Positions 1 through 64,000 of a stretch of 64,000 nucleotides of DNA are shown here, one piece after another. Below the pieces are notes generated by a model. That model was given only the letters and a program-made list of their open reading frames with translations. It was not told the DNA's origin and did not search any database. The stretch spans positions 1-64,000 of the forward strand of contig NZ_JADKYP010000023.1 of the NCBI RefSeq assembly GCF_015354405.1, written 5' to 3'. The position numbers and the translations under genes are program-made. Within the stretch, counting starts at the first letter, position 1; every line of letters starts with the position of its first letter. Origin of the DNA: Nocardia sp. BSTN01. Its GTDB lineage: Bacteria; Actinomycetota; Actinomycetes; Mycobacteriales; Mycobacteriaceae.

Positions 1-168
1 TCACCAACCCCACACCCGTCAGCACAACCAACCAACATTTCAGGGTGAGCGGCGCTACGCGCCACCCACCCCAAAACGCAACAGCCCGTTTTCGGCGATT
101 TTCGCGGAGGTTTGCACGAATAGTTCACCCACCACCGCACCACGAGGCACGAAAACGCCACGGTTTCG

Positions 169-1346
169 CTAGAGCCCCGCCCCGATCCACGCCGCGAACC
201 CCAGTAACCCCTCGGATTGACGGCGCTGCGCCGCAGCGATGCCGTACACGGTTTCGCGCACCGAAGGATGCAGCCGCGTCTGCTGCGGTGCGGCGGCACG
301 AGCCTTGTTCAGCGCCGCCAGAGCTCGATCCGGCTTACCCGACATCAACCACGCCCGCGCATTGTCCTGCCAGTGATGGCCGACGCGCGGCGCGGCGACG
401 TCGGACGGGATGCGCAGTTCCGCTCCCTCACGGGCCGCTCTGCCCGGATCACCGGCTTCCAACTCCACGGCACAGGCATGGATTTCGACATTGCCCGGGC
501 CGAAATCCGTTGTGTACAAGTGGCTCTCATGGCTCATCGGCCGCGCGATGTCACGCGCGGCGGCAATGTGGTCCTGCGCGAGTTCCAGACGACGCCCGCG
601 CGCGGCCACGATCGCCGCCCGCAGGTGCCCGTAGCCGCGCAGAATCCGTTCTCCCTCGGCGGCACCGGGGACCAATGCCATCCCTCGTTCCACCAAATTC
701 ATTGCCACATCGGTTGAATCGTGCGCCATGAGAAGCCGTGAGCGCTTCATCACACTGCGAACCGCATAGCCGGGGTCGTCGACGCGCGACGCGACGGTAT
801 CGAGCCGATCGAGCACCAGCGCGGTCAGCGACGAGTATCCGAGGCGGCAGCATGCCCCCTCCGCTGCGATGTAGGCTCCGCACAGCATGCCGTAAACAGC
901 GGCGCGGTCGGCGTCGTTTGAAGCCGCCTCGGCCGCACCGTGCAGTCGTCGAATCAGATTCGGCAACAACGCAAGAGCGCGGCGCGTCCGATCGTTGTGC
1001 AACGCAGCTTCGACAGAATCGAGTTCGCGCGCAACTCCACGGCGGTCGTCGGTTCCAGTGCCTGCACATACGAACCTTCTGCGAGCACGGCCCGCAGCTC
1101 GGGCAGGCCTTCGAGGGGACCGTCCTCTTCGAGCGTCTCGAGATAGGGCGTGCCCTGCAACCTGTCCGGGTCCAACCCCAACGCCCTGGACACCGCCGCG
1201 ATGAATCCAGGTGAGGCAACCTCTCGCCCCTGCTCGACCGCCTTCACCATCGACAGCGAATAGTTCGCGCGCGCCGCCAACTGACGCTGCCCCAGTCCCG
1301 CGATCTTGCGCTCGGATGCGATCCGCCGCCCCACGTGTTCGCCCAT
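169..1346 (-). pseudogene. XRE-family transcriptional regulator with TPR-like C-terminal part, frameshifted
   Basis: The first frame encodes a clear Cro/C1 helix-turn-helix in the first ~60 residues (MGEHVGRRIASERK through ALGLDPDRL), typical of large actinobacterial XRE regulators. The helical TPR-like sensor half continues in another frame and ends at 169 (...AAWIGAGL). The two frames join at the CG run at 1026-1032. Removing one CG unit, or adding one base, gives a continuous product around VELR-ELDSVEAALHND. I chose the start at 1346 because the family's helix-turn-helix begins there; a GTG at 1394 is possible. It diverges from the operon at 1453. It is either a real pseudogene or a sequencing error. 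Confidence 0.75.
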
Positions 1347-1452
1347 GCTCCGAGAGTAGATCGATACCGCCGCCCTGTCCCCCTGTCCCTTCACTGGTCT
1401 TCGACGCGCCTACCTGCGCCGAATCTGACATACACAGACAGGAGGGGTAGGG

Positions 1453-1758
1453 ATGAGAACACGTCCGACAGCGCTGGCCTGGATCGACCAGGAGGTCAGC
1501 ACTGCGCCGAAGTGGGATGCGGCACAGGTGAAACGGCTCGCCCGCCACCTCGGTTACACGCTGCTCTGGCTGGCGCCGCATCGGACCATTCCGCTACTCG
1601 ACCAGATCCGCACTGCCGACGTAGACGCGATCGTCATGCCCACACCCGCCCATCTCGACGCCCGCACTCTCGACCTGATCATGCACCTCGCTGATGTCGA
1701 AACCGCTTGCCCTCGACTGTCTTTCGCACGATGGCACGCCTCCGGAGCCCGCGCATGA
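1453..1758 (+). CDS. conserved actinobacterial element protein of unknown function
   Basis: I do not recognise a function. The 101-residue protein begins MRTRPTALAWIDQEVS and is clearly homologous along its length to the protein at 11379-11690 (shared PTALAWID, RLARxLGY, ADVDA, HLD, PRLSFARW). An AGGAGG ribosome site precedes the ATG. The next gene overlaps it by ATGA. It has no membrane segment or signal peptide. Because its homologue sits inside the AICE, it is probably also of mobile-element origin. Confidence 0.8.
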   Translation: MRTRPTALAWIDQEVSTAPKWDAAQVKRLARHLGYTLLWLAPHRTIPLLDQIRTADVDAIVMPTPAHLDARTLDLIMHLADVETACPRLSFARWHASGARA

Positions 1759-1967
1759 ATGCCAGCGAGCGCGCCGTCCTGCGCACACTCGCGCCGGGCG
1801 GTCTCCTCACCGCCGCCCAACTGCAACGAGCCACGGCGCACACCACGCGAAGCATCCGCAATGCCCTGGCCCGCCTGCACGCGCGCGGCCTGATCGTCCC
1901 GAGCCGGGACCGCTGCCGATGGCAACTGAGCCCGCGCGGTCGCGCCGCCGCGGCAACGATCCGGTGA
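1755..1967 (+). CDS. small winged-helix DNA-binding protein
   Basis: This is a 70-residue protein starting MNASERAVLRTLAPGG, with a predicted winged-helix/MarR-like pattern: LLTAAQLQRAT (recognition-helix entry), SIRNALARLHARGLIV, then a basic wing PSRDRCRWQLSPRGRAAA. The start overlaps the upstream stop as ATGA, implying translational coupling, and its own stop overlaps the next GTG. It could regulate its own operon; no target site is evident. Confidence 0.65.
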   Translation: MNASERAVLRTLAPGGLLTAAQLQRATAHTTRSIRNALARLHARGLIVPSRDRCRWQLSPRGRAAAATIR

Positions 1968-2230
1968 TCGGCCTGCTGATCGCCGCGGGAATTCCGACGA
2001 CCGTATTGCTCTGGGCCGCATGCTGTCCGACTCGTACGGGCGAAACCTTGTTCCGGCCGAGGCGCCCGGCCCCCGGCAGACGATCTCCACACACCGGATC
2101 GTCATCGACGGTGACGCCATCGGGCGTCCCGCAGGCCGGTATGAACCCTGCCCCACCGCGCGGGGGCGGGGCCTCACCGAACACCCAGCGAGGCGACCAT
2201 CACGTCCAGGACGATTCCACGATGCACTGA
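1964..2230 (+). CDS. small single-pass membrane protein
   Basis: This is an 88-residue product from a GTG overlapping the upstream TGA (GTGA). Residues 2-22 (IGLLIAAGIPTTVLLWAACC) form one hydrophobic segment, followed by a long Pro/Gly/Arg-rich tail. Inside the AICE the homologue of the upstream gene is also followed by a GTGA-coupled small membrane protein (11221-11382). That parallel supports a real gene despite its low complexity. Confidence 0.45.
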   Translation: MIGLLIAAGIPTTVLLWAACCPTRTGETLFRPRRPAPGRRSPHTGSSSTVTPSGVPQAGMNPAPPRGGGASPNTQRGDHHVQDDSTMH

Positions 2231-2715
2231 CCCGCCCGCGCCCACCGGCGAATGTCGTCGGCGCGGCGCGACAGGAGGCCGCGGCGCGAGAGGAGGCAGT
2301 GCCCCACCCGCTGGGCGGCTCAGACCCACAGAAGTGGGGCACCGGTTCATCCCCTAGCAACGAAGGCCGACGTATCCGCTCCAGATGAAGGGCAACCTTC
2401 GCGCGATCACAGTAACCGGTTCCACCCCTCCGGTTGAATCGCATTAATGCGATTGCAATGTAACTTGCCGCATCCTTAACCAGGCATACCCGTCGGCGCA
2501 GGCAGTGCCGGTGCCGCGCGTTTACGCAGGTTGACGCGCTACCGACAAGCAGCGATACCTAACCGAGAACATCGCTGCACCACCACGCGCATCCAGGTCG
2601 CAATATTGCGCATCAGGCTCGCTACCGACCCACGCTGCCGGTGATCCCGCATGCGGAGTGGACACCCGAGAACCCGAGGGAGGCACTCGAGCCGCGGCCG
2701 AACAGCCGCCGAATC
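2231..2715. other. non-coding stretch between accessory operon and ccsB 3' duplicate
   Basis: I see no convincing gene on either strand. The only clear structure is the 18-bp palindrome at 2437-2454. No integrase gene is present here, unlike the position next to the right-hand attachment site. Confidence 0.6.
2437..2454. repeat. perfect 18-bp palindrome
   Basis: AATCGCATTAATGCGATT is a perfect inverted repeat without spacer, in an otherwise GC-rich stretch. It looks like an operator for a dimeric regulator. No gene starts immediately downstream, so its role is unknown. Confidence 0.6.
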
Positions 2716-2771
2716 TCAGTTGAGTCCCGCGTAGCTGTGCAGACCGCTCACCACGATGTTGATGATGAACA
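2716..2771 (-). pseudogene. duplicate 3' end of ccsB (18 codons and stop)
   Basis: Read on the minus strand, this segment encodes FIINIVVSGLHSYAGLN and a TGA stop, identical in protein to the end of CcsB at 19758-20756. Outside the 28-bp core the codons differ (for example the stop is TGA here and TAA there), so the two copies are diverged versions, not a recent duplication. It is either the original chromosomal ccsB end displaced by the element or the ccsB end carried by a second element to the left. Confidence 0.85.
2744..2771. repeat. left attachment core (attL)
   Basis: This is a 28-bp sequence (begins CCGCTCACCACGATG, ends GATGATGAACA) identical to 19786-19813. Identity stops sharply on both sides. 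It encodes part of the CcsB tail on the minus strand. To its right lies element sequence, to its left the duplicated ccsB end. Confidence 0.88.
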
Positions 2772-2873
2772 CCGGTCCTGGCGTTTGTGCTGGTGGACTG
2801 GTTATGGCTCGGTGGCCCTGATCTGGGTTTTCCGGATTGCAGCGTTGGGTGTATCGGGCGCTGGTGGGAACCG

Positions 2874-2895
2874 CTGCGTACTCACTGCGTACCGA
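2874..2895. repeat. left copy of 22-bp putative integrase arm-type site
   Basis: The sequence CTGCGTAC-TCA-CTGCGTAC followed by CGA is repeated exactly at 19676-19697. It lies 102 bp inside the left core, while the other copy lies 88 bp inside the right core. In the excised circle the two copies would flank attP in direct orientation. Each copy itself contains a CTGCGTAC direct repeat with an 11-bp period. Confidence 0.6.
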
Positions 2896-3063
2896 AGCGA
2901 TGTTCTACCCGCCTTGTCGCGAAACCACGTTTGCCCAGTGTAGATGGCGTGTTCCCGCTAGTCGCGACCTGCGACGTCACCGACGGGTCGTATGCTTGGC
3001 CCACCACCGGATAGGCCCGAGTCGAATGTTCGCCCGCCGGCCCCACAGCGACCGGAGAAAATT

Positions 3064-3972
3064 GTGGATAATTCAACTACCGCGACCGTTGTCGCACTCA
3101 TGCGCGACCTACCCAACGGCCTCACGCAGAACACGCTCGGCGAGGTGCTGCTCGACTGCGGTTCGGCCGACGCCGTGTGGGATTCTTACATCGAGGCAAC
3201 CTTGCTGCCAGTTCCAGGCAAGGGCCCTGACCGCGACACCGCAGGCGCCGACATCGAGCAGTGGAAGAGCCGCGGCTGGAAAATCCTCACGGTCCTCGAT
3301 CCCGAATACCCTGACCGGGTCCGGGCCGCTCGACGCCCCCCAGCCCTGCTTATGGCAGCGGGGACGATTGCCGACGACACCCCAGCGGTTGCGATCGTTG
3401 GGTCCCGTAAGGCCTCGGCTCCGGCGCTTGACTTTGCGCGTACCGTCGCCCGCGGTCTTGTCAGCCTTGACGTCACTGTCGTCTCCGGTCTCGCGGAGGG
3501 CATCGACACCGCAGCGATGACCGCAGCCCTTGAGAACGATGGCCGCGTGGTTGGTGTGATCGGCACCGGTTTGGACGTTGCCTACCCAGCCCCCAACCGA
3601 GCACTGCAGGCCGCCGTCGCCGAACACGGCCTGGTACTGACCCAGTTCCTGCCGGGGTTCCGCGGCGCGAGGTGGGCATTCCCGGCGCGCAACCGGACAA
3701 TGAGTGCATTCGCGCAGGTCACCGTGATCGCCGAGGCCACTGAGAAGTCGGGCACCAAGCATCAGGCCTCTGAGGCCGTGGCACATGGCCGTCGGTTGGT
3801 GCTGCACCGCAGCGTTGCTACGACGACGACCTGGGGCCGCGAGCTCGTTGACCGTCCGGATGTTTTCGTGGTCGACACCGCTCATGAGGCGATTGAACAG
3901 TTGGAGAGGATCGCTGCCGCAGACCAGTCACTGCGTGCGCGGCTGTCGGCACTGGCTGGCGGTGGATGGTGA
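3064..3972 (+). CDS. DprA/Smf-like protein (ShosA-like)
   Basis: This 302-residue protein has the DprA Rossmann-like fold: AIVGSRKAS (~103-111), VVSGLAEGIDTAA (~137-149), VIGTGLDVAYPAPN (~162-175) and a terminal AEATEKSGT. DprA loads RecA on single-stranded DNA in housekeeping roles, but this copy is cargo of an element and overlaps a ComF-like phosphoribosyltransferase. That pairing matches the published ShosTA toxin-antitoxin/defence arrangement, in which the DprA-like protein is the antitoxin. I chose the GTG at 3064 because a GGAG site lies 7 nt upstream; an in-frame ATG at 2992 lacks one. Confidence 0.8.
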   Translation: MDNSTTATVVALMRDLPNGLTQNTLGEVLLDCGSADAVWDSYIEATLLPVPGKGPDRDTAGADIEQWKSRGWKILTVLDPEYPDRVRAARRPPALLMAAGTIADDTPAVAIVGSRKASAPALDFARTVARGLVSLDVTVVSGLAEGIDTAAMTAALENDGRVVGVIGTGLDVAYPAPNRALQAAVAEHGLVLTQFLPGFRGARWAFPARNRTMSAFAQVTVIAEATEKSGTKHQASEAVAHGRRLVLHRSVATTTTWGRELVDRPDVFVVDTAHEAIEQLERIAAADQSLRARLSALAGGGW

Positions 3973-4793
3973 CGGACCAAAGCGAGGAGAGCCGCGACTC
4001 GATTCGCATCGGTCTCAGTCGGATTTCCTACTTCCACAACGTCGCGCCCGCGGGGCCGGGGATATGCACCGTATGCAGGCAACCATCGCGGTCCGAGATG
4101 TGCGATAGATGTACGTCCACAAGGGACGCACTGGATGGGTTGACCTGTGATTACACCTTCTTCATGTCGTATACCGACGGGTGGAACCCATCAGGGCGGT
4201 CACAAAGCGCGCAGACGATGCGCCTCTACAAGAGCAGCCAGCCGCCCGCCCGCAGCGTCACTGACGTTCACTTGCTGACGAACATCGTCACGTGGATTCA
4301 CGACGGGTGCATCCGCGATACGGAACTCGGTAAAGAGTGGGATACTGCGACCTATGTTCCGTCACGGACACAGCGAGCGGGACATCATCCGGTTTCCAAA
4401 GTGACGACCAACGTGGCGCGGCTCGTCGGTGATGAGCCCAGTGAGAATAGTGCCCGTCGTATTAGTCGCAAGCGAATCCAGGTCGGCGGGTGTGACGCTC
4501 CGAGAATCGCCGCCGCTGATCGGTTCGCAGTACCCGACCGTGTGCGTCCGAGCATTGAGGGGAAGCGGGTTCTCCTGGTCGATGACATGTGGACCACGGG
4601 CACATCGATGCAGTCGGCAGCGGCCGCGTTGAAGCTCGCGGGTGCCACATCTGTCACCGGGCTCTGTGTTTCGCGATGGCTGGCGTGGAACTGGGAGCCG
4701 CACGTACCGCTACTCGAAAAGGTAACCAAGCAGGCCTACGACCCGTTCTCATGCATCGCGTTCGACCGATGCTGCGACGTACCGCGCGGCTGA
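3966..4793 (+). CDS. ComF-like phosphoribosyltransferase (ShosT-like)
   Basis: This is a 275-residue protein. A CxxC...CxxC zinc-ribbon-like segment (CTVC...CDRC, ~35-51) precedes a type I phosphoribosyltransferase domain with the PRPP-binding loop VLLVDDMWTTGTS (~202-214). It overlaps the DprA-like gene by 7 bp, so translation is probably coupled. In ShosTA the PRTase is the toxin, thought to act on nucleotide metabolism. Assignment to that system is inference from the domain pair; a competence-type ComF role is less likely in this context. Confidence 0.75.
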   Translation: MVTDQSEESRDSIRIGLSRISYFHNVAPAGPGICTVCRQPSRSEMCDRCTSTRDALDGLTCDYTFFMSYTDGWNPSGRSQSAQTMRLYKSSQPPARSVTDVHLLTNIVTWIHDGCIRDTELGKEWDTATYVPSRTQRAGHHPVSKVTTNVARLVGDEPSENSARRISRKRIQVGGCDAPRIAAADRFAVPDRVRPSIEGKRVLLVDDMWTTGTSMQSAAAALKLAGATSVTGLCVSRWLAWNWEPHVPLLEKVTKQAYDPFSCIAFDRCCDVPRG

Positions 4794-5373
4794 CCAATAG
4801 CGCAGGTTCTTTCTGCCCATGGGCGGACAGACCGGACTAAACCTCTCGGTTGCCTTCTGCTCCGGAGGCAGCCCCGGCCGATTTTTCGGGGTCTGACCTG
4901 GGGTGCTGGAGTACCGCGAGCATCCGGTTTTGTATCCCTCGGTCCGCTGGAATCGGCTCGACTTGTGACACTGTGGTGACACCGGCAGAGTGCCGCCGAA
5001 GCTTCCGACAGCGGTATATAGTCTCCTCGGACTTCGGCCGTGAGGAGGTGGTGCCGATGCTGAAGCTCCATTTGCGCACTGCACCGAGGGGCCACCACTT
5101 ACTCGCCTTTTGAGGCGGGTCGAAGCCCTTCGGTTACTTCCTCTGAGCGCCCAGCGGGGTGATCGCGCCGCCGGCCACCGACTGCTCTTCTCCGCCTTTC
5201 TCATACTGGCCGCCCTCGGCGGAAGTCGGGCGTGTCAAGGATGCGCAGCACCGCGTAGCGGACGCCGTAGGTGGTTCTTGACTCGTTCGGCTGGAGCGAG
5301 ACGATTGGGCTATGAGGAAGGTGCCTCCGCAATATCGCTGGGGGCCAGTGCCGTTAGTGGATAGATTCGAGCA
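4794..5373. other. stretch without a recognised gene
   Basis: Apart from the small open frame at 5057-5113, I see no supported gene. A possible -10 hexamer (TATAGT, about 5018) lies upstream of the strong ribosome site at 5043-5048, so transcription may start here for the gene at 5374. Confidence 0.4.
5057..5113 (+). CDS. possible 18-residue leader peptide
   Basis: A near-perfect AGGAGG (5043-5048) stands 8 nt before an ATG that opens an 18-codon frame (MLKLHLRTAPRGHHLLAF) ending in TGA. No longer gene uses this ribosome site. The short basic peptide could be a leader controlling the downstream gene at 5374, or a genuine tiny protein. The evidence is only the site and the short frame. Confidence 0.3.
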   Translation: MLKLHLRTAPRGHHLLAF

Positions 5374-5862
5374 GTGAGAGCAGTGAGCGTGCTGATCGAT
5401 GACATCGATGCGGCGATCGAACGTGTACGGCGAGCCGCCACCCCTGAGGAGATGCGCCGAGCGGTGAAGAACGCGCTCGACGAGTTGTACTCGCTTCGGA
5501 CCCACCGTGAAGGATCCACAAAGCCGCTGAACAAGGCGTACTACCGTCGTGCGGAGGTTGTGCGCGCGGGACAGGTCGCAGAGGGCCTCAGCCTGGTTCG
5601 AGGCACCAAGGCACACGACGCGTTGAAGGACGTCGATCCGTGCGTTCAGCTGCTGTATCCCGGAGGGAATTTGTTTCCGGGCGAGAACACCTTTCCCGGC
5701 CCGCAGCTAGTTTGGCTGAAGCCGGAAGACATGGTCGACCCGCTATCTGATTCGCAGCCGAGACGCGCGTTCTACGAGGACGTTGTGGCCGGACAGCCGG
5801 TGATGGAGACGCTGCTGGAGGCGCGCGACTTCTTGGCATCGGACCCAGGGCCGAGTATCTGA
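5374..5862 (+). CDS. cargo protein of unknown function
   Basis: The 162-residue soluble protein is not recognised. Its N-terminal half is helical and charged (DDIDAAIERVRRAATPEEMRRAVKNALDEL) and its centre is Gly/Pro-rich (YPGGNLFPGENTFPGPQLVWL). It has no signal peptide or membrane segment. Starts at GTG 5374 or GTG 5386 are equally possible, as neither has a strong ribosome site. Confidence 0.6.
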   Translation: MRAVSVLIDDIDAAIERVRRAATPEEMRRAVKNALDELYSLRTHREGSTKPLNKAYYRRAEVVRAGQVAEGLSLVRGTKAHDALKDVDPCVQLLYPGGNLFPGENTFPGPQLVWLKPEDMVDPLSDSQPRRAFYEDVVAGQPVMETLLEARDFLASDPGPSI

Positions 5863-6091
5863 CAGTTCGCCTCCTATCTACTAGATATAAGGCGAATTCG
5901 GCAGCTACCCAACACAAGTTGTGGCGGCGACCCGATGCGGACGGAAGGACCGTCGTCCGCACCGGGTGACCGGTGTCCCGATGTGACCAGCACCGGGGGA
6001 TCGGCCGGAGTCGACGTCGGTGGCGACTCACTCACCGGCGGCGCTGCCGGTGGCCGAAGTAGTGGGGAAGGGGGCTGTAGCCCCCTCCGGG

Positions 6092-6265
6092 TCAGTCGTA
6101 GGCGGCTGCGGAGTCGTAGCTGTCGGCGGCTGCCTGGTTGGCGAGGTCCTGCGCGTGGTGCGGGTGGCAGCGGTAGGTGGTGCGTCCGAATCGGGGCATC
6201 GGGTGGATTTCGGTGGCGGGGGCGTCGCAACCGCGGATTCCGCAGACGGAAGTGGTGGTGCTCAT
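6092..6265 (-). CDS. small His/Cys-rich putative zinc-binding protein
   Basis: This is a 57-residue protein starting MSTTTSVCGIRGCDAPATEIH, with CGIRGC and a later CHPHH, a pattern that could bind one zinc ion. The ATG at 6265 follows an AGGAAGGA ribosome site. It is the only cargo gene on the minus strand left of the repressor. Function unknown. Confidence 0.6.
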   Translation of the reverse strand: MSTTTSVCGIRGCDAPATEIHPMPRFGRTTYRCHPHHAQDLANQAAADSYDSAAAYD

Positions 6266-6842
6266 CGGGAGGTCCTTCCTCGTTGCTGTGGTCGATCTGG
6301 GCTTGTCCAGACCACCGGTGTGGGGTGCGGAAAAGGGTGGGCGAATGCCCATCACGAAGTGACGCGTAGCGCCCTTTGCAGTGCCCTGCGCCGGTGGTAT
6401 GCCTTCGGCAGATCGTCCATAGCAAATGGGAAAGGATCGGTGAGCGCCGAAACCTGCTGGTGCGGAACCGAACTGCGCCGACCCCGGCACCGAGATCCTG
6501 GTGAGCTTCCTCGGATATCCGGCTACCGAGGGCGACCACAGCCGGTCGACTGGGCTGGTGGCCGGCCGATTCGGTCCTCGGCTGCGGGAGGCCCGGCCGG
6601 GTACGGCAGGCGTCGCGCCCAGCACTGCCACGTCGTTGCATGAAGTGGTCAGAGAGGGAAAGTCGGCGTTCTACCACGTCGCCAGAGCGGCGCCGACGCG
6701 CCCGACGCGCCCGCTTGCCGCAGCTTGCGTAGGCGGGCGGTTGCGCGGCGCCGCGTGGCGGCGCCGCTCGGCGGCGCGAAGCGCCGCCCTTGATCCTCTA
6801 TGGCCAAATTCGGCAACCAACGCGAGAGGTCTTCAGGGTGCT
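6266..6842. other. non-coding stretch with very GC-rich repeats
   Basis: No supported gene. From 6695 to 6788 the sequence is a dense cluster of GC-rich direct and inverted repeats, listed separately. Either side of the cluster base composition is ordinary for the window. Confidence 0.5.
6695..6788. repeat. GC-rich repeat cluster with hairpins
   Basis: GACGCGCCC occurs twice in tandem (6695-6712). The 10-bp palindrome GCGGCGCCGC occurs twice (6745-6754 and 6758-6767) three bases apart. GGCGGCGC and GCGCCGCC (6770-6777, 6781-6788) form a perfect 8-bp stem with a GAA loop. This could be a strong terminator, a cis-acting transfer locus (clt) or a replication structure of the element. No T-tract follows the hairpin. 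Confidence 0.5.
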
Positions 6843-7595
6843 ATGGCGCTGTCTTCGCACGAGGCGGCTGCATCGTGGCAGAGGCCGTCGGGCGAGGTGT
6901 CAGGCATCGTCCGGCGGCGGCTCAAGGAATCCCGTTGTGACGCTTGGATGTTCATGGGTGCGGTCTTGGATGTTCTGCGCGACCTGGGGCGGCAATGTGT
7001 GTACTTTGTTTGTATGCCGAGGGAAGCGTCGCAGGAGAAGGGTCGGGTCGGGGCCCGAACAGCCCAACGTTGGCTTGAGGCAACGACGTTCGTTGAACTG
7101 CCGTGGAACTCGTACCATCATGAGGCCTTATGCGAAATCGAGTGTCTTGACGACTCGACGAAGATGTTTGATCTAGCGGGATACTTCCTCACTGACGAAC
7201 GCACTCCGATATCGGTCGAGGTGAAGAATGTCGATACTGATGCGCATCTCCGGGATAAGTTTCACGAGTTCCTAGCCGTAGCGTACAGCTCGACAGCGAA
7301 GAGAAAATTAAAGTCTAGACCCGATGATAAGCGGGAATTCATGTGGGTTTCATGGCACCCATTCGGGCCAATGAATCGATGGACGAAGTTGGCCTCGGTT
7401 GAGGAAATTGAAATCTCTCTGGGTGAGTACTCAGGTCTTCTGAATGGCCACGAAGTAGATCGGGAATTGCTTCAGGTCGTGTCAGAAAGAATTTGGGTGC
7501 TTACCTTCAATCCGAAACAAGAGATGCTTAGTCTCGATGCGGATGATCTGAGTAAGGTAATGGCGGCTCTGCCAAGAAAGAGGACGACGCTGTGA
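6843..7595 (+). CDS. putative PD-(D/E)xK-type nuclease, first gene of a two-gene cassette
   Basis: This 250-residue protein is of no recognised family. The segment MFDLAGYFLTDERTPISVEVKN has an Asp about 17 residues before an E-x-K (EVK), flanked by an upstream helix containing acidic residues, as in PD-(D/E)xK nuclease folds. The next gene overlaps by GTGA. Codon use is more AT-rich than in the backbone genes, which suggests separate acquisition. The start is uncertain: ATG 6843 or ATG 7015, neither with a good ribosome site. The nuclease reading is inference from the motif. Confidence 0.55.
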   Translation: MALSSHEAAASWQRPSGEVSGIVRRRLKESRCDAWMFMGAVLDVLRDLGRQCVYFVCMPREASQEKGRVGARTAQRWLEATTFVELPWNSYHHEALCEIECLDDSTKMFDLAGYFLTDERTPISVEVKNVDTDAHLRDKFHEFLAVAYSSTAKRKLKSRPDDKREFMWVSWHPFGPMNRWTKLASVEEIEISLGEYSGLLNGHEVDRELLQVVSERIWVLTFNPKQEMLSLDADDLSKVMAALPRKRTTL

Positions 7596-9028
7596 CGTTC
7601 ACTTCATCACTCCGCGAGGCGATGGACACCACAGATGGCCTCGCCTATATCGAACGCGTGAAGACTGTCGTACGAAACCAGATTCAACGACTCGACAATA
7701 CCGCCAGGATTGAAGACACTCAATATTATAATCATAGTGCTATACCGGATTTCGTCGTCACTTGGCCCGGTGAGCGCGGCGAGCGGCGAATCTATTTGCG
7801 AGATTCCTATAGCTCAATTGCTGCGGGTGATGATGAGCGATACCTAGGAAAGTTCGAACCAGTTCTACTGGCTCTCGATAATGACGACTCCCGGCGCGGG
7901 ATTGGCGATCCGGTAGGAAGTTCTGCGCGAACCGTGTCGCCCCGCACATTGGTAACTGATGCGGAAGCGGTGGAGATTATTTCCGGGGAGGATAACACTG
8001 CCTCGGCGGAGTCTCCCATTAATAGTCTTGTACGCGCCAATTTCGTCCGGGGAGGAAAGGGGCACATCGACCACGACCGTGCGGAGCTATTGGTAGACGG
8101 CCGCGCGGATAATTCCGCTGGGATCGACGCGATCGCGGATATAATTGCCGATAGCTTCGTTGAAGATGCGGCGTTACGCATAACTCGCACTGCACAGTTG
8201 ATCGATTTCGCGATGAACGGCCCGGGGGCTGGCCGGGAGATCCAGTCCGTAGCGGCAGGAAAGTTGTCGTTGGCGGAAATTAGGCATCTGTTGCCGTGGC
8301 TATTGTCCCAACCTGCTGCGTCGGAGAACTATGTATTCTGGCGCTTCATCGGTAATCTAATGACCTTCGATGAACTCGAACTTATCCGTGAGGACATCGC
8401 CGGCATGGACATCTCACCGTTAATTTGGGCGAACTCTGACGTGTGGGAAGCGAAATGGGCGTACCTAGGCGTATCCCGTATCGTCGATGAGCAGTCAGGA
8501 CCCAATCCGTCTTTATTCCGTTGGTCGTTCGACTCCGGCAGGCTGAGTGTTGATATCGGCGGCGATCAGCGAGTTCTGATAGCGAGAAACGGTAAGCTCA
8601 TCCGTGCCCGCGAAGGGCGTTCCTCTGCGGCTTGGGACGATCTTCAGGCGCCGCTGTCAGCCTATCGCCTTGCTCGGGTTGTTCTCCGTGGGATTCGACG
8701 TTCTGTCTCGATAGACGCTGTCGAGAGCCCCGACGTGCGGAGCGACGTTGAGGACGTCGCCAACTCGCTGGAGGATCGATACTACGTCACTGAGGCTACC
8801 CTTAGGGTTCCGTCAAGTACCTCGGAAGATGGTCAGACGGACCTCGTAGTAGATTTTGGCGGAAGCATAATTCGAGCCAAAGATAGTGCTTCCATCCGGG
8901 ATTTGATTACCGTCGCATCGCAAGTGTTGAATTACCGTTCGCCGGTTGATTCGGCAACGCTCAATCAAATACTTGGTGCATCGAATTCTGGTGTGAGTGA
9001 ATCTGACGAGGATGGGGCACAAGATTGA
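7592..9028 (+). CDS. large protein of unknown function, second gene of the cassette
   Basis: The 478-residue soluble protein is not recognised. Near the N-terminus, YYNHSAIPDFVVTW followed by ERRIYLRDSY resembles the beta-hairpin core of PD-(D/E)xK folds but lacks an obvious E-x-K, so it may be a degenerate nuclease-like or recognition domain. The rest is mixed alpha/beta, with helical repeats around 200-290. GTG 7592 overlaps the stop of the nuclease-like gene, so the two products are probably made together. AT-rich patches (for example near 7721-7745) set it apart from the backbone. Confidence 0.65.
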   Translation: MTFTSSLREAMDTTDGLAYIERVKTVVRNQIQRLDNTARIEDTQYYNHSAIPDFVVTWPGERGERRIYLRDSYSSIAAGDDERYLGKFEPVLLALDNDDSRRGIGDPVGSSARTVSPRTLVTDAEAVEIISGEDNTASAESPINSLVRANFVRGGKGHIDHDRAELLVDGRADNSAGIDAIADIIADSFVEDAALRITRTAQLIDFAMNGPGAGREIQSVAAGKLSLAEIRHLLPWLLSQPAASENYVFWRFIGNLMTFDELELIREDIAGMDISPLIWANSDVWEAKWAYLGVSRIVDEQSGPNPSLFRWSFDSGRLSVDIGGDQRVLIARNGKLIRAREGRSSAAWDDLQAPLSAYRLARVVLRGIRRSVSIDAVESPDVRSDVEDVANSLEDRYYVTEATLRVPSSTSEDGQTDLVVDFGGSIIRAKDSASIRDLITVASQVLNYRSPVDSATLNQILGASNSGVSESDEDGAQD

Positions 9029-9527
9029 GTAGAGGGGCCAAGTTCGTCCGGGACGGGGTGCGGCTGTCGATCTGAGGCAACCAGACAGGCTGGGCGTTCG
9101 TCTCACCTTGTATGGACAGTAGACAACGGCGCGCAGTAGCAGACCGATGGACTCAGGCGAGGATGCGTAACCTTTTGGCGCGGGTCTATGGGCAGCCGCA
9201 ATTGGCTCGGCGAGATCGGTTGCGACAGAACAAAAACGGTCCGAACTAGCTGGCAACTGTATTGGGTCAGCTTCGTCGGGTCCTGTCGAGTGGTGCCTTA
9301 CCGACCGGGCGTCGCATCGCCGAGGGTGGGGTGTTGTCGCAGTCGGCGAGCTGATAGGCGGCTCCTTACAGCCTCCGAACTGATGATGTGTGCTCACTCG
9401 TCTCTCGCATGGACGCCCGGATGCACCACAATGCAACAGCATCCGATGCTGCGCCGAGATGGCGACCAAGCGCTGCGTTCATCGGAACCGCTCGCGAAAA
9501 CGGCCGTCTCCCGCGAGACTTGATGTC
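9029..9527. other. intergenic stretch with nothing recognised
   Basis: I see no supported gene, repeat or hairpin between the two-gene cassette and the methyltransferase-like gene. Short open frames here lack ribosome sites and family features. Confidence 0.5.
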
Positions 9528-10364
9528 ATGGCTGAGCTTGCGCTGACGGCGGACCGTCGTGAAGAACTGGCCGGATTGCTGGGAGACGAAGAGCGGTTGC
9601 GGTTCGAGTATCCGAGGGTGGCGGAGTACCTCGATACCGCTCCGATGCTGTCGGGTACGGGAGACGACCGGGCAGACGCCGCGTTCGACCTGCGGTTCGT
9701 CCACTACATGACGGGCGGGCCGTCGATCAGTGCGAATCCGTACTGGGACATCGTCGGGCCATCGGTGTCCGACCATGAGGGCCGACGTGTGGTGAACGGT
9801 GGCCGGCCTCAGGGGAGTGCGCGACTGGGGTTCGCGCAGACGATCTTGCAGGCGACCTACGCCTACGCGATTCCGTCCCCAGAAACCATCACTTGGCTGC
9901 GAGAATTCTGCGATGGGCGCCCGATGGCTGAGCTTGGTGCGGGCCGCGGCTACTGGGCGGCACAGTTGACGGACGCCGGTCTGAATGTTGCGGCGTACGA
10001 CTCGGAACCGCCGGACCGGACGGAGAACCCATCGTTTGTGCAGGCGACGGGGCAAGCGGATGTGTGGCTGAGCGTCGGCGATCTCGGCGAATTCGCCGCT
10101 CGTGGTGTCGGCCGAGCCGATGAGGTCCTGTTCCTTTGCTGGCCACCTGGGTGGGGCAATGCGATGGCGTCGGACGCGCTGGCAGCCTTCGAAGCCAACG
10201 GAGGCCGACGGTTGGTCTACATTGGCGAGCCCAAAGGTGGAAAGACTGGCAATGACGCCTTCTTCGATGCGCTGAACTCTCGGTGGGAACTTGAATCGGA
10301 AGATTCGGAATTCGTGTCGTGGTGGAATCTCTCGGACCGGGCACAAGGCTGGGTCCGTCGATAA
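9528..10364 (+). CDS. SAM-dependent methyltransferase-like protein
   Basis: This 278-residue protein has a class I methyltransferase motif I, MAELGAGRGYWAAQL (~129-143), followed by VAAYDSEPP with an acidic residue at the end of strand 2. No DNA-methyltransferase NPPY/DPPY motif is present; LCWPPGWG (~203-210) stands near the expected motif IV position. Target unknown. The ATG at 9528 has only a weak ribosome site. It converges on the GntR gene across a strong terminator. Confidence 0.65.
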   Translation: MAELALTADRREELAGLLGDEERLRFEYPRVAEYLDTAPMLSGTGDDRADAAFDLRFVHYMTGGPSISANPYWDIVGPSVSDHEGRRVVNGGRPQGSARLGFAQTILQATYAYAIPSPETITWLREFCDGRPMAELGAGRGYWAAQLTDAGLNVAAYDSEPPDRTENPSFVQATGQADVWLSVGDLGEFAARGVGRADEVLFLCWPPGWGNAMASDALAAFEANGGRRLVYIGEPKGGKTGNDAFFDALNSRWELESEDSEFVSWWNLSDRAQGWVRR

Positions 10365-10368
10365 AAAG

Positions 10369-10407
10369 AAACCGCCGGTCACCCAGATTTCGGATGACCG
10401 GCGGTTT
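10369..10407. terminator. bidirectional terminator between methyltransferase-like gene and gntR
   Basis: AAACCGCCGGTCA (10369-10381) pairs perfectly with TGACCGGCGGTTT (10395-10407), a 13-bp stem with a 13-nt loop, ending in a T run on the plus strand and preceded by an A run that serves the minus strand. It separates convergent genes. Confidence 0.85.
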
Positions 10408-10416
10408 TCTAATGTC

Positions 10417-11109
10417 TCAGTTTTCGGCGGCGGCTTCCAATTCCGGCTTCAAGTTCATGCGGAAGACGAACGCATAATAGCGATCTCGGGGATAGGAAAC
10501 ATCCGACACCATGATTACTCGACCCGTCGCGGTTATATAGCGCTGATGGACGGTCTTCACGAGGTCGCCTGGAGTGGTCTTCAACCACTCTGCGTGCGAC
10601 GGAACCGGAATGCTGTCGGCCACCGTTTCCTCTAGCGTGGCAGCGTCGGACGTGCCGGTGACGTCGGCGGGCTGATAGGTGTCCGACACGGAGATCGGCC
10701 GACCGTCCTCGCTGGCGCGGGTGACAATGTGGGTGATCTCCTCGCCAACTGACACGCCAAGTGCATCTGCCAGTGCTTCCGTGGCCGGAACCGTCTCCGT
10801 AAGCCGGTCGATCTCCACCGTGCTGTCGGTCTCGTTCGCGAACGTCACTTCCGGGTCCTCCATCTGACGTTCGGGGGAGATCCGGATCAGGTTCGGCCGA
10901 TCCGATACGAACACACCCCGTCTGCGTACAGACCGAACAAGCCCCTGACTCTGGAGCAATTCAAGGGCTTTCCGGACAACGATGTCGGAGACGTTGTTGC
11001 GAGCAGCGATTTCCGAATAGCTTGGAAGCTGGGTTCCGGGCGGTAATTCACCGCCGCGAATTCGCCGAGCGTATTCGCCTGCGATGGAAACGTAGGCAGG
11101 TTCTGCCAT
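10417..11109 (-). CDS. GntR/HutC-family repressor, KorSA-like
   Basis: This 230-residue protein has an N-terminal winged helix (YVSIAGEYARRIRGGELPPGTQLPSYSEIAARNNVSDIVVRKAL...RGVFV, ~5-70) and a C-terminal UTRA-type ligand domain. In pSAM2 the GntR protein KorSA represses pra and itself to keep the element integrated. Here a GTATACG operator lies about 65 bp upstream of the start and five more lie before the Pra-like gene. I chose ATG 11109 because AAGGGA stands 9 nt upstream; ATGs at 11118 and 11127 are alternatives. Confidence 0.85.
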   Translation of the reverse strand: MAEPAYVSIAGEYARRIRGGELPPGTQLPSYSEIAARNNVSDIVVRKALELLQSQGLVRSVRRRGVFVSDRPNLIRISPERQMEDPEVTFANETDSTVEIDRLTETVPATEALADALGVSVGEEITHIVTRASEDGRPISVSDTYQPADVTGTSDAATLEETVADSIPVPSHAEWLKTTPGDLVKTVHQRYITATGRVIMVSDVSYPRDRYYAFVFRMNLKPELEAAAEN

Positions 11110-11172
11110 CGGGATCATTCCCTTCAATTCGAAAAATCACTACGAGTAGGACTCGGGACTAGTGTAGCGCAC

Positions 11173-11184
11173 TGCGTATACGTA
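11173..11184. promoter_or_regulatory. GTATACG operator upstream of gntR
   Basis: TGCGTATACGTA matches the motif repeated five times before the Pra-like operon. Its place just upstream of the GntR gene suggests autorepression. Confidence 0.65.
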
Positions 11185-11220
11185 AAGAAGTGTTTGGGTT
11201 AGTCGGCCGAGGGGAAACAT

Positions 11221-11382
11221 TCATGTATTCGAATCAGTTTCCGAATTACTTCCGTCTCGGTTTAGCCGCTCGCGTTGGCGACGGGAGGGGCGCGGCTCCG
11301 GCCAGTACGTCACCACGAAATACACCGCCACCGACAGGGGAAGGACCACCAGGAGCAGTCCGAGTAGGCCCCACGCGCTCAC
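11221..11382 (-). CDS. small single-pass membrane protein
   Basis: The 53-residue product starts at a GTG that overlaps the upstream stop (GTGA). Residues 5-27 (GLLGLLLVVLPLSVAVYFVVTYW) are one membrane segment; the tail is Arg- then Asn/Ser-rich. The same pairing, unknown protein followed by a GTGA-coupled small membrane protein, occurs in the left flank (1453-2230). Confidence 0.55.
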   Translation of the reverse strand: MSAWGLLGLLLVVLPLSVAVYFVVTYWPEPRPSRRQRERLNRDGSNSETDSNT

Positions 11383-11690
11383 CGCTGACCCCTGCTCTTT
11401 TGCTGCATCGGCCACCGAGCGAACGACAAGCGGGGTAGCGCGGCCTCGACGTCGACAACGTCCATGAGGTTGTTCAGGGTGAGCGGGTCGAGGTGGGCGA
11501 CGGACGGTACGAGTACGGCGTCCACGTCGGCCGCGCGGACCTGATCGGGTAGTGGCAGCGGTGAGTAGGCCGGCCATATGAGGGCGTAGCCCAGTTGCCT
11601 TGCTAGGCGCTGCACTTGGGCGCGATCCCATTCCGGAGCGGCGCTGACGTCGGGGTCGATCCACGCGAGAGCTGTCGGGCGGGGTCTCAT
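11379..11690 (-). CDS. conserved element protein, homologue of 1453-1758
   Basis: This 103-residue protein starting MRPRPTALAWIDPDVS aligns along its length with the 101-residue protein at 1453-1758. No family is recognised. The ATG at 11690 has AAGAAGG 8 nt upstream. It is transcribed divergently from the Pra-like operon, and the operator cluster lies in the shared intergenic region, so the same repressor may control it. Confidence 0.75.
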   Translation of the reverse strand: MRPRPTALAWIDPDVSAAPEWDRAQVQRLARQLGYALIWPAYSPLPLPDQVRAADVDAVLVPSVAHLDPLTLNNLMDVVDVEAALPRLSFARWPMQQKSRGQR

Positions 11691-11777
11691 TGCGCACACC
11701 TTCTTGTCTCTATGTGCCGCCCGGATCGATGGTTGCGGACCTTCGGAGCGGCAGCGGTAGCGAACCTCTATGGCTCA

Positions 11778-11896
11778 GCGTATACGAAGATGCGTATACG
11801 AACAATGCCGTGTCGGCGCCCTGACCTGCGGATTCGATCTTTCTCAAGCTTCGTATACGCAAACTTCTTGTGCGTATACGAAACTACGTATACGAT
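11778..11896. promoter_or_regulatory. array of five GTATACG operators
   Basis: Five copies of an imperfect 12-bp palindrome of the form TTCGTATACGCA / TGCGTATACGAA are centred near 11783, 11797, 11855, 11877 and 11891. All share GTATACG. They lie 66 to 184 bp before the Pra-like gene and between divergent transcription units. By analogy with pSAM2 they are likely binding sites of the KorSA-like GntR repressor. Confidence 0.75.
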
Positions 11897-11961
11897 GAAG
11901 TCATCGCCGCTACCGAGTGAGGCGAGATTCGAAATCCCCCTAGAAACAAGGAGATTCAGTC

Positions 11962-12417
11962 ATGGCGCTCAAGGATCTGCGTTTCAACGTCGCGTTCAAC
12001 GAAGCCTTCGAGAAGGGCCTCGTCCTGGTTGGCGAGATCGAGCCCGACACCGAGTACAACCAGAACCGCAACGCTCCGGCTCGTCAGAAGGTCGACCCGG
12101 TGACGGGTCTGCGGCAGTGGAAGGCCACCGCCACGAATCCGGCGGAGACGAACCCGAAGAAGTCGAGCATTCAGGTGATCTTCCTGGCTGACGTGGCTCC
12201 GGTGCCCTCGACTCCCGAGGTGCTGCCCGGTATGCGCTCGATCGTGCTGGAGAACGTCACTCTTCAGCCGAAGGTGACCGGTCAGGGCGAGTTCAAGACG
12301 CTCGGTTGGACGGTGCGGGCTACCGGCATCGCGGGTGACAACTCCGGCGCCAAGGTCCCCGCGGCCGATCCGGGTGCGGCCCGTCCGGCTCGCGGTCAGT
12401 CCGATAAGGCTGCGTGA
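11962..12417 (+). CDS. Pra-like activator of replication, integration and excision
   Basis: This 151-residue protein (MALKDLRFNVAFNEAFEKGLVLVGEIEP...VIFLADVAPVPS...LPG...VENVTLQPKV) follows the pattern of proteins annotated as plasmid replication, integration and excision activators in actinobacterial elements. In pSAM2, Pra switches on the rep-xis-int operon when KorSA repression is lifted. An AAGGAG site precedes the ATG. It is the first gene of the plus-strand backbone run. Confidence 0.75.
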   Translation: MALKDLRFNVAFNEAFEKGLVLVGEIEPDTEYNQNRNAPARQKVDPVTGLRQWKATATNPAETNPKKSSIQVIFLADVAPVPSTPEVLPGMRSIVLENVTLQPKVTGQGEFKTLGWTVRATGIAGDNSGAKVPAADPGAARPARGQSDKAA

Positions 12418-12674
12418 TCGTCGTGTCCTTCATCAGCACTTTCAACAGCAACGTCGAAGAGAGCGGGCTGACGGTTCTCTACGATCCGGCCCGGGAGACG
12501 GATACGGGCCGTCGTCAGCCCGCTTACGTCCGTATCCAGGTCGCGGACTCGCCCGACCATCAGGTGTATGTCGCCATGAGGGTCGATGAGGCTCGGCAGC
12601 TGGTCGCGTCGCTGATGAGCGTCGTCATGCTGCACGATGCGGCGGAGCGTTTGGCGGCGGAGAAGGCCGCCTGA
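12414..12674 (+). CDS. small conserved AICE protein
   Basis: This is an 86-residue soluble protein of unknown function (STFNSNVEESGLTVLYDP...YVRIQVADSPDHQVYVAMRVDEARQLVASLMSVV). Its GTG overlaps the upstream TGA (GTGA), and its stop overlaps the ATG of the next gene by one base. A GTG at 12423 is an alternative start. Confidence 0.65.
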   Translation: MIVVSFISTFNSNVEESGLTVLYDPARETDTGRRQPAYVRIQVADSPDHQVYVAMRVDEARQLVASLMSVVMLHDAAERLAAEKAA

Positions 12675-13288
12675 TGTTCACGTCTGAGCGGGGAATGCGT
12701 GCGGCGCGGGTGTTCGCGGTCCTGGTGATCGTGGGCGTCGGCGCTGCCGCCTTCCGGCTGTCGTTCGCCACGTTGCGGGATCTGGCCAAGCTGGCGCATA
12801 TTCCGGCGTCGGATGCGTGGCTGTTCCCGCTGATCATCGACGGCACGATCGTTCAGGCCACCGCCGGCGCCTTGGTCCTGGCCAAATCCGCCGAACGGAA
12901 GTTCTTCACCTGGGTTCTGATGGTCGGGGCGCTGGTGTCGGTGGCGGGCAACAGCATCCACGCCGTAGCCGCCGGTAAGGAACTCCCGGCGTGGCTGTGC
13001 GCGATCGTGGCGGCTATCGCCCCGATATCGCTGCTGGTGGACACGCACGGCCTGGCGGTGCTGTTCCGTGCCGCACAAAGCATTCCGGCCCCGGCCCCTG
13101 CTCCGACGGTGGCGGATGCCGAGGAGGACTCTCCGACCGCTGAGGAGGAGTTCGCCGAGCCTGCAGTCCCGGAACCTTCGGCCCCGGTGGTGCCTGCTGC
13201 GCCGGTGATTCCTGTGGCGCAATCGATTCCTGTTTCTCGACCTGTGCAGCCGCCGTTGCTGCCGGTCTCTGTCCCGATCGGGGGCTGA
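12674..13288 (+). CDS. DUF2637 membrane protein, SpdB-like spread protein
   Basis: This is a 204-residue protein with four predicted membrane helices in the first ~135 residues (VFAVLVIVGVGAAAF; WLFPLIIDGTIVQATAGALVLA; FTWVLMVGALVSVAGNSIHAV; WLCAIVAAIAPISLLV), the DUF2637 layout, and a Pro/Ala/Glu-rich cytoplasmic tail. DUF2637 proteins are found in actinobacterial conjugative plasmids and are linked to intramycelial spread (pock formation). The backbone position agrees. Confidence 0.8.
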   Translation: MFTSERGMRAARVFAVLVIVGVGAAAFRLSFATLRDLAKLAHIPASDAWLFPLIIDGTIVQATAGALVLAKSAERKFFTWVLMVGALVSVAGNSIHAVAAGKELPAWLCAIVAAIAPISLLVDTHGLAVLFRAAQSIPAPAPAPTVADAEEDSPTAEEEFAEPAVPEPSAPVVPAAPVIPVAQSIPVSRPVQPPLLPVSVPIGG

Positions 13289-13293
13289 TCTGC

Positions 13294-13596
13294 TTGGAAA
13301 CCAGTCTCAATGGCGCTGTGGCCGTGGGCGCTACGGCTCTCGGTGCAACCGCGGTCGCGTTCGGTGTGGCCGGGCTTCTGGCCTTCGGTCCGCGTCACGA
13401 CGTGGCTCCGGCCGCTGTCGAACACTCCACCGGCAAACCGGGGTGCGTCATGTTCTGCGACGAACCCGCACCCGCCGCCCCGGATTCCCACGGCTGCATC
13501 CTGTTCTGTTCCGAGCCGAGCTTGCCCTCGGCCAATGAGCAGGGCTGCCAACTGTTTTGCGAACTCGAAACCTCGAAAGGGGAGTACCCGCGATGA
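13294..13596 (+). CDS. small membrane protein with three GCxxFC repeats
   Basis: This is a 100-residue protein from a TTG start. A membrane helix (~8-31, VAVGATALGATAVAFGVAGLLAF) is followed by an outward or lumenal tail with three spaced repeats: GCVMFC, GCILFC and GCQLFC. The repeat is regular (about 22 residues apart). Paired cysteines could form disulfides or bind metal. It is probably a spread/transfer accessory protein; no family is recognised. Confidence 0.65.
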   Translation: METSLNGAVAVGATALGATAVAFGVAGLLAFGPRHDVAPAAVEHSTGKPGCVMFCDEPAPAAPDSHGCILFCSEPSLPSANEQGCQLFCELETSKGEYPR

Positions 13597-13982
13597 GCGA
13601 CGACAACGTGAGTGAAGACATGGTGATGCAGCAGGCCCAGGGCTACTGGGTCTCCTACCGCGAATACGAATCGGTGCACTACCGGATGCCCGGTGCCCCG
13701 GACGGATACGGGCGTGCTGCGGTGAGGTACAACAGCCCGCTCGCTCAGGAAGGCTGGATCTTCATCACCTTCGGCGGCCCGGATGAGCACTTCTCCGGTG
13801 GTCCGTACCCGGATCTGTCGATGCCGCCCGAGGTCGCTGCCGCGTTGATCGGCCAACTGAGGGCTGCGGTCACCGAAGCGCAGATCGCCAACGGCGAAGA
13901 CCTCGAACCGTTCCCGTACGTCGACGTGACAGCCGATCCGTGCCCGTGCGACATGTGCGTCTACTACCGGGAGCTGCCATGA
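13593..13982 (+). CDS. conserved AICE backbone protein of unknown function
   Basis: This is a 129-residue soluble protein (MSDDNVSEDMVMQQAQGYWVSYREYESVHYRMPGAPDGYGRAAVRYN...). A GGGGAG ribosome site precedes the ATG, and the stop overlaps the ATG of the translocase gene (ATGA). A C-terminal CPCDMC could bind metal. The coupling implies a role in transfer. Confidence 0.65.
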   Translation: MSDDNVSEDMVMQQAQGYWVSYREYESVHYRMPGAPDGYGRAAVRYNSPLAQEGWIFITFGGPDEHFSGGPYPDLSMPPEVAAALIGQLRAAVTEAQIANGEDLEPFPYVDVTADPCPCDMCVYYRELP

Positions 13983-15328
13983 GCGTCGTGAACATGGTCC
14001 CGGTCGCGGTGTCTGCGGCAAGTGCGCTGGTGTTCGCGGCGTACATCCTGCCGTGGGGCCGCCGCCCCGCCACCAGCACCGCGCAAGGTCTGGCACGGGA
14101 TCTGGAAGAGTCGCCGGAAGCGCTGCGGCCTGCGGTGTTGTCGTTCGCTTCGACCACCCACGCACAGCTGATGTTCTCAGACCTCAAACTCGGCTCCCCG
14201 GAGATCGGCTATCCGCGGGTGGAGTGGTGGGACTTCTCCCGTCACGGACTGACCGTCGACCTGCTGATGCGGGGCGGACAAACCCTCTCGGACTGGTCCA
14301 ACGACGAAATGCGTTCCCGCATAGCCGATTACGTCGGCGTAGACCGAGTCATCGCATCGTCACCGGCTCCGGGTTGGGTGCGTCTGGAACTGCGGGTGCG
14401 TGACACCCTCGCCGAAGCGGTCGTGACCAACATCGACACCGGCACCGTCACGGCTGCGGGTGTGGATCTGGAAGCGGTTCCGGCGGGTGTGCGTGAAGAC
14501 GGCACTCCATGGCTGCTGCGGATCCTCTACTCGCACATCCTGATCGCCGGTGCCACCGGTTCCGGTAAGGGCTCGGTGCTCTGGTCGATTTTGGCCGGCC
14601 TCGGTCCCGCGATCAAAGCCGGGTTCGTGGACGTGTGGCTCGCTGACCCGAAAGGCGGTGTCGAGTTCGGCGTCGGCGAAAATAAGCTGTTCGTCCGCTT
14701 CGCCACCGACGCCCCGACCATCCTCGGGGTGCTGGAAGAGGCCGTGCAGGTGATGCAGGAGCGTCAGGCCCGGATGCGTGCTGCCGGTCTGCGCAAGCTG
14801 GTGCCGTCGAAGAATGAGCCGCTGATCCTGCTCATCATCGACGAAGCCGCGGCGCTGTCGTCGTACGCCGAACGCGAGGAACAGGAAACGTTCCGCCGCA
14901 AGACCGGCATGTTGCAGTCCCAGGGCCGCGCGGTCGGGGTCTCGGTGATCGCCGCTGTACAGGACCCCTCCAAGGAGGTCATGCCCAACCGGCAACTGTT
15001 CCCCACCCGCATCGGTCTGCGGCTGGAAGAACCGACACAGATCGCCATGATCCACGGCCAGGGCGCCAGGGATCGAGGCGCGCTGTGTGACGAGATTCCG
15101 GAGGAAACCCCGGGTGTCGGCTACGTCGGCGAAGACGGCAAGAAGGGCTTCGTTCGGGTCCGCGCGTTCTGGATCACCGATGAGCAGACCAAGGAGATTG
15201 TCGAACGCTATTCTCCGGCCGCCGAGGTCGACTTCGCCCCGACCCAGGACTACAGCGATTTCGACCCCGACGACCTGGGCGACGACGACATCCCCGGTGA
15301 CGGCTACACGGGACCGGTGGCGGCATGA
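13979..15328 (+). CDS. FtsK/SpoIIIE-type DNA translocase (TraSA-like)
   Basis: This 449-residue protein has one N-terminal membrane helix (~7-25), Walker A GATGSGKGS (~191-199) and Walker B LILLIIDEAA (~282-291), then the VIAAVQDP and FPTRIGLRL motifs typical of Tra translocases of actinobacterial conjugative elements. In this family one hexameric pump moves double-stranded DNA between hyphae, unlike relaxase-based conjugation. It overlaps both neighbours by 4 bp. Confidence 0.9.
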   Translation: MSVVNMVPVAVSAASALVFAAYILPWGRRPATSTAQGLARDLEESPEALRPAVLSFASTTHAQLMFSDLKLGSPEIGYPRVEWWDFSRHGLTVDLLMRGGQTLSDWSNDEMRSRIADYVGVDRVIASSPAPGWVRLELRVRDTLAEAVVTNIDTGTVTAAGVDLEAVPAGVREDGTPWLLRILYSHILIAGATGSGKGSVLWSILAGLGPAIKAGFVDVWLADPKGGVEFGVGENKLFVRFATDAPTILGVLEEAVQVMQERQARMRAAGLRKLVPSKNEPLILLIIDEAAALSSYAEREEQETFRRKTGMLQSQGRAVGVSVIAAVQDPSKEVMPNRQLFPTRIGLRLEEPTQIAMIHGQGARDRGALCDEIPEETPGVGYVGEDGKKGFVRVRAFWITDEQTKEIVERYSPAAEVDFAPTQDYSDFDPDDLGDDDIPGDGYTGPVAA

Positions 15329-15609
15329 AACGCGGACTCGTCACTGAAAACCACGTGGTCATCTACTGCGATTCCTGCGGCGACCTCTACACCGATGCTG
15401 CCGGGGAAGCGGTCTGCTTCACCTCCACCCATCACGCCGCCTACTACCTCGCTGGCGGCCGTAACGGCTGGCTCTACGACGGTGACCGCATCACCTGCGA
15501 CGGCTGCGCGATCACCGCCGAATGCGACCTAAACGGCCACGACTTCGTTCCGCCGGCCGAATCCGTAACCGCCCGCTGCGTCCGCTGCGGTGCACCCGAC
15601 AACGAGTAG
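15325..15609 (+). CDS. zinc-ribbon-like AICE protein
   Basis: This is a 94-residue protein with three cysteine pairs (YCDSCGD, CDGCAITAEC, CVRCG) and HH in the middle, likely binding one or two zinc ions. Its ATG overlaps the stop of the translocase gene. Function unknown. Confidence 0.7.
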   Translation: MKRGLVTENHVVIYCDSCGDLYTDAAGEAVCFTSTHHAAYYLAGGRNGWLYDGDRITCDGCAITAECDLNGHDFVPPAESVTARCVRCGAPDNE

Positions 15610-15621
15610 GAGACGCCCGAA

Positions 15622-15795
15622 ATGAGCGAGCACACCGACGAATACGCCGACGTCATCGACCTGCACAGCCGTCGCCGCTGCCAGCTCGAAGCCCGCGGAT
15701 TGGACCCGATCGGTATCGCGGTGAACATCCTCGCCGAGACCGGCACGGCGTTCGGGCACGGCTACGACCCTGACGGAGGGGACTGGGCAGCATGA
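15622..15795 (+). CDS. small AICE protein, 57 residues
   Basis: This is a short soluble protein (MSEHTDEYADVIDLHSRRR...). A GTAGGAGA ribosome site lies 9 nt before the ATG, and its stop overlaps the next ATG as ATGA. It sits in an unbroken run of coupled backbone genes, which is the main support. Function unknown. Confidence 0.65.
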   Translation: MSEHTDEYADVIDLHSRRRCQLEARGLDPIGIAVNILAETGTAFGHGYDPDGGDWAA

Positions 15796-15950
15796 GCACC
15801 AAACACGGGGCGCCACAGGTGAATCCGATTGTGCAGGCGGCAGCGGATCGAGTGCGCAAGTCCAAGCGCCGCAAGGCCAAAGACCTCCCCGCCAACTGGG
15901 AGCGCCCCGGACAGACGGGGTTGTTCGACGAATCCGAGGTGAAGCAGTGA
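15792..15950 (+). CDS. small basic AICE protein, 52 residues
   Basis: This is a basic protein (VRKSKRRKAKDLPANWERPGQ) coupled by ATGA to the gene before and by GTGA to the gene after. It could contact DNA. No family is recognised. Confidence 0.6.
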   Translation: MSTKHGAPQVNPIVQAAADRVRKSKRRKAKDLPANWERPGQTGLFDESEVKQ

Positions 15951-16624
15951 GCACCACCTCCACCAGAACCACCACCACGATCAAGTCCCGACGTGACCCG
16001 GTAGAAGACGTCTTGACGCTGTTCCTGGCCGTGATCGGCTGGGCAGTGATCTCGGCGTTCCTCGCGGCCTGGTGGGCGGTGCTGTTCCCGATGGTCTCGC
16101 TGCCCATCGCTGCGGTGGCCGGCCTTTTCTGGTTCTACGGATGGATCCCGGCCCTCGGCATGGCATTGGCTTCGGCCGCTGGGCTGGTGCTGTGGCGAGT
16201 GAAGGCCCCGGAGTCGTTCTCGCGCTTCGTTTCTCGTCGCGCCCGCTCCCGGTTCCTGTCCTGGTTCCGGTACCGGCGGCAATGGTCGGCACGGTTGGAC
16301 GACTGCAACCTATCGGCCCGCGACGACCTGGGCCAGACGGTGAAGATTCCGCGGCTTCTGGGTATCGAGATTGGGGAGGCCACCGACACCGTGCGGGCGG
16401 CGATGCTGCCGGGCCAGTGCCCCGACGACTGGGCCAACCGCACCGCCCATCTGGCCCATGCGTTTGGGGCCGAGGAATGCCGCGTCAGCATCACCGGCCC
16501 AGCTCGGGTGCAACTGGTGTTCCGGCGCGCTGATTCGCTCGCCAAGCCGATTCTGGCCCCGTTCCCACACATCCCCGGCGGCTTGGGAGGACCGCCCCGC
16601 CAGGAGGACGACAACGCCGCGTGA
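15947..16624 (+). CDS. membrane protein, probable transfer component
   Basis: This is a 225-residue protein with two to three membrane helices between ~22 and 83 (LTLFLAVIGWAVISAFLAAWWAVLF; LPIAAVAGLFWFYGWIPALGMALASAAGLVLW) and a soluble C-terminal domain (IEIGEATDTVRAAMLPGQCPDDWANRTAHLAHAFGAEECRV). That layout resembles the N-terminal part of Tra/FtsK proteins, so it may work with the separate translocase at 13979. Confidence 0.6.
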   Translation: MSTTSTRTTTTIKSRRDPVEDVLTLFLAVIGWAVISAFLAAWWAVLFPMVSLPIAAVAGLFWFYGWIPALGMALASAAGLVLWRVKAPESFSRFVSRRARSRFLSWFRYRRQWSARLDDCNLSARDDLGQTVKIPRLLGIEIGEATDTVRAAMLPGQCPDDWANRTAHLAHAFGAEECRVSITGPARVQLVFRRADSLAKPILAPFPHIPGGLGGPPRQEDDNAA

Positions 16625-16656
16625 CAACCACCACCACTGATGAGGGAGGCCAGACC

Positions 16657-18324
16657 ATGACAGACCAACAGCCTGACACCGATCCGGCCTCCCTCGGCCC
16701 CGTTCGGGAGACGGCAGCGGATCGGCGTTCGATGCCGAGCATGTACGACATCGCTCAGGCGGCGGCCGACAAACACGGGGAGTGCCGCCGACCGATCCCG
16801 ATGTACAGCTATGACCCCGATACGGGGGAATCGAAATACGTTGGCGCACCATGCAAATCGACGCTGGACAGTGTGTGCCCCTCGTGCGCGTCTCGGGCTC
16901 GCGCCCTGCGGATGCAGCAAGCCCACGAAGGCTGGCACATCGAACAAGAACCTGTCGACATCACCCGCGACCCCACCGAACGACAACTCGAACTGGTCGA
17001 GACTCGCGCGCGTTTGATGGACAACTACCAGGAAGCCAAGGCTCGCGACGACGACGAAGCAATGGCCGGTATCCGTGAGGTTGTTGCGGATCTGGATGCG
17101 GAGTTGCGGGAGACCGGTGTGCGCGGGCGTCTTCCGGCGCTGGACCCTGCACCGAAATCGGAGCGCAAACGATCGACCCGCCGCCGCCAGGACGTCCCGG
17201 ATCTGCCTCGCAAGAAGATCGACAAGACAACGATCGGGCGGCAGTACGCGGGCAAATACCGGCCGTCAACGTTCGCTACGGTCACCTGCGACACCTACGG
17301 GCCGGTCAATCTGGACGGGTCGCCGGTCAACCCGGACTCCTACGACTACCGTCGCGCTGCGCGTGACATCGTCTTCTGGCCTGCACTATTCGACCGGTTC
17401 GTACAGAACTACCGGCGTGCGACCGGTCGCGATATCCAATACTTCGCCACCGTGGAACCCCAGCGCCGGGGCGCCCCACACATTCACATGGCCATCCGCG
17501 GCACCGACCCCAAATCGCTGATTCGGCAAATCGTCGCCGCGACCTATCACCAGGTGTGGTGGCCGCACTTCGACCCGGAAAACGAGCAGTACACCGATGG
17601 ACACATGCCTGTCTGGGACTACGCCGCCGGCCGATTCGTCGACCCGGACACCGCCGAACCGCTTCCGCTGTGGGACGAAGCAATGGACATGCTCGACACC
17701 GTCGACGACCTCGAACCAGCGCACGTGGTGAAGTTCGGTCGACAGGTCGACGTGCAAGGTGTGCTCGGCGGCACCGAGGAAGCCTCCCGCCACGTCGGCT
17801 ACCTGACCAAATACCTCACCAAGTCCATCGCTGAGGTCATCGAGCCTCGAACCGACCGTGCCGCAACGCATTACGACCGGCTACACGCAGAACTCCAGAA
17901 AACTCCGTGCTCGCCGAACTGTCCTATCTGGCTGCGCTACGGCATCGCACCCAAGGGCGCCAGCGAGAAGACACAGCCGGGCCGCTGCAAGGGCAAAGCC
18001 CACCGCCGCGAAACCCTCGGTCTGCGCGGTCGTCGCGTCCTGGTGTCGCGGCGATGGACCGGTAAGACGCTTCCCGACCACAAGGCCGACCGCGCCGAGT
18101 TTGTTCGGCAAATCCTCGCCTCGGTCGGCATTCAGAAACCGGATACGTCCCGGCTGATCGTGAAACCGGTCGAGCCCGGAGACAAGAACGTGCCACCGCG
18201 AGAGCACCTGATCATGGCCTCGATCGCGCAGCGGATCAAATGGCGCGCCCAATACGAAACCGCCCGCCTGGAATCCAGTCCACCAGGCGAGCAACAACAT
18301 TCGGCAATCCAACCGGCAGCATAG
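16657..18324 (+). CDS. RepSA-like rolling-circle replication initiator
   Basis: This 555-residue protein has an HUH motif in VEPQRRGAPHIHMAIRG (His-Ile-His ~273) and a later HVGYLTKYLTKS (~378) that probably holds the catalytic tyrosine. The N-terminus contains CRRP...CKSTLDSVCPSC, a likely zinc finger. In pSAM2, RepSA nicks and replicates the excised circle. I chose ATG 16657 because GAGGGAGG stands 8 nt upstream; GTG 16621 overlaps the previous stop and is an alternative. Confidence 0.9.
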   Translation: MTDQQPDTDPASLGPVRETAADRRSMPSMYDIAQAAADKHGECRRPIPMYSYDPDTGESKYVGAPCKSTLDSVCPSCASRARALRMQQAHEGWHIEQEPVDITRDPTERQLELVETRARLMDNYQEAKARDDDEAMAGIREVVADLDAELRETGVRGRLPALDPAPKSERKRSTRRRQDVPDLPRKKIDKTTIGRQYAGKYRPSTFATVTCDTYGPVNLDGSPVNPDSYDYRRAARDIVFWPALFDRFVQNYRRATGRDIQYFATVEPQRRGAPHIHMAIRGTDPKSLIRQIVAATYHQVWWPHFDPENEQYTDGHMPVWDYAAGRFVDPDTAEPLPLWDEAMDMLDTVDDLEPAHVVKFGRQVDVQGVLGGTEEASRHVGYLTKYLTKSIAEVIEPRTDRAATHYDRLHAELQKTPCSPNCPIWLRYGIAPKGASEKTQPGRCKGKAHRRETLGLRGRRVLVSRRWTGKTLPDHKADRAEFVRQILASVGIQKPDTSRLIVKPVEPGDKNVPPREHLIMASIAQRIKWRAQYETARLESSPPGEQQHSAIQPAA

Positions 18325-18334
18325 GGAGGAACAG

Positions 18335-18544
18335 ATGGATACCAACGGGCAGGAAACGTACCTGAGGGCCAAGGACTGCGAAGCTCTGACCGGCATCCCT
18401 GAGGCCACCTGGCGGTGGTGGGCGCACGTCGGTAAAGGACCGGCCAGCTTCAAGCTCGGGGCTCGTCGTCGCGTCTGGCGTAAGTCGGTGATCTTGGCGT
18501 GGATCGCGGAGCAGGAGGCCGAAAGCCTCGGTGATGCTGCGTGA
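18335..18544 (+). CDS. xis: excisionase (Xis)
   Basis: This is a 69-residue MerR/HTH_17-type DNA-binding protein (YLRAKDCEALTGIPEATWRWWAHVGKGPASFKLGARRRVWRKSVILAWI), the usual form of AICE excisionases. It lies between rep and int, and its stop overlaps the GTG of int, as in pSAM2. Xis bends the arm DNA to direct Int towards excision. Confidence 0.85.
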   Translation: MDTNGQETYLRAKDCEALTGIPEATWRWWAHVGKGPASFKLGARRRVWRKSVILAWIAEQEAESLGDAA

Positions 18545-19761
18545 CCGTGAAGCGCAATCGCCGCGCGGGAGTTGAAGACCTGTGGACCAAGGAAGTCCTC
18601 GACGAGAACAAGAAGGCTCACCGGGTGCCCTCGAAGTTGCACGGGAAGGGCAAGCGTTGGCGAGCTCGCTACGTCGATGATGCCGGCAATGAGCACACGA
18701 AGCGCTTCGCTCGGAAAGCGGACGCGCAAGCCTGGCTCGATGCGCAGGTCGCGAGTTTGGTCCAGGGCATTCACGTTGCACCGCGCGACTCTCAAAAGAC
18801 CGTAGAGCAGTGGGCAAACGAGTGGCTGAAGGGGTACGCAAACCACCGCGAAACGACAGTGGAGCTGGCAACCTGGCACGTCAAGAAGATCAACGAAGGG
18901 TTGGGGTCGCTGCAATTGTCGGCGGTGCGGCCGTCCACGGTGAAGAAGTGGATGGTGGCGCTCAAGGACGAGGGCCTGGCCGACAGCTACGTCTACAGCC
19001 TGCATTCTCGATTGGCTCAGATCCTCGGGGACGCAATGCACGACGGGCTGTTGGCACGCAATCCGTGTTCGCGCCGTACGTCGCCGAAGACTGGGCAGCA
19101 GAAGGTCTATGTAGCGACCTCCGAGCAGGTCTGGGCACTGCATGATGCGATGCCGGCACATCTTCGCGTGGCGGTACTGCTCGGCGCGTTCGTGGGTCTT
19201 CGAATCTCGGAGGCTGCTGGACTGCGGACCGCCGATGTCGATTTCGCCAACGGCATCGTGCAACCTCGCCAGCAGTGGCCCGCACGAGAGTTGAAGACGG
19301 AGTCAAGCACAAAGCCTGTGCCGATTCCGCCGGAACTCGTCGCGATGCTCGAAGAGTCGGCCAAGGTGTTCCCTGGTGATCATCTGGTCTGTGATGAATT
19401 CGGCAAGCCGGTCTCGCCGTGGGTGATCGGGTGGAATCTGCGGGCAGCGAAGGAGAAAGTTCACGACCTGCCCGAGGCGTTCAGCTTCCAGGACTTCCGG
19501 CACTTCTACGCATCTTTGCTCATCCGCCGAGGTGCCGATATTAAGGCCGTCCAGGCTCGCCTACGCCACGGCAGCGCCATCACGACTCTGCGGTACTACG
19601 CCCATCTCTGGCCCGATGCCGACGAGACAACGCGTACCGCGGTTGGTGCCACGATCAAGGATTGGCCCGGTTCCACTGCGTACTCACTGCGTACCGAGAC
19701 GGAGGAGACGGACTCTACCGATGACCAAGACGGCGAGAATGCGCAGGCAGAAGCCGTTTAG
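18541..19761 (+). CDS. int: tyrosine integrase
   Basis: This 406-residue protein has an N-terminal arm-binding region, a SAM-like core-binding domain (~90-180) and a catalytic domain with R221 (GLRISE), H321 (DFRHFYAS), H343 (LRHGS) and probable nucleophile Y353 (YYAHL). The GTG start overlaps the xis stop. Its 3' end overlaps the convergent ccsB stop by 4 bp and carries one copy of the arm-type repeat, so int, arm site and attachment core form one compact module. Confidence 0.95.
   Translation: MTVKRNRRAGVEDLWTKEVLDENKKAHRVPSKLHGKGKRWRARYVDDAGNEHTKRFARKADAQAWLDAQVASLVQGIHVAPRDSQKTVEQWANEWLKGYANHRETTVELATWHVKKINEGLGSLQLSAVRPSTVKKWMVALKDEGLADSYVYSLHSRLAQILGDAMHDGLLARNPCSRRTSPKTGQQKVYVATSEQVWALHDAMPAHLRVAVLLGAFVGLRISEAAGLRTADVDFANGIVQPRQQWPARELKTESSTKPVPIPPELVAMLEESAKVFPGDHLVCDEFGKPVSPWVIGWNLRAAKEKVHDLPEAFSFQDFRHFYASLLIRRGADIKAVQARLRHGSAITTLRYYAHLWPDADETTRTAVGATIKDWPGSTAYSLRTETEETDSTDDQDGENAQAEAV
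19676..19697. repeat. right copy of 22-bp putative integrase arm-type site
   Basis: Identical to 2874-2895 and in the same orientation. It lies inside the int coding sequence (encoding TAYSLRTE), 88 bp from the right attachment core. Confidence 0.6.
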
Positions 19762-20756
19762 TTGAGCCCCGCGTATGAGTGCAACCCGCTCACCACGATG
19801 TTGATGATGAACAAGTTGAACAGCATCGCGACGAAGCCGGCCACGTTGATCCAGGCGGCCTTGGTTTCACGCCAGCCGGAGGTGGCGCGGGCGTGCAGGT
19901 AGGCGGCGTAGATGACCCATGCGATGAAGGAGACGGTTTCCTTCGGGTCCCAGCCCCAGAAGCGGCCCCACGCGCTTTCGGCCCAGATGGCGCCGAGGAT
20001 GATGCCGGTGCCGAAGAGGGGGAAGGCCACGACCGTCGTGCGGTAGGCGAGGCGGTCGAGGGTGCGGGCGTCGGGCAGGCGGCGGGCGAGGGCGCCGAGC
20101 GGGTTGCTCGATTCCTGACCGTCCGGCTGGTACATGCGCAGCAGGAACAACAGGCTCGCCACACCGGACAGCATGAAGATGCCGCTGCCGATGCTGACGA
20201 TGGTGACGTGGATGGGCAGCCAGTACGACTTCAGCGCCGGAACCACGGGCGCGGCGTCGGCGTAGAGCACCTGGCCGGCCAGGAACATCAGGATCAGCAC
20301 CGGGACCAGCAGGAAGACCCACATCGCGCGGTACCGGCGATCGTGGATGAACACCAGGCCGGTGACCATCGCGGCCGCGGTCGCCATGGTGATGAACTCG
20401 TACATGTTGCCGAGCGGGAAGCGATGGGTCGCGAAGCCGCGCAACACGATCGAGGCCAGATGCAGGCCGATCGCGACGAAGACGACCGCGAACGCCATAT
20501 TGCCCAGCTGCTCGGCCAGCGAACGCTTCGGCGTGGGCTCCAGCTTGCCGGGGACGATCGGCCGGTCGGCGCGCACGCCACCGGAGGCGCCGACGCCGAC
20601 CAGTTCGCGCTCACGCTCTTGGGCGCTGGTCACCTTCTTCTTCGCGGAGGCGTACTGCACGATCAGCATCGCCAGCACCAGCAGGTAGACGACGAACGCC
20701 GTCTTGAAGGCGAGATTGCTGTAACCGGCGAGTGTTTCGTCGATCGGCATGTTCAC
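19758..20756 (-). CDS. ccsB: cytochrome c biogenesis protein CcsB (heme handling, System II)
   Basis: This 332-residue polytopic membrane protein has the heme-binding tryptophan-rich motif WGWDPKETVSFIAWVIYAAYLHARAT and conserved histidines of the CcsA/CcsB family. With ResB it delivers and attaches heme to apocytochrome c outside the membrane. The start overlaps the resB stop by 4 bp. The last ~9 codons come from the integrated element, yet the protein end (IVVSGLHSYAGLN) equals that encoded by the displaced copy at 2716, so function should be intact. Confidence 0.95.
   Translation of the reverse strand: MNMPIDETLAGYSNLAFKTAFVVYLLVLAMLIVQYASAKKKVTSAQERERELVGVGASGGVRADRPIVPGKLEPTPKRSLAEQLGNMAFAVVFVAIGLHLASIVLRGFATHRFPLGNMYEFITMATAAAMVTGLVFIHDRRYRAMWVFLLVPVLILMFLAGQVLYADAAPVVPALKSYWLPIHVTIVSIGSGIFMLSGVASLLFLLRMYQPDGQESSNPLGALARRLPDARTLDRLAYRTTVVAFPLFGTGIILGAIWAESAWGRFWGWDPKETVSFIAWVIYAAYLHARATSGWRETKAAWINVAGFVAMLFNLFIINIVVSGLHSYAGLN
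19786..19813. repeat. right attachment core (attR)
   Basis: This is the second copy of the 28-bp core. To its left (19758-19785) lies element DNA that supplies the last codons and stop of ccsB. To its right the body of chromosomal ccsB continues. Confidence 0.88.
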
Positions 20757-22456
20757 TCTCCCGTGCTCTCGGTCCGGGCGACCGGGCGCTGATCCGTGGG
20801 GCTGCCGGTGTCGGTGCGGTCGGAACCGAGCAGCCGCGTCCGCAAGCGGTCGAACTCGCCGCCCCAGCCCGCCTGGTCGGTGCGGGCCAGCCCACCCATT
20901 TCTACTACAGTACGTCGTTCACCGGAACCGCCCTCGTCCGGGCCTTCCGGATAGGCGCGCAACCAGATCCGCCGCCGCTTCACCACCAGCGAGACCAGCA
21001 GACCGGCCATCATCGTCACCGCGCACACCAGGACCCAGCTCTGCGCCGGATCGTAGGAGACCTGCAGATTCGCGTACTGCTGCGCGCCGTCGAAGGTGAC
21101 CTTGGTGCCGTCGGCCAGCGTGGCCGATTCACCGGGTCGCAGATTGACGCGCTGCTGCTTCGTCAGCCGACCCTGTTTGATCATCTCCGGATCGAGCGAG
21201 AACAGCGACTGCGCGCGTCCGGTGTCGAGTCCGGTCTCGCCGCGGTAGATGTCGATCGCCACCGCCGGATCGGTCAGGCCCGGATACGAGGAGGTCAGCA
21301 GGCTGCCGTGCATCAGCGCGGTGGGGGCGAACAGGCCCTCGATCGCGATCTGGTTCTTGCGCCGCTCGTCCTCGCTGCCGTACATACCGCCCGGCGGATC
21401 GAACCGCATCACACCGCTGGACAGGAAGGTGGCGCCGTCGTCGGGCCGCCACTGGATGGTCTCGGTGCGCTTCTGCCCGTTCGGATAGGTGACGGTGAAG
21501 GTCGGCGCGTAGCCGTGTCCCTGCAGGTAGACGCGGTCACCGGCGACGCGCAGCGGATGGTTGACCTGGATGGTGGTGTCACGCCAGGTGTCGGTCGCCA
21601 GATCGTCGCCGGTCTGATACGAGATGTTCGCGGTGAACATCTCGGCCTGCCCGTTGGGAAGGTAGTCGGCCTTGAAATCCTTGACCCGCACGCAGACCGG
21701 GGTCAGCCCGGTGCCGTCGTTGACCCGCCCGGCCTTGAAGGAATCGAAGACCGCCGGCGAGGTGGTGCAGAATCCGGGTCCGCCGTCGGCGACGACGATC
21801 ACGTTGCCCTCGTAGCCGAACAGCTTGCCCGCCGCGATCGCGACCAGCAGGCCGACCAGCGCCAGGTGGAAGACCAGATTGCCGAGCTCGCGCAGATACC
21901 CCTTCTCCGCGGAGAGCGTCACCTCACCGGGACGGCCGTTGCGCACATCGGATTCGTCCCGCACCACCGTGCGCCAGCCGCGCAGCCCGCGCCGCGCCTG
22001 CTCGATCGCCTCGGCGGGAGTGTCATCGGTGGTGGTCGCGGCGTGATGCGGCAGCCGGGACAGGTTGCGCGGCACCATGACCGGCGGTGTGCGCAGCGCC
22101 TTGTAGTGGTCGAAGACGCGCGGCACGATGCAGCCGACCAGCGAGACGAACAGCAGGGCGTAGATCGCGGTGAACCAGAAGCTGGAGAACACGTCGAACA
22201 GTTGTAGCCGGTCCATCCACGGCCCGAGGGTGCCACGATCGGCGATGTATTTGTCGACCTTCTGCGGGTTGAGACTGCGCTGCGGCAGCAACGCCCCCGG
22301 AATCGCCGCCAGCGCCAGCAAAAACAGCAGCATGAGCGCCGTACGCATACTGGTCAATCCGCGCCAGGCGTTGCGCAGCAGTGCGAACGCGCGGCGCGGC
22401 AGCGACTGGCGCGGCGGTTTCGCGGCGGTGGACGGGGGCGTCATCGTGGCAGTCAT
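20753..22456 (-). CDS. resB: cytochrome c biogenesis protein ResB
   Basis: This is a 567-residue System II partner of CcsB. N-terminal membrane helices (ALMLLFLLALAAIPGALLP; FTAIYALLFVSLVGCIVPRVF) are followed by a large external domain and a last helix near the C-terminus (SWVLVCAVTMMAGLLVSLVV). I chose ATG 22456 (MTATMTPPST); ATG 22444 is also possible. It lies 5 bp after ccdA and overlaps ccsB. Confidence 0.92.
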   Translation of the reverse strand: MTATMTPPSTAAKPPRQSLPRRAFALLRNAWRGLTSMRTALMLLFLLALAAIPGALLPQRSLNPQKVDKYIADRGTLGPWMDRLQLFDVFSSFWFTAIYALLFVSLVGCIVPRVFDHYKALRTPPVMVPRNLSRLPHHAATTTDDTPAEAIEQARRGLRGWRTVVRDESDVRNGRPGEVTLSAEKGYLRELGNLVFHLALVGLLVAIAAGKLFGYEGNVIVVADGGPGFCTTSPAVFDSFKAGRVNDGTGLTPVCVRVKDFKADYLPNGQAEMFTANISYQTGDDLATDTWRDTTIQVNHPLRVAGDRVYLQGHGYAPTFTVTYPNGQKRTETIQWRPDDGATFLSSGVMRFDPPGGMYGSEDERRKNQIAIEGLFAPTALMHGSLLTSSYPGLTDPAVAIDIYRGETGLDTGRAQSLFSLDPEMIKQGRLTKQQRVNLRPGESATLADGTKVTFDGAQQYANLQVSYDPAQSWVLVCAVTMMAGLLVSLVVKRRRIWLRAYPEGPDEGGSGERRTVVEMGGLARTDQAGWGGEFDRLRTRLLGSDRTDTGSPTDQRPVARTESTGE

Positions 22457-22461
22457 GGGGC

Positions 22462-23307
22462 TCAGATCGGCAGGGTTACCTGGGAGACGAATACGTTGCG
22501 GATCCATCCGACGAACTGATCCCACATCCCGGTGACCAGTGCGATGCCGACCACGACGAGCAGTACGCCGCCGATGATCTGGATGATGCGCGAATTGCGC
22601 CGGAGCCAGCCGACCCCGCGCAGCGCGGTGGCCGACCCGAACGCGAGAATCACGAACGGCAGGCCGAGACCGAGGCAGTACGCCACGATCAGCACGACAC
22701 CCCGGGCGGCCGTCGCCCCCTCGGTGCCGGCGGATACGGCCATCACGCCGGACAGCGTCGGACCCAGACACGGCGTCCAACCGAGGGCGAACACCGCGCC
22801 CAGCAGTGGTGCGCCGACGATTCCGGTGAGCCGGCGCGGATGCATTCTGGTGTCACGCTGCAACATCGGCACCAGGCCGAGGAACACCAGGCCCATCACG
22901 ATGGTCACCACACCGCCGATGCGTTGCAGCAGTTCACGATTGACGTTCAGGGTCTGGATGACCCCGAAGACCGTGGCCGAAGCCAGCACGAACACCACGG
23001 TGAAACCGGCGACGAAGAGTCCGGCCGCACCCGCGACACGCATCCGCCCGGTGCGCAGCGCGACGGCCGCGCTCTTGCCCTGCGCCTCGCCGACGGTGAC
23101 CGGCGGCGCCTCGGCGCCGACGAGCCCGGCCAGATATGACAGATATCCCGGCACCAGCGGCACCACACACGGCGACGCGAACGAGACCAGTCCGGCGAGC
23201 AGGCAGGCGCCCAAGGCCAGCAGCAGCGGCCCGGTGGCCGCGGTCTGCTGGAACGATTCGCCGACCGAAGCCAATGCCGGCACCGCCGGGGAAGCCAGAG
23301 CCGTCAC
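22462..23307 (-). CDS. ccdA: thiol-disulfide transport protein CcdA
   Basis: This is a 281-residue DsbD/CcdA-type membrane protein with six helices and the two functional cysteines in SFASPCVVPLVPG and WTPCLGPTL. It passes electrons from cytoplasmic thioredoxin across the membrane to ResA, keeping apocytochrome c cysteines reduced. Its start overlaps the resA stop (ATGA). Confidence 0.93.
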   Translation of the reverse strand: MTALASPAVPALASVGESFQQTAATGPLLLALGACLLAGLVSFASPCVVPLVPGYLSYLAGLVGAEAPPVTVGEAQGKSAAVALRTGRMRVAGAAGLFVAGFTVVFVLASATVFGVIQTLNVNRELLQRIGGVVTIVMGLVFLGLVPMLQRDTRMHPRRLTGIVGAPLLGAVFALGWTPCLGPTLSGVMAVSAGTEGATAARGVVLIVAYCLGLGLPFVILAFGSATALRGVGWLRRNSRIIQIIGGVLLVVVGIALVTGMWDQFVGWIRNVFVSQVTLPI

Positions 23308-23912
23308 TGCCGGCCCTCCTGCGCGACCTGATTCACCACCGGCAGCAGATCCTCGGCCAGCAACGACCGCAGGAAGACCGCGGCGACGCGATGCTGCCGA
23401 TCCAGCACCAGCGTGGTGGGGATGACGCTGGTGGGGAATTTGCCGCCGAGCGCCAGCAGGCTGCGCATCTCGGGGTCGTAGATGGAGGGATAGCCGACGT
23501 GATTGTCGGTCACGAAGTCGCGTGCCTTGTCCTGCTGCGGATCACGCACATTGATCCCCAGGAAGGCGACGCCCTTGTCCTTGGACTGTTCGTAGACCTG
23601 TTCCAGCGCGGGCGCTTCCGCCCGGCACGGTCCACACCACTGCCCCCAGAGGTTCAGCACGACGACCTGATTCGGGAAGTCGTCGACCGAGACGGTCTTG
23701 CCGGTCAGCAGGTTCGGACCCGAGAGGTGGCCGATCGTGCCGCGGGCCGCCGGTGGGTCGTACCGGATATCGGTCTTGCCGCCGGGTGAGACGAAATCGA
23801 AGGTGCCGCCCTGGGCGACCGCGTCGTTACCCGACGAACAACCGGCCAGCGCGGCGACGACCGCCACGCAGGCCAGCAGCATCGGCAGCAGACGCCGGAC
23901 CGCCCCGCTCAC
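23304..23912 (-). CDS. resA: ResA/TlpA-like thiol-disulfide oxidoreductase, lipoprotein
   Basis: This 202-residue protein has a lipoprotein signal (MLLACVAVVAALAGC, lipobox LAGC) and a thioredoxin-fold domain with LWGQWCGPCRAEAP (CxxC) and the cis-proline TSVIPTTLV. It reduces apocytochrome c for heme attachment. I chose GTG 23912, overlapping the upstream stop; the longer open frame runs through the phosphatase gene. Confidence 0.9.
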   Translation of the reverse strand: MSGAVRRLLPMLLACVAVVAALAGCSSGNDAVAQGGTFDFVSPGGKTDIRYDPPAARGTIGHLSGPNLLTGKTVSVDDFPNQVVVLNLWGQWCGPCRAEAPALEQVYEQSKDKGVAFLGINVRDPQQDKARDFVTDNHVGYPSIYDPEMRSLLALGGKFPTSVIPTTLVLDRQHRVAAVFLRSLLAEDLLPVVNQVAQEGRQ

Positions 23913-24718
23913 GCCCCGGTCACCCTGGGATCCGAGCCGCCGGACGGCTCGGAGTAGACGATGTCGATCAACGTATCGCCTTGGTACACAAGCGAAGTCA
24001 GCGACGCCAGCGAGCACTGCCGCTGCCGCGGATCGTGCCACAGCCGCTTGCCCTCCAGGAAGCGCCGCAACGTCCACACCGGCAGCTGATGCGAGACCAC
24101 CACGGCCTCGTGCCCGGCCGCCTCCACCCGCGCCTTGTTCACGGCGGCGAGCATGCGATGGGCGATCTGCAGATACGGCTCCCCCCACGACGGGGTGAAC
24201 GGATCGCGCAGCTTCCACCAGTGCCGCGGCTTGCGCAGCGCACCGTCGCCCACCGACACCCGCAGACCCTCGAAGGTGTTGCCGGCCTCGATGAGGTTGT
24301 CGTCGGTGCGCACGATCAGCCCGTGCTGTCCGGCGATCGGCGCGGCGGTCTCCTGGGCGCGCTGCAGCGGCGAGGCGACGACCAGGGCGATGTCGTGGTC
24401 GGCGAGGGTGCGCGCGACCGTCGCCGCCTGGGAACGGCCAGTCACCGAGAGACTGAAGCCGGGCAGGCGGCCGTAGAGGATGCCCTTGGGGTTGTGCACC
24501 TCGCCGTGGCGCATCACGTGCACGATCGTCTCGGTATCCGAGGCGACGTCACCGGGGAGCGAGGGGACCTTGCCGGCATCGGCTCCCGAGGCGGGGACGG
24601 GCGCCTGCGACGATCCGGTGTCCGCGTTCGCCGCGGCCGCACCGGACGACGCCGATTCTTCGTGCGAGGGGGATTCTGTTGCGGCAGTGACGGATTCGAG
24701 CTGATCTGAGTCGCTCAC
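23909..24718 (-). CDS. histidine phosphatase (phosphoglycerate-mutase-like) family protein
   Basis: This 269-residue protein has a Ser/Ala/Glu-rich N-terminal 60 residues, then the phosphatase domain: [11 protein letters not shown] (catalytic RHG), [14 protein letters not shown], and [11 protein letters not shown] with the second His. Substrate unknown. The gene occurs in the same place, between hemL and resA, in mycobacteria (Rv0525). It overlaps both neighbours by 4 bp. Confidence 0.88.
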
Positions 24719-26058
24719 GCGCGGGATCCTTCGGGTGTGGCGGCCGCGGCTGCCGCGGCGGCGGCGGGCAGTGCGGCAGCGATACGGTCGAATGCGTCCT
24801 CGTCGAGGGCGGCCGAGACGAACCAGGCCTCGAACGGGCTCGGCGGCGCGTAGACGCCACGTTCCAGCAGCGCGTGGAAGAAGGCCGGGAAACGCCAGGT
24901 GGCGGTGGCCTTGGCGGTGGCGTAGTCGGTAACCGGATCCTCGGCGAAGAACACGCTCACCATATTGCCCGCGAATTGCACGGTGTGCGGGACCCCCGCG
25001 GTGGTCAGAGCCTCGGCGATCAGGGATCCGAGTCGTTCGGCGTTGCGGTCGAGGGCCGCGTAGACGTCCGCGTCGGCGGCGCGCAGCGTGGCCAGCCCGG
25101 CTGCCACCGCCACCGGATTACCCGAGAGCGTGCCCGCCTGATACACCGGCCCGATCGGCGCGAGGTGATCCATGACCTCGGCGCGGCCACCGAAGGCCGC
25201 GGCCGGCAGCCCGCCGCTCATCACCTTGCCGAAGGTGTACAGGTCGCCCGCCACCGGATCGCGGCCGTACCAGCCCGCGGCGCTGACACGGAAGCCGGTC
25301 ATCACCTCGTCCATGATCAGCAGGGCGCCGTGTTCGCTGGTCAGCTCGCGCAGGCCGGCGTTGAAACCGGGCAGCGGCGGGACCGCACCCATATTGCCGG
25401 CGGCCGCCTCGGTGATCACGGCGGCGATCTGGCCCGGATATTCGGCGAAGGCCGTGGCGACGGCTTCGAGGTCGTTGTAGGGCAGCACGAGGGTGTCGGA
25501 GGCCTGCGCCCCGGTCACGCCCGGCGAGGTGGGCAGGCCCAGGGTGGCGACGCCGGAGCCGGCATCGGCCAGCAGCGCGTCGACATGGCCGTGATAGCAG
25601 CCCGCGAACTTGACGATCTTGCTGCGCCCGGTGAATCCGCGCGCCAGCCGCACCGCGCTCATGGTGGCCTCGGTGCCGGAGTTCACCAGCCGCACCCGCT
25701 GCACCGGATCGACCCGCGCGGCGATCGCCTCGGCCAGCTCGATCTCGGCCTCGGTCGGCGCGCCGAAGGACAGCCCGCCGGTGGCGGCCCGCTGCACCGC
25801 GTCCACGACGGCCGGATGCGCATGTCCGAGGATCATCGGTCCCCAGGAACACACCAGGTCCACATAGTCGTTGCCGTCGGCGTCGGTGAGCGTGTACCCG
25901 CGCGCCGAAGCGATGAATCGGGGGGTGCCGCCGACCGAATTGAACGCCCGCACAGGCGAGTTCACACCGCCGGGGATGATCGCGGCGGCGCGTTCGAAGA
26001 GTCGGGCGGAGACCGGCACGTTTACCTGGGTCGCGCGCGGAGAAGAACTCACGACCAC
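24715..26058 (-). CDS. hemL: glutamate-1-semialdehyde 2,1-aminomutase
   Basis: This 447-residue PLP enzyme converts glutamate-1-semialdehyde to 5-aminolevulinate, the second step of the C5 heme pathway. It shows [25 protein letters not shown], the aspartate in [12 protein letters not shown] and the PLP lysine K278 ([18 protein letters not shown]). The Ala-rich C-terminus adds a few residues. It heads the run hemL to ccsB, tying heme supply to cytochrome c maturation. HemA of the same pathway is at 33110. Confidence 0.96.
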
Positions 26059-26300
26059 CAGTGTCGCAGCCCCCGCCGCAGCGGTCGACGACAGGGTGTA
26101 GTGGGGTGAGCCACCCCACAGGACGAGCCGGACATTGTACTCTCACTCGGCTGACCAGCGGTTTGCCGAGAATTTCCTCACACTCGCCCGTCAGCGCCCG
26201 CAGCGCAACACGCGGCGTAAATTTCACGCCATAAGGGTTGTGGTCAGGTTGCCCGTGCGTAACCTCGTACCCACCATCACGCTCACCGCCGGGAGGGTCC

Positions 26301-26684
26301 ATGCGTAAAGCAGTATTCGGGATAGCCCTGTTGACAACCCTGGCCGGCTCCGTCGCGGCAGCGACCCAGGCCGCCGCCGTGACGCCCGTCGTCCAGCCCG
26401 AACAGCAGCGCGCCGGAGTGATCCTGACCCACGACGAGACCGCCGCACTCGGCGACGGGCCGATTCCCGCACTGGTCACGATGGTCGTTCCGGAGAGCCG
26501 GATCGGGGCGGGTCTCAAGCCGGACACCCAGCTCTATCACGATCAGAACGGCAACGTGCACGCCTCACTGCGGCAGGTGATCGAGGAGGCGGCGAGCCAT
26601 CCGGACGGCAGCGTCGTGGTGATGGCCAACGTGCCCGGATCGCACGGCACGCGCCTGCTCGACGTCTTCCAGCAGTGGCACTGA
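26301..26684 (+). CDS. small secreted protein of unknown function
   Basis: This is a 127-residue protein with a Sec signal peptide (MRKAVFGIALLTTLAGSVAAATQAAA) and a short mature domain (GVILTHDETAALGDGPIPALVTMVVPESRIGAGL). A GGGAGG ribosome site precedes the ATG. It is transcribed away from hemL. Confidence 0.75.
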   Translation: MRKAVFGIALLTTLAGSVAAATQAAAVTPVVQPEQQRAGVILTHDETAALGDGPIPALVTMVVPESRIGAGLKPDTQLYHDQNGNVHASLRQVIEEAASHPDGSVVVMANVPGSHGTRLLDVFQQWH

Positions 26685-26716
26685 CCGAAGGTCGCCGGCC
26701 CTCGCGCGGCGGCGGT

Positions 26717-27052
26717 TCAGGGCACCGGAACGCCCAGGCACAGCAGGGCATAGCCGGTGGACAGCAGGCAATTCAGCGGCGTGGGAAGCAGATCCAGCAG
26801 TGAGGAAACCTGTCCCGCGCGCGGCGGCACCGGAGTGGCGGCCACCGAATCGGCGACAACCGCGGTGGCTCGGTTCCGCGCGCCGGATACCTGTGGGCCG
26901 GCCGGCTCCACAGTGATCGCCGAAGTGCCTGCGGCCGAAGGACTTTCCGGCGAAGCGGCGGCCAGGGCCACCGGGGCCATACCGATCGCTGCGGCCGCGA
27001 GAATCGTGAACGAGGATTTCCGCACTGCTCGGGTGCGCGTCGTGGTGCTCAT
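26717..27052 (-). CDS. small secreted protein
   Basis: This is a 111-residue protein with a basic N-terminus and signal-like segment (SSFTILAAAAIGMAPVALAAA), an Ala/Val/Pro-rich middle and a C-terminal hydrophobic LLPTPLNCLLSTGYALLCLGVPVP with two cysteines. No family recognised. Confidence 0.6.
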   Translation of the reverse strand: MSTTTRTRAVRKSSFTILAAAAIGMAPVALAAASPESPSAAGTSAITVEPAGPQVSGARNRATAVVADSVAATPVPPRAGQVSSLLDLLPTPLNCLLSTGYALLCLGVPVP

Positions 27053-27133
27053 TTTCCGGCAATACCCACAACACGCGATCCGCTATCGGGCAACGCGCCG
27101 CGAAAACGGGTGCGGCTGTGGGAAACAGGCGTT

Positions 27134-27370
27134 TCAGCGCGGACGCACCGCGCACCGCACCACCAAGTCGATGGCCGCGAGCCCCGCGGCGGCGACCAGC
27201 ACGGTGGCCAGCGCCAGCCACGGACCGGCGTAGTGAGTGGATTCGAAGGCAGGCTGATCGCCCACCGCCGCGAACCAGGTCCGGTGCACACCGTGCCGCC
27301 AGATGGGCACGGCGGCCACCGCGCAGGCCACGACCAGCACCAGATCGAGCAGGATCCACAGCCGGCGCAT
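27134..27370 (-). CDS. small membrane protein (Rv0514-like position)
   Basis: This is a 78-residue protein with two membrane helices (LWILLDLVLVVACAVAAVPIW; WLALATVLVAAAGLAAIDLVV). The ATG at 27370 overlaps the upstream stop by one base; a GTG at 27373 is an alternative. In mycobacteria two small membrane proteins lie downstream of hemB in the same order. Confidence 0.7.
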   Translation of the reverse strand: MRRLWILLDLVLVVACAVAAVPIWRHGVHRTWFAAVGDQPAFESTHYAGPWLALATVLVAAAGLAAIDLVVRCAVRPR

Positions 27371-28026
27371 CACGCGACATCCTCCTTGCCCTCGGAACCC
27401 ACGTCGCCCTCGCTGTCCGAACCGGACGCAACCACCGAATTCTCCGCGTCGTCGGCGCTCGCTGCGAGTACGGCCGCGGACTCCTTCGCCGGAGAATCCG
27501 CGGACTTCTTCGCCGCGGGAGCCGATTCCGCGGCGAGCCGATCGAGCGCGGCGCTCAACTCGGCGCGCAACTGCTGATGATCGCGCGCCCAGGCCTGCAC
27601 CATGGCGCCGTCGCGCAGTTTGAGGCCGATGCCGCGGCGGCGGCGCGGCACCCCGGTCAGCTCACCGAGTGCGCGGGCCGACTCCCAAGGCTCGTCGTCC
27701 CACGATTCCTCGTCGAGTTCGGGAAAGACGCGCGCGATCGACTCCAGCGGCAGCGTTTCGGTGCCCTCGCGCAGCGCGGAGTCGGTGAGTTCGACGCTGA
27801 CATGGCGTTTTCCCGCCACGACCTGCAGAGTCACGAATCCGGCGAGCAGAATCGCGCAGAAGGCGAGACCGAACCAGTGCACCGGCCCGCGCCGCAGTGC
27901 CAGTTCCAGGATCAGCACCAGCAGGCAGAGCAACGGGCCGTAGGCGACCGTTCGCCAGCGGGCGCCGGGCTCGCTGAACAGCACGGAATCCGTCCGCACC
28001 GCGGCGGTGGGTTGGGCGTCGCTCAC
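27370..28026 (-). CDS. membrane protein downstream of hemB (Rv0513-like position)
   Basis: This is a 218-residue protein with two helices (VAYGPLLCLLVLILELAL; WFGLAFCAILLAGFVTLQVVA), a beta-rich domain (HVSVELTDSALREGTETLPLESIARVFPEL) and a low-complexity Ala/Glu/Ser tail. Function unknown; gene order matches mycobacterial loci. Confidence 0.75.
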   Translation of the reverse strand: MSDAQPTAAVRTDSVLFSEPGARWRTVAYGPLLCLLVLILELALRRGPVHWFGLAFCAILLAGFVTLQVVAGKRHVSVELTDSALREGTETLPLESIARVFPELDEESWDDEPWESARALGELTGVPRRRRGIGLKLRDGAMVQAWARDHQQLRAELSAALDRLAAESAPAAKKSADSPAKESAAVLAASADDAENSVVASGSDSEGDVGSEGKEDVA

Positions 28027-28078
28027 GCAAGACCTCCGAATACGACGCGCGTGCCGGACCGAGCGGGTGGCAGCGGAG

Positions 28079-28198
28079 TCAGCCGACCTTTCCCGGGAGC
28101 AGCAGTCCGGCGAGGGTGAGCAGTGCCAGAAGCAACAGCAGTCCCATCACCAGAACATCGCGTCGAATGCTCTGTCGCTGCTGAATCACCACGCGCAT
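28079..28198 (-). CDS. 39-residue single-pass membrane protein
   Basis: The short frame MRVVIQQRQSIRRDVLVMGL... has a basic N-terminus and one strong membrane helix (LVMGLLLLLALLTLAGLLL), with GGAG 6 nt before the ATG. It lies between two co-oriented membrane-protein genes. It is supported by ribosome site, composition and context only. Confidence 0.5.
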   Translation of the reverse strand: MRVVIQQRQSIRRDVLVMGLLLLLALLTLAGLLLPGKVG

Positions 28199-28384
28199 CG
28201 ATGTCTCCGATCCACCGAAGCCATCCGTGCTGCGCTCTCATCGCGGTGACCGATCGATGCGACCACCGACCGAAAAACCACATCCGAAGAACAACGCACA
28301 ACCAACGACTTTCAGTTCCCGAGCTCTCTGTGACAACCCTCACCATACATCCCGGTCGGCACGCGACAAATTCGGCCTCGCGTC

Positions 28385-28903
28385 TCAATTGCCGTTCGCT
28401 CGGAAGAAAGCCTCGGATTCCTTTCTGCGGCAGAGGAATACGGCTCCGCAGGCCAGGACCGCCTGTAATATCGCCGCGGCCCCGATCAGGACCGCCGGGC
28501 CGCCCGCCACCGCGCCGAGTCCGAACATCGACCCGACGGCGCCGAGCACCAGCACCACGGTCGCCACATCGGCAACCGTGCGCGCCCACAGTCGCCCTCG
28601 ACCGAGCTCGTGCACCACGGCCACCGCGCCGATCCCCACGGCCAGGCCGTAGGTGAGGACCAGCACCTCGAGAATCGAGACCACGAGCTCCATCTGCGCC
28701 ACGCTGAAGTCGGGCCGCTCGCCGTGCAGCTGGTCGTAGAAGTCCTGGGCGACCTGGCGGCGATTGCCGAGACGGTCGACCGCGCCGAGGATCAGCCGCA
28801 AGACCCCGAGCGCGACCACGGCCCACCACAGCTGGCAGGCGGTGCGCACATCTTCGGGTCTGGTTCGGATACCGGGCTCGGCCGGCATTGTCGCCGGATT
28901 CAC
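28385..28903 (-). CDS. membrane protein coupled to hemB
   Basis: This is a 172-residue protein with four predicted helices ([80 protein letters not shown]). The ATG overlaps the hemB stop by 4 bp, so it is made with HemB. Function unknown. Confidence 0.8.
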
Positions 28904-29877
28904 GACAGCCAGTGCGCGGCCTCGGTGGCCCAGTAGGTCAGCACGATATCCGCGCCCGCCCGGCGGATGCCGAGAAGCGATTCGAGGATGGCGCCGCGGC
29001 GGTCGATCCAGCCGCGTTCGGCGGCGGCCGTGATCATCGCGTACTCCCCGGAGATCTGATACGCCGCGACCGGAACCGGCGAATGATCGGCGACGTCGCG
29101 CAGGATGTCGAGATACGACATGGCCGGTTTGACCATCACGATGTCGGCGCCCTCGGCCAGGTCCAGCTCGAGTTCGCGCAGCGATTCGCGCCGATTCGCC
29201 GCATCCTGCTGATAGGTGCGGCGATCGCCCTGCAGCGACGAGCCGACGGCCTCCCGGAACGGGCCGTAGAACGCCGAGGCGTATTTGGCCGCGTAGGCGA
29301 GGATCCCGGTATCGATGTGACCGGCGGCATCCAGACCCGCGCGGATCGCGCCGACCTGGCCGTCCATCATGCCGCTGGTGCCCAGCAGTTCGGCGCCGGC
29401 CTCGGCCTGGGCCAGCGCCATCTCGACGTAGCGGTCCAGGGTCGCGTCGTTGTCGACGGAGCCGTCGCCGGCCAGCACTCCGCAGTGCCCGTGATCGGTG
29501 AATTCGTCCAGACAGGTATCGGCCATCACGACGGTGTCGCCGCCGACCTCCTCGGTCAGCGCGCGCAGGCCGCGGTTGAGAATGCCGTCCGGGGCACTGG
29601 CCTGGCTGCCCACCGCGTCCTTGTCCTCCGGACGCGGGACGCCGAACAGCATGAGCCCGCCGACGCCCGCGCCGACCGCCTCCGCCGCGGCCTTGCGCAG
29701 CGAATCCATCGAATGCTGGTACACGCCGGGCATCGAGCTGATCTCGCGCGGTTCGGCCAGTCCGTCGGCGATGAACATCGGCAGTACCAATTGCCTTGGT
29801 TCCAAGGTGGTTTCGGCGACGAGGCGACGCATCGCGGGGGTACGACGCAACCGCCGCGGGCGGTCCATTCCGGTCAT
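28900..29877 (-). CDS. hemB: delta-aminolevulinic acid dehydratase (porphobilinogen synthase)
   Basis: This 325-residue enzyme condenses two 5-aminolevulinates to porphobilinogen. The two active-site lysines are K198 ([13 protein letters not shown]) and K250 ([14 protein letters not shown]). The metal region reads [14 protein letters not shown]: the middle cysteine of the zinc-type C-x-C-x7-C triad is Asp here, so zinc dependence is uncertain. I chose ATG 29877; upstream in-frame codons are non-coding in character. Confidence 0.95.
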
Positions 29878-30205
29878 AACCGCACGATACGCCGCGCGAA
29901 AGCCCGGCTCCCAGGCGCCTCCCGGCCGGTTGGCGCGGATCACAGCCGGCAAATTCCGGGCGACGCGCGGGCGAGCCGGCCGTGCGCCGAAACCCGTTGC
30001 GGGGCCCGGTTTTTGTCGGTGCCCTCCGGTAGAATCGAAGATGTGTTCGAGGGGATTCGTCAACAGTCGAACCGGCCTCGGTAGCGCGCTACTGCCCACG
30101 GCGCACGACCGATCGATCGGCGGTGGGACGGACTGCCCATATCCGTCCCGCCTTCGATTCACCCACCGACGACCCGGCGAATCTCCATCCGAGGGGAGGA
30201 TTCTC
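29878..30205. other. divergent intergenic region between hemB and 30206
   Basis: No gene is supported. A possible -10 hexamer TAGAAT (about 30031-30036) could serve the plus-strand gene at 30206, but no matching -35 is clear. Confidence 0.4.
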
Positions 30206-30475
30206 ATGCCCACCGCACCGACGATCATCGATCCCTACGCGCCGCTGCTGAAACAGCCCCTACCGGCCGGACGGCCGCGCTCCTGGTACGTCATGCACAA
30301 CCGCAGGCTGAAGGCCATGCGACTGGCCATCGCCCTGCTCGACTCCGGCGTCTACCGCGCCAACCTCGCCGACAACCAGACCATCCGGCACACCGCCGAG
30401 GTCGTCGGCATCCGCCCGCCTTCGAACAAGACGTGCAGCCTCGTCCGAGACCTCATGCGCGTACGCCGGGTGTGA
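30206..30475 (+). CDS. small protein of unknown function
   Basis: This 89-residue basic, helical protein ([20 protein letters not shown]...[53 protein letters not shown]) has a pattern compatible with a helix-turn-helix fold. It has a strong GAGGGGAGGA ribosome site. It is alone on the plus strand inside the minus-strand heme cluster. Confidence 0.65.
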
Positions 30476-30483
30476 GGGCTTGC

Positions 30484-32046
30484 TCAGCGGCTGCGGCGGC
30501 TCTTCTTGCGCGGCGGGGGCAGCAGGCCCTCGGCGCGCAAGTGGGCGGCGTGTTCGGCCAGGGCGTCGACCAGTGGGCCGACCTGGGCGATCTCGGGCTG
30601 CACATCCACGCGCAAGCCGAATTCGATGGCTGTTTCGGCGGTTTTGGGGCCGATGCAGGCAACGATGGTGCGCGCGTGCGGCTTTCCGGCGATGCCGACC
30701 AGATTCCGGACCGTGGACGAGGAGGTGAACAGCACGGCGTCGAAACCGCCGGTCTTGATCATCTCCCGCGTTTCGGCCGGCGGCGGCGAGGCCCGCACGG
30801 TGCGGTACGCGGTGACATCGTCGATCTCCCAGCCGCGGTCGCGCAGACCCTCGGCCAGCGTTTCGGTGGCGATGTCGGCGCGCGGCAGCAGCACGCGGTT
30901 GACCGGGTCGAAAACATCGTCGTAGGGCGGGAAGTCGGCCAGCAGACCCTCCGAGGACTGCTCACCGCTGGGCACCAGTTCGGGGTTGATGCCGAACGAG
31001 CGCACCTTATCGGCGGTCGCCTCACCGACGCAGGCGATCTTCACACCGGAGAAAGCCCGTGCGTCCAAACCGAATTCGCCGAACTTCTCCCACACCGCGC
31101 GCACGGCATTGGTGGAGGTGAAGACCACCCACTGGTAGCGCCCGTCGACCAGGCCCTTGACCGCGCGCTCCATCTGCGCGGGGCTGCGCGGCGGCTCGAC
31201 GGCGATGGTCGGCACCTCCATCGGGATGGCGCCGTGCATGACGAGCTTCTCGCTCATCTCACCGGCCTGCTCCTTGGTGCGCGGCACCAGCACGGTCCAG
31301 CCGTACAGCGCCCGCGACTCCCACCACGACATCTTGGACCGCTTCTCGACCTCCTTGCCGACCGTGACCACGAGCGGTCCGACCAGCTCCGAGGCGGCGG
31401 AGTTCAGGGTGGCCAGCGTGGCCTCGATGGTGCGCTGCTGCCGGGTGGTGCCACGCACGGTCACCGCGACCGGGGTCTGCGGGGCGAGGCCGTGCTCGAC
31501 CAGCGCGCTCGCGGTCTCGGCCAGGTGGCCGGAGGTGGCGTGCAGCACCAGCGGGCCGGGAGCGGCGGCGACGGAGGCCCAGTCGACCTCACCGCGCACG
31601 TCGACCTCGGTGTGCGAGGAGCCGAGCGCGATACCGGCATACGCCGGCACCGTGGTCGCCGACGGCAGCCCCGGCAGCACCTCGAAGTTCATATGCGACC
31701 GGGTGACGGCGTTGACCTCGGAGATCACCGAATCGGTGGTCATCGGATCGCCGGAAACCAGCCGCACCACATCGTGTCCGGCGCGGGCCTCGTGGACCAG
31801 CGTCTTCGCGACCTCGGCCGGCTCGCCCAGCGCGGGGCGCACGTCGACGGCGGATTCCCCGTCGGGCCCCGGCTCGACGGCGGTGCCGATCATGGCCAGC
31901 ACGCCCTTGTCGACATCGGGATCGGTGAACGCCAGGCGCGCTCGTCCCAGCACCTCGCGGGCGCGGACCGTGAGCAGCGCCGGGTCCCCAGGACCCGACC
32001 CGACGAACAGAATCCGACCGGGATGCTTCTTGGTGGCTCGGCTCAT
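30484..32046 (-). CDS. bifunctional uroporphyrinogen-III C-methyltransferase / uroporphyrinogen-III synthase
   Basis: This is a 520-residue fusion. Residues ~10-250 form a SUMT/CobA methyltransferase domain ([26 protein letters not shown]). Residues ~262-505 form HemD, the uroporphyrinogen-III synthase ([44 protein letters not shown]). It closes the tetrapyrrole ring and may open the siroheme/cobalamin branch. The C-terminus is basic (RKKSRRSR). ATG overlaps the hemC stop. The same fusion occurs in mycobacteria. Confidence 0.92.
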
Positions 32047-33047
32047 GGCTTGTTCTCCATCGGGCTGGGATTGGTGAAGTCGGACGCGCCGGCGGATACC
32101 TCGCCGGCCAGCAGGTCGCGCGCCCCCAGCTCCAGGAGCTCACGCGCCAGATCGCGGCCCAGCTGCTCTGCGTTCGCGAGCGAGCCGACCGCCGAGGCCC
32201 GGATGACATCCGAGCCGTCGATCGCCGCCGCGCCGCCGCGCAGCGACAGTTCCTCCACCACGCGGCCCTCGTCGTCGAGCGATTCGACGACTTCGGCGAG
32301 CGCACCGACCGGGGCCGTGCAACCGGCTTCGAGTTCGGCGAGCAGCGCGCGTTCGGCGACGACCGTGGCGCGACTGCCCGGATCGTCGAGGGTGGACAGG
32401 ATGCTGACGAGATCGCTCTCCTCGCTGCGGCATTCGACCGCGAGCGCGCCCTGAGCCGGTGCCGGCAACATCTGCACGGGCTCCAGGGCCTCGGTGACCG
32501 AGCCGAGCCGGTCCACGCGGGACAGCCCGGCCCGCGCGACGACCACGGCGTCGAGTTCACCCTCGGCGACCTTGCGAAGTCTGGTGTCGATATTGCCGCG
32601 CAACGGCACGATCTCGAGACCGAGTCCGAGTGCGCGCAACTGAGCCGCACGCCGCGGCGCGGAGGTGCCGACCCGGGATCCGGCGGGTAGTTCGCCCAGC
32701 ACCAGGCCGTCCCGGGCGACCAGGACGTCACGCGGATCCTCGCGCGGCGGAATCGCGGCGATGGTGAAGCGCGGGTCCGGCGCGGTGGGCAGATCCTTGT
32801 AGGAGTGCACCGCGATGTCGACGGTCCCGGCGGCCAGTTCCTCGCGCAGCGCGGCGGTGAACACCCCGACACCGATCTTCTCGACCGGGTCGGAGGACTG
32901 GTCGCCCGCCGTCTTCACGATCACCAATTCGGCGTGCTGCCCGGTGGCGATCAGCGCGTCGCGCACGGTGCCGGCCTGGGTCAGTGCCAGCACGCTGCCG
33001 CGGCTGCCGATCCGCCACGGGGCGTCCGTGGTACCACGTCGCGTCAT
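32043..33047 (-). CDS. hemC: porphobilinogen deaminase (hydroxymethylbilane synthase)
   Basis: This 334-residue enzyme polymerises four porphobilinogens. It shows [22 protein letters not shown] and the cofactor-binding cysteine C243 ([12 protein letters not shown]). I chose ATG 33047 because AGGAG stands 6 nt upstream; an in-frame ATG at 33113 overlapping hemA would add 22 residues. It is part of the rex-hemA-hemC-hemD operon. Confidence 0.94.
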
Positions 33048-33109
33048 GTTGTGCTCCTGCGTGTCGACCCCGGTGGCCGCGCCCCCGAATGCGGTGGCCG
33101 TATCAGCGC

Positions 33110-34498
33110 TCACTGCGGATGCCCCTGTTCGTCTCCGAGATGGCTCGTGGTGAAGTCGTCGGCCAGTTCGCCGCCGAGGGTGGCGACTTCCATCGGCGCC
33201 GCAACAGCTTGTGCCGCACCGGGTTTCAGTTCGAACAATTCGCGCAGCGCCTCGGCGTAGCTGCCGCCGCCGGGCGCCGAAGCCAGCTGCTTGACCCGCA
33301 CCGTGGGCGCGTGCAGCAGTTTGTCGACCACGCGGCGCACCGTGCGGGCGACCTCTTCGCGCTGCGGATCACCGAGATCGGGCAGTTTGGATTCCAGCCG
33401 CATCAGTTCCGCCTCGACCACCTCGGCCGCGCGCTGGCGCAGGGCCGCGACGGTCGGGGTCACCTCGGCCATCCGCTGGCCGGACAGATATTTGGCGAGC
33501 TCCTCGGCGACCAGGGCGCGCGCGGCACTGGTGTCGTCGGCCGCCGCACCCGCCGCGGGGTCGCGCTGCAGCGTCTCCATGTCGATGACGGTGACATCGG
33601 GCAGGCCGGCCACCGCGGGATCCACATCGCGCGGCAGTCCCAGATCGCAGATCACCATCTGATGTCCGGCGCGGGACACGTTGAGTGCGCGGTGGGCGTC
33701 GGCCAGGCTCACCACCGAACCGACCGCGCCGGTGCTGGTGATCACGATGTCGGCATCGGCCATGGCGTTCACCAGGTTCGACAGCTCCATCGCGGTCGCC
33801 GGTGCGCCGTGCATGGTGGTCGCGGTGTGGGCGAGCCGCTGGGCACGCTCGAGGGTGCGGTTGACCACGATGATCCTGCCGATTCCGGCGCGCGCCAGAT
33901 GGGCCACCGACAGCCCGCCCATCGCGCCCGCGCCGACCACGACCGCGGTGCGCCCGGCGAGATCACCAAGCACGTTCGCGGCGCGCTCCAGGGCGACCGA
34001 CACCACCGAGGCGCCCGCGCGGTCGATCCCGGTCTCCGAATGCACCCGCTTGCCGACGCGCAGGGCGTGCTGGGCCAATTCGTGCAGGGTGCGCCCGGCG
34101 GCCTGCTGGGCATCGGCGGCGGCGTAGGCCGAGCGGATCTGGCTGAGCACCTGCTGCTCGCCGACAACCATCGAATCCAGGCCGCTGGCCACCGCGAACA
34201 GATGTTCGGCCGCCGCCTCGCTGTAGCGCACGTAGGCGTGTTTGGTCAGTTCGGGAAGCGGCAGATCGGAATGCCTGGCCAGCAGATCGCCGACCTCGGC
34301 GAGCCCGCCGTGGAAGGCGTCGACCACGGCGTAGATCTCGACGCGGTTGCAGGTGGAGACGATCATCGCCTCGGAGATGTGCTGGGAGGCCAGCATGCGA
34401 TCCGTCAGCTTGGGCCGGTCCTCCTCGGTGACCGCGACCTTCTCCAGCACCGCCACGGGAGCGCTGCGATGCGAAATTCCGACGAGAAGCACACTCAT
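33110..34498 (-). CDS. hemA: glutamyl-tRNA reductase
   Basis: This 462-residue enzyme makes glutamate-1-semialdehyde from Glu-tRNA, the committed step of heme synthesis. The nucleophile is C50 in [18 protein letters not shown]; the NADPH domain has [17 protein letters not shown], and a C-terminal dimerisation helix follows. The ATG overlaps the rex stop by 4 bp, so Rex autoregulation would also control heme synthesis. Confidence 0.95.
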
Positions 34499-35370
34499 GG
34501 TGCGACCACCGATCCCTTGCTGGTTGGCTCCGTTGCCGAATGCGAGGTTGTCTTGCGGGGTGCGGGCTGGTGGGCCGCGCGTCCGGCCATCCGCCGCCCG
34601 ATCGGAGTGGACACCGCGTGCACGGTCTCCCCCGCGGCGACGCGCTCGGCCGCGGCCGGTTCGGCGGCCTCGAGTTCCGCACTGCGAGCGCGCTCGAACG
34701 ACAGCATCTGCAGTTCGACGGCGAGATCGACGCGGCGGACCTCCACGGTGGCCGGAACCGCGAGGCTCACCGGCGAGAAGCTGAGGATGCACTGCACCCC
34801 GGCGGCGACGAGTTCGTCGCAGACGCCCTGGGCCGCGGAATCGGGAACGGTGACGACCGCGATCGTGGGGGCGAGTTCGGCGACCGCGGCCCGCAGCCGG
34901 GCGGTGTCGAGCACCCGCAGCCCGGCGACCGAGGCGCCGATCACCGCGGGATCGTTGTCGAAGATGCCGACCATGGTGAATCCGCGCCGCGAGAATCCGC
35001 CGTAACCGGCCAGGGCCCGGCCCAGATTTCCGGCGCCGACCAGGATCACGCGATGGCCGTCGGCCAGGCCGAGAACGTCTTCGATGCGGTTGCGCAACTT
35101 GGCCACGTCGTAGCCGACGCCGCGAACCCCGTTGGGGCCGAGGAAGGATAGATCCTTGCGAAGCTTGGCCGAACCGACACCCGCCGCGACAGCCAGTTCT
35201 TCACTGGATACGATGAGCACACCCTCGTCGGCCAGGACGGCGAGCACTCGGAGGTAGGTGGCCAAACGGGTCACCGTCGCCTGCGGGATGTCCTTGTTGA
35301 TGGATTTGCCGGAAACGCTGTTCAGAGCTCTGCCGGAGACGCCACCTGGCGTCTCATGCTGCTCTGTCAC
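34495..35370 (-). CDS. rex: redox-sensing repressor Rex
   Basis: This 291-residue protein has an N-terminal winged helix ([50 protein letters not shown]) and a Rossmann domain that senses NADH/NAD+ ([16 protein letters not shown]). It carries a longer Ala/Glu-rich C-terminus than Streptomyces Rex. I chose GTG 35370 with GAGGAG 9 nt upstream; ATG 35448 would add 26 residues without a clear site. A Rex operator lies at 35534. Confidence 0.93.
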
Positions 35371-35533
35371 GTCGTTCGGCTCCTCGTCCGGCCGGGGGGT
35401 AGTGTCCGGGTTTTCGCTTGGTCCGCCGCCGATACCGGGCACAGGCATCGGTATCGGATCGGTATTGATACACGGGGGTGCGGTTGCGTCCGCCGCCAGA
35501 AGCAGGCGGGTCGCGTGTCACCACCGTAACCGC

Positions 35534-35551
35534 TTGTGAAGCCCTGCACAA
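35534..35551. promoter_or_regulatory. Rex operator (ROP)
   Basis: TTGTGAAGCCCTGCACAA has the inverted TTGTG-N8-CACAA arms of actinobacterial Rex operators. It lies between rex (minus) and the glutaredoxin-like gene (plus), 164 bp before the chosen rex start. It suggests repression of rex-hemACD at low NADH/NAD+ and possible control of the divergent gene. Confidence 0.78.
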
Positions 35552-35723
35552 AGTCGGTGAATTCAGTCACTCTCCACTCGTCGGCCTCACGAATGCCTGC
35601 TCACATTCAACCGCCGTGGCACGGGCTTCGGTGCAGGCACGCCGGACCGGCGATTTCGTCGCGCGAATCCGGCGATTCGCGGCTAATCGCGGGTCTGTCG
35701 GCACCGTGGCATTTAATGGCGAT

Positions 35724-35984
35724 ATGAGTACTGCCACGCATTCGGTGACTTTGCTGACCCGCCAGGGCTGCGGTATGTGCACGGTCGCACTGACGCAACT
35801 GCGCGCCATCTGCGCGGACTTCGGGTTGGAACCGGCGACCGTCGACGTGGACGCGGCGGCGGCCACCGACCCGTCGCTGCGAGCCGAGTTCGGCGACCGG
35901 CTGCCGGTGGTGCTGCTCGACGGCCGTGAGCACAGCTACTTCGACGTCGACGAACCGCGATTGCGGGCCGATCTGAGTCACTGA
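35724..35984 (+). CDS. glutaredoxin-like protein
   Basis: This is an 86-residue thioredoxin-fold protein of the glutaredoxin 2-like/DUF836 type, with C16-GM-C19 (RQGCGMCTVA) and the LPVVLLDG cis-proline segment. Its partner thiol is probably mycothiol or mycoredoxin-linked, since mshA is present (inference). M. tuberculosis has the same gene (Rv0508) next to hemA. Confidence 0.85.
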   Translation: MSTATHSVTLLTRQGCGMCTVALTQLRAICADFGLEPATVDVDAAAATDPSLRAEFGDRLPVVLLDGREHSYFDVDEPRLRADLSH

Positions 35985-36065
35985 GCACACATCGCCGAGC
36001 AGCCGTCGAGACAACGCTGTGCTCGGCTAATGTTGGAGTGTTCGCGCGAACAGGCGGAGGTACTG

Positions 36066-37103
36066 GTGCCGGAACGATCGAAAGATGCGAGGACGGGCTT
36101 CATCGCGGGCAGGTTCGGCGAATTCCCGGCGCGCTGGGGGCAGGGTCTGTCGGACCAGCTCACGCGGATCGCGCGCAGCCCGTTCGGGCCCAGCGAGGAA
36201 GAGGTGCGCGCCAACCTGGCCGGTGAGGCCAGCGCCGACGCGGCCCTCGCACTGCACGACGCGGAATTGGCGGAAACCTTTGGCGCCGAATCCGATTCGG
36301 AATTACCGCCACATGCGCGCCCGCCCCGCGACCTGACCGCGGCGGCATTTTTCGACGTGGACAACACGATGGTGCAGGGCGCCTCGATCGTGCACTTCGC
36401 GCGCGGCCTGGCGGCGCGGAAATATTTCAAGACTTCCGACCTCGTCGATATGGCCTGGAAGCAGGTGAAATTCCGGGTCACCGGCAAGGAAAGCCAGGGC
36501 GATATGGCCAGCGGTAAGGAAAAAGCGCTGTCATTCATCGCCGGCCGCTCGACCGCCGAACTCGCCGCACTCGGCGAGGAAATCTACGACGAAATCATCG
36601 CCGACAAGATCTGGCCCGGCACCCGCGCGCTGGCGCAAATGCATCTGGACGCCGGGCAGCAGGTGTGGCTGGTCACCGCGACGCCGGTGGAACTCGCACA
36701 GGTCATCGCGAAACGCCTCGGGCTGACCGGCGCACTGGGCACGGTCGCCGAAAGTGTGGACGGCGTCTTCACCGGACGGCTGGTCGGCGATATCCTGCAC
36801 GGCCTCGGTAAAGCACATGCGGTGCGCACTTTGGCCATTCGCGAGGGTCTCAATCTCAAACGTTGCACGGCCTATTCCGACAGCCACAACGACGTGCCGA
36901 TGCTCTCGCTGGCCGGTACCGCGGTGGCGATCAACCCGGATTCGGACCTGCGCGAGGTCGCCAAGAACCGCGGCTGGGAGATTCGCGATTTCCGCACCGG
37001 CCGCAAGGCCGCCAAGATCGGCGTGCCCACCGCATTGGCGCTGGGTGCGGCCGGTGGCGCCGCGGCCGCCGTGCTCACCCGCAGGCGCGAACAACACGGC
37101 TGA
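36066..37103 (+). CDS. HAD-family hydrolase, SerB1-like (HAD-IB)
   Basis: This 345-residue protein has the nucleophile motif [11 protein letters not shown], then [20 protein letters not shown] (motif II) and [15 protein letters not shown] (motif IV). It matches Rv0505c, annotated serB1; phosphoserine as substrate is not proven. A C-terminal Ala-rich helix precedes basic residues. I chose GTG 36066 because GGAGG stands 5 nt upstream; ATG 36030 is an alternative. The stop codon lies inside a 26-bp tandem repeat. Confidence 0.85.
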
Positions 37104-37140
37104 GCCTCCCGGCCGAACAACACGGCTGAGCCTCCCCGCC
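37089..37140. repeat. 26-bp tandem duplication over the stop codon
   Basis: Two adjacent 26-bp units (37089-37114, 37115-37140) beginning GAACAACACGGCTGAGCCTCC differ at one base. The first contains the stop codon of the HAD gene; the second repeats it outside the gene and supplies one arm of the terminator. Confidence 0.85.
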
Positions 37141-37155
37141 GGGGCGAGGAGGCTC
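37128..37155. terminator. terminator between convergent HAD and acyltransferase genes
   Basis: GAGCCTCC (37128-37135) pairs with GGAGGCTC (37148-37155) around a GC-rich loop. The first arm lies in the second copy of the tandem repeat. Confidence 0.65.
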
Positions 37156-37168
37156 GGTTCGTTCTCGG

Positions 37169-38179
37169 TCAGCCGGTGAAGGGGTTGCGCCGTTTGGTGA
37201 GCAGCTTGTACAGCGTCTGCTGGATGGTTTCGCGAACCTGATCGGTGACCTCGAACATCGTCATCGGATCGTCGGCCGCCTCGGCCGCGTAATCCTCGGT
37301 CGCGATGGGCTTGCCGAATTCGATGGTCCACTTCGACGGCAAGGGGATCGCACCCAGCGGTCCCAGATGCGGAAATGTCGGGGTCACCGGGAAATACGGC
37401 AATCCGAGCAGCCGCGCCAACGGCTTGATATCGGCGAGTTTCGGATAGATCTCCTCGGACCCGACGATCGAGCACGGAATGATCGGCACACCGGTTTTCA
37501 CCGCCGCCGAAACGAATCCGCCGCGGCCGAAGCGCTGCAACTTGTAGCGCTCCGCATACGGCTTGCCGATGCCCTTGAAGCCCTCGGGGAACACACCCGC
37601 GACCTCGCCCGACCGCAGCAGCCGCTCGGCGTCGGCCGGGCAGGCCAGGGTGTGGCCGGCCTTGCGGGCCAGCCCGCCCACCACCGGCATCTCGAACACC
37701 AGATCGGCGGCCAGCAATCGCAGCGACCGATGGGCGGGATGCCGATCGTGTACGGCCAGCTGCAGCATCAGCGCGTCCAGTGCCACCACGCCGGCGTGAT
37801 TGGAGACGACCAGCGCACCACCGGAGGACGGAATGTTCTCGATGCCGTTCACGTCCACCCGGAACCACAGATCCGACAGCGGTCGCAGCGTCGGCAGGAT
37901 GACCGATTGGAGCAGATGTTCGTCACGACCGAACTCGTCGACCTGGTAGTCCCCGGTGAGACGGCGGCGGGCGAAATCGGCGGTATTGCGAATACCGTCG
38001 GCCACCGCACCCCGCACCAGATCACCCAGCGAGCGCGGCGGCGCCGATTCGGCCAGCCGTTCGGTCAACGAGGTCACCGGCTGCAGGGCCGACTCCCCGG
38101 GCCAGCGCCGCGATGCCGGGCGCTGCCGGGCCTCGAAATCCGTCTCGTGCAGGTGAATGACTTTGGCCACGTCGTTCAT
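37169..38179 (-). CDS. PlsC-like phospholipid/glycerol acyltransferase
   Basis: This 336-residue protein has the acyltransferase acceptor region (VVSNHAGVVALDALML, with the catalytic His) and the later FPEGFKGIGKPY and PIIPCSIVGSEEIYP motifs. It probably acylates a lysophospholipid at the membrane. M. tuberculosis has the homologue Rv0502 beside galE2. The ATG at 38179 has GGGAG 7 nt upstream and overlaps the epimerase stop. Confidence 0.88.
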   Translation of the reverse strand: MNDVAKVIHLHETDFEARQRPASRRWPGESALQPVTSLTERLAESAPPRSLGDLVRGAVADGIRNTADFARRRLTGDYQVDEFGRDEHLLQSVILPTLRPLSDLWFRVDVNGIENIPSSGGALVVSNHAGVVALDALMLQLAVHDRHPAHRSLRLLAADLVFEMPVVGGLARKAGHTLACPADAERLLRSGEVAGVFPEGFKGIGKPYAERYKLQRFGRGGFVSAAVKTGVPIIPCSIVGSEEIYPKLADIKPLARLLGLPYFPVTPTFPHLGPLGAIPLPSKWTIEFGKPIATEDYAAEAADDPMTMFEVTDQVRETIQQTLYKLLTKRRNPFTG

Positions 38180-39282
38180 CGATGTGCTCCCGTCCCGGCC
38201 CCGACGAGGCCGAGGAGTCTGTTTTCTGCAGCGTCGATCCAGCGCGGATCGATGACGGGCCGCAACGCTGCGCCCCCGATGAAGTCGTCGAACGCCTGCA
38301 CCGTCGTCCAACGCGGTGCGAAGCCGAGTTCGGTACGCATTCTCGTGGTGTCCAATCCACAGCCGAAGTGGAAGTAATCGATCTGCTCGGTGGTGAACTC
38401 ACGCATCACCGGGCCCATGAACGACCGGCCGACCGTCTGGAAAACACTCATCGGCACCGGTAGTTCGACGCGACCCGCGCGGCGGATGGCTTGCGACAAT
38501 GCCAGCGCTCCGTCACCGGCGACATTGAAGGTGCCGCCGGTTGCGGAATGCGCGGCATGCGCCAGCGCCGCGATCGCGTCCTCTTCGTGCAACAGCTGCA
38601 TACGGGGGTCGCGGCCGAAGATCGTCGGCGTGATCGGGGAACGGAAATACTGCACGCCCCGGCCCGCCAGACGCGGCCCCACTATCGGTGCGAATCGCAG
38701 GATCGCCGCGGCGATATCCGGGCGCCGGCGCGCCATTCCGCGGACGAATCCCTCGACCTCGATCATGTCGCGCGCGAACCAGCCCTTCGGTGGCGTGCGC
38801 GCACTCATCTCCTCGGTGAATTTCGCCGGATCCTTCGGACCGCAGCCGTAGACCGCCGAGGAGGAGCGGATCACGACACGGCGCACACTCGGCGCCTTCT
38901 GACAGACCGCCATCAGCTGCATGGCGCCGAAGACGTTGTAGTCCTTCATCGCCGCCCGGCCGCCACCGGCGGGCGGGCGGGAGAGTACGGCCGGATGCAC
39001 GACGGTGTCGACCTTGTTTCCATCGATCACCTTGCGGATCAACGGATTTCGAATGTCGGCGCGGACGAACTCGGCGCGCCCCATCCGGCGTAGCAGATCG
39101 CGGCTGGGCATGCGGGCATCGACGGCGATGACGCGTTCGATCGCGGGATCGGCCGCCAGCCGAGTGACGACGTTGCCGCCGAAGAAGCGGCTCGCGCCGG
39201 TGACGAGAACGACTGTTGGCGGCTGGTCGTCGCGGCCAGCCGTACGCCCGTCCCGCATATCCGAACCCACGCCGAATCCCAC
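38176..39282 (-). CDS. NAD-dependent epimerase/dehydratase (extended SDR)
   Basis: This 368-residue protein has the NAD motif TVVLVTGASRFFGGNVV. The region of the catalytic Tyr reads IRSSSAVYGCGPKDPAKF, but no Y-x3-K is obvious, so it may be an atypical member. It matches the gene called galE2 in mycobacteria (Rv0501). Substrate not known. It is coupled to the acyltransferase. Confidence 0.82.
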   Translation of the reverse strand: MGFGVGSDMRDGRTAGRDDQPPTVVLVTGASRFFGGNVVTRLAADPAIERVIAVDARMPSRDLLRRMGRAEFVRADIRNPLIRKVIDGNKVDTVVHPAVLSRPPAGGGRAAMKDYNVFGAMQLMAVCQKAPSVRRVVIRSSSAVYGCGPKDPAKFTEEMSARTPPKGWFARDMIEVEGFVRGMARRRPDIAAAILRFAPIVGPRLAGRGVQYFRSPITPTIFGRDPRMQLLHEEDAIAALAHAAHSATGGTFNVAGDGALALSQAIRRAGRVELPVPMSVFQTVGRSFMGPVMREFTTEQIDYFHFGCGLDTTRMRTELGFAPRWTTVQAFDDFIGGAALRPVIDPRWIDAAENRLLGLVGAGTGAHR

Positions 39283-39396
39283 CTGTGCACCCCTGCTTTG
39301 GCTAGTTCCGTTAACCAGAGTAGCGGCTGTTACGGAGGTGGCCGACAGTATTTACCAGGATCTAACGATGACTTCAGTCACCGGAAACAAATGCTG

Positions 39397-39425
39397 AAGC
39401 CCGCCACCTGAACGGTGGCGGGCTT
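39397..39425 (-). terminator. terminator after bS22
   Basis: AAGCCCGCCACC (39397-39408) pairs with GGTGGCGGGCTT (39414-39425) around a 5-nt loop; with one bulge the stem extends to TGCTGA/TCAGCA. It lies 26 bp beyond the bS22 stop. Confidence 0.8.
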
Positions 39426-39450
39426 TCAGCAAAATTCCAGCGTGTAAGAC

Positions 39451-39552
39451 TTACTTGCCGAGTTTGCGACGCTGCACGCGCGTACGGCGAAGCAGCTTGC
39501 GGTGCTTCTTCTTCGACATCCGCTTACGGCGCTTCTTGATCACAGAACCCAT
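39451..39552 (-). CDS. 30S ribosomal protein bS22 (AURKAIP1/COX24-type)
   Basis: This 33-residue, extremely basic protein ([20 protein letters not shown]...) matches the small ribosomal protein first seen in mycobacterial ribosomes and annotated Rv0500B. A GAGGA ribosome site precedes the ATG. It lies between the epimerase and the BldC-like gene as in mycobacteria. Confidence 0.93.
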
Positions 39553-39782
39553 AGGGTTGTTCCTCGCGTTCTCTCTCTACCCTCGGCACGCACGCCGGTT
39601 ACGTACGTCCATCTTCCGGTTCGCTCGGCGGCCGCCTGGCAACCAGTGTTCAGCTCCCGACCTGACCCAGATCGGCAGCGGGTAACACAACGGTGGTTCA
39701 TCGTACCGGGCCAACCCACGGCGAACGAAACGGGCACCGATGTGCCCGGTCGCCGACACCGCCGTTCGGCGTTCACACCTGT

Positions 39783-40007
39783 CTACCCGGCGTCGAAGTA
39801 CGACGTCTGCAGGTAGTCGTGTACCGCCTTGGCGTGTACCCGGAACGATCGACCGACTCTGACAGCGGGTAGTTCTCCCGAGTGAACCAGCCGATACACC
39901 GTCATCTTGGAAACCCGCATCAGATTCGCCACCTCGGCAACGGTGAGGAACTGTGTTCCTCCACCGCCGATGACAGGACCGGAACTCGCAGAGCTGTTTC
40001 CAGACAT
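39783..40007 (-). CDS. BldC/MerR-type helix-turn-helix protein
   Basis: This is a 74-residue protein with FLTVAEVANLMRVSKMTVYRLVHSGELPAVRVGRSFRVHAKAVHDYL, the HTH_17/BldC fold. It matches the Rv0500A position. It is probably a nucleoid-associated or developmental regulator. Start ATG 40007 or 40010; GGAGG is 9-12 nt upstream. Confidence 0.85.
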   Translation of the reverse strand: MSGNSSASSGPVIGGGGTQFLTVAEVANLMRVSKMTVYRLVHSGELPAVRVGRSFRVHAKAVHDYLQTSYFDAG

Positions 40008-40177
40008 CATTGCGCCACTGACCTCCGGCACGTCCGCGCCGCCGGCTTCCCCACCGGCGGAACAGACACGCACGTGCTCCCTCGAGCTTAGCGTGACCAG
40101 TGGGATTGCTGCGACGGGTGGGAGAAATAGCAGTGTCACCAGCGGATGTCACGTCACACCCGGCGGCCACCGCGCGG

Positions 40178-40996
40178 TTACTCGCCGGTCGCCCCCTGTT
40201 CGACCGAGCGGCGCTTGGCCGCGTGCAGCGCCTCCCAGAACGCCGAGCGCACGCCGCCGCGCTCGAGCTCGCGCACGGCCGCCGCGGTCGTCCCCGCGGG
40301 CGAGGTCACCGCGGCACGCAACTCCACGGCATCCTGACCGGATTCCTCCAGCAGCGCCGCCGAGCCGAGCATGGTCTGCACCACCAGTTCGGTGGCCACG
40401 TCCCGGGTCAGGCCGAGGCCGACACCGGCCTCCACCATGGCCTCGACCACCAGGAAGAAGTACGCGGGCCCGGAGCCGGACACCGCGGTCACCGCGTCCA
40501 TCTGCCCCTCGGCGACGGTGACGACCTTGCCGACCGCGCCCAGCAGTTCCGAAACCGTATCCAGCTCGGCGGATTTGGCGTAGCGTCCGGCCGCGATCGC
40601 GCTCATGCCCTGACCGACCAGCATCGGGGTGTTGGGCATGACCCGCACCACCGGGAATCCGGCGGGCAACTTCGACTCCACCCGGGCGGTGGTCACGCCG
40701 GCGGCCAGCGACACCAGGATCTGATCGCGATCGTTGTCGAGTTCGAGTTTGCCGAGTTCGGTCAGCACGGCGTCGACATCGTGCGGCTTCACCGCGACCA
40801 CCAGTACATCCGCACCCGCCGCGGCCTCGGCCAGGCTGTCGGTGACCCGGATGCCGAACCGCTCGCTCAACACCTTCGCGCGGGCCGTCACCGTCTCGAC
40901 CACGACCAGATCCTTACCCGGTCGTCCGGCCTCGAGCAGCCCGGCGATCAACGCCTCGCCGATCCGTCCGCCACCGATCACCGCAATTCTCGTCAT
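40178..40996 (-). CDS. proC: pyrroline-5-carboxylate reductase
   Basis: This 272-residue enzyme makes proline from pyrroline-5-carboxylate with NADPH. It shows the dinucleotide motif RIAVIGGGRIGEALIAGLL and the C-terminal signature VSGSGPAYFFLVVEAMVEAGVGLGL...LLEESGQD, with TSPAGTTAAAVRELE. Gene order agrees with Rv0500. Confidence 0.95.
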   Translation of the reverse strand: MTRIAVIGGGRIGEALIAGLLEAGRPGKDLVVVETVTARAKVLSERFGIRVTDSLAEAAAGADVLVVAVKPHDVDAVLTELGKLELDNDRDQILVSLAAGVTTARVESKLPAGFPVVRVMPNTPMLVGQGMSAIAAGRYAKSAELDTVSELLGAVGKVVTVAEGQMDAVTAVSGSGPAYFFLVVEAMVEAGVGLGLTRDVATELVVQTMLGSAALLEESGQDAVELRAAVTSPAGTTAAAVRELERGGVRSAFWEALHAAKRRSVEQGATGE

Positions 40997-41068
40997 GAGG
41001 CCCAAGGCTATCCGTGCGCGGCGAGCGACGCGGGGCAGGGGCGATCAGGGGGCCGGCGAGACAGCGAA

Positions 41069-41959
41069 TCAGCGAGACAGGGGAATCAACGCGAGCTGGC
41101 GGGTCTGCGCCACCACCGCGCCGGTGCTGTCGAGCACCAGTTGATCCTCGTCGAACATGCGCTCACCGATCTCGTGGGCGGTCGCGATCACCCGCAGCCA
41201 GCCCGATGCGGGACGACGCCGCAGGTAGGTGGTGAGCTGCACGGTCGGGGCCCAGCCGAGCCGGCCCATATTCATCGGCACCGGCGGACTCATATCACCC
41301 GCCATCATGGCGAAATAGGCGGCGACGTCCGGATCGCTGCCGTCGCCGGCGCGCGGACGGATCCACAGGCGCAGCCGCGGCTCGCCCTGCTCGCCGGACA
41401 GGAACCGCGCCCAGGACGGATCGATCGCCACCGACGCGCCCCGTGCGACGTTGACCAACCGGCCCATCGGAGAATCCGGCGCGTCGTAGCTCAGGGCGTC
41501 GGCGGGCGGCTCCGGCGGCATATCCGCCACGGTCTCGCGCCGATAGGCCGGTTCCGCGTCGTCGAGGTGACCGAAGGTGAACGCCGAATGCACCAGAGTG
41601 CGGCCACCCTGGACCAGATCGGCGTCGACCAGGCAGATCTGGCGGCCGGTCTTGCGGATACGGACCTCGTACCCGACCTCGCCCGGATCCGGGGCGCCGA
41701 GGAAATCGGTGCTCGCCGCGATCGGGAACATCTCGGCCAGATCGCGGTGCGTGGTGCGCAACCGGGTCGTGGCGGCGGCCGCCGACGAGGCGATCATGGT
41801 CCCGCCGTGCAGTTTCTCGCCGATCGTCCACACCGGGTCGATGACGCCGCGATAGCGCGCGAGCTCCGCGGAAGCCTCCACTTCGGTCACCGCGCACACC
41901 CGGCTGAACGGTGCGTCGTCCACCTCCGGTCGTACCGTCTCGACCGCCAGTTCCGTCAC
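41069..41959 (-). CDS. acyl-CoA thioesterase-like protein (double hotdog)
   Basis: This 296-residue protein has two hotdog-like halves: VWTIGEKLHGGTMIASSAAAATTRL (~44-68) near the N-terminus and YLRRRPASGWLRVIATAHEIGERMFDEDQLVLDSTGAVVAQTRQLAL at the end. It is probably an acyl-CoA thioesterase of the TesB-like fold; substrate unknown. Corresponds in position to Rv0499. Confidence 0.75.
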   Translation of the reverse strand: MTELAVETVRPEVDDAPFSRVCAVTEVEASAELARYRGVIDPVWTIGEKLHGGTMIASSAAAATTRLRTTHRDLAEMFPIAASTDFLGAPDPGEVGYEVRIRKTGRQICLVDADLVQGGRTLVHSAFTFGHLDDAEPAYRRETVADMPPEPPADALSYDAPDSPMGRLVNVARGASVAIDPSWARFLSGEQGEPRLRLWIRPRAGDGSDPDVAAYFAMMAGDMSPPVPMNMGRLGWAPTVQLTTYLRRRPASGWLRVIATAHEIGERMFDEDQLVLDSTGAVVAQTRQLALIPLSR

Positions 41960-42077
41960 CCGCCGCTCCTCTCCGTGGGCCCAGCCGGTTCCGACCCGGC
42001 TCGTACACCGTATAAGTCTGCCGGAAGGTCGCTGGATTCCCTACCGGGGGTGACCAAGCTGCACGGGCGCAGGCCGA

Positions 42078-42977
42078 TCACCGCTGCCGGGTCGGTTCCC
42101 GCCCCGGCGCCGGCTGCAGATTGTTCAGATGGGTGCGGGCGAACCGCAGCGACAGCCCCAGCATCGCCGCGCGGTCGGCGGTCGTCCGCGCGTTCTGGGT
42201 GTTCACCTCGATCACGGCATGACCGCGAAAACCGTTGCGCACCAACGCTTCACACACTTCCACACAGGGCTGGCCGCCCTCGCCGGGGATCAGGTGTTCG
42301 TCGTGCGCGGCGCCGCGGCCGTCGGCCAGGTGCAAGTGCGCCAGACCGCCGCCCATGCGGTCGGCCAATGCCCGCGCGTCCATTCCGGCGGTCGCGGTGT
42401 GCGACAGATCCAGGGTGTAGTGCCGGAAGCCGGTGTCGGTCGGATCGTAGGACGGACTGAACGCGGTCACGGAAAGACCCGGTCCACCACGGCGTTCCAG
42501 CCTGCGCGCCGAGCCGGAGCGGCGCCCGAACAGCGTATCGGCGCGCATGGGGAACATGTTCTCCACCGCGACCACCACCGGACTGCTGTCCTCGAGTTCG
42601 CCCACCTGCTGCGCGAAGCCCTCCGCATAGCGCCGCTGCCAGCGGAAGGGCGGATGCACCACCACGGTCGCCGCCCCCAGCGCCTCCGCGGCCCGCACAC
42701 TGCGTTCGAGCTTGGCCACCGGATCGGCGCCCCACACCCGCTGCGAGATGAGCAGGCAGGGCGCGTGCACCGCCAGCACGGGCACCGAGTACCGGCGCAC
42801 ATACGACTGGACGGTGGCGATGTTCTGGCTGGCCGGTTCGGCCCAGACCATCAGTTCCACGCCGTCGTAACCCAATTCGGCGGCGTACCGGAACGCCGCC
42901 TCGGTGTTCTCCGGATAGACCGACGCCGTCGACAATCCCACCTGAACGGTGGTCCCCACCTGACCGCTGTACCCCAC
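42078..42977 (-). CDS. sugar phosphate isomerase/epimerase (xylose isomerase-like TIM barrel)
   Basis: This 299-residue protein has barrel motifs YDGVELMVW, VLAVHAPCLL, VVVAVENMFP and HAVIEVNTQN, with metal-binding Glu/His candidates. It corresponds in position to Rv0498. Substrate unknown. I chose GTG 42977 with GGGAG 7 nt upstream. Confidence 0.8.
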   Translation of the reverse strand: MGYSGQVGTTVQVGLSTASVYPENTEAAFRYAAELGYDGVELMVWAEPASQNIATVQSYVRRYSVPVLAVHAPCLLISQRVWGADPVAKLERSVRAAEALGAATVVVHPPFRWQRRYAEGFAQQVGELEDSSPVVVAVENMFPMRADTLFGRRSGSARRLERRGGPGLSVTAFSPSYDPTDTGFRHYTLDLSHTATAGMDARALADRMGGGLAHLHLADGRGAAHDEHLIPGEGGQPCVEVCEALVRNGFRGHAVIEVNTQNARTTADRAAMLGLSLRFARTHLNNLQPAPGREPTRQR

Positions 42978-42991
42978 TTGCTGCTCCCTGC

Positions 42992-44638
42992 TCAGTTCGT
43001 GCTGAGAAGAAAGGCTAGCGGTCCGAGCGTCACGAAGATGCCCACAACGACCGCGATCACCGTGCTGAGGATGTCGTCGGTGCGGCGCAGCACCCGAACC
43101 AGCGCGACCAGACCAAGGATCACGACCATCGCCAGCACCAGGGCCACGAACGGCATGATGTCCCACATCTGCTCGAAGCCCTTGAACAGCAACATTCCCG
43201 CGACCGCCGCGCCGACGGCCTGGCCACCGAGGATCATCCACTGCCGGCGGTTGAGATCCTCAACCGAGCCCCGGCGGGGAGCCGGCCGGCTCAACTGCGG
43301 CAGTTTGTCGCGCAGCGAGAATCCGCGCGGCGCGGCCCGGCGCCGGCGCGGGGTGGCCTCGATCTCCTCGTCGTCGAGCAGGTCGTCGTCGTAGTCGTCC
43401 TCGGGTTCGTCGAGTTCGACCGGTGCGTAGAACTCGGTGCGCGCCTCCGCCGGATCGAGTAGATCGATGACCCCGCGGCGCGGCCCGCGATCCCGGCGCG
43501 CCGCGGCTTCGCGCCGCTCCTCACGGGCTCCGGCATCACGCAGCAGATCTCCGGCAACGGTCTGCCCGGACAGCAGCGGCTGCTCACGCGCGGCCAGCGA
43601 CCATCCCGGCGACCGATCCTCGGCCGGCTCGTCCTCGTGGCCGCCCGGTCCGGGTTCGTCGAAATCACGCGGAGCCGAAACGGGAGCACCCGGCCGCCGG
43701 CGGGCCGACCACGCGGGGAGACCCTGGCCCGCGTCGGCACCGTTGCGACCGCCCGCGGGACCGCCGGGCGCATCGGCCCCGTCGCGTCCCGGTGTCGCAC
43801 CGTTGCGGCGCGGCAGATCCGCCCGGCCCGGTGTGGGGAACTCGGGGGCACCGAACTCGCGGCCTGCCGGAGCACCGAATTCGCGGTGCGGCGAAGGAGT
43901 TTCGGGCGGACGCGGCGGCGCCCAGGCAGTAGTCGGGGGCGTGGCGTCGGTTCCCATTCCGCCCCGGAACGGCGGCACCATCACGGTGTTGCGCTCGTCG
44001 GGCTCCGGCCGATGCCGGCGCCCGGTCCGGCCCGAATCCACCGGCGCCTCCGGCGCCGCGAACGACCCCGCCGCCTCCCGCTCGGCCAGCGCCTCCCGCA
44101 GTTCGCGGCGAGCGCGGCGGCCGGTGGGCGCCGGCGCGGAATCCACGCCGTACGGGGCGGACGCGCCCTCCGGCGCGGCGTGCCGGGTGGAATCGGGCTG
44201 GGCACCGTATCCGGGAGCGTCGAATCCGGGGGCCGCACCGAACTCGGGCGACGAGCCGTATCCGCCCGGCGAATCGAACGAGGCGGGCGGTAAGCCGGTC
44301 GCCTCGTATCCCGCCGGCTCCCAGGAGTTCGGCGCGCTCGGCGCCTCCGGTGCGGCGGCCAGGGGATCGTAGAAGCTGATCGGACCGGACAGCGGTGATT
44401 CGGCTTCGTACCCGGGTACCGAGAGCTGGAAGTCGGGCATCGGCTCCGGATCCGGCCCGGCCTCCGGGGCGGCGTGCGAGGAGGAACCCTCCCGGACCGC
44501 CGGCAGGTCGCCGGTCAGGTCGGTGACCGCGATGCCGCGTCCGCCTCTGCGGCGCCGTCCGCCGCCCGACGCCGGAACTCCCTGGCCGTTGCGCGCCAGC
44601 AGTTCGGCGACCGACAGCTGGGTCGAATCCTCACTCAT
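42992..44638 (-). CDS. proline-rich membrane protein (Rv0497-like)
   Basis: This 548-residue protein has a long, disordered Pro/Gly/Ala/Arg-rich cytoplasmic region (1 to ~440) and three helices at the C-terminus ([60 protein letters not shown]). The conserved start [19 protein letters not shown] and position identify it with the mycobacterial protein; function unknown. It is longer than the mycobacterial form by my recollection. Confidence 0.78.
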
Positions 44639-44674
44639 GCCGGCTCCTTTCCGATAGACCGCTGCCCGAATCGA

Positions 44675-46677
<2,003 letters not shown>

Positions 46678-46701
46678 TCCGCCAACCCATTTCGTACGGA
46701 T

Positions 46702-47337
46702 ATGGGTATCGCGCCGGGTACGCCGGCATCAGAGTCCTCCGCCGCCGATGTCGCAAGATCCGATTCCGCGGCCGCATCACACCCCGGGGCGCCTCGAATC
46801 CTGTTGATTTCCGGAAGTACCCGGCCGGGATCCACCAACACCGCCGCGTTGCGCACCTTCGCCGATATCGCCGCACCGCACTGCACCGCGGAATTGTTCA
46901 CCGGATTGGTCGATATTCCGGCCTTCGTTCCCGGCGATCAACCCGCCCCACCGGCGGTACACGCGTTGCGTGAGCGACTCGCGGCCGCCGATGCCGTGGT
47001 GTTCTGCGCACCCGAATACGCCGGCTTCATTCCCGGCAGTCTGAAGAATCTACTGGAGTGGACCGTCGGGGCCGCGGATCTGCACGAGAAACCGGTGGCC
47101 TGGATTTCGGTGGCCGCCCCGGGTCGCGGTGACGGTGCGATCACATCGCTGCGCACGGTGCTCGGATATGTCGGCGCGGTGGAAATCGAATCCGCGTGCC
47201 GGCGAATGCCGGTGCTGGGCAGCATGGTCGGCGCCGACGGAACGATCGCGGACGCGACGGTGCGACAGGCTCTGGCCGAATCCGTCGCCGCGATCGGCGC
47301 CTATCTTTCGGCCGCGGCGGCGTCACGGGAATTGTGA
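46702..47337 (+). CDS. NADPH-dependent FMN reductase family protein
   Basis: This 211-residue flavodoxin-like protein has the FMN phosphate loop LLISGSTRPGSTNTAALR and the family motif APEYAGFIPGSLKNLLEW. The first ~30 residues are a low-complexity extension, so a later start is possible. It follows the previous gene by 24 bp. Confidence 0.82.
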   Translation: MGIAPGTPASESSAADVARSDSAAASHPGAPRILLISGSTRPGSTNTAALRTFADIAAPHCTAELFTGLVDIPAFVPGDQPAPPAVHALRERLAAADAVVFCAPEYAGFIPGSLKNLLEWTVGAADLHEKPVAWISVAAPGRGDGAITSLRTVLGYVGAVEIESACRRMPVLGSMVGADGTIADATVRQALAESVAAIGAYLSAAAASREL

Positions 47338-47400
47338 AGTACCTCTGTACGGTCATCGCCTCGCCATGCGCGCTTCACGTACCCGTGATAGGCATAACCC

Positions 47401-47730
47401 ATGATGAGGAAATTCTTGGCTACTGCAGCACTCGCCGCCGGTGCGGCCCTGACGCTGGCTCCCGCCGCGCACGCCGACCCCGCCACCGATCCGGCGCACT
47501 ACTCGCTGCAGAACGACAACTTCGTCGTCTACAACGACCCGGCGGTGCTGTCCGCGAAGGAGAACGGCAAGCAGGTCATCGTGAGCCCCTACGGCACCTC
47601 CCGCCCGATCGCGTGCCACGACGACACCGCGCCGCTGGACGACTGCTGGCAGCGTGACGACTTCGGCTGGTTCCAGCTGCAGAAGCAGGAGCTGCCGCAG
47701 ATCGGCACCGCGTGGGTGCACGTCGTCTAG
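47401..47730 (+). CDS. small secreted protein
   Basis: This 109-residue protein has a Sec signal (MMRKFLATAALAAGAALTLAPAAHA) and a mature domain with two cysteines (RPIACHDDTAPLDDCW) likely forming a disulfide. No family recognised. It ends at a strong terminator. Confidence 0.75.
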   Translation: MMRKFLATAALAAGAALTLAPAAHADPATDPAHYSLQNDNFVVYNDPAVLSAKENGKQVIVSPYGTSRPIACHDDTAPLDDCWQRDDFGWFQLQKQELPQIGTAWVHVV

Positions 47731-47735
47731 CCCAC

Positions 47736-47778
47736 ACGGGAAAGCCGTGAGGCCCGACGGGTCTCGCGGCTTTCCCGT
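47736..47778. terminator. bidirectional terminator between secreted protein gene and regX3
   Basis: ACGGGAAAGCCG (47736-47747) pairs perfectly with CGGCTTTCCCGT (47767-47778), 12 bp. It separates convergent genes. Confidence 0.85.
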
Positions 47779-47806
47779 TTCCGCGGCTTTCTCGATCGCG
47801 GGAGAA

Positions 47807-48496
47807 TCAGGCCTCGAGCTTGTACCCGAGCCCGCGCACGGTCACCAGATGTTCGGGCTTGGCCGGATCGGCCTCGATCTTCGATCGCAGCCGCTTGACG
47901 TGGACGTCCAGGGTCTTGGTGTCGCCGACGTAATCGGCGCCCCAGACGCGGTCGATCAGCTGGCCGCGGGTCAGCACCCGGCCGGAATTGCGCAGCAGGT
48001 ATTCGAGCAGATCGAATTCCTTCAGCGGCAACGTCACCGATTTGCCGTTGACCTGCACGGTGTGGCGATCCACATCCATGCGCACCGGGCCGGCCTCGAG
48101 CACGCCGCTCTCGCCGGACCCGTCCATCTCCTCGCCGGCGCCGCGGCGCAGCACGGCCCGGATGCGGGCGATCAGTTCCCGTGAGGAGTACGGCTTGGTG
48201 ACGTAGTCGTCGGCGCCCAGTTCCAGGCCGACCACCTTGTCGATCTCGCTGTCGCGCGCGGTCACCATGATCACCGGCACACTGCTGCGGGTGCGCAGCT
48301 GCTTGCAGACATCGGTGCCGCTCATCCCGGGCAGCATCAGATCCAGCAGCACGATATCGGCGCCGGAGCGGTCGAATTCCGACAGCGCGGATGGCCCGTC
48401 GCCCACGACCGTGACCTCGAAGCCCTCCTTGCGCAGCAGGAACGCGAGCGGATCGGCCAGCGACTCCTCGTCCTCGACGATCAACACACTGGTCAT
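47807..48496 (-). CDS. regX3: response regulator RegX3
   Basis: This 229-residue OmpR/PhoB-type regulator has a receiver domain with phosphorylated D52 ([13 protein letters not shown]) and a C-terminal winged helix ([30 protein letters not shown]...[13 protein letters not shown]). With SenX3 it controls the phosphate-starvation response. ATG 48496 has GGAGG 7 nt upstream and overlaps the senX3 stop. Confidence 0.95.
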
Positions 48497-49743
48497 CGGG
48501 TTGCCTCCACACCGTTTTGTCCGGTCCGCCGGCGCGGACCGTCGTCGTTCTTGCCCACCCCGATTGCGGTGGGGCTCTTCCTCTCCGCCGGGGCGGCGGA
48601 ATTCTGGTTGCCGGATTCGACCGCGGGAATACGCAGCGTGAACGTGGAACCGGTACCCAATTTGCTCCACAACGTGATTTCCCCATTGTGATTGGCGGCC
48701 ACGTGCTTGACGATAGCCAGCCCGAGTCCGGTTCCGCCGGTGGCGCGCGAACGCGCCTTGTCCGCGCGGAAGAAGCGTTCGAAGACCCGTTCCTGGTCTT
48801 CCTTGGCGATGCCGATACCGCGGTCGGTGACGGCGATATTGACGTGGCCGTTGCGCAGGGACCGGCTCACCGACACGTGCGAACCCTTCGGCGAATAGTT
48901 GATCGCGTTCTCGACCAGATTCGACAGCGCCGTCACCAGCAGGGTTTCGTCGCCGAGTATCTCGAGCCCGCTGTTGGCATCGGTGCTGACGGTGATTCCG
49001 GCGGCCTCGGCGGCGGTGCGGGACCGTTCGATCGCGGCATTGACCACGGTGTCGACGTCGACCGCCTCGAGCTGCGGCAGCTTCTCGGCCCCCTGCAGCC
49101 GCGACAGCGCGATCAGCTCGGTGACCATCTTGCCCATCCGGTTCGATTCGGTGACCAGTCGCTGTCCGAAATGCCGCACCGAATCCGGGTCGTCGGCCGA
49201 CTCCAGCATGGCCTCGGCGAGCAGACTCATCGCACCGACCGGGGTCTTGAGCTCATGGCTGACATTGGCGACGAAATCGCGGCGGGTGGCCTCCATACGG
49301 GCCTGTTCGGAGTCGTCGTCGGCGAACAGTACGACGAAGTTGGAATCGCCGCGCGAGAGCGGCCGGGCCACACCGCGCACGGCGATGCTGTTGCGGCCGG
49401 GCAGCGGATTCTTCAGCGTCTGGTCGAACTCGACGTCCTCGCCGGTCGCGATCACCTTCTCCACCGCCGCCCAGGCGCGTTCGTCCAGCAACCGGTTGCG
49501 GACCAGGCCCAGTTCCTCGGCGCGCGGGTTCACCAGCACCACGTCGCGATATTCGTCGACCACGGCGATGCCGCTCTCCGAGGCCAGCACGATCAGATCC
49601 AGCACCTGCGACATGGTCAGGCCGGATTCGGCCGCGCGGCGCTCGGCTTGCCGGGCGTTCATGTACGGGATGACCAGGCCACCGACGGCCAGACCGACTA
49701 CGGCCGCGAGGACTGCAAGCAGCACGGCCTGGGGAACGCTCAC
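48493..49743 (-). CDS. senX3: sensor histidine kinase SenX3
   Basis: This is a 416-residue kinase. N-terminal membrane helix ([22 protein letters not shown]), PAS-like domain (~45-145), phosphoacceptor H163 ([12 protein letters not shown]) and ATPase boxes ([34 protein letters not shown]). Unlike in M. tuberculosis, where repeats separate senX3 and regX3, the two genes here overlap by 4 bp. GTG start chosen where the membrane helix begins. Confidence 0.94.
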
Positions 49744-49833
49744 ATAGAGAATCGTACGGTCGCGGACACGTACTCCAAACCCGGGTTGACGAAGTTTCGC
49801 GCAGGTCACGGCTGATTCCGCGATCGTTGGCCG

Positions 49834-49967
49834 GGTGTTCACACAAAGTTGGCCGAGCCCCGGATCCGCCTCGACCGGCGGTTTTCGGCCGCGTGGCAAT
49901 GGTCGCGCGGACAGTTTGCCTTGCGGCACCGCACATCTCGAGGCCGCGCGAATCGCGCGTGAACACC
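49834..49967. promoter_or_regulatory. inverted GTGTTCAC motifs upstream of senX3
   Basis: GGTGTTCAC (49834-49842) and its exact reverse complement GTGAACACC (49959-49967) flank 116 bp upstream of senX3. The GTTCAC core resembles PHO-box half-sites of actinobacterial phosphate regulators, so this may be an autoregulatory region. The rest of 49744-50067 holds no gene that I can support. Confidence 0.35.
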
Positions 49968-50067
49968 TCCGGCGTGTCGGTCGGCCCGGCGTCACCCGGC
50001 CGACGGCATGCGCCGGTTGTGACGTGCACCTCAGTGCCGCGCGGTACGTTCCGGCGGAAAACGAAAA

Positions 50068-50103
50068 GTCCCGGGTACGTACGCCGTTGTACGTTCCCGG
50101 GAC
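50068..50103 (-). terminator. terminator after the CocE/NonD hydrolase gene
   Basis: GTCCCGGGTACGTAC pairs with GTACGT-T-CCCGGGAC around a short loop, giving a long GC-rich hairpin with a small asymmetry, 23 bp after the hydrolase stop. The T run on the minus strand (complement of aaaa at 50064-50067) supports termination. Confidence 0.7.
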
Positions 50104-50125
50104 CGTCGGGGAGCCCCCTACCGGA

Positions 50126-52177
50126 TTACCAGCCGGAGTCTCCCTTGACCGGGATGTTCACGAAACTCGGGGCATTCGGATCCAGTTGCAGATGCTCGGG
50201 TTTCAGGCCGGTGTCGGCGAGCATCGGCGCGATCGGCAGGCCCTTGGGGAAGTTGCCGGCGAAGACGTCCACCCGCAGCCGATGGCCCGGCGCGAGCACG
50301 GCCCGGGTGGCGGGCAGGGCGATGTTCAGCTCGGTGACCTCACCGGGAACCGTGGGCAGGCGCTTGTCCAGCGAGGTGTAGGCCCGCGGATCGGTGTAGT
50401 CGCCGTTCTCGGAACGGGTGCTGTTCGCCTCGTCGACCTCACGCAGCGAGGCCATCAACTGCCCCGAGGACAGCACCGTCGACTGCCCGTCGGGCGCGAC
50501 GTCGTTCACCGTCACCGTCCAGTAGCCGTCGGCGGCGTCCTGAACCGTGTTGAGCCGCACCGCGATCGGGCCCGAGATCGTGGTCTCGCCCACGACCGGC
50601 GCACTGGTGAAGGTGAGCGCGTTGGTTTCCGCGATCCGCGAGTCCGCGGCGCAGCCGTTGATGATCGCGAGCACGCCGGCGGTGGCCTGCGCGGCGTCGT
50701 TGGAGCACACTGTGGTCAGACCGGGCGCCACCGTCAGACGCGTCGGCGCACCGGTGAATTCACCGGTCAGCGAGCCGTCGTAGACGCTGTTCGCGGTGCC
50801 GCTGCGGTCACCGGACAGGTACATGCGGCGATACTTCGCCGCCTCCTCGGCCGGCGCCGACGGCCCGAAACCGCCCTGGGTGACCCAGCCGCCGCCCTGT
50901 TCGCGCAGCGTCACCGGACCGTAGGTGTCGATGCCGTTGTCGATTCCCTTGAGCCACTTGTCGAACCACGCGCGCTGCAGGACGTCCAGCCGCGGCGGCA
51001 GACCCGGTTTGCCGTACTCGTTGCCCGAGCTGAGGTGGTAGGTGTTGCCCATGAACAGCTGCTTCTGCCCGGGTGGCAACGGGATCTGGTTGTAGATCTT
51101 GGATTCGGAGTAGGTGAACAGATCGTGCCAGCCGCCGGTGACGAAGGTCGGCACCTGGATTCGGCCCGGGTCACCGATCCACGCCTGCCGTTGCGCGGAC
51201 ATGTCGGTCAACATGTCCTTCACCCGCGGATCGAGGGTGTTCATATCGGTGTTGGTGTAGGCGTTCAGCAGGACATCCATATAGGTGTACGGATCGCTGA
51301 TCCGGTCGTTCAGCCACGTGGTGTCGAATTTGCCGGTCACGATCGACTGCACGTCCGGAACCCACTTGAGGGTGTTGATCGCGGTGAGCCACAACGGAAT
51401 GAAGTTGAAGCCGAAGCCGCCGCCCGGGGCGAGCACATCGTCGACCAGATCGCTGCCGGGCACCACCGGGAAGATCGCCTTCAGCGCGGGTGGCTGCTTC
51501 TCCGCGACCTGGACCTGATTGATGCCCGAATAGGAAATGCCGGTCATCCCGACCTTGCCGTCCGACCACGGCTGCCGCGAGGCCCAGTCGATCACCTCGA
51601 CGGTGTCCTGCTGCTCGCGCTGCCGCAACATATCCCATTCGCCCTGCGAGAAGCCGGTGCCGCGGACATCGACGACGACCTGGGTGTAACCGCTCTTGAT
51701 CAGCTGCCGGTCGACGGAGAAGTTGCGGAGCTCGCCCCCGCCGAAGGCCTTGGTCAGATCGGTGACCCCGGACAGGGGGGTGCCACTCATATCGATCTGG
51801 CGGAACAGTCCCAGCAGCGCGTCGGACAGACCCGGAATCGAGCCCGCGTGGTCGGCAAGATTCGATACCAGCTTGGTGTACGGCGTCATGTTCACGACGA
51901 CCGGGGTACGGGTGTCGACCGGACGGCTGGCGGCATCGGCGGGGCGGTACACATTGCCCTTCAGCACCGTGCCGTCGCTCATGGTGATCGGCACATCCCA
52001 GTCGATGTGGATGTTCGGATACTGCTGCGGGCCGTCCTCGGTGGCGGTCCACGCGGCGCCGGCGGCGCCACCGTCCGGGCCGGTCGCGACGGGTCCGGCC
52101 TGGGCCCCGGTGGCGAAGAACGGGACGGTCACCGCGGCGGCGACGGCGGCGACTGTGGCGCGTAACGCGTACTTCAT
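50126..52177 (-). CDS. secreted CocE/NonD-family hydrolase (X-Pro dipeptidyl-peptidase-like)
   Basis: This 683-residue protein has a Sec signal ([27 protein letters not shown]). The alpha/beta-hydrolase domain shows [27 protein letters not shown], the nucleophile elbow [13 protein letters not shown] and [13 protein letters not shown] with the Asp/His region. A C-terminal beta-sandwich typical of the family follows ([16 protein letters not shown]). Probably an exported esterase/peptidase; substrate unknown. It lies between gpmA and senX3, unlike in M. tuberculosis. Confidence 0.9.
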
Positions 52178-52549
52178 CGAACGTGATCCGCCTCTCGAAA
52201 TGGTCGAACGACCGAGAGTGTATCTACTGCGGAGTAAGTTGCAAACCAGCGGTTACAACTTCCGGAAGGAAAATCTCTCAACTTCTCAGCCCCTCATCCA
52301 CGTCGATGACCAGCGGAAAGCCCGGCGGTTCAGCTACCGGAAGTTATCCACACCACTCCCTACCGGCCCGGACGCCACTACCGGTCGCGCACATCGGGCA
52401 CCAACCGCCGCAGGGGCAATTCGATAGCTACGAATCGGCAGGAGAGATGCAGCTCACAAAACGCTGAGTATTGCATATTCGCACGCGCCACCGAGGGAAC
52501 TTCGGCATTCGGAAACCATTCGCACGCAGCGGGTTCGAGATATACGACA
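52178..52549. other. intergenic region upstream of the secreted hydrolase
   Basis: I see no gene here. It should hold the promoter of the minus-strand hydrolase, but no convincing -35/-10 pair stands out. Confidence 0.4.
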
Positions 52550-52578
52550 ACGCGCCGCGGTCGATGACCGCGGCGCGT
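52550..52578 (-). terminator. terminator after gpmA
   Basis: ACGCGCCGCGGT (52550-52561) pairs perfectly with ACCGCGGCGCGT (52567-52578), a 12-bp stem with a 5-nt loop, 21 bp after the gpmA stop. Confidence 0.78.
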
Positions 52579-52599
52579 CGGAAAATGCGGGAGCCCGGT

Positions 52600-53337
52600 T
52601 TATTTACCGCCCTGGCTCGCGACCGCGGCCGCGCCCGCGGCTGCCGCCTCGGGGTCCAGATACTCGGCCGGACCGATCGGACGCAGATTTTCGTCCAGTT
52701 CGTAGCGCAGCGGAATACCCGTGGGAATGTTGAGGCCTGCGATATCCTCGTCGGAAATTCCGTCCAGATGCTTCACCAGCGCGCGCAGTGAATTTCCGTG
52801 CGCGGCAACCAGAACGGTTTTTCCGGCCACCAGTTCGCGGGAAATCGTGGACTCCCAATACGGGACCATGCGGGCGACGACATCCTTCAGGCATTCGGTC
52901 GCCGGCACGTCGGTGCCGGCGTAGCGCGCGTCGCCGTTCTGGCTGTATTCGCTGTCGGCCTCGATCGGCGGGGGCGGGGTGTCGTAGCTGCGACGCCACA
53001 TCATGAACTGGTCGTCGCCGTACTGATCACGGATCTGGGCCTTGTTCTTCCCCTGCAGCGCGCCGTAGTGCCGCTCGTTGAGCCGCCAGTCCCGCACCAC
53101 CGGAATCCAGTGCCGATCCGCGGCGTCCAACGCGATATTCGCGGTGCTGATCGCCCGGCGCAGCAGCGAGGTGTAGACGATATCGGGCAGAATGCCATGC
53201 TCGGCCAGCAGTTCACCGGCCCGCTTGCCCTCGGCGACACCCTTGTCGGTCAGGTGCACATCCACCCAGCCGGTGAACAGATTGAGAGCATTCCATTCGC
53301 TTTCGCCGTGGCGCAGCAACACGAGGGTGTACGTCAT
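52600..53337 (-). CDS. gpmA: 2,3-bisphosphoglycerate-dependent phosphoglycerate mutase
   Basis: This 245-residue glycolytic enzyme interconverts 3- and 2-phosphoglycerate. It shows [12 protein letters not shown] (catalytic H10), [30 protein letters not shown] and [19 protein letters not shown]. The C-terminus is Ala-rich. ATG 53337 begins [11 protein letters not shown] as in the family. M. tuberculosis has gpm1 (Rv0489) beside senX3. Confidence 0.95.
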
Positions 53338-53415
53338 GCAGGTCATGCTAGCGGTGCCGTGTCGGCGAATTTCAGCTGCGCCGGATCGCACGCTTCCGAC
53401 CGCCGCAGACGCGAC

Positions 53416-54216
53416 CTACCAGCTCACGGTGAGATCGTAGGCGGTCAGTATCGCCTGCAGAGCGGGGTTGATCGGCGGGGGCAACACCTCGGCGCCCGGA
53501 TCCGCCGATGTGACGAGTCCGTTCGAGGTATGCGCGAGACCGGTCCGGCGCAGCCAGATGGCCCAGCAGTCCCATTCGCTCCCGTGCCGCGAACCGTAGG
53601 CGATGCCGTGTGCGAGGCTGTCGTCGTCGAGAGTGATCTGCCAGATCCGCGTGGAGATCGCCGTGGTGAGCCAGCGCTCGCCGCCGCGCAGTTCGGCGAC
53701 CGTGACCTCCCGCAGACCGCGCTCCACGAGTGCGAGCGGGGCAAACCGCGCGATCGCCGACAGGCTGGAGGCCGCCTCGATATCGATGAACCATCCGTGC
53801 GTCGGCAGCGTCAGGTGGTAGAGCCGGTATTCGCTGAGCCACAACATGTTCAGCTCGCGGGGCGGTCGATATCCCGAGCTCTGCCATTCCTCTTTGATCA
53901 GCGATTCGAGCTCGTCGTCGGAGGCGACATCATCGAAATAGCGGGACGCGCGCCGGGGAAGTTTGGGTTTGAGCGGCGCGAGAAGCTCACCGTACGCGCC
54001 CTGTTCGGTGCTGGCAGCGTACACGGTCTGCTGGCCTTCGACGTCGTAGCGGTTCCAGTCCGCCCGTGATTCGTCGCTCGAGATCCCGCGCTGGAGCGGA
54101 TTGAGCGGCCCGTAGGACGGTTTCGCCAGTCGATAGACCTCACGAGAGGCGGCGGGCAGAAGCGCGAATCCGGTCTTGGCGCAGCGCCGAGCATTTCGGG
54201 TTTCGCGCACAGACAC
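53416..54216 (-). CDS. RES-domain toxin
   Basis: This is a 266-residue protein with the residues that name the RES fold: R29 (VYRLAKP), E77 (GAYGELL) and S209 (YGSRHGSEW). RES toxins such as MbcT degrade NAD+. It follows an Xre/MbcA-like antitoxin gene on the same strand. It is longer than typical RES toxins (about 150-230 residues), with an insertion around 90-130 (RRASRYFDDVASDDELESLIKEEW). GTG start with AGAGGGAG upstream. Confidence 0.82.
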   Translation of the reverse strand: MSVRETRNARRCAKTGFALLPAASREVYRLAKPSYGPLNPLQRGISSDESRADWNRYDVEGQQTVYAASTEQGAYGELLAPLKPKLPRRASRYFDDVASDDELESLIKEEWQSSGYRPPRELNMLWLSEYRLYHLTLPTHGWFIDIEAASSLSAIARFAPLALVERGLREVTVAELRGGERWLTTAISTRIWQITLDDDSLAHGIAYGSRHGSEWDCWAIWLRRTGLAHTSNGLVTSADPGAEVLPPPINPALQAILTAYDLTVSW

Positions 54217-54295
54217 CGGTCTCCCTCTTCCGATAGCTTCCCAAAGAGAAAAGTTTATCGAAAGAGGGCTTCACCGCGCGCCTCGGTCGACCCGC

Positions 54296-54679
54296 TCAGT
54301 TGTCCGAGCCGTCGACGAATGCCACTGCGGCAGCGATGGTCTCGCGAAATCGGTCCGCACGGATGGCCAAGGCGGGCGACTCCTCACCCAGTCGCGGGTT
54401 GGCTCCGATGAACCACGACCGCGCCACATCACTGTCCTCGGCGGTCGCCACGATGATCCAGCAACGATGCGCGACCTGCAGGCGAGCCAAGGCGGCATCC
54501 CTGGGCGTCGGACCTTCGGCATGGGACCACTTGTGCGGCAGCTTGCGGTCTCGGACCCCGGCGATCAGCGCCACCAGGGTCGGGCCCAGATGCTGCACGA
54601 GCTGCCGCGCGAGCTCCGCCGGACGCAGCTTGGCCGTATCGACATGACTGGTGATGGCGAGAGCGTTCGCAACGGTCAT
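54296..54679 (-). CDS. Xre/MbcA/ParS-type antitoxin
   Basis: This is a 127-residue protein with a helix-turn-helix-like N-terminal half (RPAELARQLVQHLGPTLVALIAGVRDRKLPHKWSHAEGPTPRDAALARLQVAHR) and the toxin-binding end SWFIGANPRLGEESPALAI (89-107), the hallmark of RES-partner antitoxins. ATG 54679 has GGAGGG upstream. It lies 79 bp before the toxin gene. Confidence 0.82.
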   Translation of the reverse strand: MTVANALAITSHVDTAKLRPAELARQLVQHLGPTLVALIAGVRDRKLPHKWSHAEGPTPRDAALARLQVAHRCWIIVATAEDSDVARSWFIGANPRLGEESPALAIRADRFRETIAAAVAFVDGSDN

Positions 54680-54828
54680 CGGTCTCAACCCTCCAGTGCA
54701 CGAGCCGGCCGCAACACGGGCGGTCAGATCAGTGTAGCCGAAAATGCCACCCAAATGCAACCACTTCTGCTACCTTACCTACCTCCGTATCTACCCATCA
54801 CGCACTCCCGCTAGGACCTCCCTGTTCC

Positions 54829-55365
54829 ATGCGACTGTCGAGAAATACGCGCGGAAGTCACTCCTCGGGGCTGCACAGCCCCCCGTCGCCGCCCAGCGAT
54901 GCCGACGCCCTGACCGTGAGCCTGCACTACCTGATCTATTACCGGAACGAGTACGAACGCTCCCGCCTGGTCGTCAAGACCCGAGCGAAACGAGTGGTCG
55001 TCTGGACTGCCGTCGCCAACGGTGTCATCGCCGTGCTCGGCACGGCGGTGGCGGTCTTCCAGGCGCCGTGGATCGGCCTGCTCAGCACGGGACTCGCGGC
55101 CTCGATCGGCGTGGTCACCGCATGGGACGGTCTGTATCGCCATCGGGAGATGTGGATTCAGCGCAGCGTCATCATCGGCCAGCTTCAGACATTGCTGCGC
55201 GGCGTCGAACTCCGGCGAGCCCAGCACGAGGACCGTGACGTGCTCGCCCGCGAGGCGATGATCGAACTCAACGCGATCCTCGCGGAAGATCTGGAAGCGT
55301 GGACCTCCATGCGCCGCACCCAGCCGCTCGCGCGCGAAGTCGCCGACCCGGGCAAGGACCGCTAG
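54829..55365 (+). CDS. SLATT/DUF4231-like two-helix membrane protein
   Basis: This is a 178-residue protein. After a short N-terminal region come LHYLIYYRNEYERSRLVVKTRAKRVVVWTAVANGVIAVLGTAVAVF and PWIGLLSTGLAASIGVVTAWDGLYRHREMWIQ, i.e. two membrane helices in the SLATT pattern, then a helical cytoplasmic part. SLATT proteins are proposed pore-forming effectors of nucleotide-sensing defence systems. No nucleotide cyclase is adjacent, so its role is open. Confidence 0.6.
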   Translation: MRLSRNTRGSHSSGLHSPPSPPSDADALTVSLHYLIYYRNEYERSRLVVKTRAKRVVVWTAVANGVIAVLGTAVAVFQAPWIGLLSTGLAASIGVVTAWDGLYRHREMWIQRSVIIGQLQTLLRGVELRRAQHEDRDVLAREAMIELNAILAEDLEAWTSMRRTQPLAREVADPGKDR

Positions 55366-55479
55366 CCGCGCCCTCCTCGAATCTTGTTGATTCGATTACT
55401 TTCCCGCCGTCCCGACGCCGCCCATGATGACGCCTGATCGCAGGAGTCACGGCGATCGACGGCTATGAGGGAGTCGGCC

Positions 55480-55641
55480 ATGAGTGAACCGGGTGTGGTA
55501 CCCGACCGGGAAGGTTCGGGGGCATCCGCCCCGGAACCTTCTGTCTTCCGGCGGATCGGCGTCGACTGGTGGGCGGTGATCGTCGCGGGCGCCTTCGTGC
55601 TGCTCGCCGTCGCCGACGCCCTGCCGAAGATTCCGTGGTGA
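55480..55641 (+). CDS. 53-residue membrane protein coupled to the YeiH-family transporter
   Basis: This short frame ([20 protein letters not shown]...) ends in one membrane helix ([24 protein letters not shown]). Its TGA overlaps the GTG of the transporter gene (GTGA), so both are made together. It probably is a small subunit or N-terminal helix split from the transporter. Confidence 0.65.
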
Positions 55642-56753
55642 TCGCCGTGGCTACCGAAACGACCACCGCGACAGCGGAATCGGTGAATCCGCGGGGGGCT
55701 CTGGCCTATCTGCCGGGCATAGCGCTGCTGGTGGCGGTCGGCTTGCTCGGCAAGTACACCCAGATCCGGGTGAACGAGTTCGTCCATGATCACCACTGGC
55801 GCTTTCCCGATATCGAATATGTCCTGTGGGCCATCGTCTTCGGGTTGATCATCGCCAATACCGTTGGGGTGCACCGTATTTTCAAGCCCGGTATCGGCAC
55901 CTACGAATTCTGGTTGAAGGCCGGCATCGTGGCGCTGGGATCTCGTTTCGTCCTCGGGGACGTCGCCAAGTTGGGCGGCACCAGCTTCGTGCTGATCCTC
56001 ATCGATATGACGGTGGCGGGCGCGATCATTCTCACCGTGGCACGGCTGCTCGGCCTGTCCGGCAAGCTGGGATCGCTGCTGGCCGTGGGCACCTCGATCT
56101 GCGGCGTCTCGGCGATCGTGGCCGCGCGCGGAGCCATCCGGGCCCGCAACGCGGACGTCGGCTATGCCATCGCGGCGATTCTGACGCTGGGCGCGGTATC
56201 GCTGTTCACACTTCCCGCGATCGGCCACGGCCTGGGGCTGACCGATCACGAATTCGGCCTCTGGTCGGGTCTGGCCGTGGACAACACCGCCGAAACCACC
56301 GCGACCGGCTACGCCTACTCCGACGCCGCCGGCAAACTGGCGGTGCTGGTGAAATCGACCCGCAACGCGCTCATCGGATTCGTGGTCCTGGGCTTCGGCC
56401 TGTACTGGGCCTCCCGCGGTGAGGCCGACACCATCGCGCCCGGTCTGCGCGCGAAGGCGGCCTTCGTGTGGGCGAAGTTCCCGAAGTTCGTCCTCGGCTT
56501 CCTGGCGGTCTCCGCGCTGGCGACAGCCCACTGGATCGACAAGGCGCAACTGGCCAACCTGGCCAACCTGTCGAAATGGGCCTTCCTGCTCACCTTCGCG
56601 GGCGTCGGTCTCAACACCGATTTCCGGGAACTGGGGCGCAGCGGATGGCGGCCCTTGGCGGTGGCGGTGGTCGGCCTGGTCGTGGTCGCGACGGTCTCGC
56701 TCGGGCTGGTGCTGTTCACCGTCCGGGTGTTGCACTGGGGCGTGGTCGACTGA
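55638..56753 (+). CDS. YeiH-family putative sulfate exporter
   Basis: This 371-residue integral membrane protein has about ten helices and the family segments [22 protein letters not shown] and [29 protein letters not shown]. Family members are annotated as sulfate or small-anion exporters; substrate here unknown. GTG start overlaps the small membrane gene. Confidence 0.85.
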
Positions 56754-56845
56754 CGGACAGCCGGTAGCGGCCGACATTTCTACAAGACGCGCACCCGCGT
56801 CCTCCCGGACAGTCATGGCATCCGCCATCGTCCTCAGGAGGAGAT

Positions 56846-57766
56846 ATGGGAACTGCCGCTGCCGGCCGAGGCACACGCGCGATGCTGCTGCTGGTCACCG
56901 CGCTCACCGCACTGCTCGTCGGAAACATCGCAGGGGTCGCGACGGCCGCACCGGACGATTCCGTGGACCGGATGGTGCGGCTACCGGACGGCGATATCCA
57001 CGTCGTCACCAGCGGGGCGCCGAGCGCACAGGCGGTGGTGCTGATCCACGGGACCGGCGGCTCGGTCTCGTGGTGGGATCCGGTCCTGCCCGCGCTGGCG
57101 GACTTCTACGTGGTGCGCGTCGACCTGCTCGGCCACGGCCGGTCGGCCAAACCGGACAGCGGTTACGGTATGGCCGAGCAGGGACATCGCGTCGGAGCGG
57201 TCCTCGACCGGCTCGGCGTGCGCCGCGCGATCGTCGTCGGGCACTCCACCGGCGGGTACGTGGCGACCGAGCTGGCCGCCCAGCGCCGTGACCTGATCAC
57301 CGCGATCGGACTGATCAGCACCGGGTCGCGCCTGGACGCCTTCACCGACAACGGCCCGCTCGGCAACCTGCTGTTCGTCCCGCAGATCGGGCAACCGCTG
57401 TGGCCCCTGCTCCCGGATGCCGCCATTCGATACGCCATGAGCAGCGCGTTCACTCGCGACGTCGCGATTCCACAGCAGCTCGTGGACGACTTCCACGGCA
57501 TGACCTACCGCAGTGTCACCGCGACCTCCGACGCGTCGGACGTCTATCTGCGGGAACGCCGGGAACCCGAGCGCCTCGCCGACCTCGGGCTGCCGAGCCT
57601 GGTGCTCTACGGCTCCCGGGACCACCGCTGGCCGGCGGCATCGTTCCAGGACTACCGGAGCCTGCCGGGGGTGCGGATCGAATCGCTCGACTGCGGGCAC
57701 AGCCCGATGATCGAGGAGCCCGGCCGCACCGGAGAACTCCTGCGCGACTTCGCCGAGCAGCACTGA
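56846..57766 (+). CDS. secreted alpha/beta hydrolase
   Basis: This 306-residue protein has a signal peptide (MLLLVTALTALLVGNIAGVATAA after a basic start). Hydrolase motifs: VVLIHGTGGSVSWWD (oxyanion), nucleophile VVGHSTGGYVA, acid LYGSRDHRWPAA and CGHSPMIEEP with the catalytic His. Ribosome site AGGAGGAG. Substrate unknown. Confidence 0.85.
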   Translation: MGTAAAGRGTRAMLLLVTALTALLVGNIAGVATAAPDDSVDRMVRLPDGDIHVVTSGAPSAQAVVLIHGTGGSVSWWDPVLPALADFYVVRVDLLGHGRSAKPDSGYGMAEQGHRVGAVLDRLGVRRAIVVGHSTGGYVATELAAQRRDLITAIGLISTGSRLDAFTDNGPLGNLLFVPQIGQPLWPLLPDAAIRYAMSSAFTRDVAIPQQLVDDFHGMTYRSVTATSDASDVYLRERREPERLADLGLPSLVLYGSRDHRWPAASFQDYRSLPGVRIESLDCGHSPMIEEPGRTGELLRDFAEQH

Positions 57767-57788
57767 CGCCACACGATCGGACGATTCG

Positions 57789-59072
57789 ATGCGAATTCTC
57801 ATCTCCGGCGCCAGTATCGCCGGTCCGGTGCTCGCGTATTGGCTCACTCGGCACGGTTACTCCGTCACCGTCGTCGAACGCGCGCCGGCACTGCGCAGCA
57901 CCGGTGGTCATGCGGTCGACCTGTTCCGGCCCGCGATGGACATCTCGGAAAAGATGGGCGTCTTGCCGCGGATCACGGAGCGCGCCACCGGGACGAGCCG
58001 GATGGTCCTGCACCCTGAGGGCGGACGCCGGTCCGTGCGGGTCGAGCTCGCCACGATCTTCGGCGCCACGTCGGACCGGCACGCGGAAATCATGCGCGAC
58101 GATCTGAGCGAGATCTATTACGACGCCACCCGCGACGACGTCGAATACCTTTTCGGAGATTCGGTCAGCGCGATCTCGCCCGACGGCGAGGTGCGATTCG
58201 AGAACGGCGCGCCGCGTCGCTTCGACCTCGTCGTCGGCGCGGACGGATTGCACTCCACCGTGCGCCGCCTGGTCTTCGGAGACGAATCCGGCTTCAGCGC
58301 CCGCACGGGGGCCTACCTCGGGGTGCTGACGCTGCCAGAAACCTTCGGTGTGGATCGCGAACTCCATATCCACGTGGGCGTCGGCCGCACCGCCGGCATG
58401 TACGGCGAGCGCCACCGTGGCGAGGCGCGGGCTCTGTTCCTGTTCCGCAGCGACCGCGAGCTCGAGTATCACCACCGCGATATCGCGCACCAGAAAGACC
58501 TGCTGCGCACCGCCTTTCGCGGATTCGACAGCGAGGTACAGGGATGGCTGGCCGAACTCGACCGCACCCCGGCGTTCTACTTCGACTCGATCACCCAACT
58601 GCGCATGGATACCTGGTCGCGCGGGCGAGTGACACTCGTCGGCGATGCGGGCTACTGCCCGGGCCCGGCAGTCGGCGGGAGTACCACGCTGGCCGTGATC
58701 GGAGCGTACGTTCTCGCCGGCGAGCTGGCACGGGCCGGCGGCGACCACGAACGCGCCTTCCCCGCGTACGAACGAGCGATGGCCGCACACGTCCGCGACA
58801 GCCACGCGGTCGCGGCGAGTGCGGCGAAAACGTTGATCCCCACCTCCCGGCTGGGCGTCACCGGCCTGGTTCAGGCCACGCGTCTGCTCTCGGTACTGCC
58901 CGCGAGCGCGGGCCGCGCCTTTCTCCGTCTCACCACCACGAGCGCCCGCGTGTACAACTCGATGACCGTCGCCGCTTACGCGGCGAGTGACCATGCCGTC
59001 GACAGCGGGTGGCTCACATCACAGTCGCCCGGCGATGAGTTGTCTCGACCGCGGCCGTCTACACGACCATGA
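57789..59072 (+). CDS. FAD-dependent monooxygenase (aromatic-ring hydroxylase-like)
   Basis: This 427-residue protein has a GxGxxG-like variant RILISGASIAGPVLAYWLTRHG (note SGASIAG), the DG motif DLVVGADGLHSTVRRLVFG and the FAD ribityl site VTLVGDAGYCPGPAVGGSTTLAVIGAYVLAGEL. Group A flavin monooxygenases of this type hydroxylate small molecules or inactivate antibiotics such as tetracyclines and rifamycins; the substrate cannot be told. It is coupled by ATGA to the next gene. Confidence 0.85.
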   Translation: MRILISGASIAGPVLAYWLTRHGYSVTVVERAPALRSTGGHAVDLFRPAMDISEKMGVLPRITERATGTSRMVLHPEGGRRSVRVELATIFGATSDRHAEIMRDDLSEIYYDATRDDVEYLFGDSVSAISPDGEVRFENGAPRRFDLVVGADGLHSTVRRLVFGDESGFSARTGAYLGVLTLPETFGVDRELHIHVGVGRTAGMYGERHRGEARALFLFRSDRELEYHHRDIAHQKDLLRTAFRGFDSEVQGWLAELDRTPAFYFDSITQLRMDTWSRGRVTLVGDAGYCPGPAVGGSTTLAVIGAYVLAGELARAGGDHERAFPAYERAMAAHVRDSHAVAASAAKTLIPTSRLGVTGLVQATRLLSVLPASAGRAFLRLTTTSARVYNSMTVAAYAASDHAVDSGWLTSQSPGDELSRPRPSTRP

Positions 59073-59290
59073 GCGCACAGAGCACCACCGCGGTGAAGGG
59101 TCCCGCCTCCTACTTTCCCGCCATCGAGAAGAAGTACGGGCGGCCCGTCGAGGACTGGTTCGCGATCATTCGCGGCTCCGAGCTGACCAAGCATATGGAG
59201 CTGGTCGCCTGGTTGAAGAGCGAACACGGTCTCGGACACGGGCATGCGAATGCGCTTGTGGCGCATGTGCGCAGTATCGACAACGGATAG
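59069..59290 (+). CDS. DUF4287-domain protein
   Basis: This is a 73-residue protein with the DUF4287 pattern SYFPAIEKKYGRPVEDWFAIIRGSELTKHMELVAWLKSEHGLGHGHANALVAHV. These small proteins are common in actinobacteria; function unknown. The ATG overlaps the monooxygenase stop, so the two are co-translated. Confidence 0.85.
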   Translation: MSAQSTTAVKGPASYFPAIEKKYGRPVEDWFAIIRGSELTKHMELVAWLKSEHGLGHGHANALVAHVRSIDNG

Positions 59291-59356
59291 CAGCGCAAGA
59301 CCGCCCCGGCAGCGCGGGGCGGGAGTGGCGACGGCCCGGCGAACGGTTGCCGGTCC

Positions 59357-60312
59357 TCACTCGCTCGCGAGAGCCGCCGCGCCCACCAGCGTGGCGCCGT
59401 CCGTGATGGGGGATTCCAGGACCCGGAGCTCGCGGATGAAGCCGAGGCGGGCATGTCTCGCCACCGCCGCGCGCAGTGGTTCCCAGAGCGGGCCGCCGGA
59501 TTTCGCGAAACCGCCGCCGATCACCACGCGGTCGATGTCGAGCGTCGCGGCGGCGGACGACACTGCTTGTCCCAGTGCGGTTCCCGCGCGCGACAGCGCC
59601 GCGAGGGCGATCGGGTCGCCGGCTTCGGCGGCGCGCGCCAATTCCGCCCCGGAGGTTCCGGGCCAGCCTTGTTCGCGCGCCCAGCGGACCGACGACATCC
59701 CACTCGCGACGGCCTCCACACATCCGACCCCGCCGCAGGCGCACGGCACATCCCAGCCGGGCACCACGATATGCCCGACGTGCCCGGCATTTCCGGTGCG
59801 GCCGAACACCACTCGGCCGTCGCTGACGATGCCGCCACCGATGCCGGAGGAGACCGTCATCGCCAATCCGGAACGAACACCGCGTAATCCGCCGACCCGA
59901 TACTCCGCCAACGCCAATGCCGCGCCGTCGATCGCGAATCGAATATCGGCCTCCGGGAACAGTTCTCGCACGGCGGCGACGATCGGGAAACCGTCGCGCC
60001 ATTCGGGAATGTTCAGCGGTGCGGTGCTGCCGGTACGGACATCCACCGGTCCGGCGGCGGCGATACCGACCACCGTCACCTCGAAATCCGCACCACCACA
60101 CGCCTCGTCGGCCGATGCGGCGCCGACCACCCGGCGCAGCAACGCACGGCAGGTCTGCCACAGTCGCGCGCGGGGACGCCGACCTGGTGGATATGCCGCA
60201 ATGCGACCGACCGCGCGGCGGCGGACTCGTCGCCCGGCACCGCGCCGATCGGCGATACCGCGACGGCGGCCGCGAATTTGGTCGCGCCGATATCCACAGC
60301 CAGCACAGCCAC
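59357..60312 (-). pseudogene. ROK-family sugar kinase, frameshifted
   Basis: The first frame starts MAVLAVDIGATKFAAAVAV (the ROK phosphate-1 motif). The second carries VTVVGIAAAGPVD, AMTVSSGIGGGIV, the ROK zinc motif (CACGGVGCVEAVASG) and the C-terminus. They join in the CG-rich run at 60165-60172: with one CG unit fewer, or one extra base, the product reads VGVPARLWQTCRALLRRVVG. Gene is otherwise full length for a glucokinase-type ROK protein. It is a frameshift mutation or a sequencing error. Confidence 0.8.
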
Positions 60313-60391
60313 GTCGCCACCGCCTCCTCAGCGCATCACCCGATCGGATGCACGGTACCCGGCGCCGGACATCGGGCGGGGCGGACGGTCC

Positions 60392-60895
60392 TCAGGATTC
60401 CTCGGTGTCGACCAGATGCTCGAACGCCCGCAGGTTCTTCAACGATTCACCGCGCGAGACACGCCATTTCCATTCGCGCCGAATGGATTCCGCGAAACCG
60501 AGCTCCAGCAGCACGTTGAAGTCGCCGTCGACCGCCTCGAGGATCTGGCCGAAGACGCGGTCCAGTTCGTCCGGGGTCACGGCATGGGTCGCGATGCGGC
60601 CGACCAGATAGATGTCGCCGACCCGGTCCAGGGTGTAGGCGACACCGTAGAGGCGGCGGTTGCGGCGCAGCAGATATTTGTAGACACCCTCGAAGTTCTC
60701 GTCGGGCTTGCGGCAGACGAAGCATTCGACGCGCACACCGTGCTTGCCGACCGTCAGCATGACCGTCGTCTTCAGCTTGCGCTCACCGGGCAGCACCACG
60801 ACGAAGGTGTCCCGGCCCTCGCGGGTGTAGTCGATCTCACGCTCACGCACGGTGTCGTCGATCAGCTGCGCGGTCTGCGCGATGGTGTCACTCAC
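60392..60895 (-). CDS. YbjN-domain protein (Rv0487-like)
   Basis: This 167-residue protein has the YbjN/type III chaperone-like fold ([72 protein letters not shown]). Gene position downstream of mshA agrees with mycobacteria. I chose GTG 60895 overlapping the mshA stop; an earlier start at 60925 would add 10 residues. Confidence 0.82.
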
Positions 60896-62244
60896 CGGCG
60901 TACCACTCCCATCCGGCGCCGCCACAGCGCCCGCGACCTGGCTTGACTGCCCTCTGTCAGCAACGTACCCGGCATTCGCGAACGCACACCCCGATGTCCG
61001 GCCAATGCCTCGCCGTAGCAGTCGAGCAAACCGTCGGCCGTATGTTCCCAGGAGAAGCCGGCCGCATGATCCACCGCGGCCGCGCCCATCCGCCGCAGCC
61101 GTTCCGGATCATCGAGCAGTCCGCGCAGGGCCGCCGCCCACTCGTCGGCCTGGTGGCCCGACACCAACATGCCCGAAACACCGTCTCGCACAGCCGTACT
61201 CAACCCGCCGACGTCGGCGGCCAGCACCGGCGTGCCACTGGCCTGCGCCTCGATGGCGACCAGGCCGAACGACTCGTTGTAACTCGGCACCGCGACCATA
61301 TCCGCGGCCCGGTACACCTGCACCAGACGATGCGGCGGCTGCGGCGGCAGGAACGTCACCCGATCCGAGATGCCGAGCGTGGCGGCCAACTCGATCAACG
61401 CGTCCGGACGATCCAGCCCCGTTCCCGAGGGCCCGCCCACGATGAGCACGCGCAGCTTGCGCTCGGGTTCGGCGCGCAGCACCTCGGCCGCGGCGAACAC
61501 GAGCACATCGGGGGCCTTGAGCGGCTGGATCCGGCCGACGAAGGCCACCACCTGCTCGTCCTGCTCGATACCGAATTCGGCGCGCGCGGCCGCCCGGTCA
61601 CCGGGCCGGTAGCGGGACAGATCCGCACCCGGCGGCACCACGTCGATACGTCCGGATTCGGCGCCGTACAGCTCGACGAGCTGGCGGGCCTCCTCCGCGG
61701 TATTGGCGACCAGCCGATCCGATTCGGCGATGATCTGCTTCTCGCCCACCACCCGCGACAGCGGTTCCGGCGCATCACCCTCGGCCAGGAATGCGTTCTT
61801 CACCGCGGCCAGCGTGTGCGCGGTATGCACCAGCGGCACCCGCCACCGATCCCGGGCCAGCCAGCCCACCTGCCCTGACAGCCAGTAGTGCGAATGAATC
61901 AGGTCGTAGTAGCCGGGCAGCTGCCGGGCCTCCTGACGCAACACCTCCGCCGCGAACGGACACAGCTGAGTCGGCAGATCGTGCTTGTCCAGCCCCTCGA
62001 ACGGTCCCGCCACCACGTGCCGCACCAGCACCCCCGGCGCGGCCTCGACCACCGGCTCGTCGTTGGAGGACGTCGCCCGCGTGAAGATCTCCACCTCCAC
62101 ACCGCGGCGAGCCAGCTGGAGCGCCGACTGCAGCACGTAGACGTTCATCCCGCCCGCATCGCCGGTACCCGGCTGCGCGAGTGGAGAGGTGTGCACCGAC
62201 AACACCGCGATCCGATGCGGACGTTGATCCGGGCGATAACTCAC
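60892..62244 (-). CDS. mshA: D-inositol-3-phosphate glycosyltransferase
   Basis: This 450-residue GT-B enzyme of family GT4 makes the first intermediate of mycothiol. It shows [20 protein letters not shown] at the N-terminus, [17 protein letters not shown], and the donor-binding [23 protein letters not shown]. Its presence supports an actinobacterial host using mycothiol. Confidence 0.95.
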
Positions 62245-62342
62245 ACACTCCAGTGTGCACGCCGCGGCGCGTCAACCGTTATGCGCGCGCGGCTCGAGTG
62301 AGCGTAGTCACACCCAAGGCTGGGAGGTGGGTGTGCGCGGGA

Positions 62343-63167
62343 TCACCGTAGCGACGCAACGAATTCGGTCAGTTCATCGGCGAAGCGCTGGGGATCCTCG
62401 ACGAACAGGCCGTGCTGGGCGTCGTCCCAGAACGAGGTGCGTGCCTGCGGCGCGTGTTCGGCGATGTAGCGGCCGTTCTCGACGGGCACCACCGGGTCAG
62501 CGGTGCCGTGCATGACGAAGACCGGAACGTCGAGGTTGCGCAGCGTCTCGGTGTTGTCGACGGTGCGGTAGAACAGCGCCTTGCGGACCCGGGGCGGGGT
62601 CGCGAGGCTGCCGCCGAACAGGCGCTGGGCGTCTTCGCCCTTGTCCCGGCCGGGCCCGGTGTTGGCGTTGCCGAAGGCGGCGAAGCCCCGCATCGCCCGG
62701 CCGGCGCTCTCCTCGAATACGTCGGGAATGGCCTTCTGCATCGCCGGCCCGGGCTGGGCACCCTCGACGCCCCGGCCGATACCGGCCTGCGATCCGCAGT
62801 ACACGACCCCGGCCAGGGCGCCGGTGCCGTACGCGGTCAGATAGTCGCTGAGCACGATGCCGCCGTAGGACCAGCCCAGCAGCACCGCACCGGCCGTGAT
62901 GTCCTCGGCGGCCAGCACCGCGGCGACATCGGCCGCCCAGTTCTTCGGATCGTCGTATCCGGCCTCGGGCGCACCGGAGTAACCGTGCCCGCGCAGATCG
63001 ACGGCGACCACCCGGAACGTCTCGGCCAGAATCTCCGCCGTACGACCCCAGCACCGCAACGTGCCGGCCCACCCGTGCAGCAACACCAGCGGACGTCCCT
63101 GTTCGGGCCCGGAGACCTGATACACGATATTGGTTCCGTCCGCGCTGACCACTTCCCGAATCGCCAT
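62343..63167 (-). CDS. alpha/beta hydrolase
   Basis: This 274-residue protein has LVLLHGWAGTLRCWG, the nucleophile elbow VLLGWSYGGIVLSDY (GWSYGG), acid HGTADPVVP and the His in DDAQHGLFVEDP. The nucleophile context and the preceding VDLRGHGYSGAPE resemble non-heme chloroperoxidase-like hydrolases. No signal peptide. ATG 63167 begins MAIREVVSADGTNI. Divergent from the SDR gene with 57 bp between. Confidence 0.88.
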   Translation of the reverse strand: MAIREVVSADGTNIVYQVSGPEQGRPLVLLHGWAGTLRCWGRTAEILAETFRVVAVDLRGHGYSGAPEAGYDDPKNWAADVAAVLAAEDITAGAVLLGWSYGGIVLSDYLTAYGTGALAGVVYCGSQAGIGRGVEGAQPGPAMQKAIPDVFEESAGRAMRGFAAFGNANTGPGRDKGEDAQRLFGGSLATPPRVRKALFYRTVDNTETLRNLDVPVFVMHGTADPVVPVENGRYIAEHAPQARTSFWDDAQHGLFVEDPQRFADELTEFVASLR

Positions 63168-63224
63168 GCTCGCCAGGCTAACGGGCCGGAATTGCGGCAA
63201 TGCCCGCACGCTAGGCTCGGTTCC

Positions 63225-63959
63225 ATGAGCACCCGTCATGCCGTCGTCACCGGAGCGAGTTCGGGAATCGGTGAGGCTACCGCCCGTGAGCTCGCCAAAC
63301 AGGGCTATCACGTCTACGTGGGAGCGCGCCGGATGGATCGGCTGCAGGCGCTGGCCGACGAAATCGGCGGTACCGCAATCGAATTGGATGTCACCGACGA
63401 GTCGTCGGTGCGCCTGTTCACCGATGCGGTCGAACGCGCCGACGTGCTGGTCAACAACGCCGGCGGAGCGAAAGGTCTGGCGCCGGTCACCGAGGCCGAC
63501 CTCGACGACTGGCGGTGGATGTGGGAGACCAACGTGCTGGGCACGCTGCGGGTGACCAAGGCGTTGCTGCCGAAACTGATCGACTCGGGTGACGGACTGA
63601 TCGTCACCGTCACCTCGGTCGCCGCCCTGCAGCCCTACGACAACGGCTCCGGCTACACCTCGGCCAAGCACGCGCAGGCCGTCCTGCACCGCACGCTGCG
63701 CGGGGAACTGCTGGGTAAGCCGGTGCGGCTCACCGAGATCGCGCCGGGCGCGGTCGAAACCGAATTCTCGGTGGTCCGGTTCGGCGGCGACACCGAGCGC
63801 GCTGCCAAGGTCTACGAGGGCATCGACCCGCTGTTCGCCACCGACATCGCCGAAATCATCGGCTTCGTGGCGAGCCGCCCACCGCACGTCAACCTCGACA
63901 CCATCGTGGTGAAGCCGCGCGACCAAGCCGACGCCGGCCGATTCGCCCGCCGCAGCTGA
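63225..63959 (+). CDS. short-chain dehydrogenase/reductase (Rv0484c-like)
   Basis: This is a 244-residue classical SDR: TGASSGIGEATARELA (cofactor), VLVNNAGG, catalytic Ser in VTVTSVAALQP, and Y-x3-K in GSGYTSAKHAQAVL. ARR after strand 2 suggests NADPH preference. Substrate unknown. Position near mshA agrees with mycobacteria. Confidence 0.9.
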   Translation: MSTRHAVVTGASSGIGEATARELAKQGYHVYVGARRMDRLQALADEIGGTAIELDVTDESSVRLFTDAVERADVLVNNAGGAKGLAPVTEADLDDWRWMWETNVLGTLRVTKALLPKLIDSGDGLIVTVTSVAALQPYDNGSGYTSAKHAQAVLHRTLRGELLGKPVRLTEIAPGAVETEFSVVRFGGDTERAAKVYEGIDPLFATDIAEIIGFVASRPPHVNLDTIVVKPRDQADAGRFARRS

Positions 63960-64000
63960 GCCGGGGTGGTGAGCGAGTTCGCTAGCTCCCGCCGCGAACA

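Follow-up and report, generated by a model that had tools for sequence, protein, structure and literature searches.

Phage 21 and e14, which integrate in icd of E. coli, supply a synonymous version of the 3' end of their target gene, a trait shared by the element described here, although those elements are phage-derived and have another host and target. According to the available sections of the published comparisons, tyrosine-integrase AICEs lie in their vast majority in tRNA genes, with the exception of the pSLS subfamily (Ghinet 2011, PMC3218068), whereas in a Streptomyces population 14 insertions lay in protein-coding genes, 36 in tRNA genes and 1 between genes, and exchange of the integrase alters the insertion site of Streptomyces AICEs (PMC9513070). 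Protein-coding targets are less unusual than a preliminary description of our locus implied (PMC9513070). Among genomic islands generally, coding-sequence targets are common (43.4% in one survey).

Our element lies in a 64,000-nt stretch of Nocardia sp. BSTN01 (GCF_015354405.1, NZ_JADKYP010000023.1, positions 1-64,000), hereafter the window. Like pSAM2 and other AICEs, it has RepSA, an FtsK-type translocase, Xis-Int at one end and an att site that overlaps the 3' end of a host gene, but its target is the protein-coding ccsB where that of most tyrosine-integrase AICEs is a tRNA gene (PMC3218068, available sections). A conserved coding gene is likewise the site of Streptomyces AICEs such as those in rlmN, whose repeats measure 11 nt, whereas the window element carries a 54-nt tail and restores the reading frame (PMC9513070, same sections). 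Another actinobacterial integrative element, PAISt of Streptomyces turgidiscabies, likewise occupies a coding gene at its 3' end (bacA), although its site is an 8-bp palindrome, unlike the ccsB tail (PMC4057263). No integration at ccsB or glnA was described in the titles and abstract openings among the matches listed (supplements, subscription papers and the TIGER/Islander database lying outside this scope); in the text as searched, glnA or glutamine synthetase had 0 occurrences in PMC12424338, PMC8190616, PMC7478629 and PMC10654092, and rnpB had 0 in PMC10654092.

An integrative element in the 3' end of ccsB

An element of about 17 kb with AICE gene content occupies window positions 2744-19813, in the 3' end of ccsB (Table 1), the latter identified by the TIGR03144 equivalog at 250.9 bits against a cut-off of 187.6. 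The bounding direct repeats (54 nt, 89% identity, spacing 17042) include an identical 28-nt core, TGTTCATCATCAACATCGTGGTGAGCGG on the minus strand. The preliminary description was right in its coordinates and in placing 28-bp cores in the last codons of ccsB; the repeat itself is longer and, towards the ccsB stop, runs 26 nt past the core. The match is beyond chance: allowing up to 3 mismatches, the core pattern occurred only twice in the 7.8-Mb genome, both times at the att positions, and a control pattern occurred 0 times in each of the 151 genomes listed. A tRNA gene was rejected as the target, as ARAGORN detected no tRNA in the window; none was found either in 28 integrase loci of the genus with 1.5-kb flanks. 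A consensus scan between int and ccsB revealed no terminator.

Both tail copies encode FIINIVVSGLHSYAGLN followed by a stop and differ at 7 bases, all synonymous if the stop-to-stop change is counted as such, with TAA beside int and TGA in the distal copy. The int and ccsB ORFs have 19758-19761 in common, that is, the 4-bp overlap of stops noted before, and the element-borne ccsB 3' end with other codons, another stop and an unchanged peptide was equally borne out. ccsB stays whole because the element supplies its own spelling of the last codons.

Table 1 Features of the element and its target gene (window coordinates).
Feature	Position	Strand	Evidence or remark
Target gene ccsB (system II cytochrome c biogenesis)	19758..20756	-	TIGR03144, PF01578
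Tyrosine integrase (Int), 406 aa	18541..19761	+	PF00589 9.4e-17; phrog_1 2.2e-59
Excisionase-like HTH protein (Xis), 69 aa	18335..18544	+	HTH_17, AlpA; phrog_66 excisionase 5.2e-6
RepSA replication initiator, 567 aa	16621..18324	+	PF20199 1e-107, 361.5 bits, cut-off 34
225-aa protein	15947..16624	+	no family match; tblastn 40-71% in G083, G063, G128
FtsK/SpoIIIE-type translocase, 462 aa (TraB/TraSA-like)	13940..15328	+	PF01580 2e-14, 54 bits, cut-off 24
DUF2637 protein	12674..13288	+	PF10935 8.9e-14
324-aa protein	9390..10364	+	phrog_19090 1.1e-27 (function unknown); tblastn 62-83% in three sister AICEs
Cargo ORF, 478 aa, function unknown	7592..9028	+	no family match
Cargo ORF, 364 aa, function unknown	6501..7595	+	
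Cargo: phosphoribosyltransferase-domain protein, ShosT/PsyrT-like	3966..4793	+	PF00156 2.8e-8; PADLOC ShosT 1.3e-7
Cargo: DprA/SLOG protein, ShosA/PsyrA-like	2992..3972	+	PF02481 4.3e-52; PADLOC ShosA 2.5e-57
Int-proximal att site	19760..19813	-	translated ccsB tail copy, stop TAA; 3' part probably element-owned
Distal att site	2718..2771	-	host's original ccsB tail with stop TGA; adjoins element left end
28-nt identical core, proximal copy	19786..19813	-	
28-nt identical core, distal copy	2744..2771	-	
Putative arm-type Int sites, int side	19673..19697	+	two CTGCGTAC 11 bp apart, inside int 3' end
Putative arm-type Int sites, distal side	2871..2895	+	two CTGCGTAC 11 bp apart, ~113 nt from distal core

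The integrase lies beside att, RepSA and an FtsK-type translocase are encoded, direct repeats bound the element, and a relative has the empty site (below). Together with the FtsK_SpoIIIE domain, the Xis-like HTH protein and the DUF2637 protein, presumably Spd-like, this gene content supports the pSAM2-type AICE of the preliminary description. Its integration into the 3' end of ccsB, and the restoration of the tail, are supported by the empty-site relative, by the presence of both tail copies in ten of the 11 ccsB elements of the genus and by tail differences of which all but one are synonymous. The HTH_17 and AlpA matches of the Xis-like ORF were both below the curated Pfam cut-off, and the translocase scored 33.9 bits against the plasmid TraB equivalog NF041214, far below the cut-off of 800. 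Within the cargo, the DNA at the start of the 364-aa ORF is common to G083 and G063 but the remainder is not, and the 478-aa protein had no match in a PDB search and weak homologues in 4 of 150 other genomes of the genus. A search of plasmid records for the excised form returned a sole match, in which 4% of the query aligned at 75% with an N. farcinica record of 2.66 Mb.

Distribution in the genus, arm-type motifs and empty sites

A related integrase (E<=1e-60) was found in 24 of 151 genomes of the genus and lay beside ccsB in 11 of the 24. The comparison with other Nocardia genomes suggested earlier yielded both tail copies in ten elements, the eleventh (G099) being cut by a contig end. RepSA and FtsK were present in only four of the 11 (the window element, G083, G063 and G128), which qualifies the AICE reading of the preliminary description. 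Neither protein was detected in the ccsB elements of G087, G041, G051, G011 and G132, all with intact int, and conjugation therefore does not characterise the ccsB elements as a whole. Core bases differing between the two copies number one in G083, one in G132 and two in G011.

Exact CTGCGTAC pairs flank both cores in eight of the ten two-core ccsB elements, one motif being altered in each of the remaining two (distal in G083, int-side in G121), and the distal pair lies 112-115 nt from the core in nine of ten. This layout, in which motif repeats lie around a core at nearly constant distances, is that of a tyrosine integrase system with core-type and arm-type sites, in which Int would bind the arms. 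Additional exact arm motifs were seen inside G000, G083, G041 and G132. Among 18 glnA elements examined with a looser motif, arms were found at both ends in 10 of the 12 having a distal glnA copy, which was absent within about 18.6-18.8 kb in the other six; L164, whose "distal" match was arm sequence with no core, was left out of these counts. In another genus, the integrase beside ccsB (L126, G181) was accompanied by motifs like CTGCATAC/CTGCATAT but by no exact copy of the arm motif, and the distal end of this locus falls off the contig.

The uninterrupted ccsB locus to be expected in relatives was found in the element-free G071 (L062), to which the joined window flanks aligned over 2451 nt at 94.4% (1501 nt, 93.5% in a shorter test). 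The joined flanks of the sister element G083 aligned over about 1500 nt to five of 29 ccsB loci (L056, L057, L060, L061 and L063); for the other eight two-core elements, the 29 loci compared included no spanning empty-site relative.

Proposed insertion mechanism and competing accounts

Taken as a whole, the locus is very probably the product of Int-driven insertion into the 3' end of ccsB by an element whose attP carries the tail. The attP would be a ccsB-tail copy with paired arm-type sites on either side, and strand exchange would occur within the conserved block TTCATCATCAACATSGTGRTSAGCGG, at a predicted crossover point. After insertion, the translated part 3' of the exchange would be the element's own; selection would therefore maintain its protein sequence but let codons and stop drift. 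The element would be re-excised by Xis and Int, and its replication and transfer are likewise predicted.

The window pair alone would allow either tail copy to be the host's, and a crossover at the extreme 3' end would leave the translated tail with the host and a useless distal ccsB fragment with the element. The tail of the empty L062 (TTGCACTC..) partly resembles the proximal copy, as such a crossover would have it, though its stop is TGA as in the distal copy. The G083 distal tail, however, is identical through the stop codon to that of element-free L057 and L063, in near-identical flank; the distal tail is therefore host-owned and the translated tail the element's. Across the tail pairs of the genus, moreover, 59 of 60 differing nucleotides are synonymous (stop-to-stop included), against 22% expected for random single changes, which is improbable in an untranslated fragment, and we consider an extreme 3' crossover very unlikely.

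The decayed copies (the 1.9-kb remnant in G121, the broken int genes of G121 and G099, and the loci of G004, G125 and G026, which retain both cores and an arm motif close to either end but only scraps of int) would suit one ancient insertion, vertically inherited in Nocardia and now immobile. Such a history is even harder to credit given the patchy presence (11/151), the empty sites in close relatives and the different host flanks of G000 and G083, whose integrases are 98% identical. Divergences of int and ccsB also disagree, as with horizontal movement, since integrases are 85% identical where host ccsB shares 72.6-74% identity with the window gene (G063, G128), and the G087 integrase is 68% identical although its ccsB is 84% identical. 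Least credible of all is that the end of ccsB was duplicated in tandem and that unrelated genes entered later between the copies: G145 does have, at a distance of 0.5 kb, a second partial ccsB-end copy, for which neither an arm motif nor an int was found, but arm motifs at near-fixed spacing lie on both sides of all ten two-core elements and the empty-site alignments are uninterrupted.

Integrase family and a probable change of target

Sister integrases target the 3' ends of glnA (the commonest among close ones), rnpB, tRNAs and a few others, so that homologous integrases are not, as had been considered, all at tRNA genes. The ccsB integrases form one clade (10 rows; support 100/99; 1 change, in all 200 bootstrap trees) nested, under midpoint rooting, among glnA integrases, consistent with a single target switch to ccsB. 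Support for the Nocardia glnA and ccsB clades as sisters is weak (87/21), and the tree program issued a warning that long branches meet. The tree leaves out L101 (contig end), L097 (site and int end same as L138), the fragmentary-int loci L026-L029 and L032, further G025 copies (L030, L033, L035) and named loci already there under another id; L104 was grouped with tRNA by its flank, where ARAGORN found no tRNA, and no target gene was assigned to L022, L024/L095, L027 and L128. One genome, G132, has both glnA and ccsB integrases. At a secondary site on its contig 5, int is identical to the glnA copy and the ORF ends ..QFELYYDV before its stop; no second exact core was found in the 20-kb stretch searched. 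By eye only, the ccsB core (ACATCG.GGTG) resembles the glnA core ACTTCGACGTG, a likeness that we do not claim.

The family uses 3' ends of conserved genes (tRNA, rnpB, glnA, ccsB), and its specificity for ccsB probably had a single origin among glnA-type ancestors, the core having changed while arms and spacing stayed alike. A more general reading, which we put forward tentatively and at somewhat less than even odds, is that arm motifs and attP geometry stay constant in this one actinobacterial integrase family, whose core jumps among the 3' ends of conserved housekeeping genes (tRNA, rnpB, glnA and ccsB); as the core equals the target tail each time, taking a tail from a host gene may be the step that changes specificity. 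At ccsB, the variable positions that match the host are confined to the 7 nt SGTGRTS, which may be the overlap where attP and attB have to be identical, and each element may therefore be tuned to the ccsB allele of its host.

In our judgement, changes of integrase target are hard to study without close before-and-after pairs. The glnA and ccsB elements differ in core but agree in their arm motifs, in spacing and in much of the integrase, within one genus and even one genome. For mapping tools, the ends of ccsB, glnA and rnpB can be added to the attachment sites that recur in Nocardia and its relatives. The tails, whose differences are nearly all synonymous, amount to a natural experiment and show that selection acts on such elements to restore the host protein.

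The duplicated ccsB tail and the content of the element

The element is bounded by a 54-nt direct repeat (89% identity, spacing 17,042 nt) whose sequence is the 3′ end of ccsB. Read in the ccsB direction, the two copies are identical over their first 28 nt, the core repeats that the preliminary description had rightly placed in the last codons of the gene, and the core pattern was found, with up to 3 mismatches, at only these two places in the whole genome of the strain. Across the 18 codons that run from TTC through the stop, 7 bases differ between the copies; with the switch of stop codon (TAA in the copy beside the integrase gene int, TGA in the far copy) included, all 7 differences are synonymous, confirming that the element carries a ccsB end with other codons and another stop for the same protein tail. 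The reading frames also bear out the proposed 4-nt overlap of int and ccsB at their stops, and no tRNA gene was detected in the window with ARAGORN.

Features of the element and its ccsB flank, with their positions and matches
Feature	Position	Strand	Match or remark
Distal ccsB tail copy	2718-2771
Proximal ccsB tail copy	19760-19813
ccsB, full gene	19758-20756	minus	TIGR03144
int	18541-19761	plus
RepSA			PF20199, 1e-107
FtsK-type translocase			PF01580
Cargo pair	2992-4793		PADLOC ShosA 2.5e-57, ShosT 1.3e-7
Two adjoining ORFs, 364 and 478 aa	6501-9028		no family match
Variable stretches	2898-6537 and 6820-9517		no match in sister elements G083 or G063
Shared stretch	9518-19812		most of it common with G083, 82-86%

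From the int end, the gene order is integrase, Xis-like protein, RepSA, a 225-aa protein, FtsK-type translocase and a DUF2637 protein, and the element is, as judged by this gene content, an AICE with a pSAM2-type replication protein, in line with its earlier assignment. The best sequence matches of the integrase among solved structures were an Int protein (6en0, 1.1e-13), an integrase, XerA and XerD. The variable genes lie toward the left end. The cargo pair there, missing from the closest sister element (G083), encodes a DprA/SLOG protein and a phosphoribosyltransferase-domain protein and resembles the ShosTA/PsyrTA toxin-antitoxin defence pairs. The two adjoining ORFs fall mostly inside the second variable stretch, and distant homologues of the 478-aa product (26-30% identity) were found in 4 of the 150 other genus genomes.

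When the window flanks were joined at the core, they aligned without a break to the ccsB locus of a relative (L062, genome G071) over 2451 nt at 94.4%, providing the uninterrupted ccsB locus expected of an empty site, and the alignment of the occupied form to the same locus ended at the end of ccsB. L062 alone among the 29 ccsB loci compared spanned this junction. Five of the 29 spanned the joined junction of G083, with alignments of about 1500 nt at 93.6-96.5%. No spanning empty site was found among these loci for the remaining eight elements that have both cores; the 29 had been selected for their closeness to the window rather than to those hosts, and two of them were themselves occupied (L058 and L072). 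Five close relatives (L056, L057, L060, L061 and L063) have a different gene downstream of ccsB, with an HHCLTDG motif, which we take to be wax-ester-synthase-like; the host flank of the ccsB site therefore varies among close species.

Ownership and matching of the ccsB tail

The distal tail of G083 is identical, through the stop codon, to the tails of the element-free relatives L057 and L063, and the proximal tail, which is translated, is therefore that of the element. The only non-synonymous difference belongs to the ccsB-site element of genome G011, where the first core codon has changed from TTC to TCC in the distal copy, the side not translated as ccsB. Together with the tail ownership in G083, this places the exchange inside the 5′ block of the repeat. 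Over 10 tail pairs, 59 of the 60 differing nucleotides were synonymous (stop-to-stop changes included), where random single changes would be expected to give 22%.

The two tail copies agreed in amino acids, the first residue left out, in all 10 pairs, across variants including IVV, IVI and MVI and a final N, T or S. Shuffled pairs gave a mean of 2.8 matches and reached 10 in 7 of 200,000 shuffles, which is only suggestive of a tail matched to its host because shuffling ignores the kinship of hosts and elements. The mean difference over the first 26 nt was 0.4 in own pairs vs 2.0 in other pairs, and over the last 28 nt 5.6 vs 6.9. Host-variable, pair-matched positions were confined to a 7-nt span (SGTGRTS), and 7 nt is the usual overlap size of tyrosine recombinases; the span may thus be the overlap, with one base differing between the copies of G132, another ccsB-site genome, counting against it.

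Occurrence and putative arm sites in Nocardia

In a census of 151 genus genomes, one a species, the integrase (E<=1e-60) was present in 24, of which 11, the window's included, had it beside ccsB, as a search of other Nocardia had been proposed to reveal, 10 beside glnA only and 3 unassigned; G132, one of the 11, additionally has a glnA copy. The int gene is broken in two of these ccsB-site genomes, G099 and G121, the element of the latter being a 1.9-kb remnant. The ccsB gene was present in all 151 genomes and the core pattern in 132, the ccsB end of the other 19 being presumably too divergent for it. Two same-strand cores within 20 kb were found in 15 genomes, namely 10 with ccsB elements retaining both cores, three with decayed elements (G004, G125 and G026) that keep both cores, scraps of int and, close to each end, an arm motif, and two unassigned (G069 and G145). 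RepSA and FtsK are also carried by the ccsB elements of G083, G063 and G128, whereas the matches in G087, G041, G051, G011 and G132 were limited to Int and Xis-like sequences (Xis 41-71%), so that elements of more than one kind share this integration module.

On the int side, 10 of the 11 elements have an exact pair of CTGCGTAC motifs, spaced 11 bp apart and lying within or just past the 3′ end of int, 52-85 nt beyond the ccsB stop; in G121 a single motif on this side is exact. An exact pair precedes the distal core by 112-115 nt in 9 of the 10 elements with that core; in G083 the nearer distal motif has changed, leaving an exact one at 124 nt from the core. Exact pairs occur at both ends in 8 of 10 elements, and further internal exact motifs were seen in the window's element (one), G083 (one), G041 (a pair) and G132 (one, opposite strand). 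The layout of these putative arms is that of lambda-like attP arms.

Other targets of the integrase family

In a sample of 401 genomes from the family, the integrase (E<=1e-60) was found in 26 genomes and 10 of 31 genera. In the 21 genomes outside the genus it lies beside glnA (13), rnpB (4), ccsB (1; G181, L126) or other genes (3: one for a zincin-like protein, one for a DUF4185 protein and a truncated sigma-factor frame); G157 holds a second integrase copy (L128) besides this tally. A set of 26 named loci comprised ccsB (7), glnA (5, two in Mycobacterium) and tRNA sites (9, by ARAGORN), one locus with a tRNA-like flank by eye (L104) and four elsewhere, unassigned or at a contig end. Homologous integrases are thus not all at tRNA genes.

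A distal copy of the glnA 3′ end (18-31 nt) was present in 12 of 18 glnA elements examined, 10 of the 12 having arm motifs at both ends when the motif was relaxed to GTNSGCAG with T excluded at position three; the other six showed no distal glnA copy within 18.6-18.8 kb. The rnpB-site integrases (L133-L136; genomes G382, G473, G388 and G333) adjoin the 3′ terminus of the RNase P RNA gene rnpB (Rfam RF00010), and three of these four elements have arm pairs at both ends and a distal copy of the rnpB 3′ end, the copy being weak in one case (24 nt, 92%, E 4e-4). The G181 element has CTGCATAC/CTGCATAT instead of exact arms, and its distal end is beyond the contig. On contig 5 of G132 a glnA-type element is present a second time with the identical integrase (L031/L166); it lies in a different reading frame, whose end is now the glnA-like QFELYYDV*, and this may be a secondary site. 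In Rhodococcus sp. IEGM 1379 (L097/L138; G347) a sister integrase adjoins a truncated sigma-70 region 2 frame, so that insertion there may have left its target gene unrestored.

In a midpoint-rooted IQ-TREE tree of 56 integrases the 10 ccsB rows form one clade (100/99; one change; all 200 bootstrap trees), as do the rnpB (4) and tRNA (10) rows (100/100 each). The glnA label needs 5 changes, 4 forced by well-supported branches, and the four target labels need 3, the minimum possible, with the 8 rows without these labels omitted. A set of 22 rows (98/95) is the smallest well-supported one to join the ccsB clade to glnA rows. The simplest reading of the tree would be a target switch from glnA to ccsB, but against it stand the midpoint root, the weak sister grouping of the ccsB and Nocardia glnA clades (87/21), the long branch of L126 and the tree program's warning of long branches meeting.

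Integration into coding sequences is common among genomic islands (43.4% in the TIGER/Islander resource; PMC12424338) and already known for AICEs (PMC3218068, PMC9513070), so the principle is known. Among the literature matches listed, in the parts available, we found no description of ccsB as a target, of recurrent glnA and rnpB use by one integrase family with like arms, or of a measured restoration of the target tail. In the mechanism that we propose, Int would cleave inside the conserved block, Xis would direct excision, RepSA and FtsK would work in replication and transfer, and selection for CcsB function would keep the element's tail.
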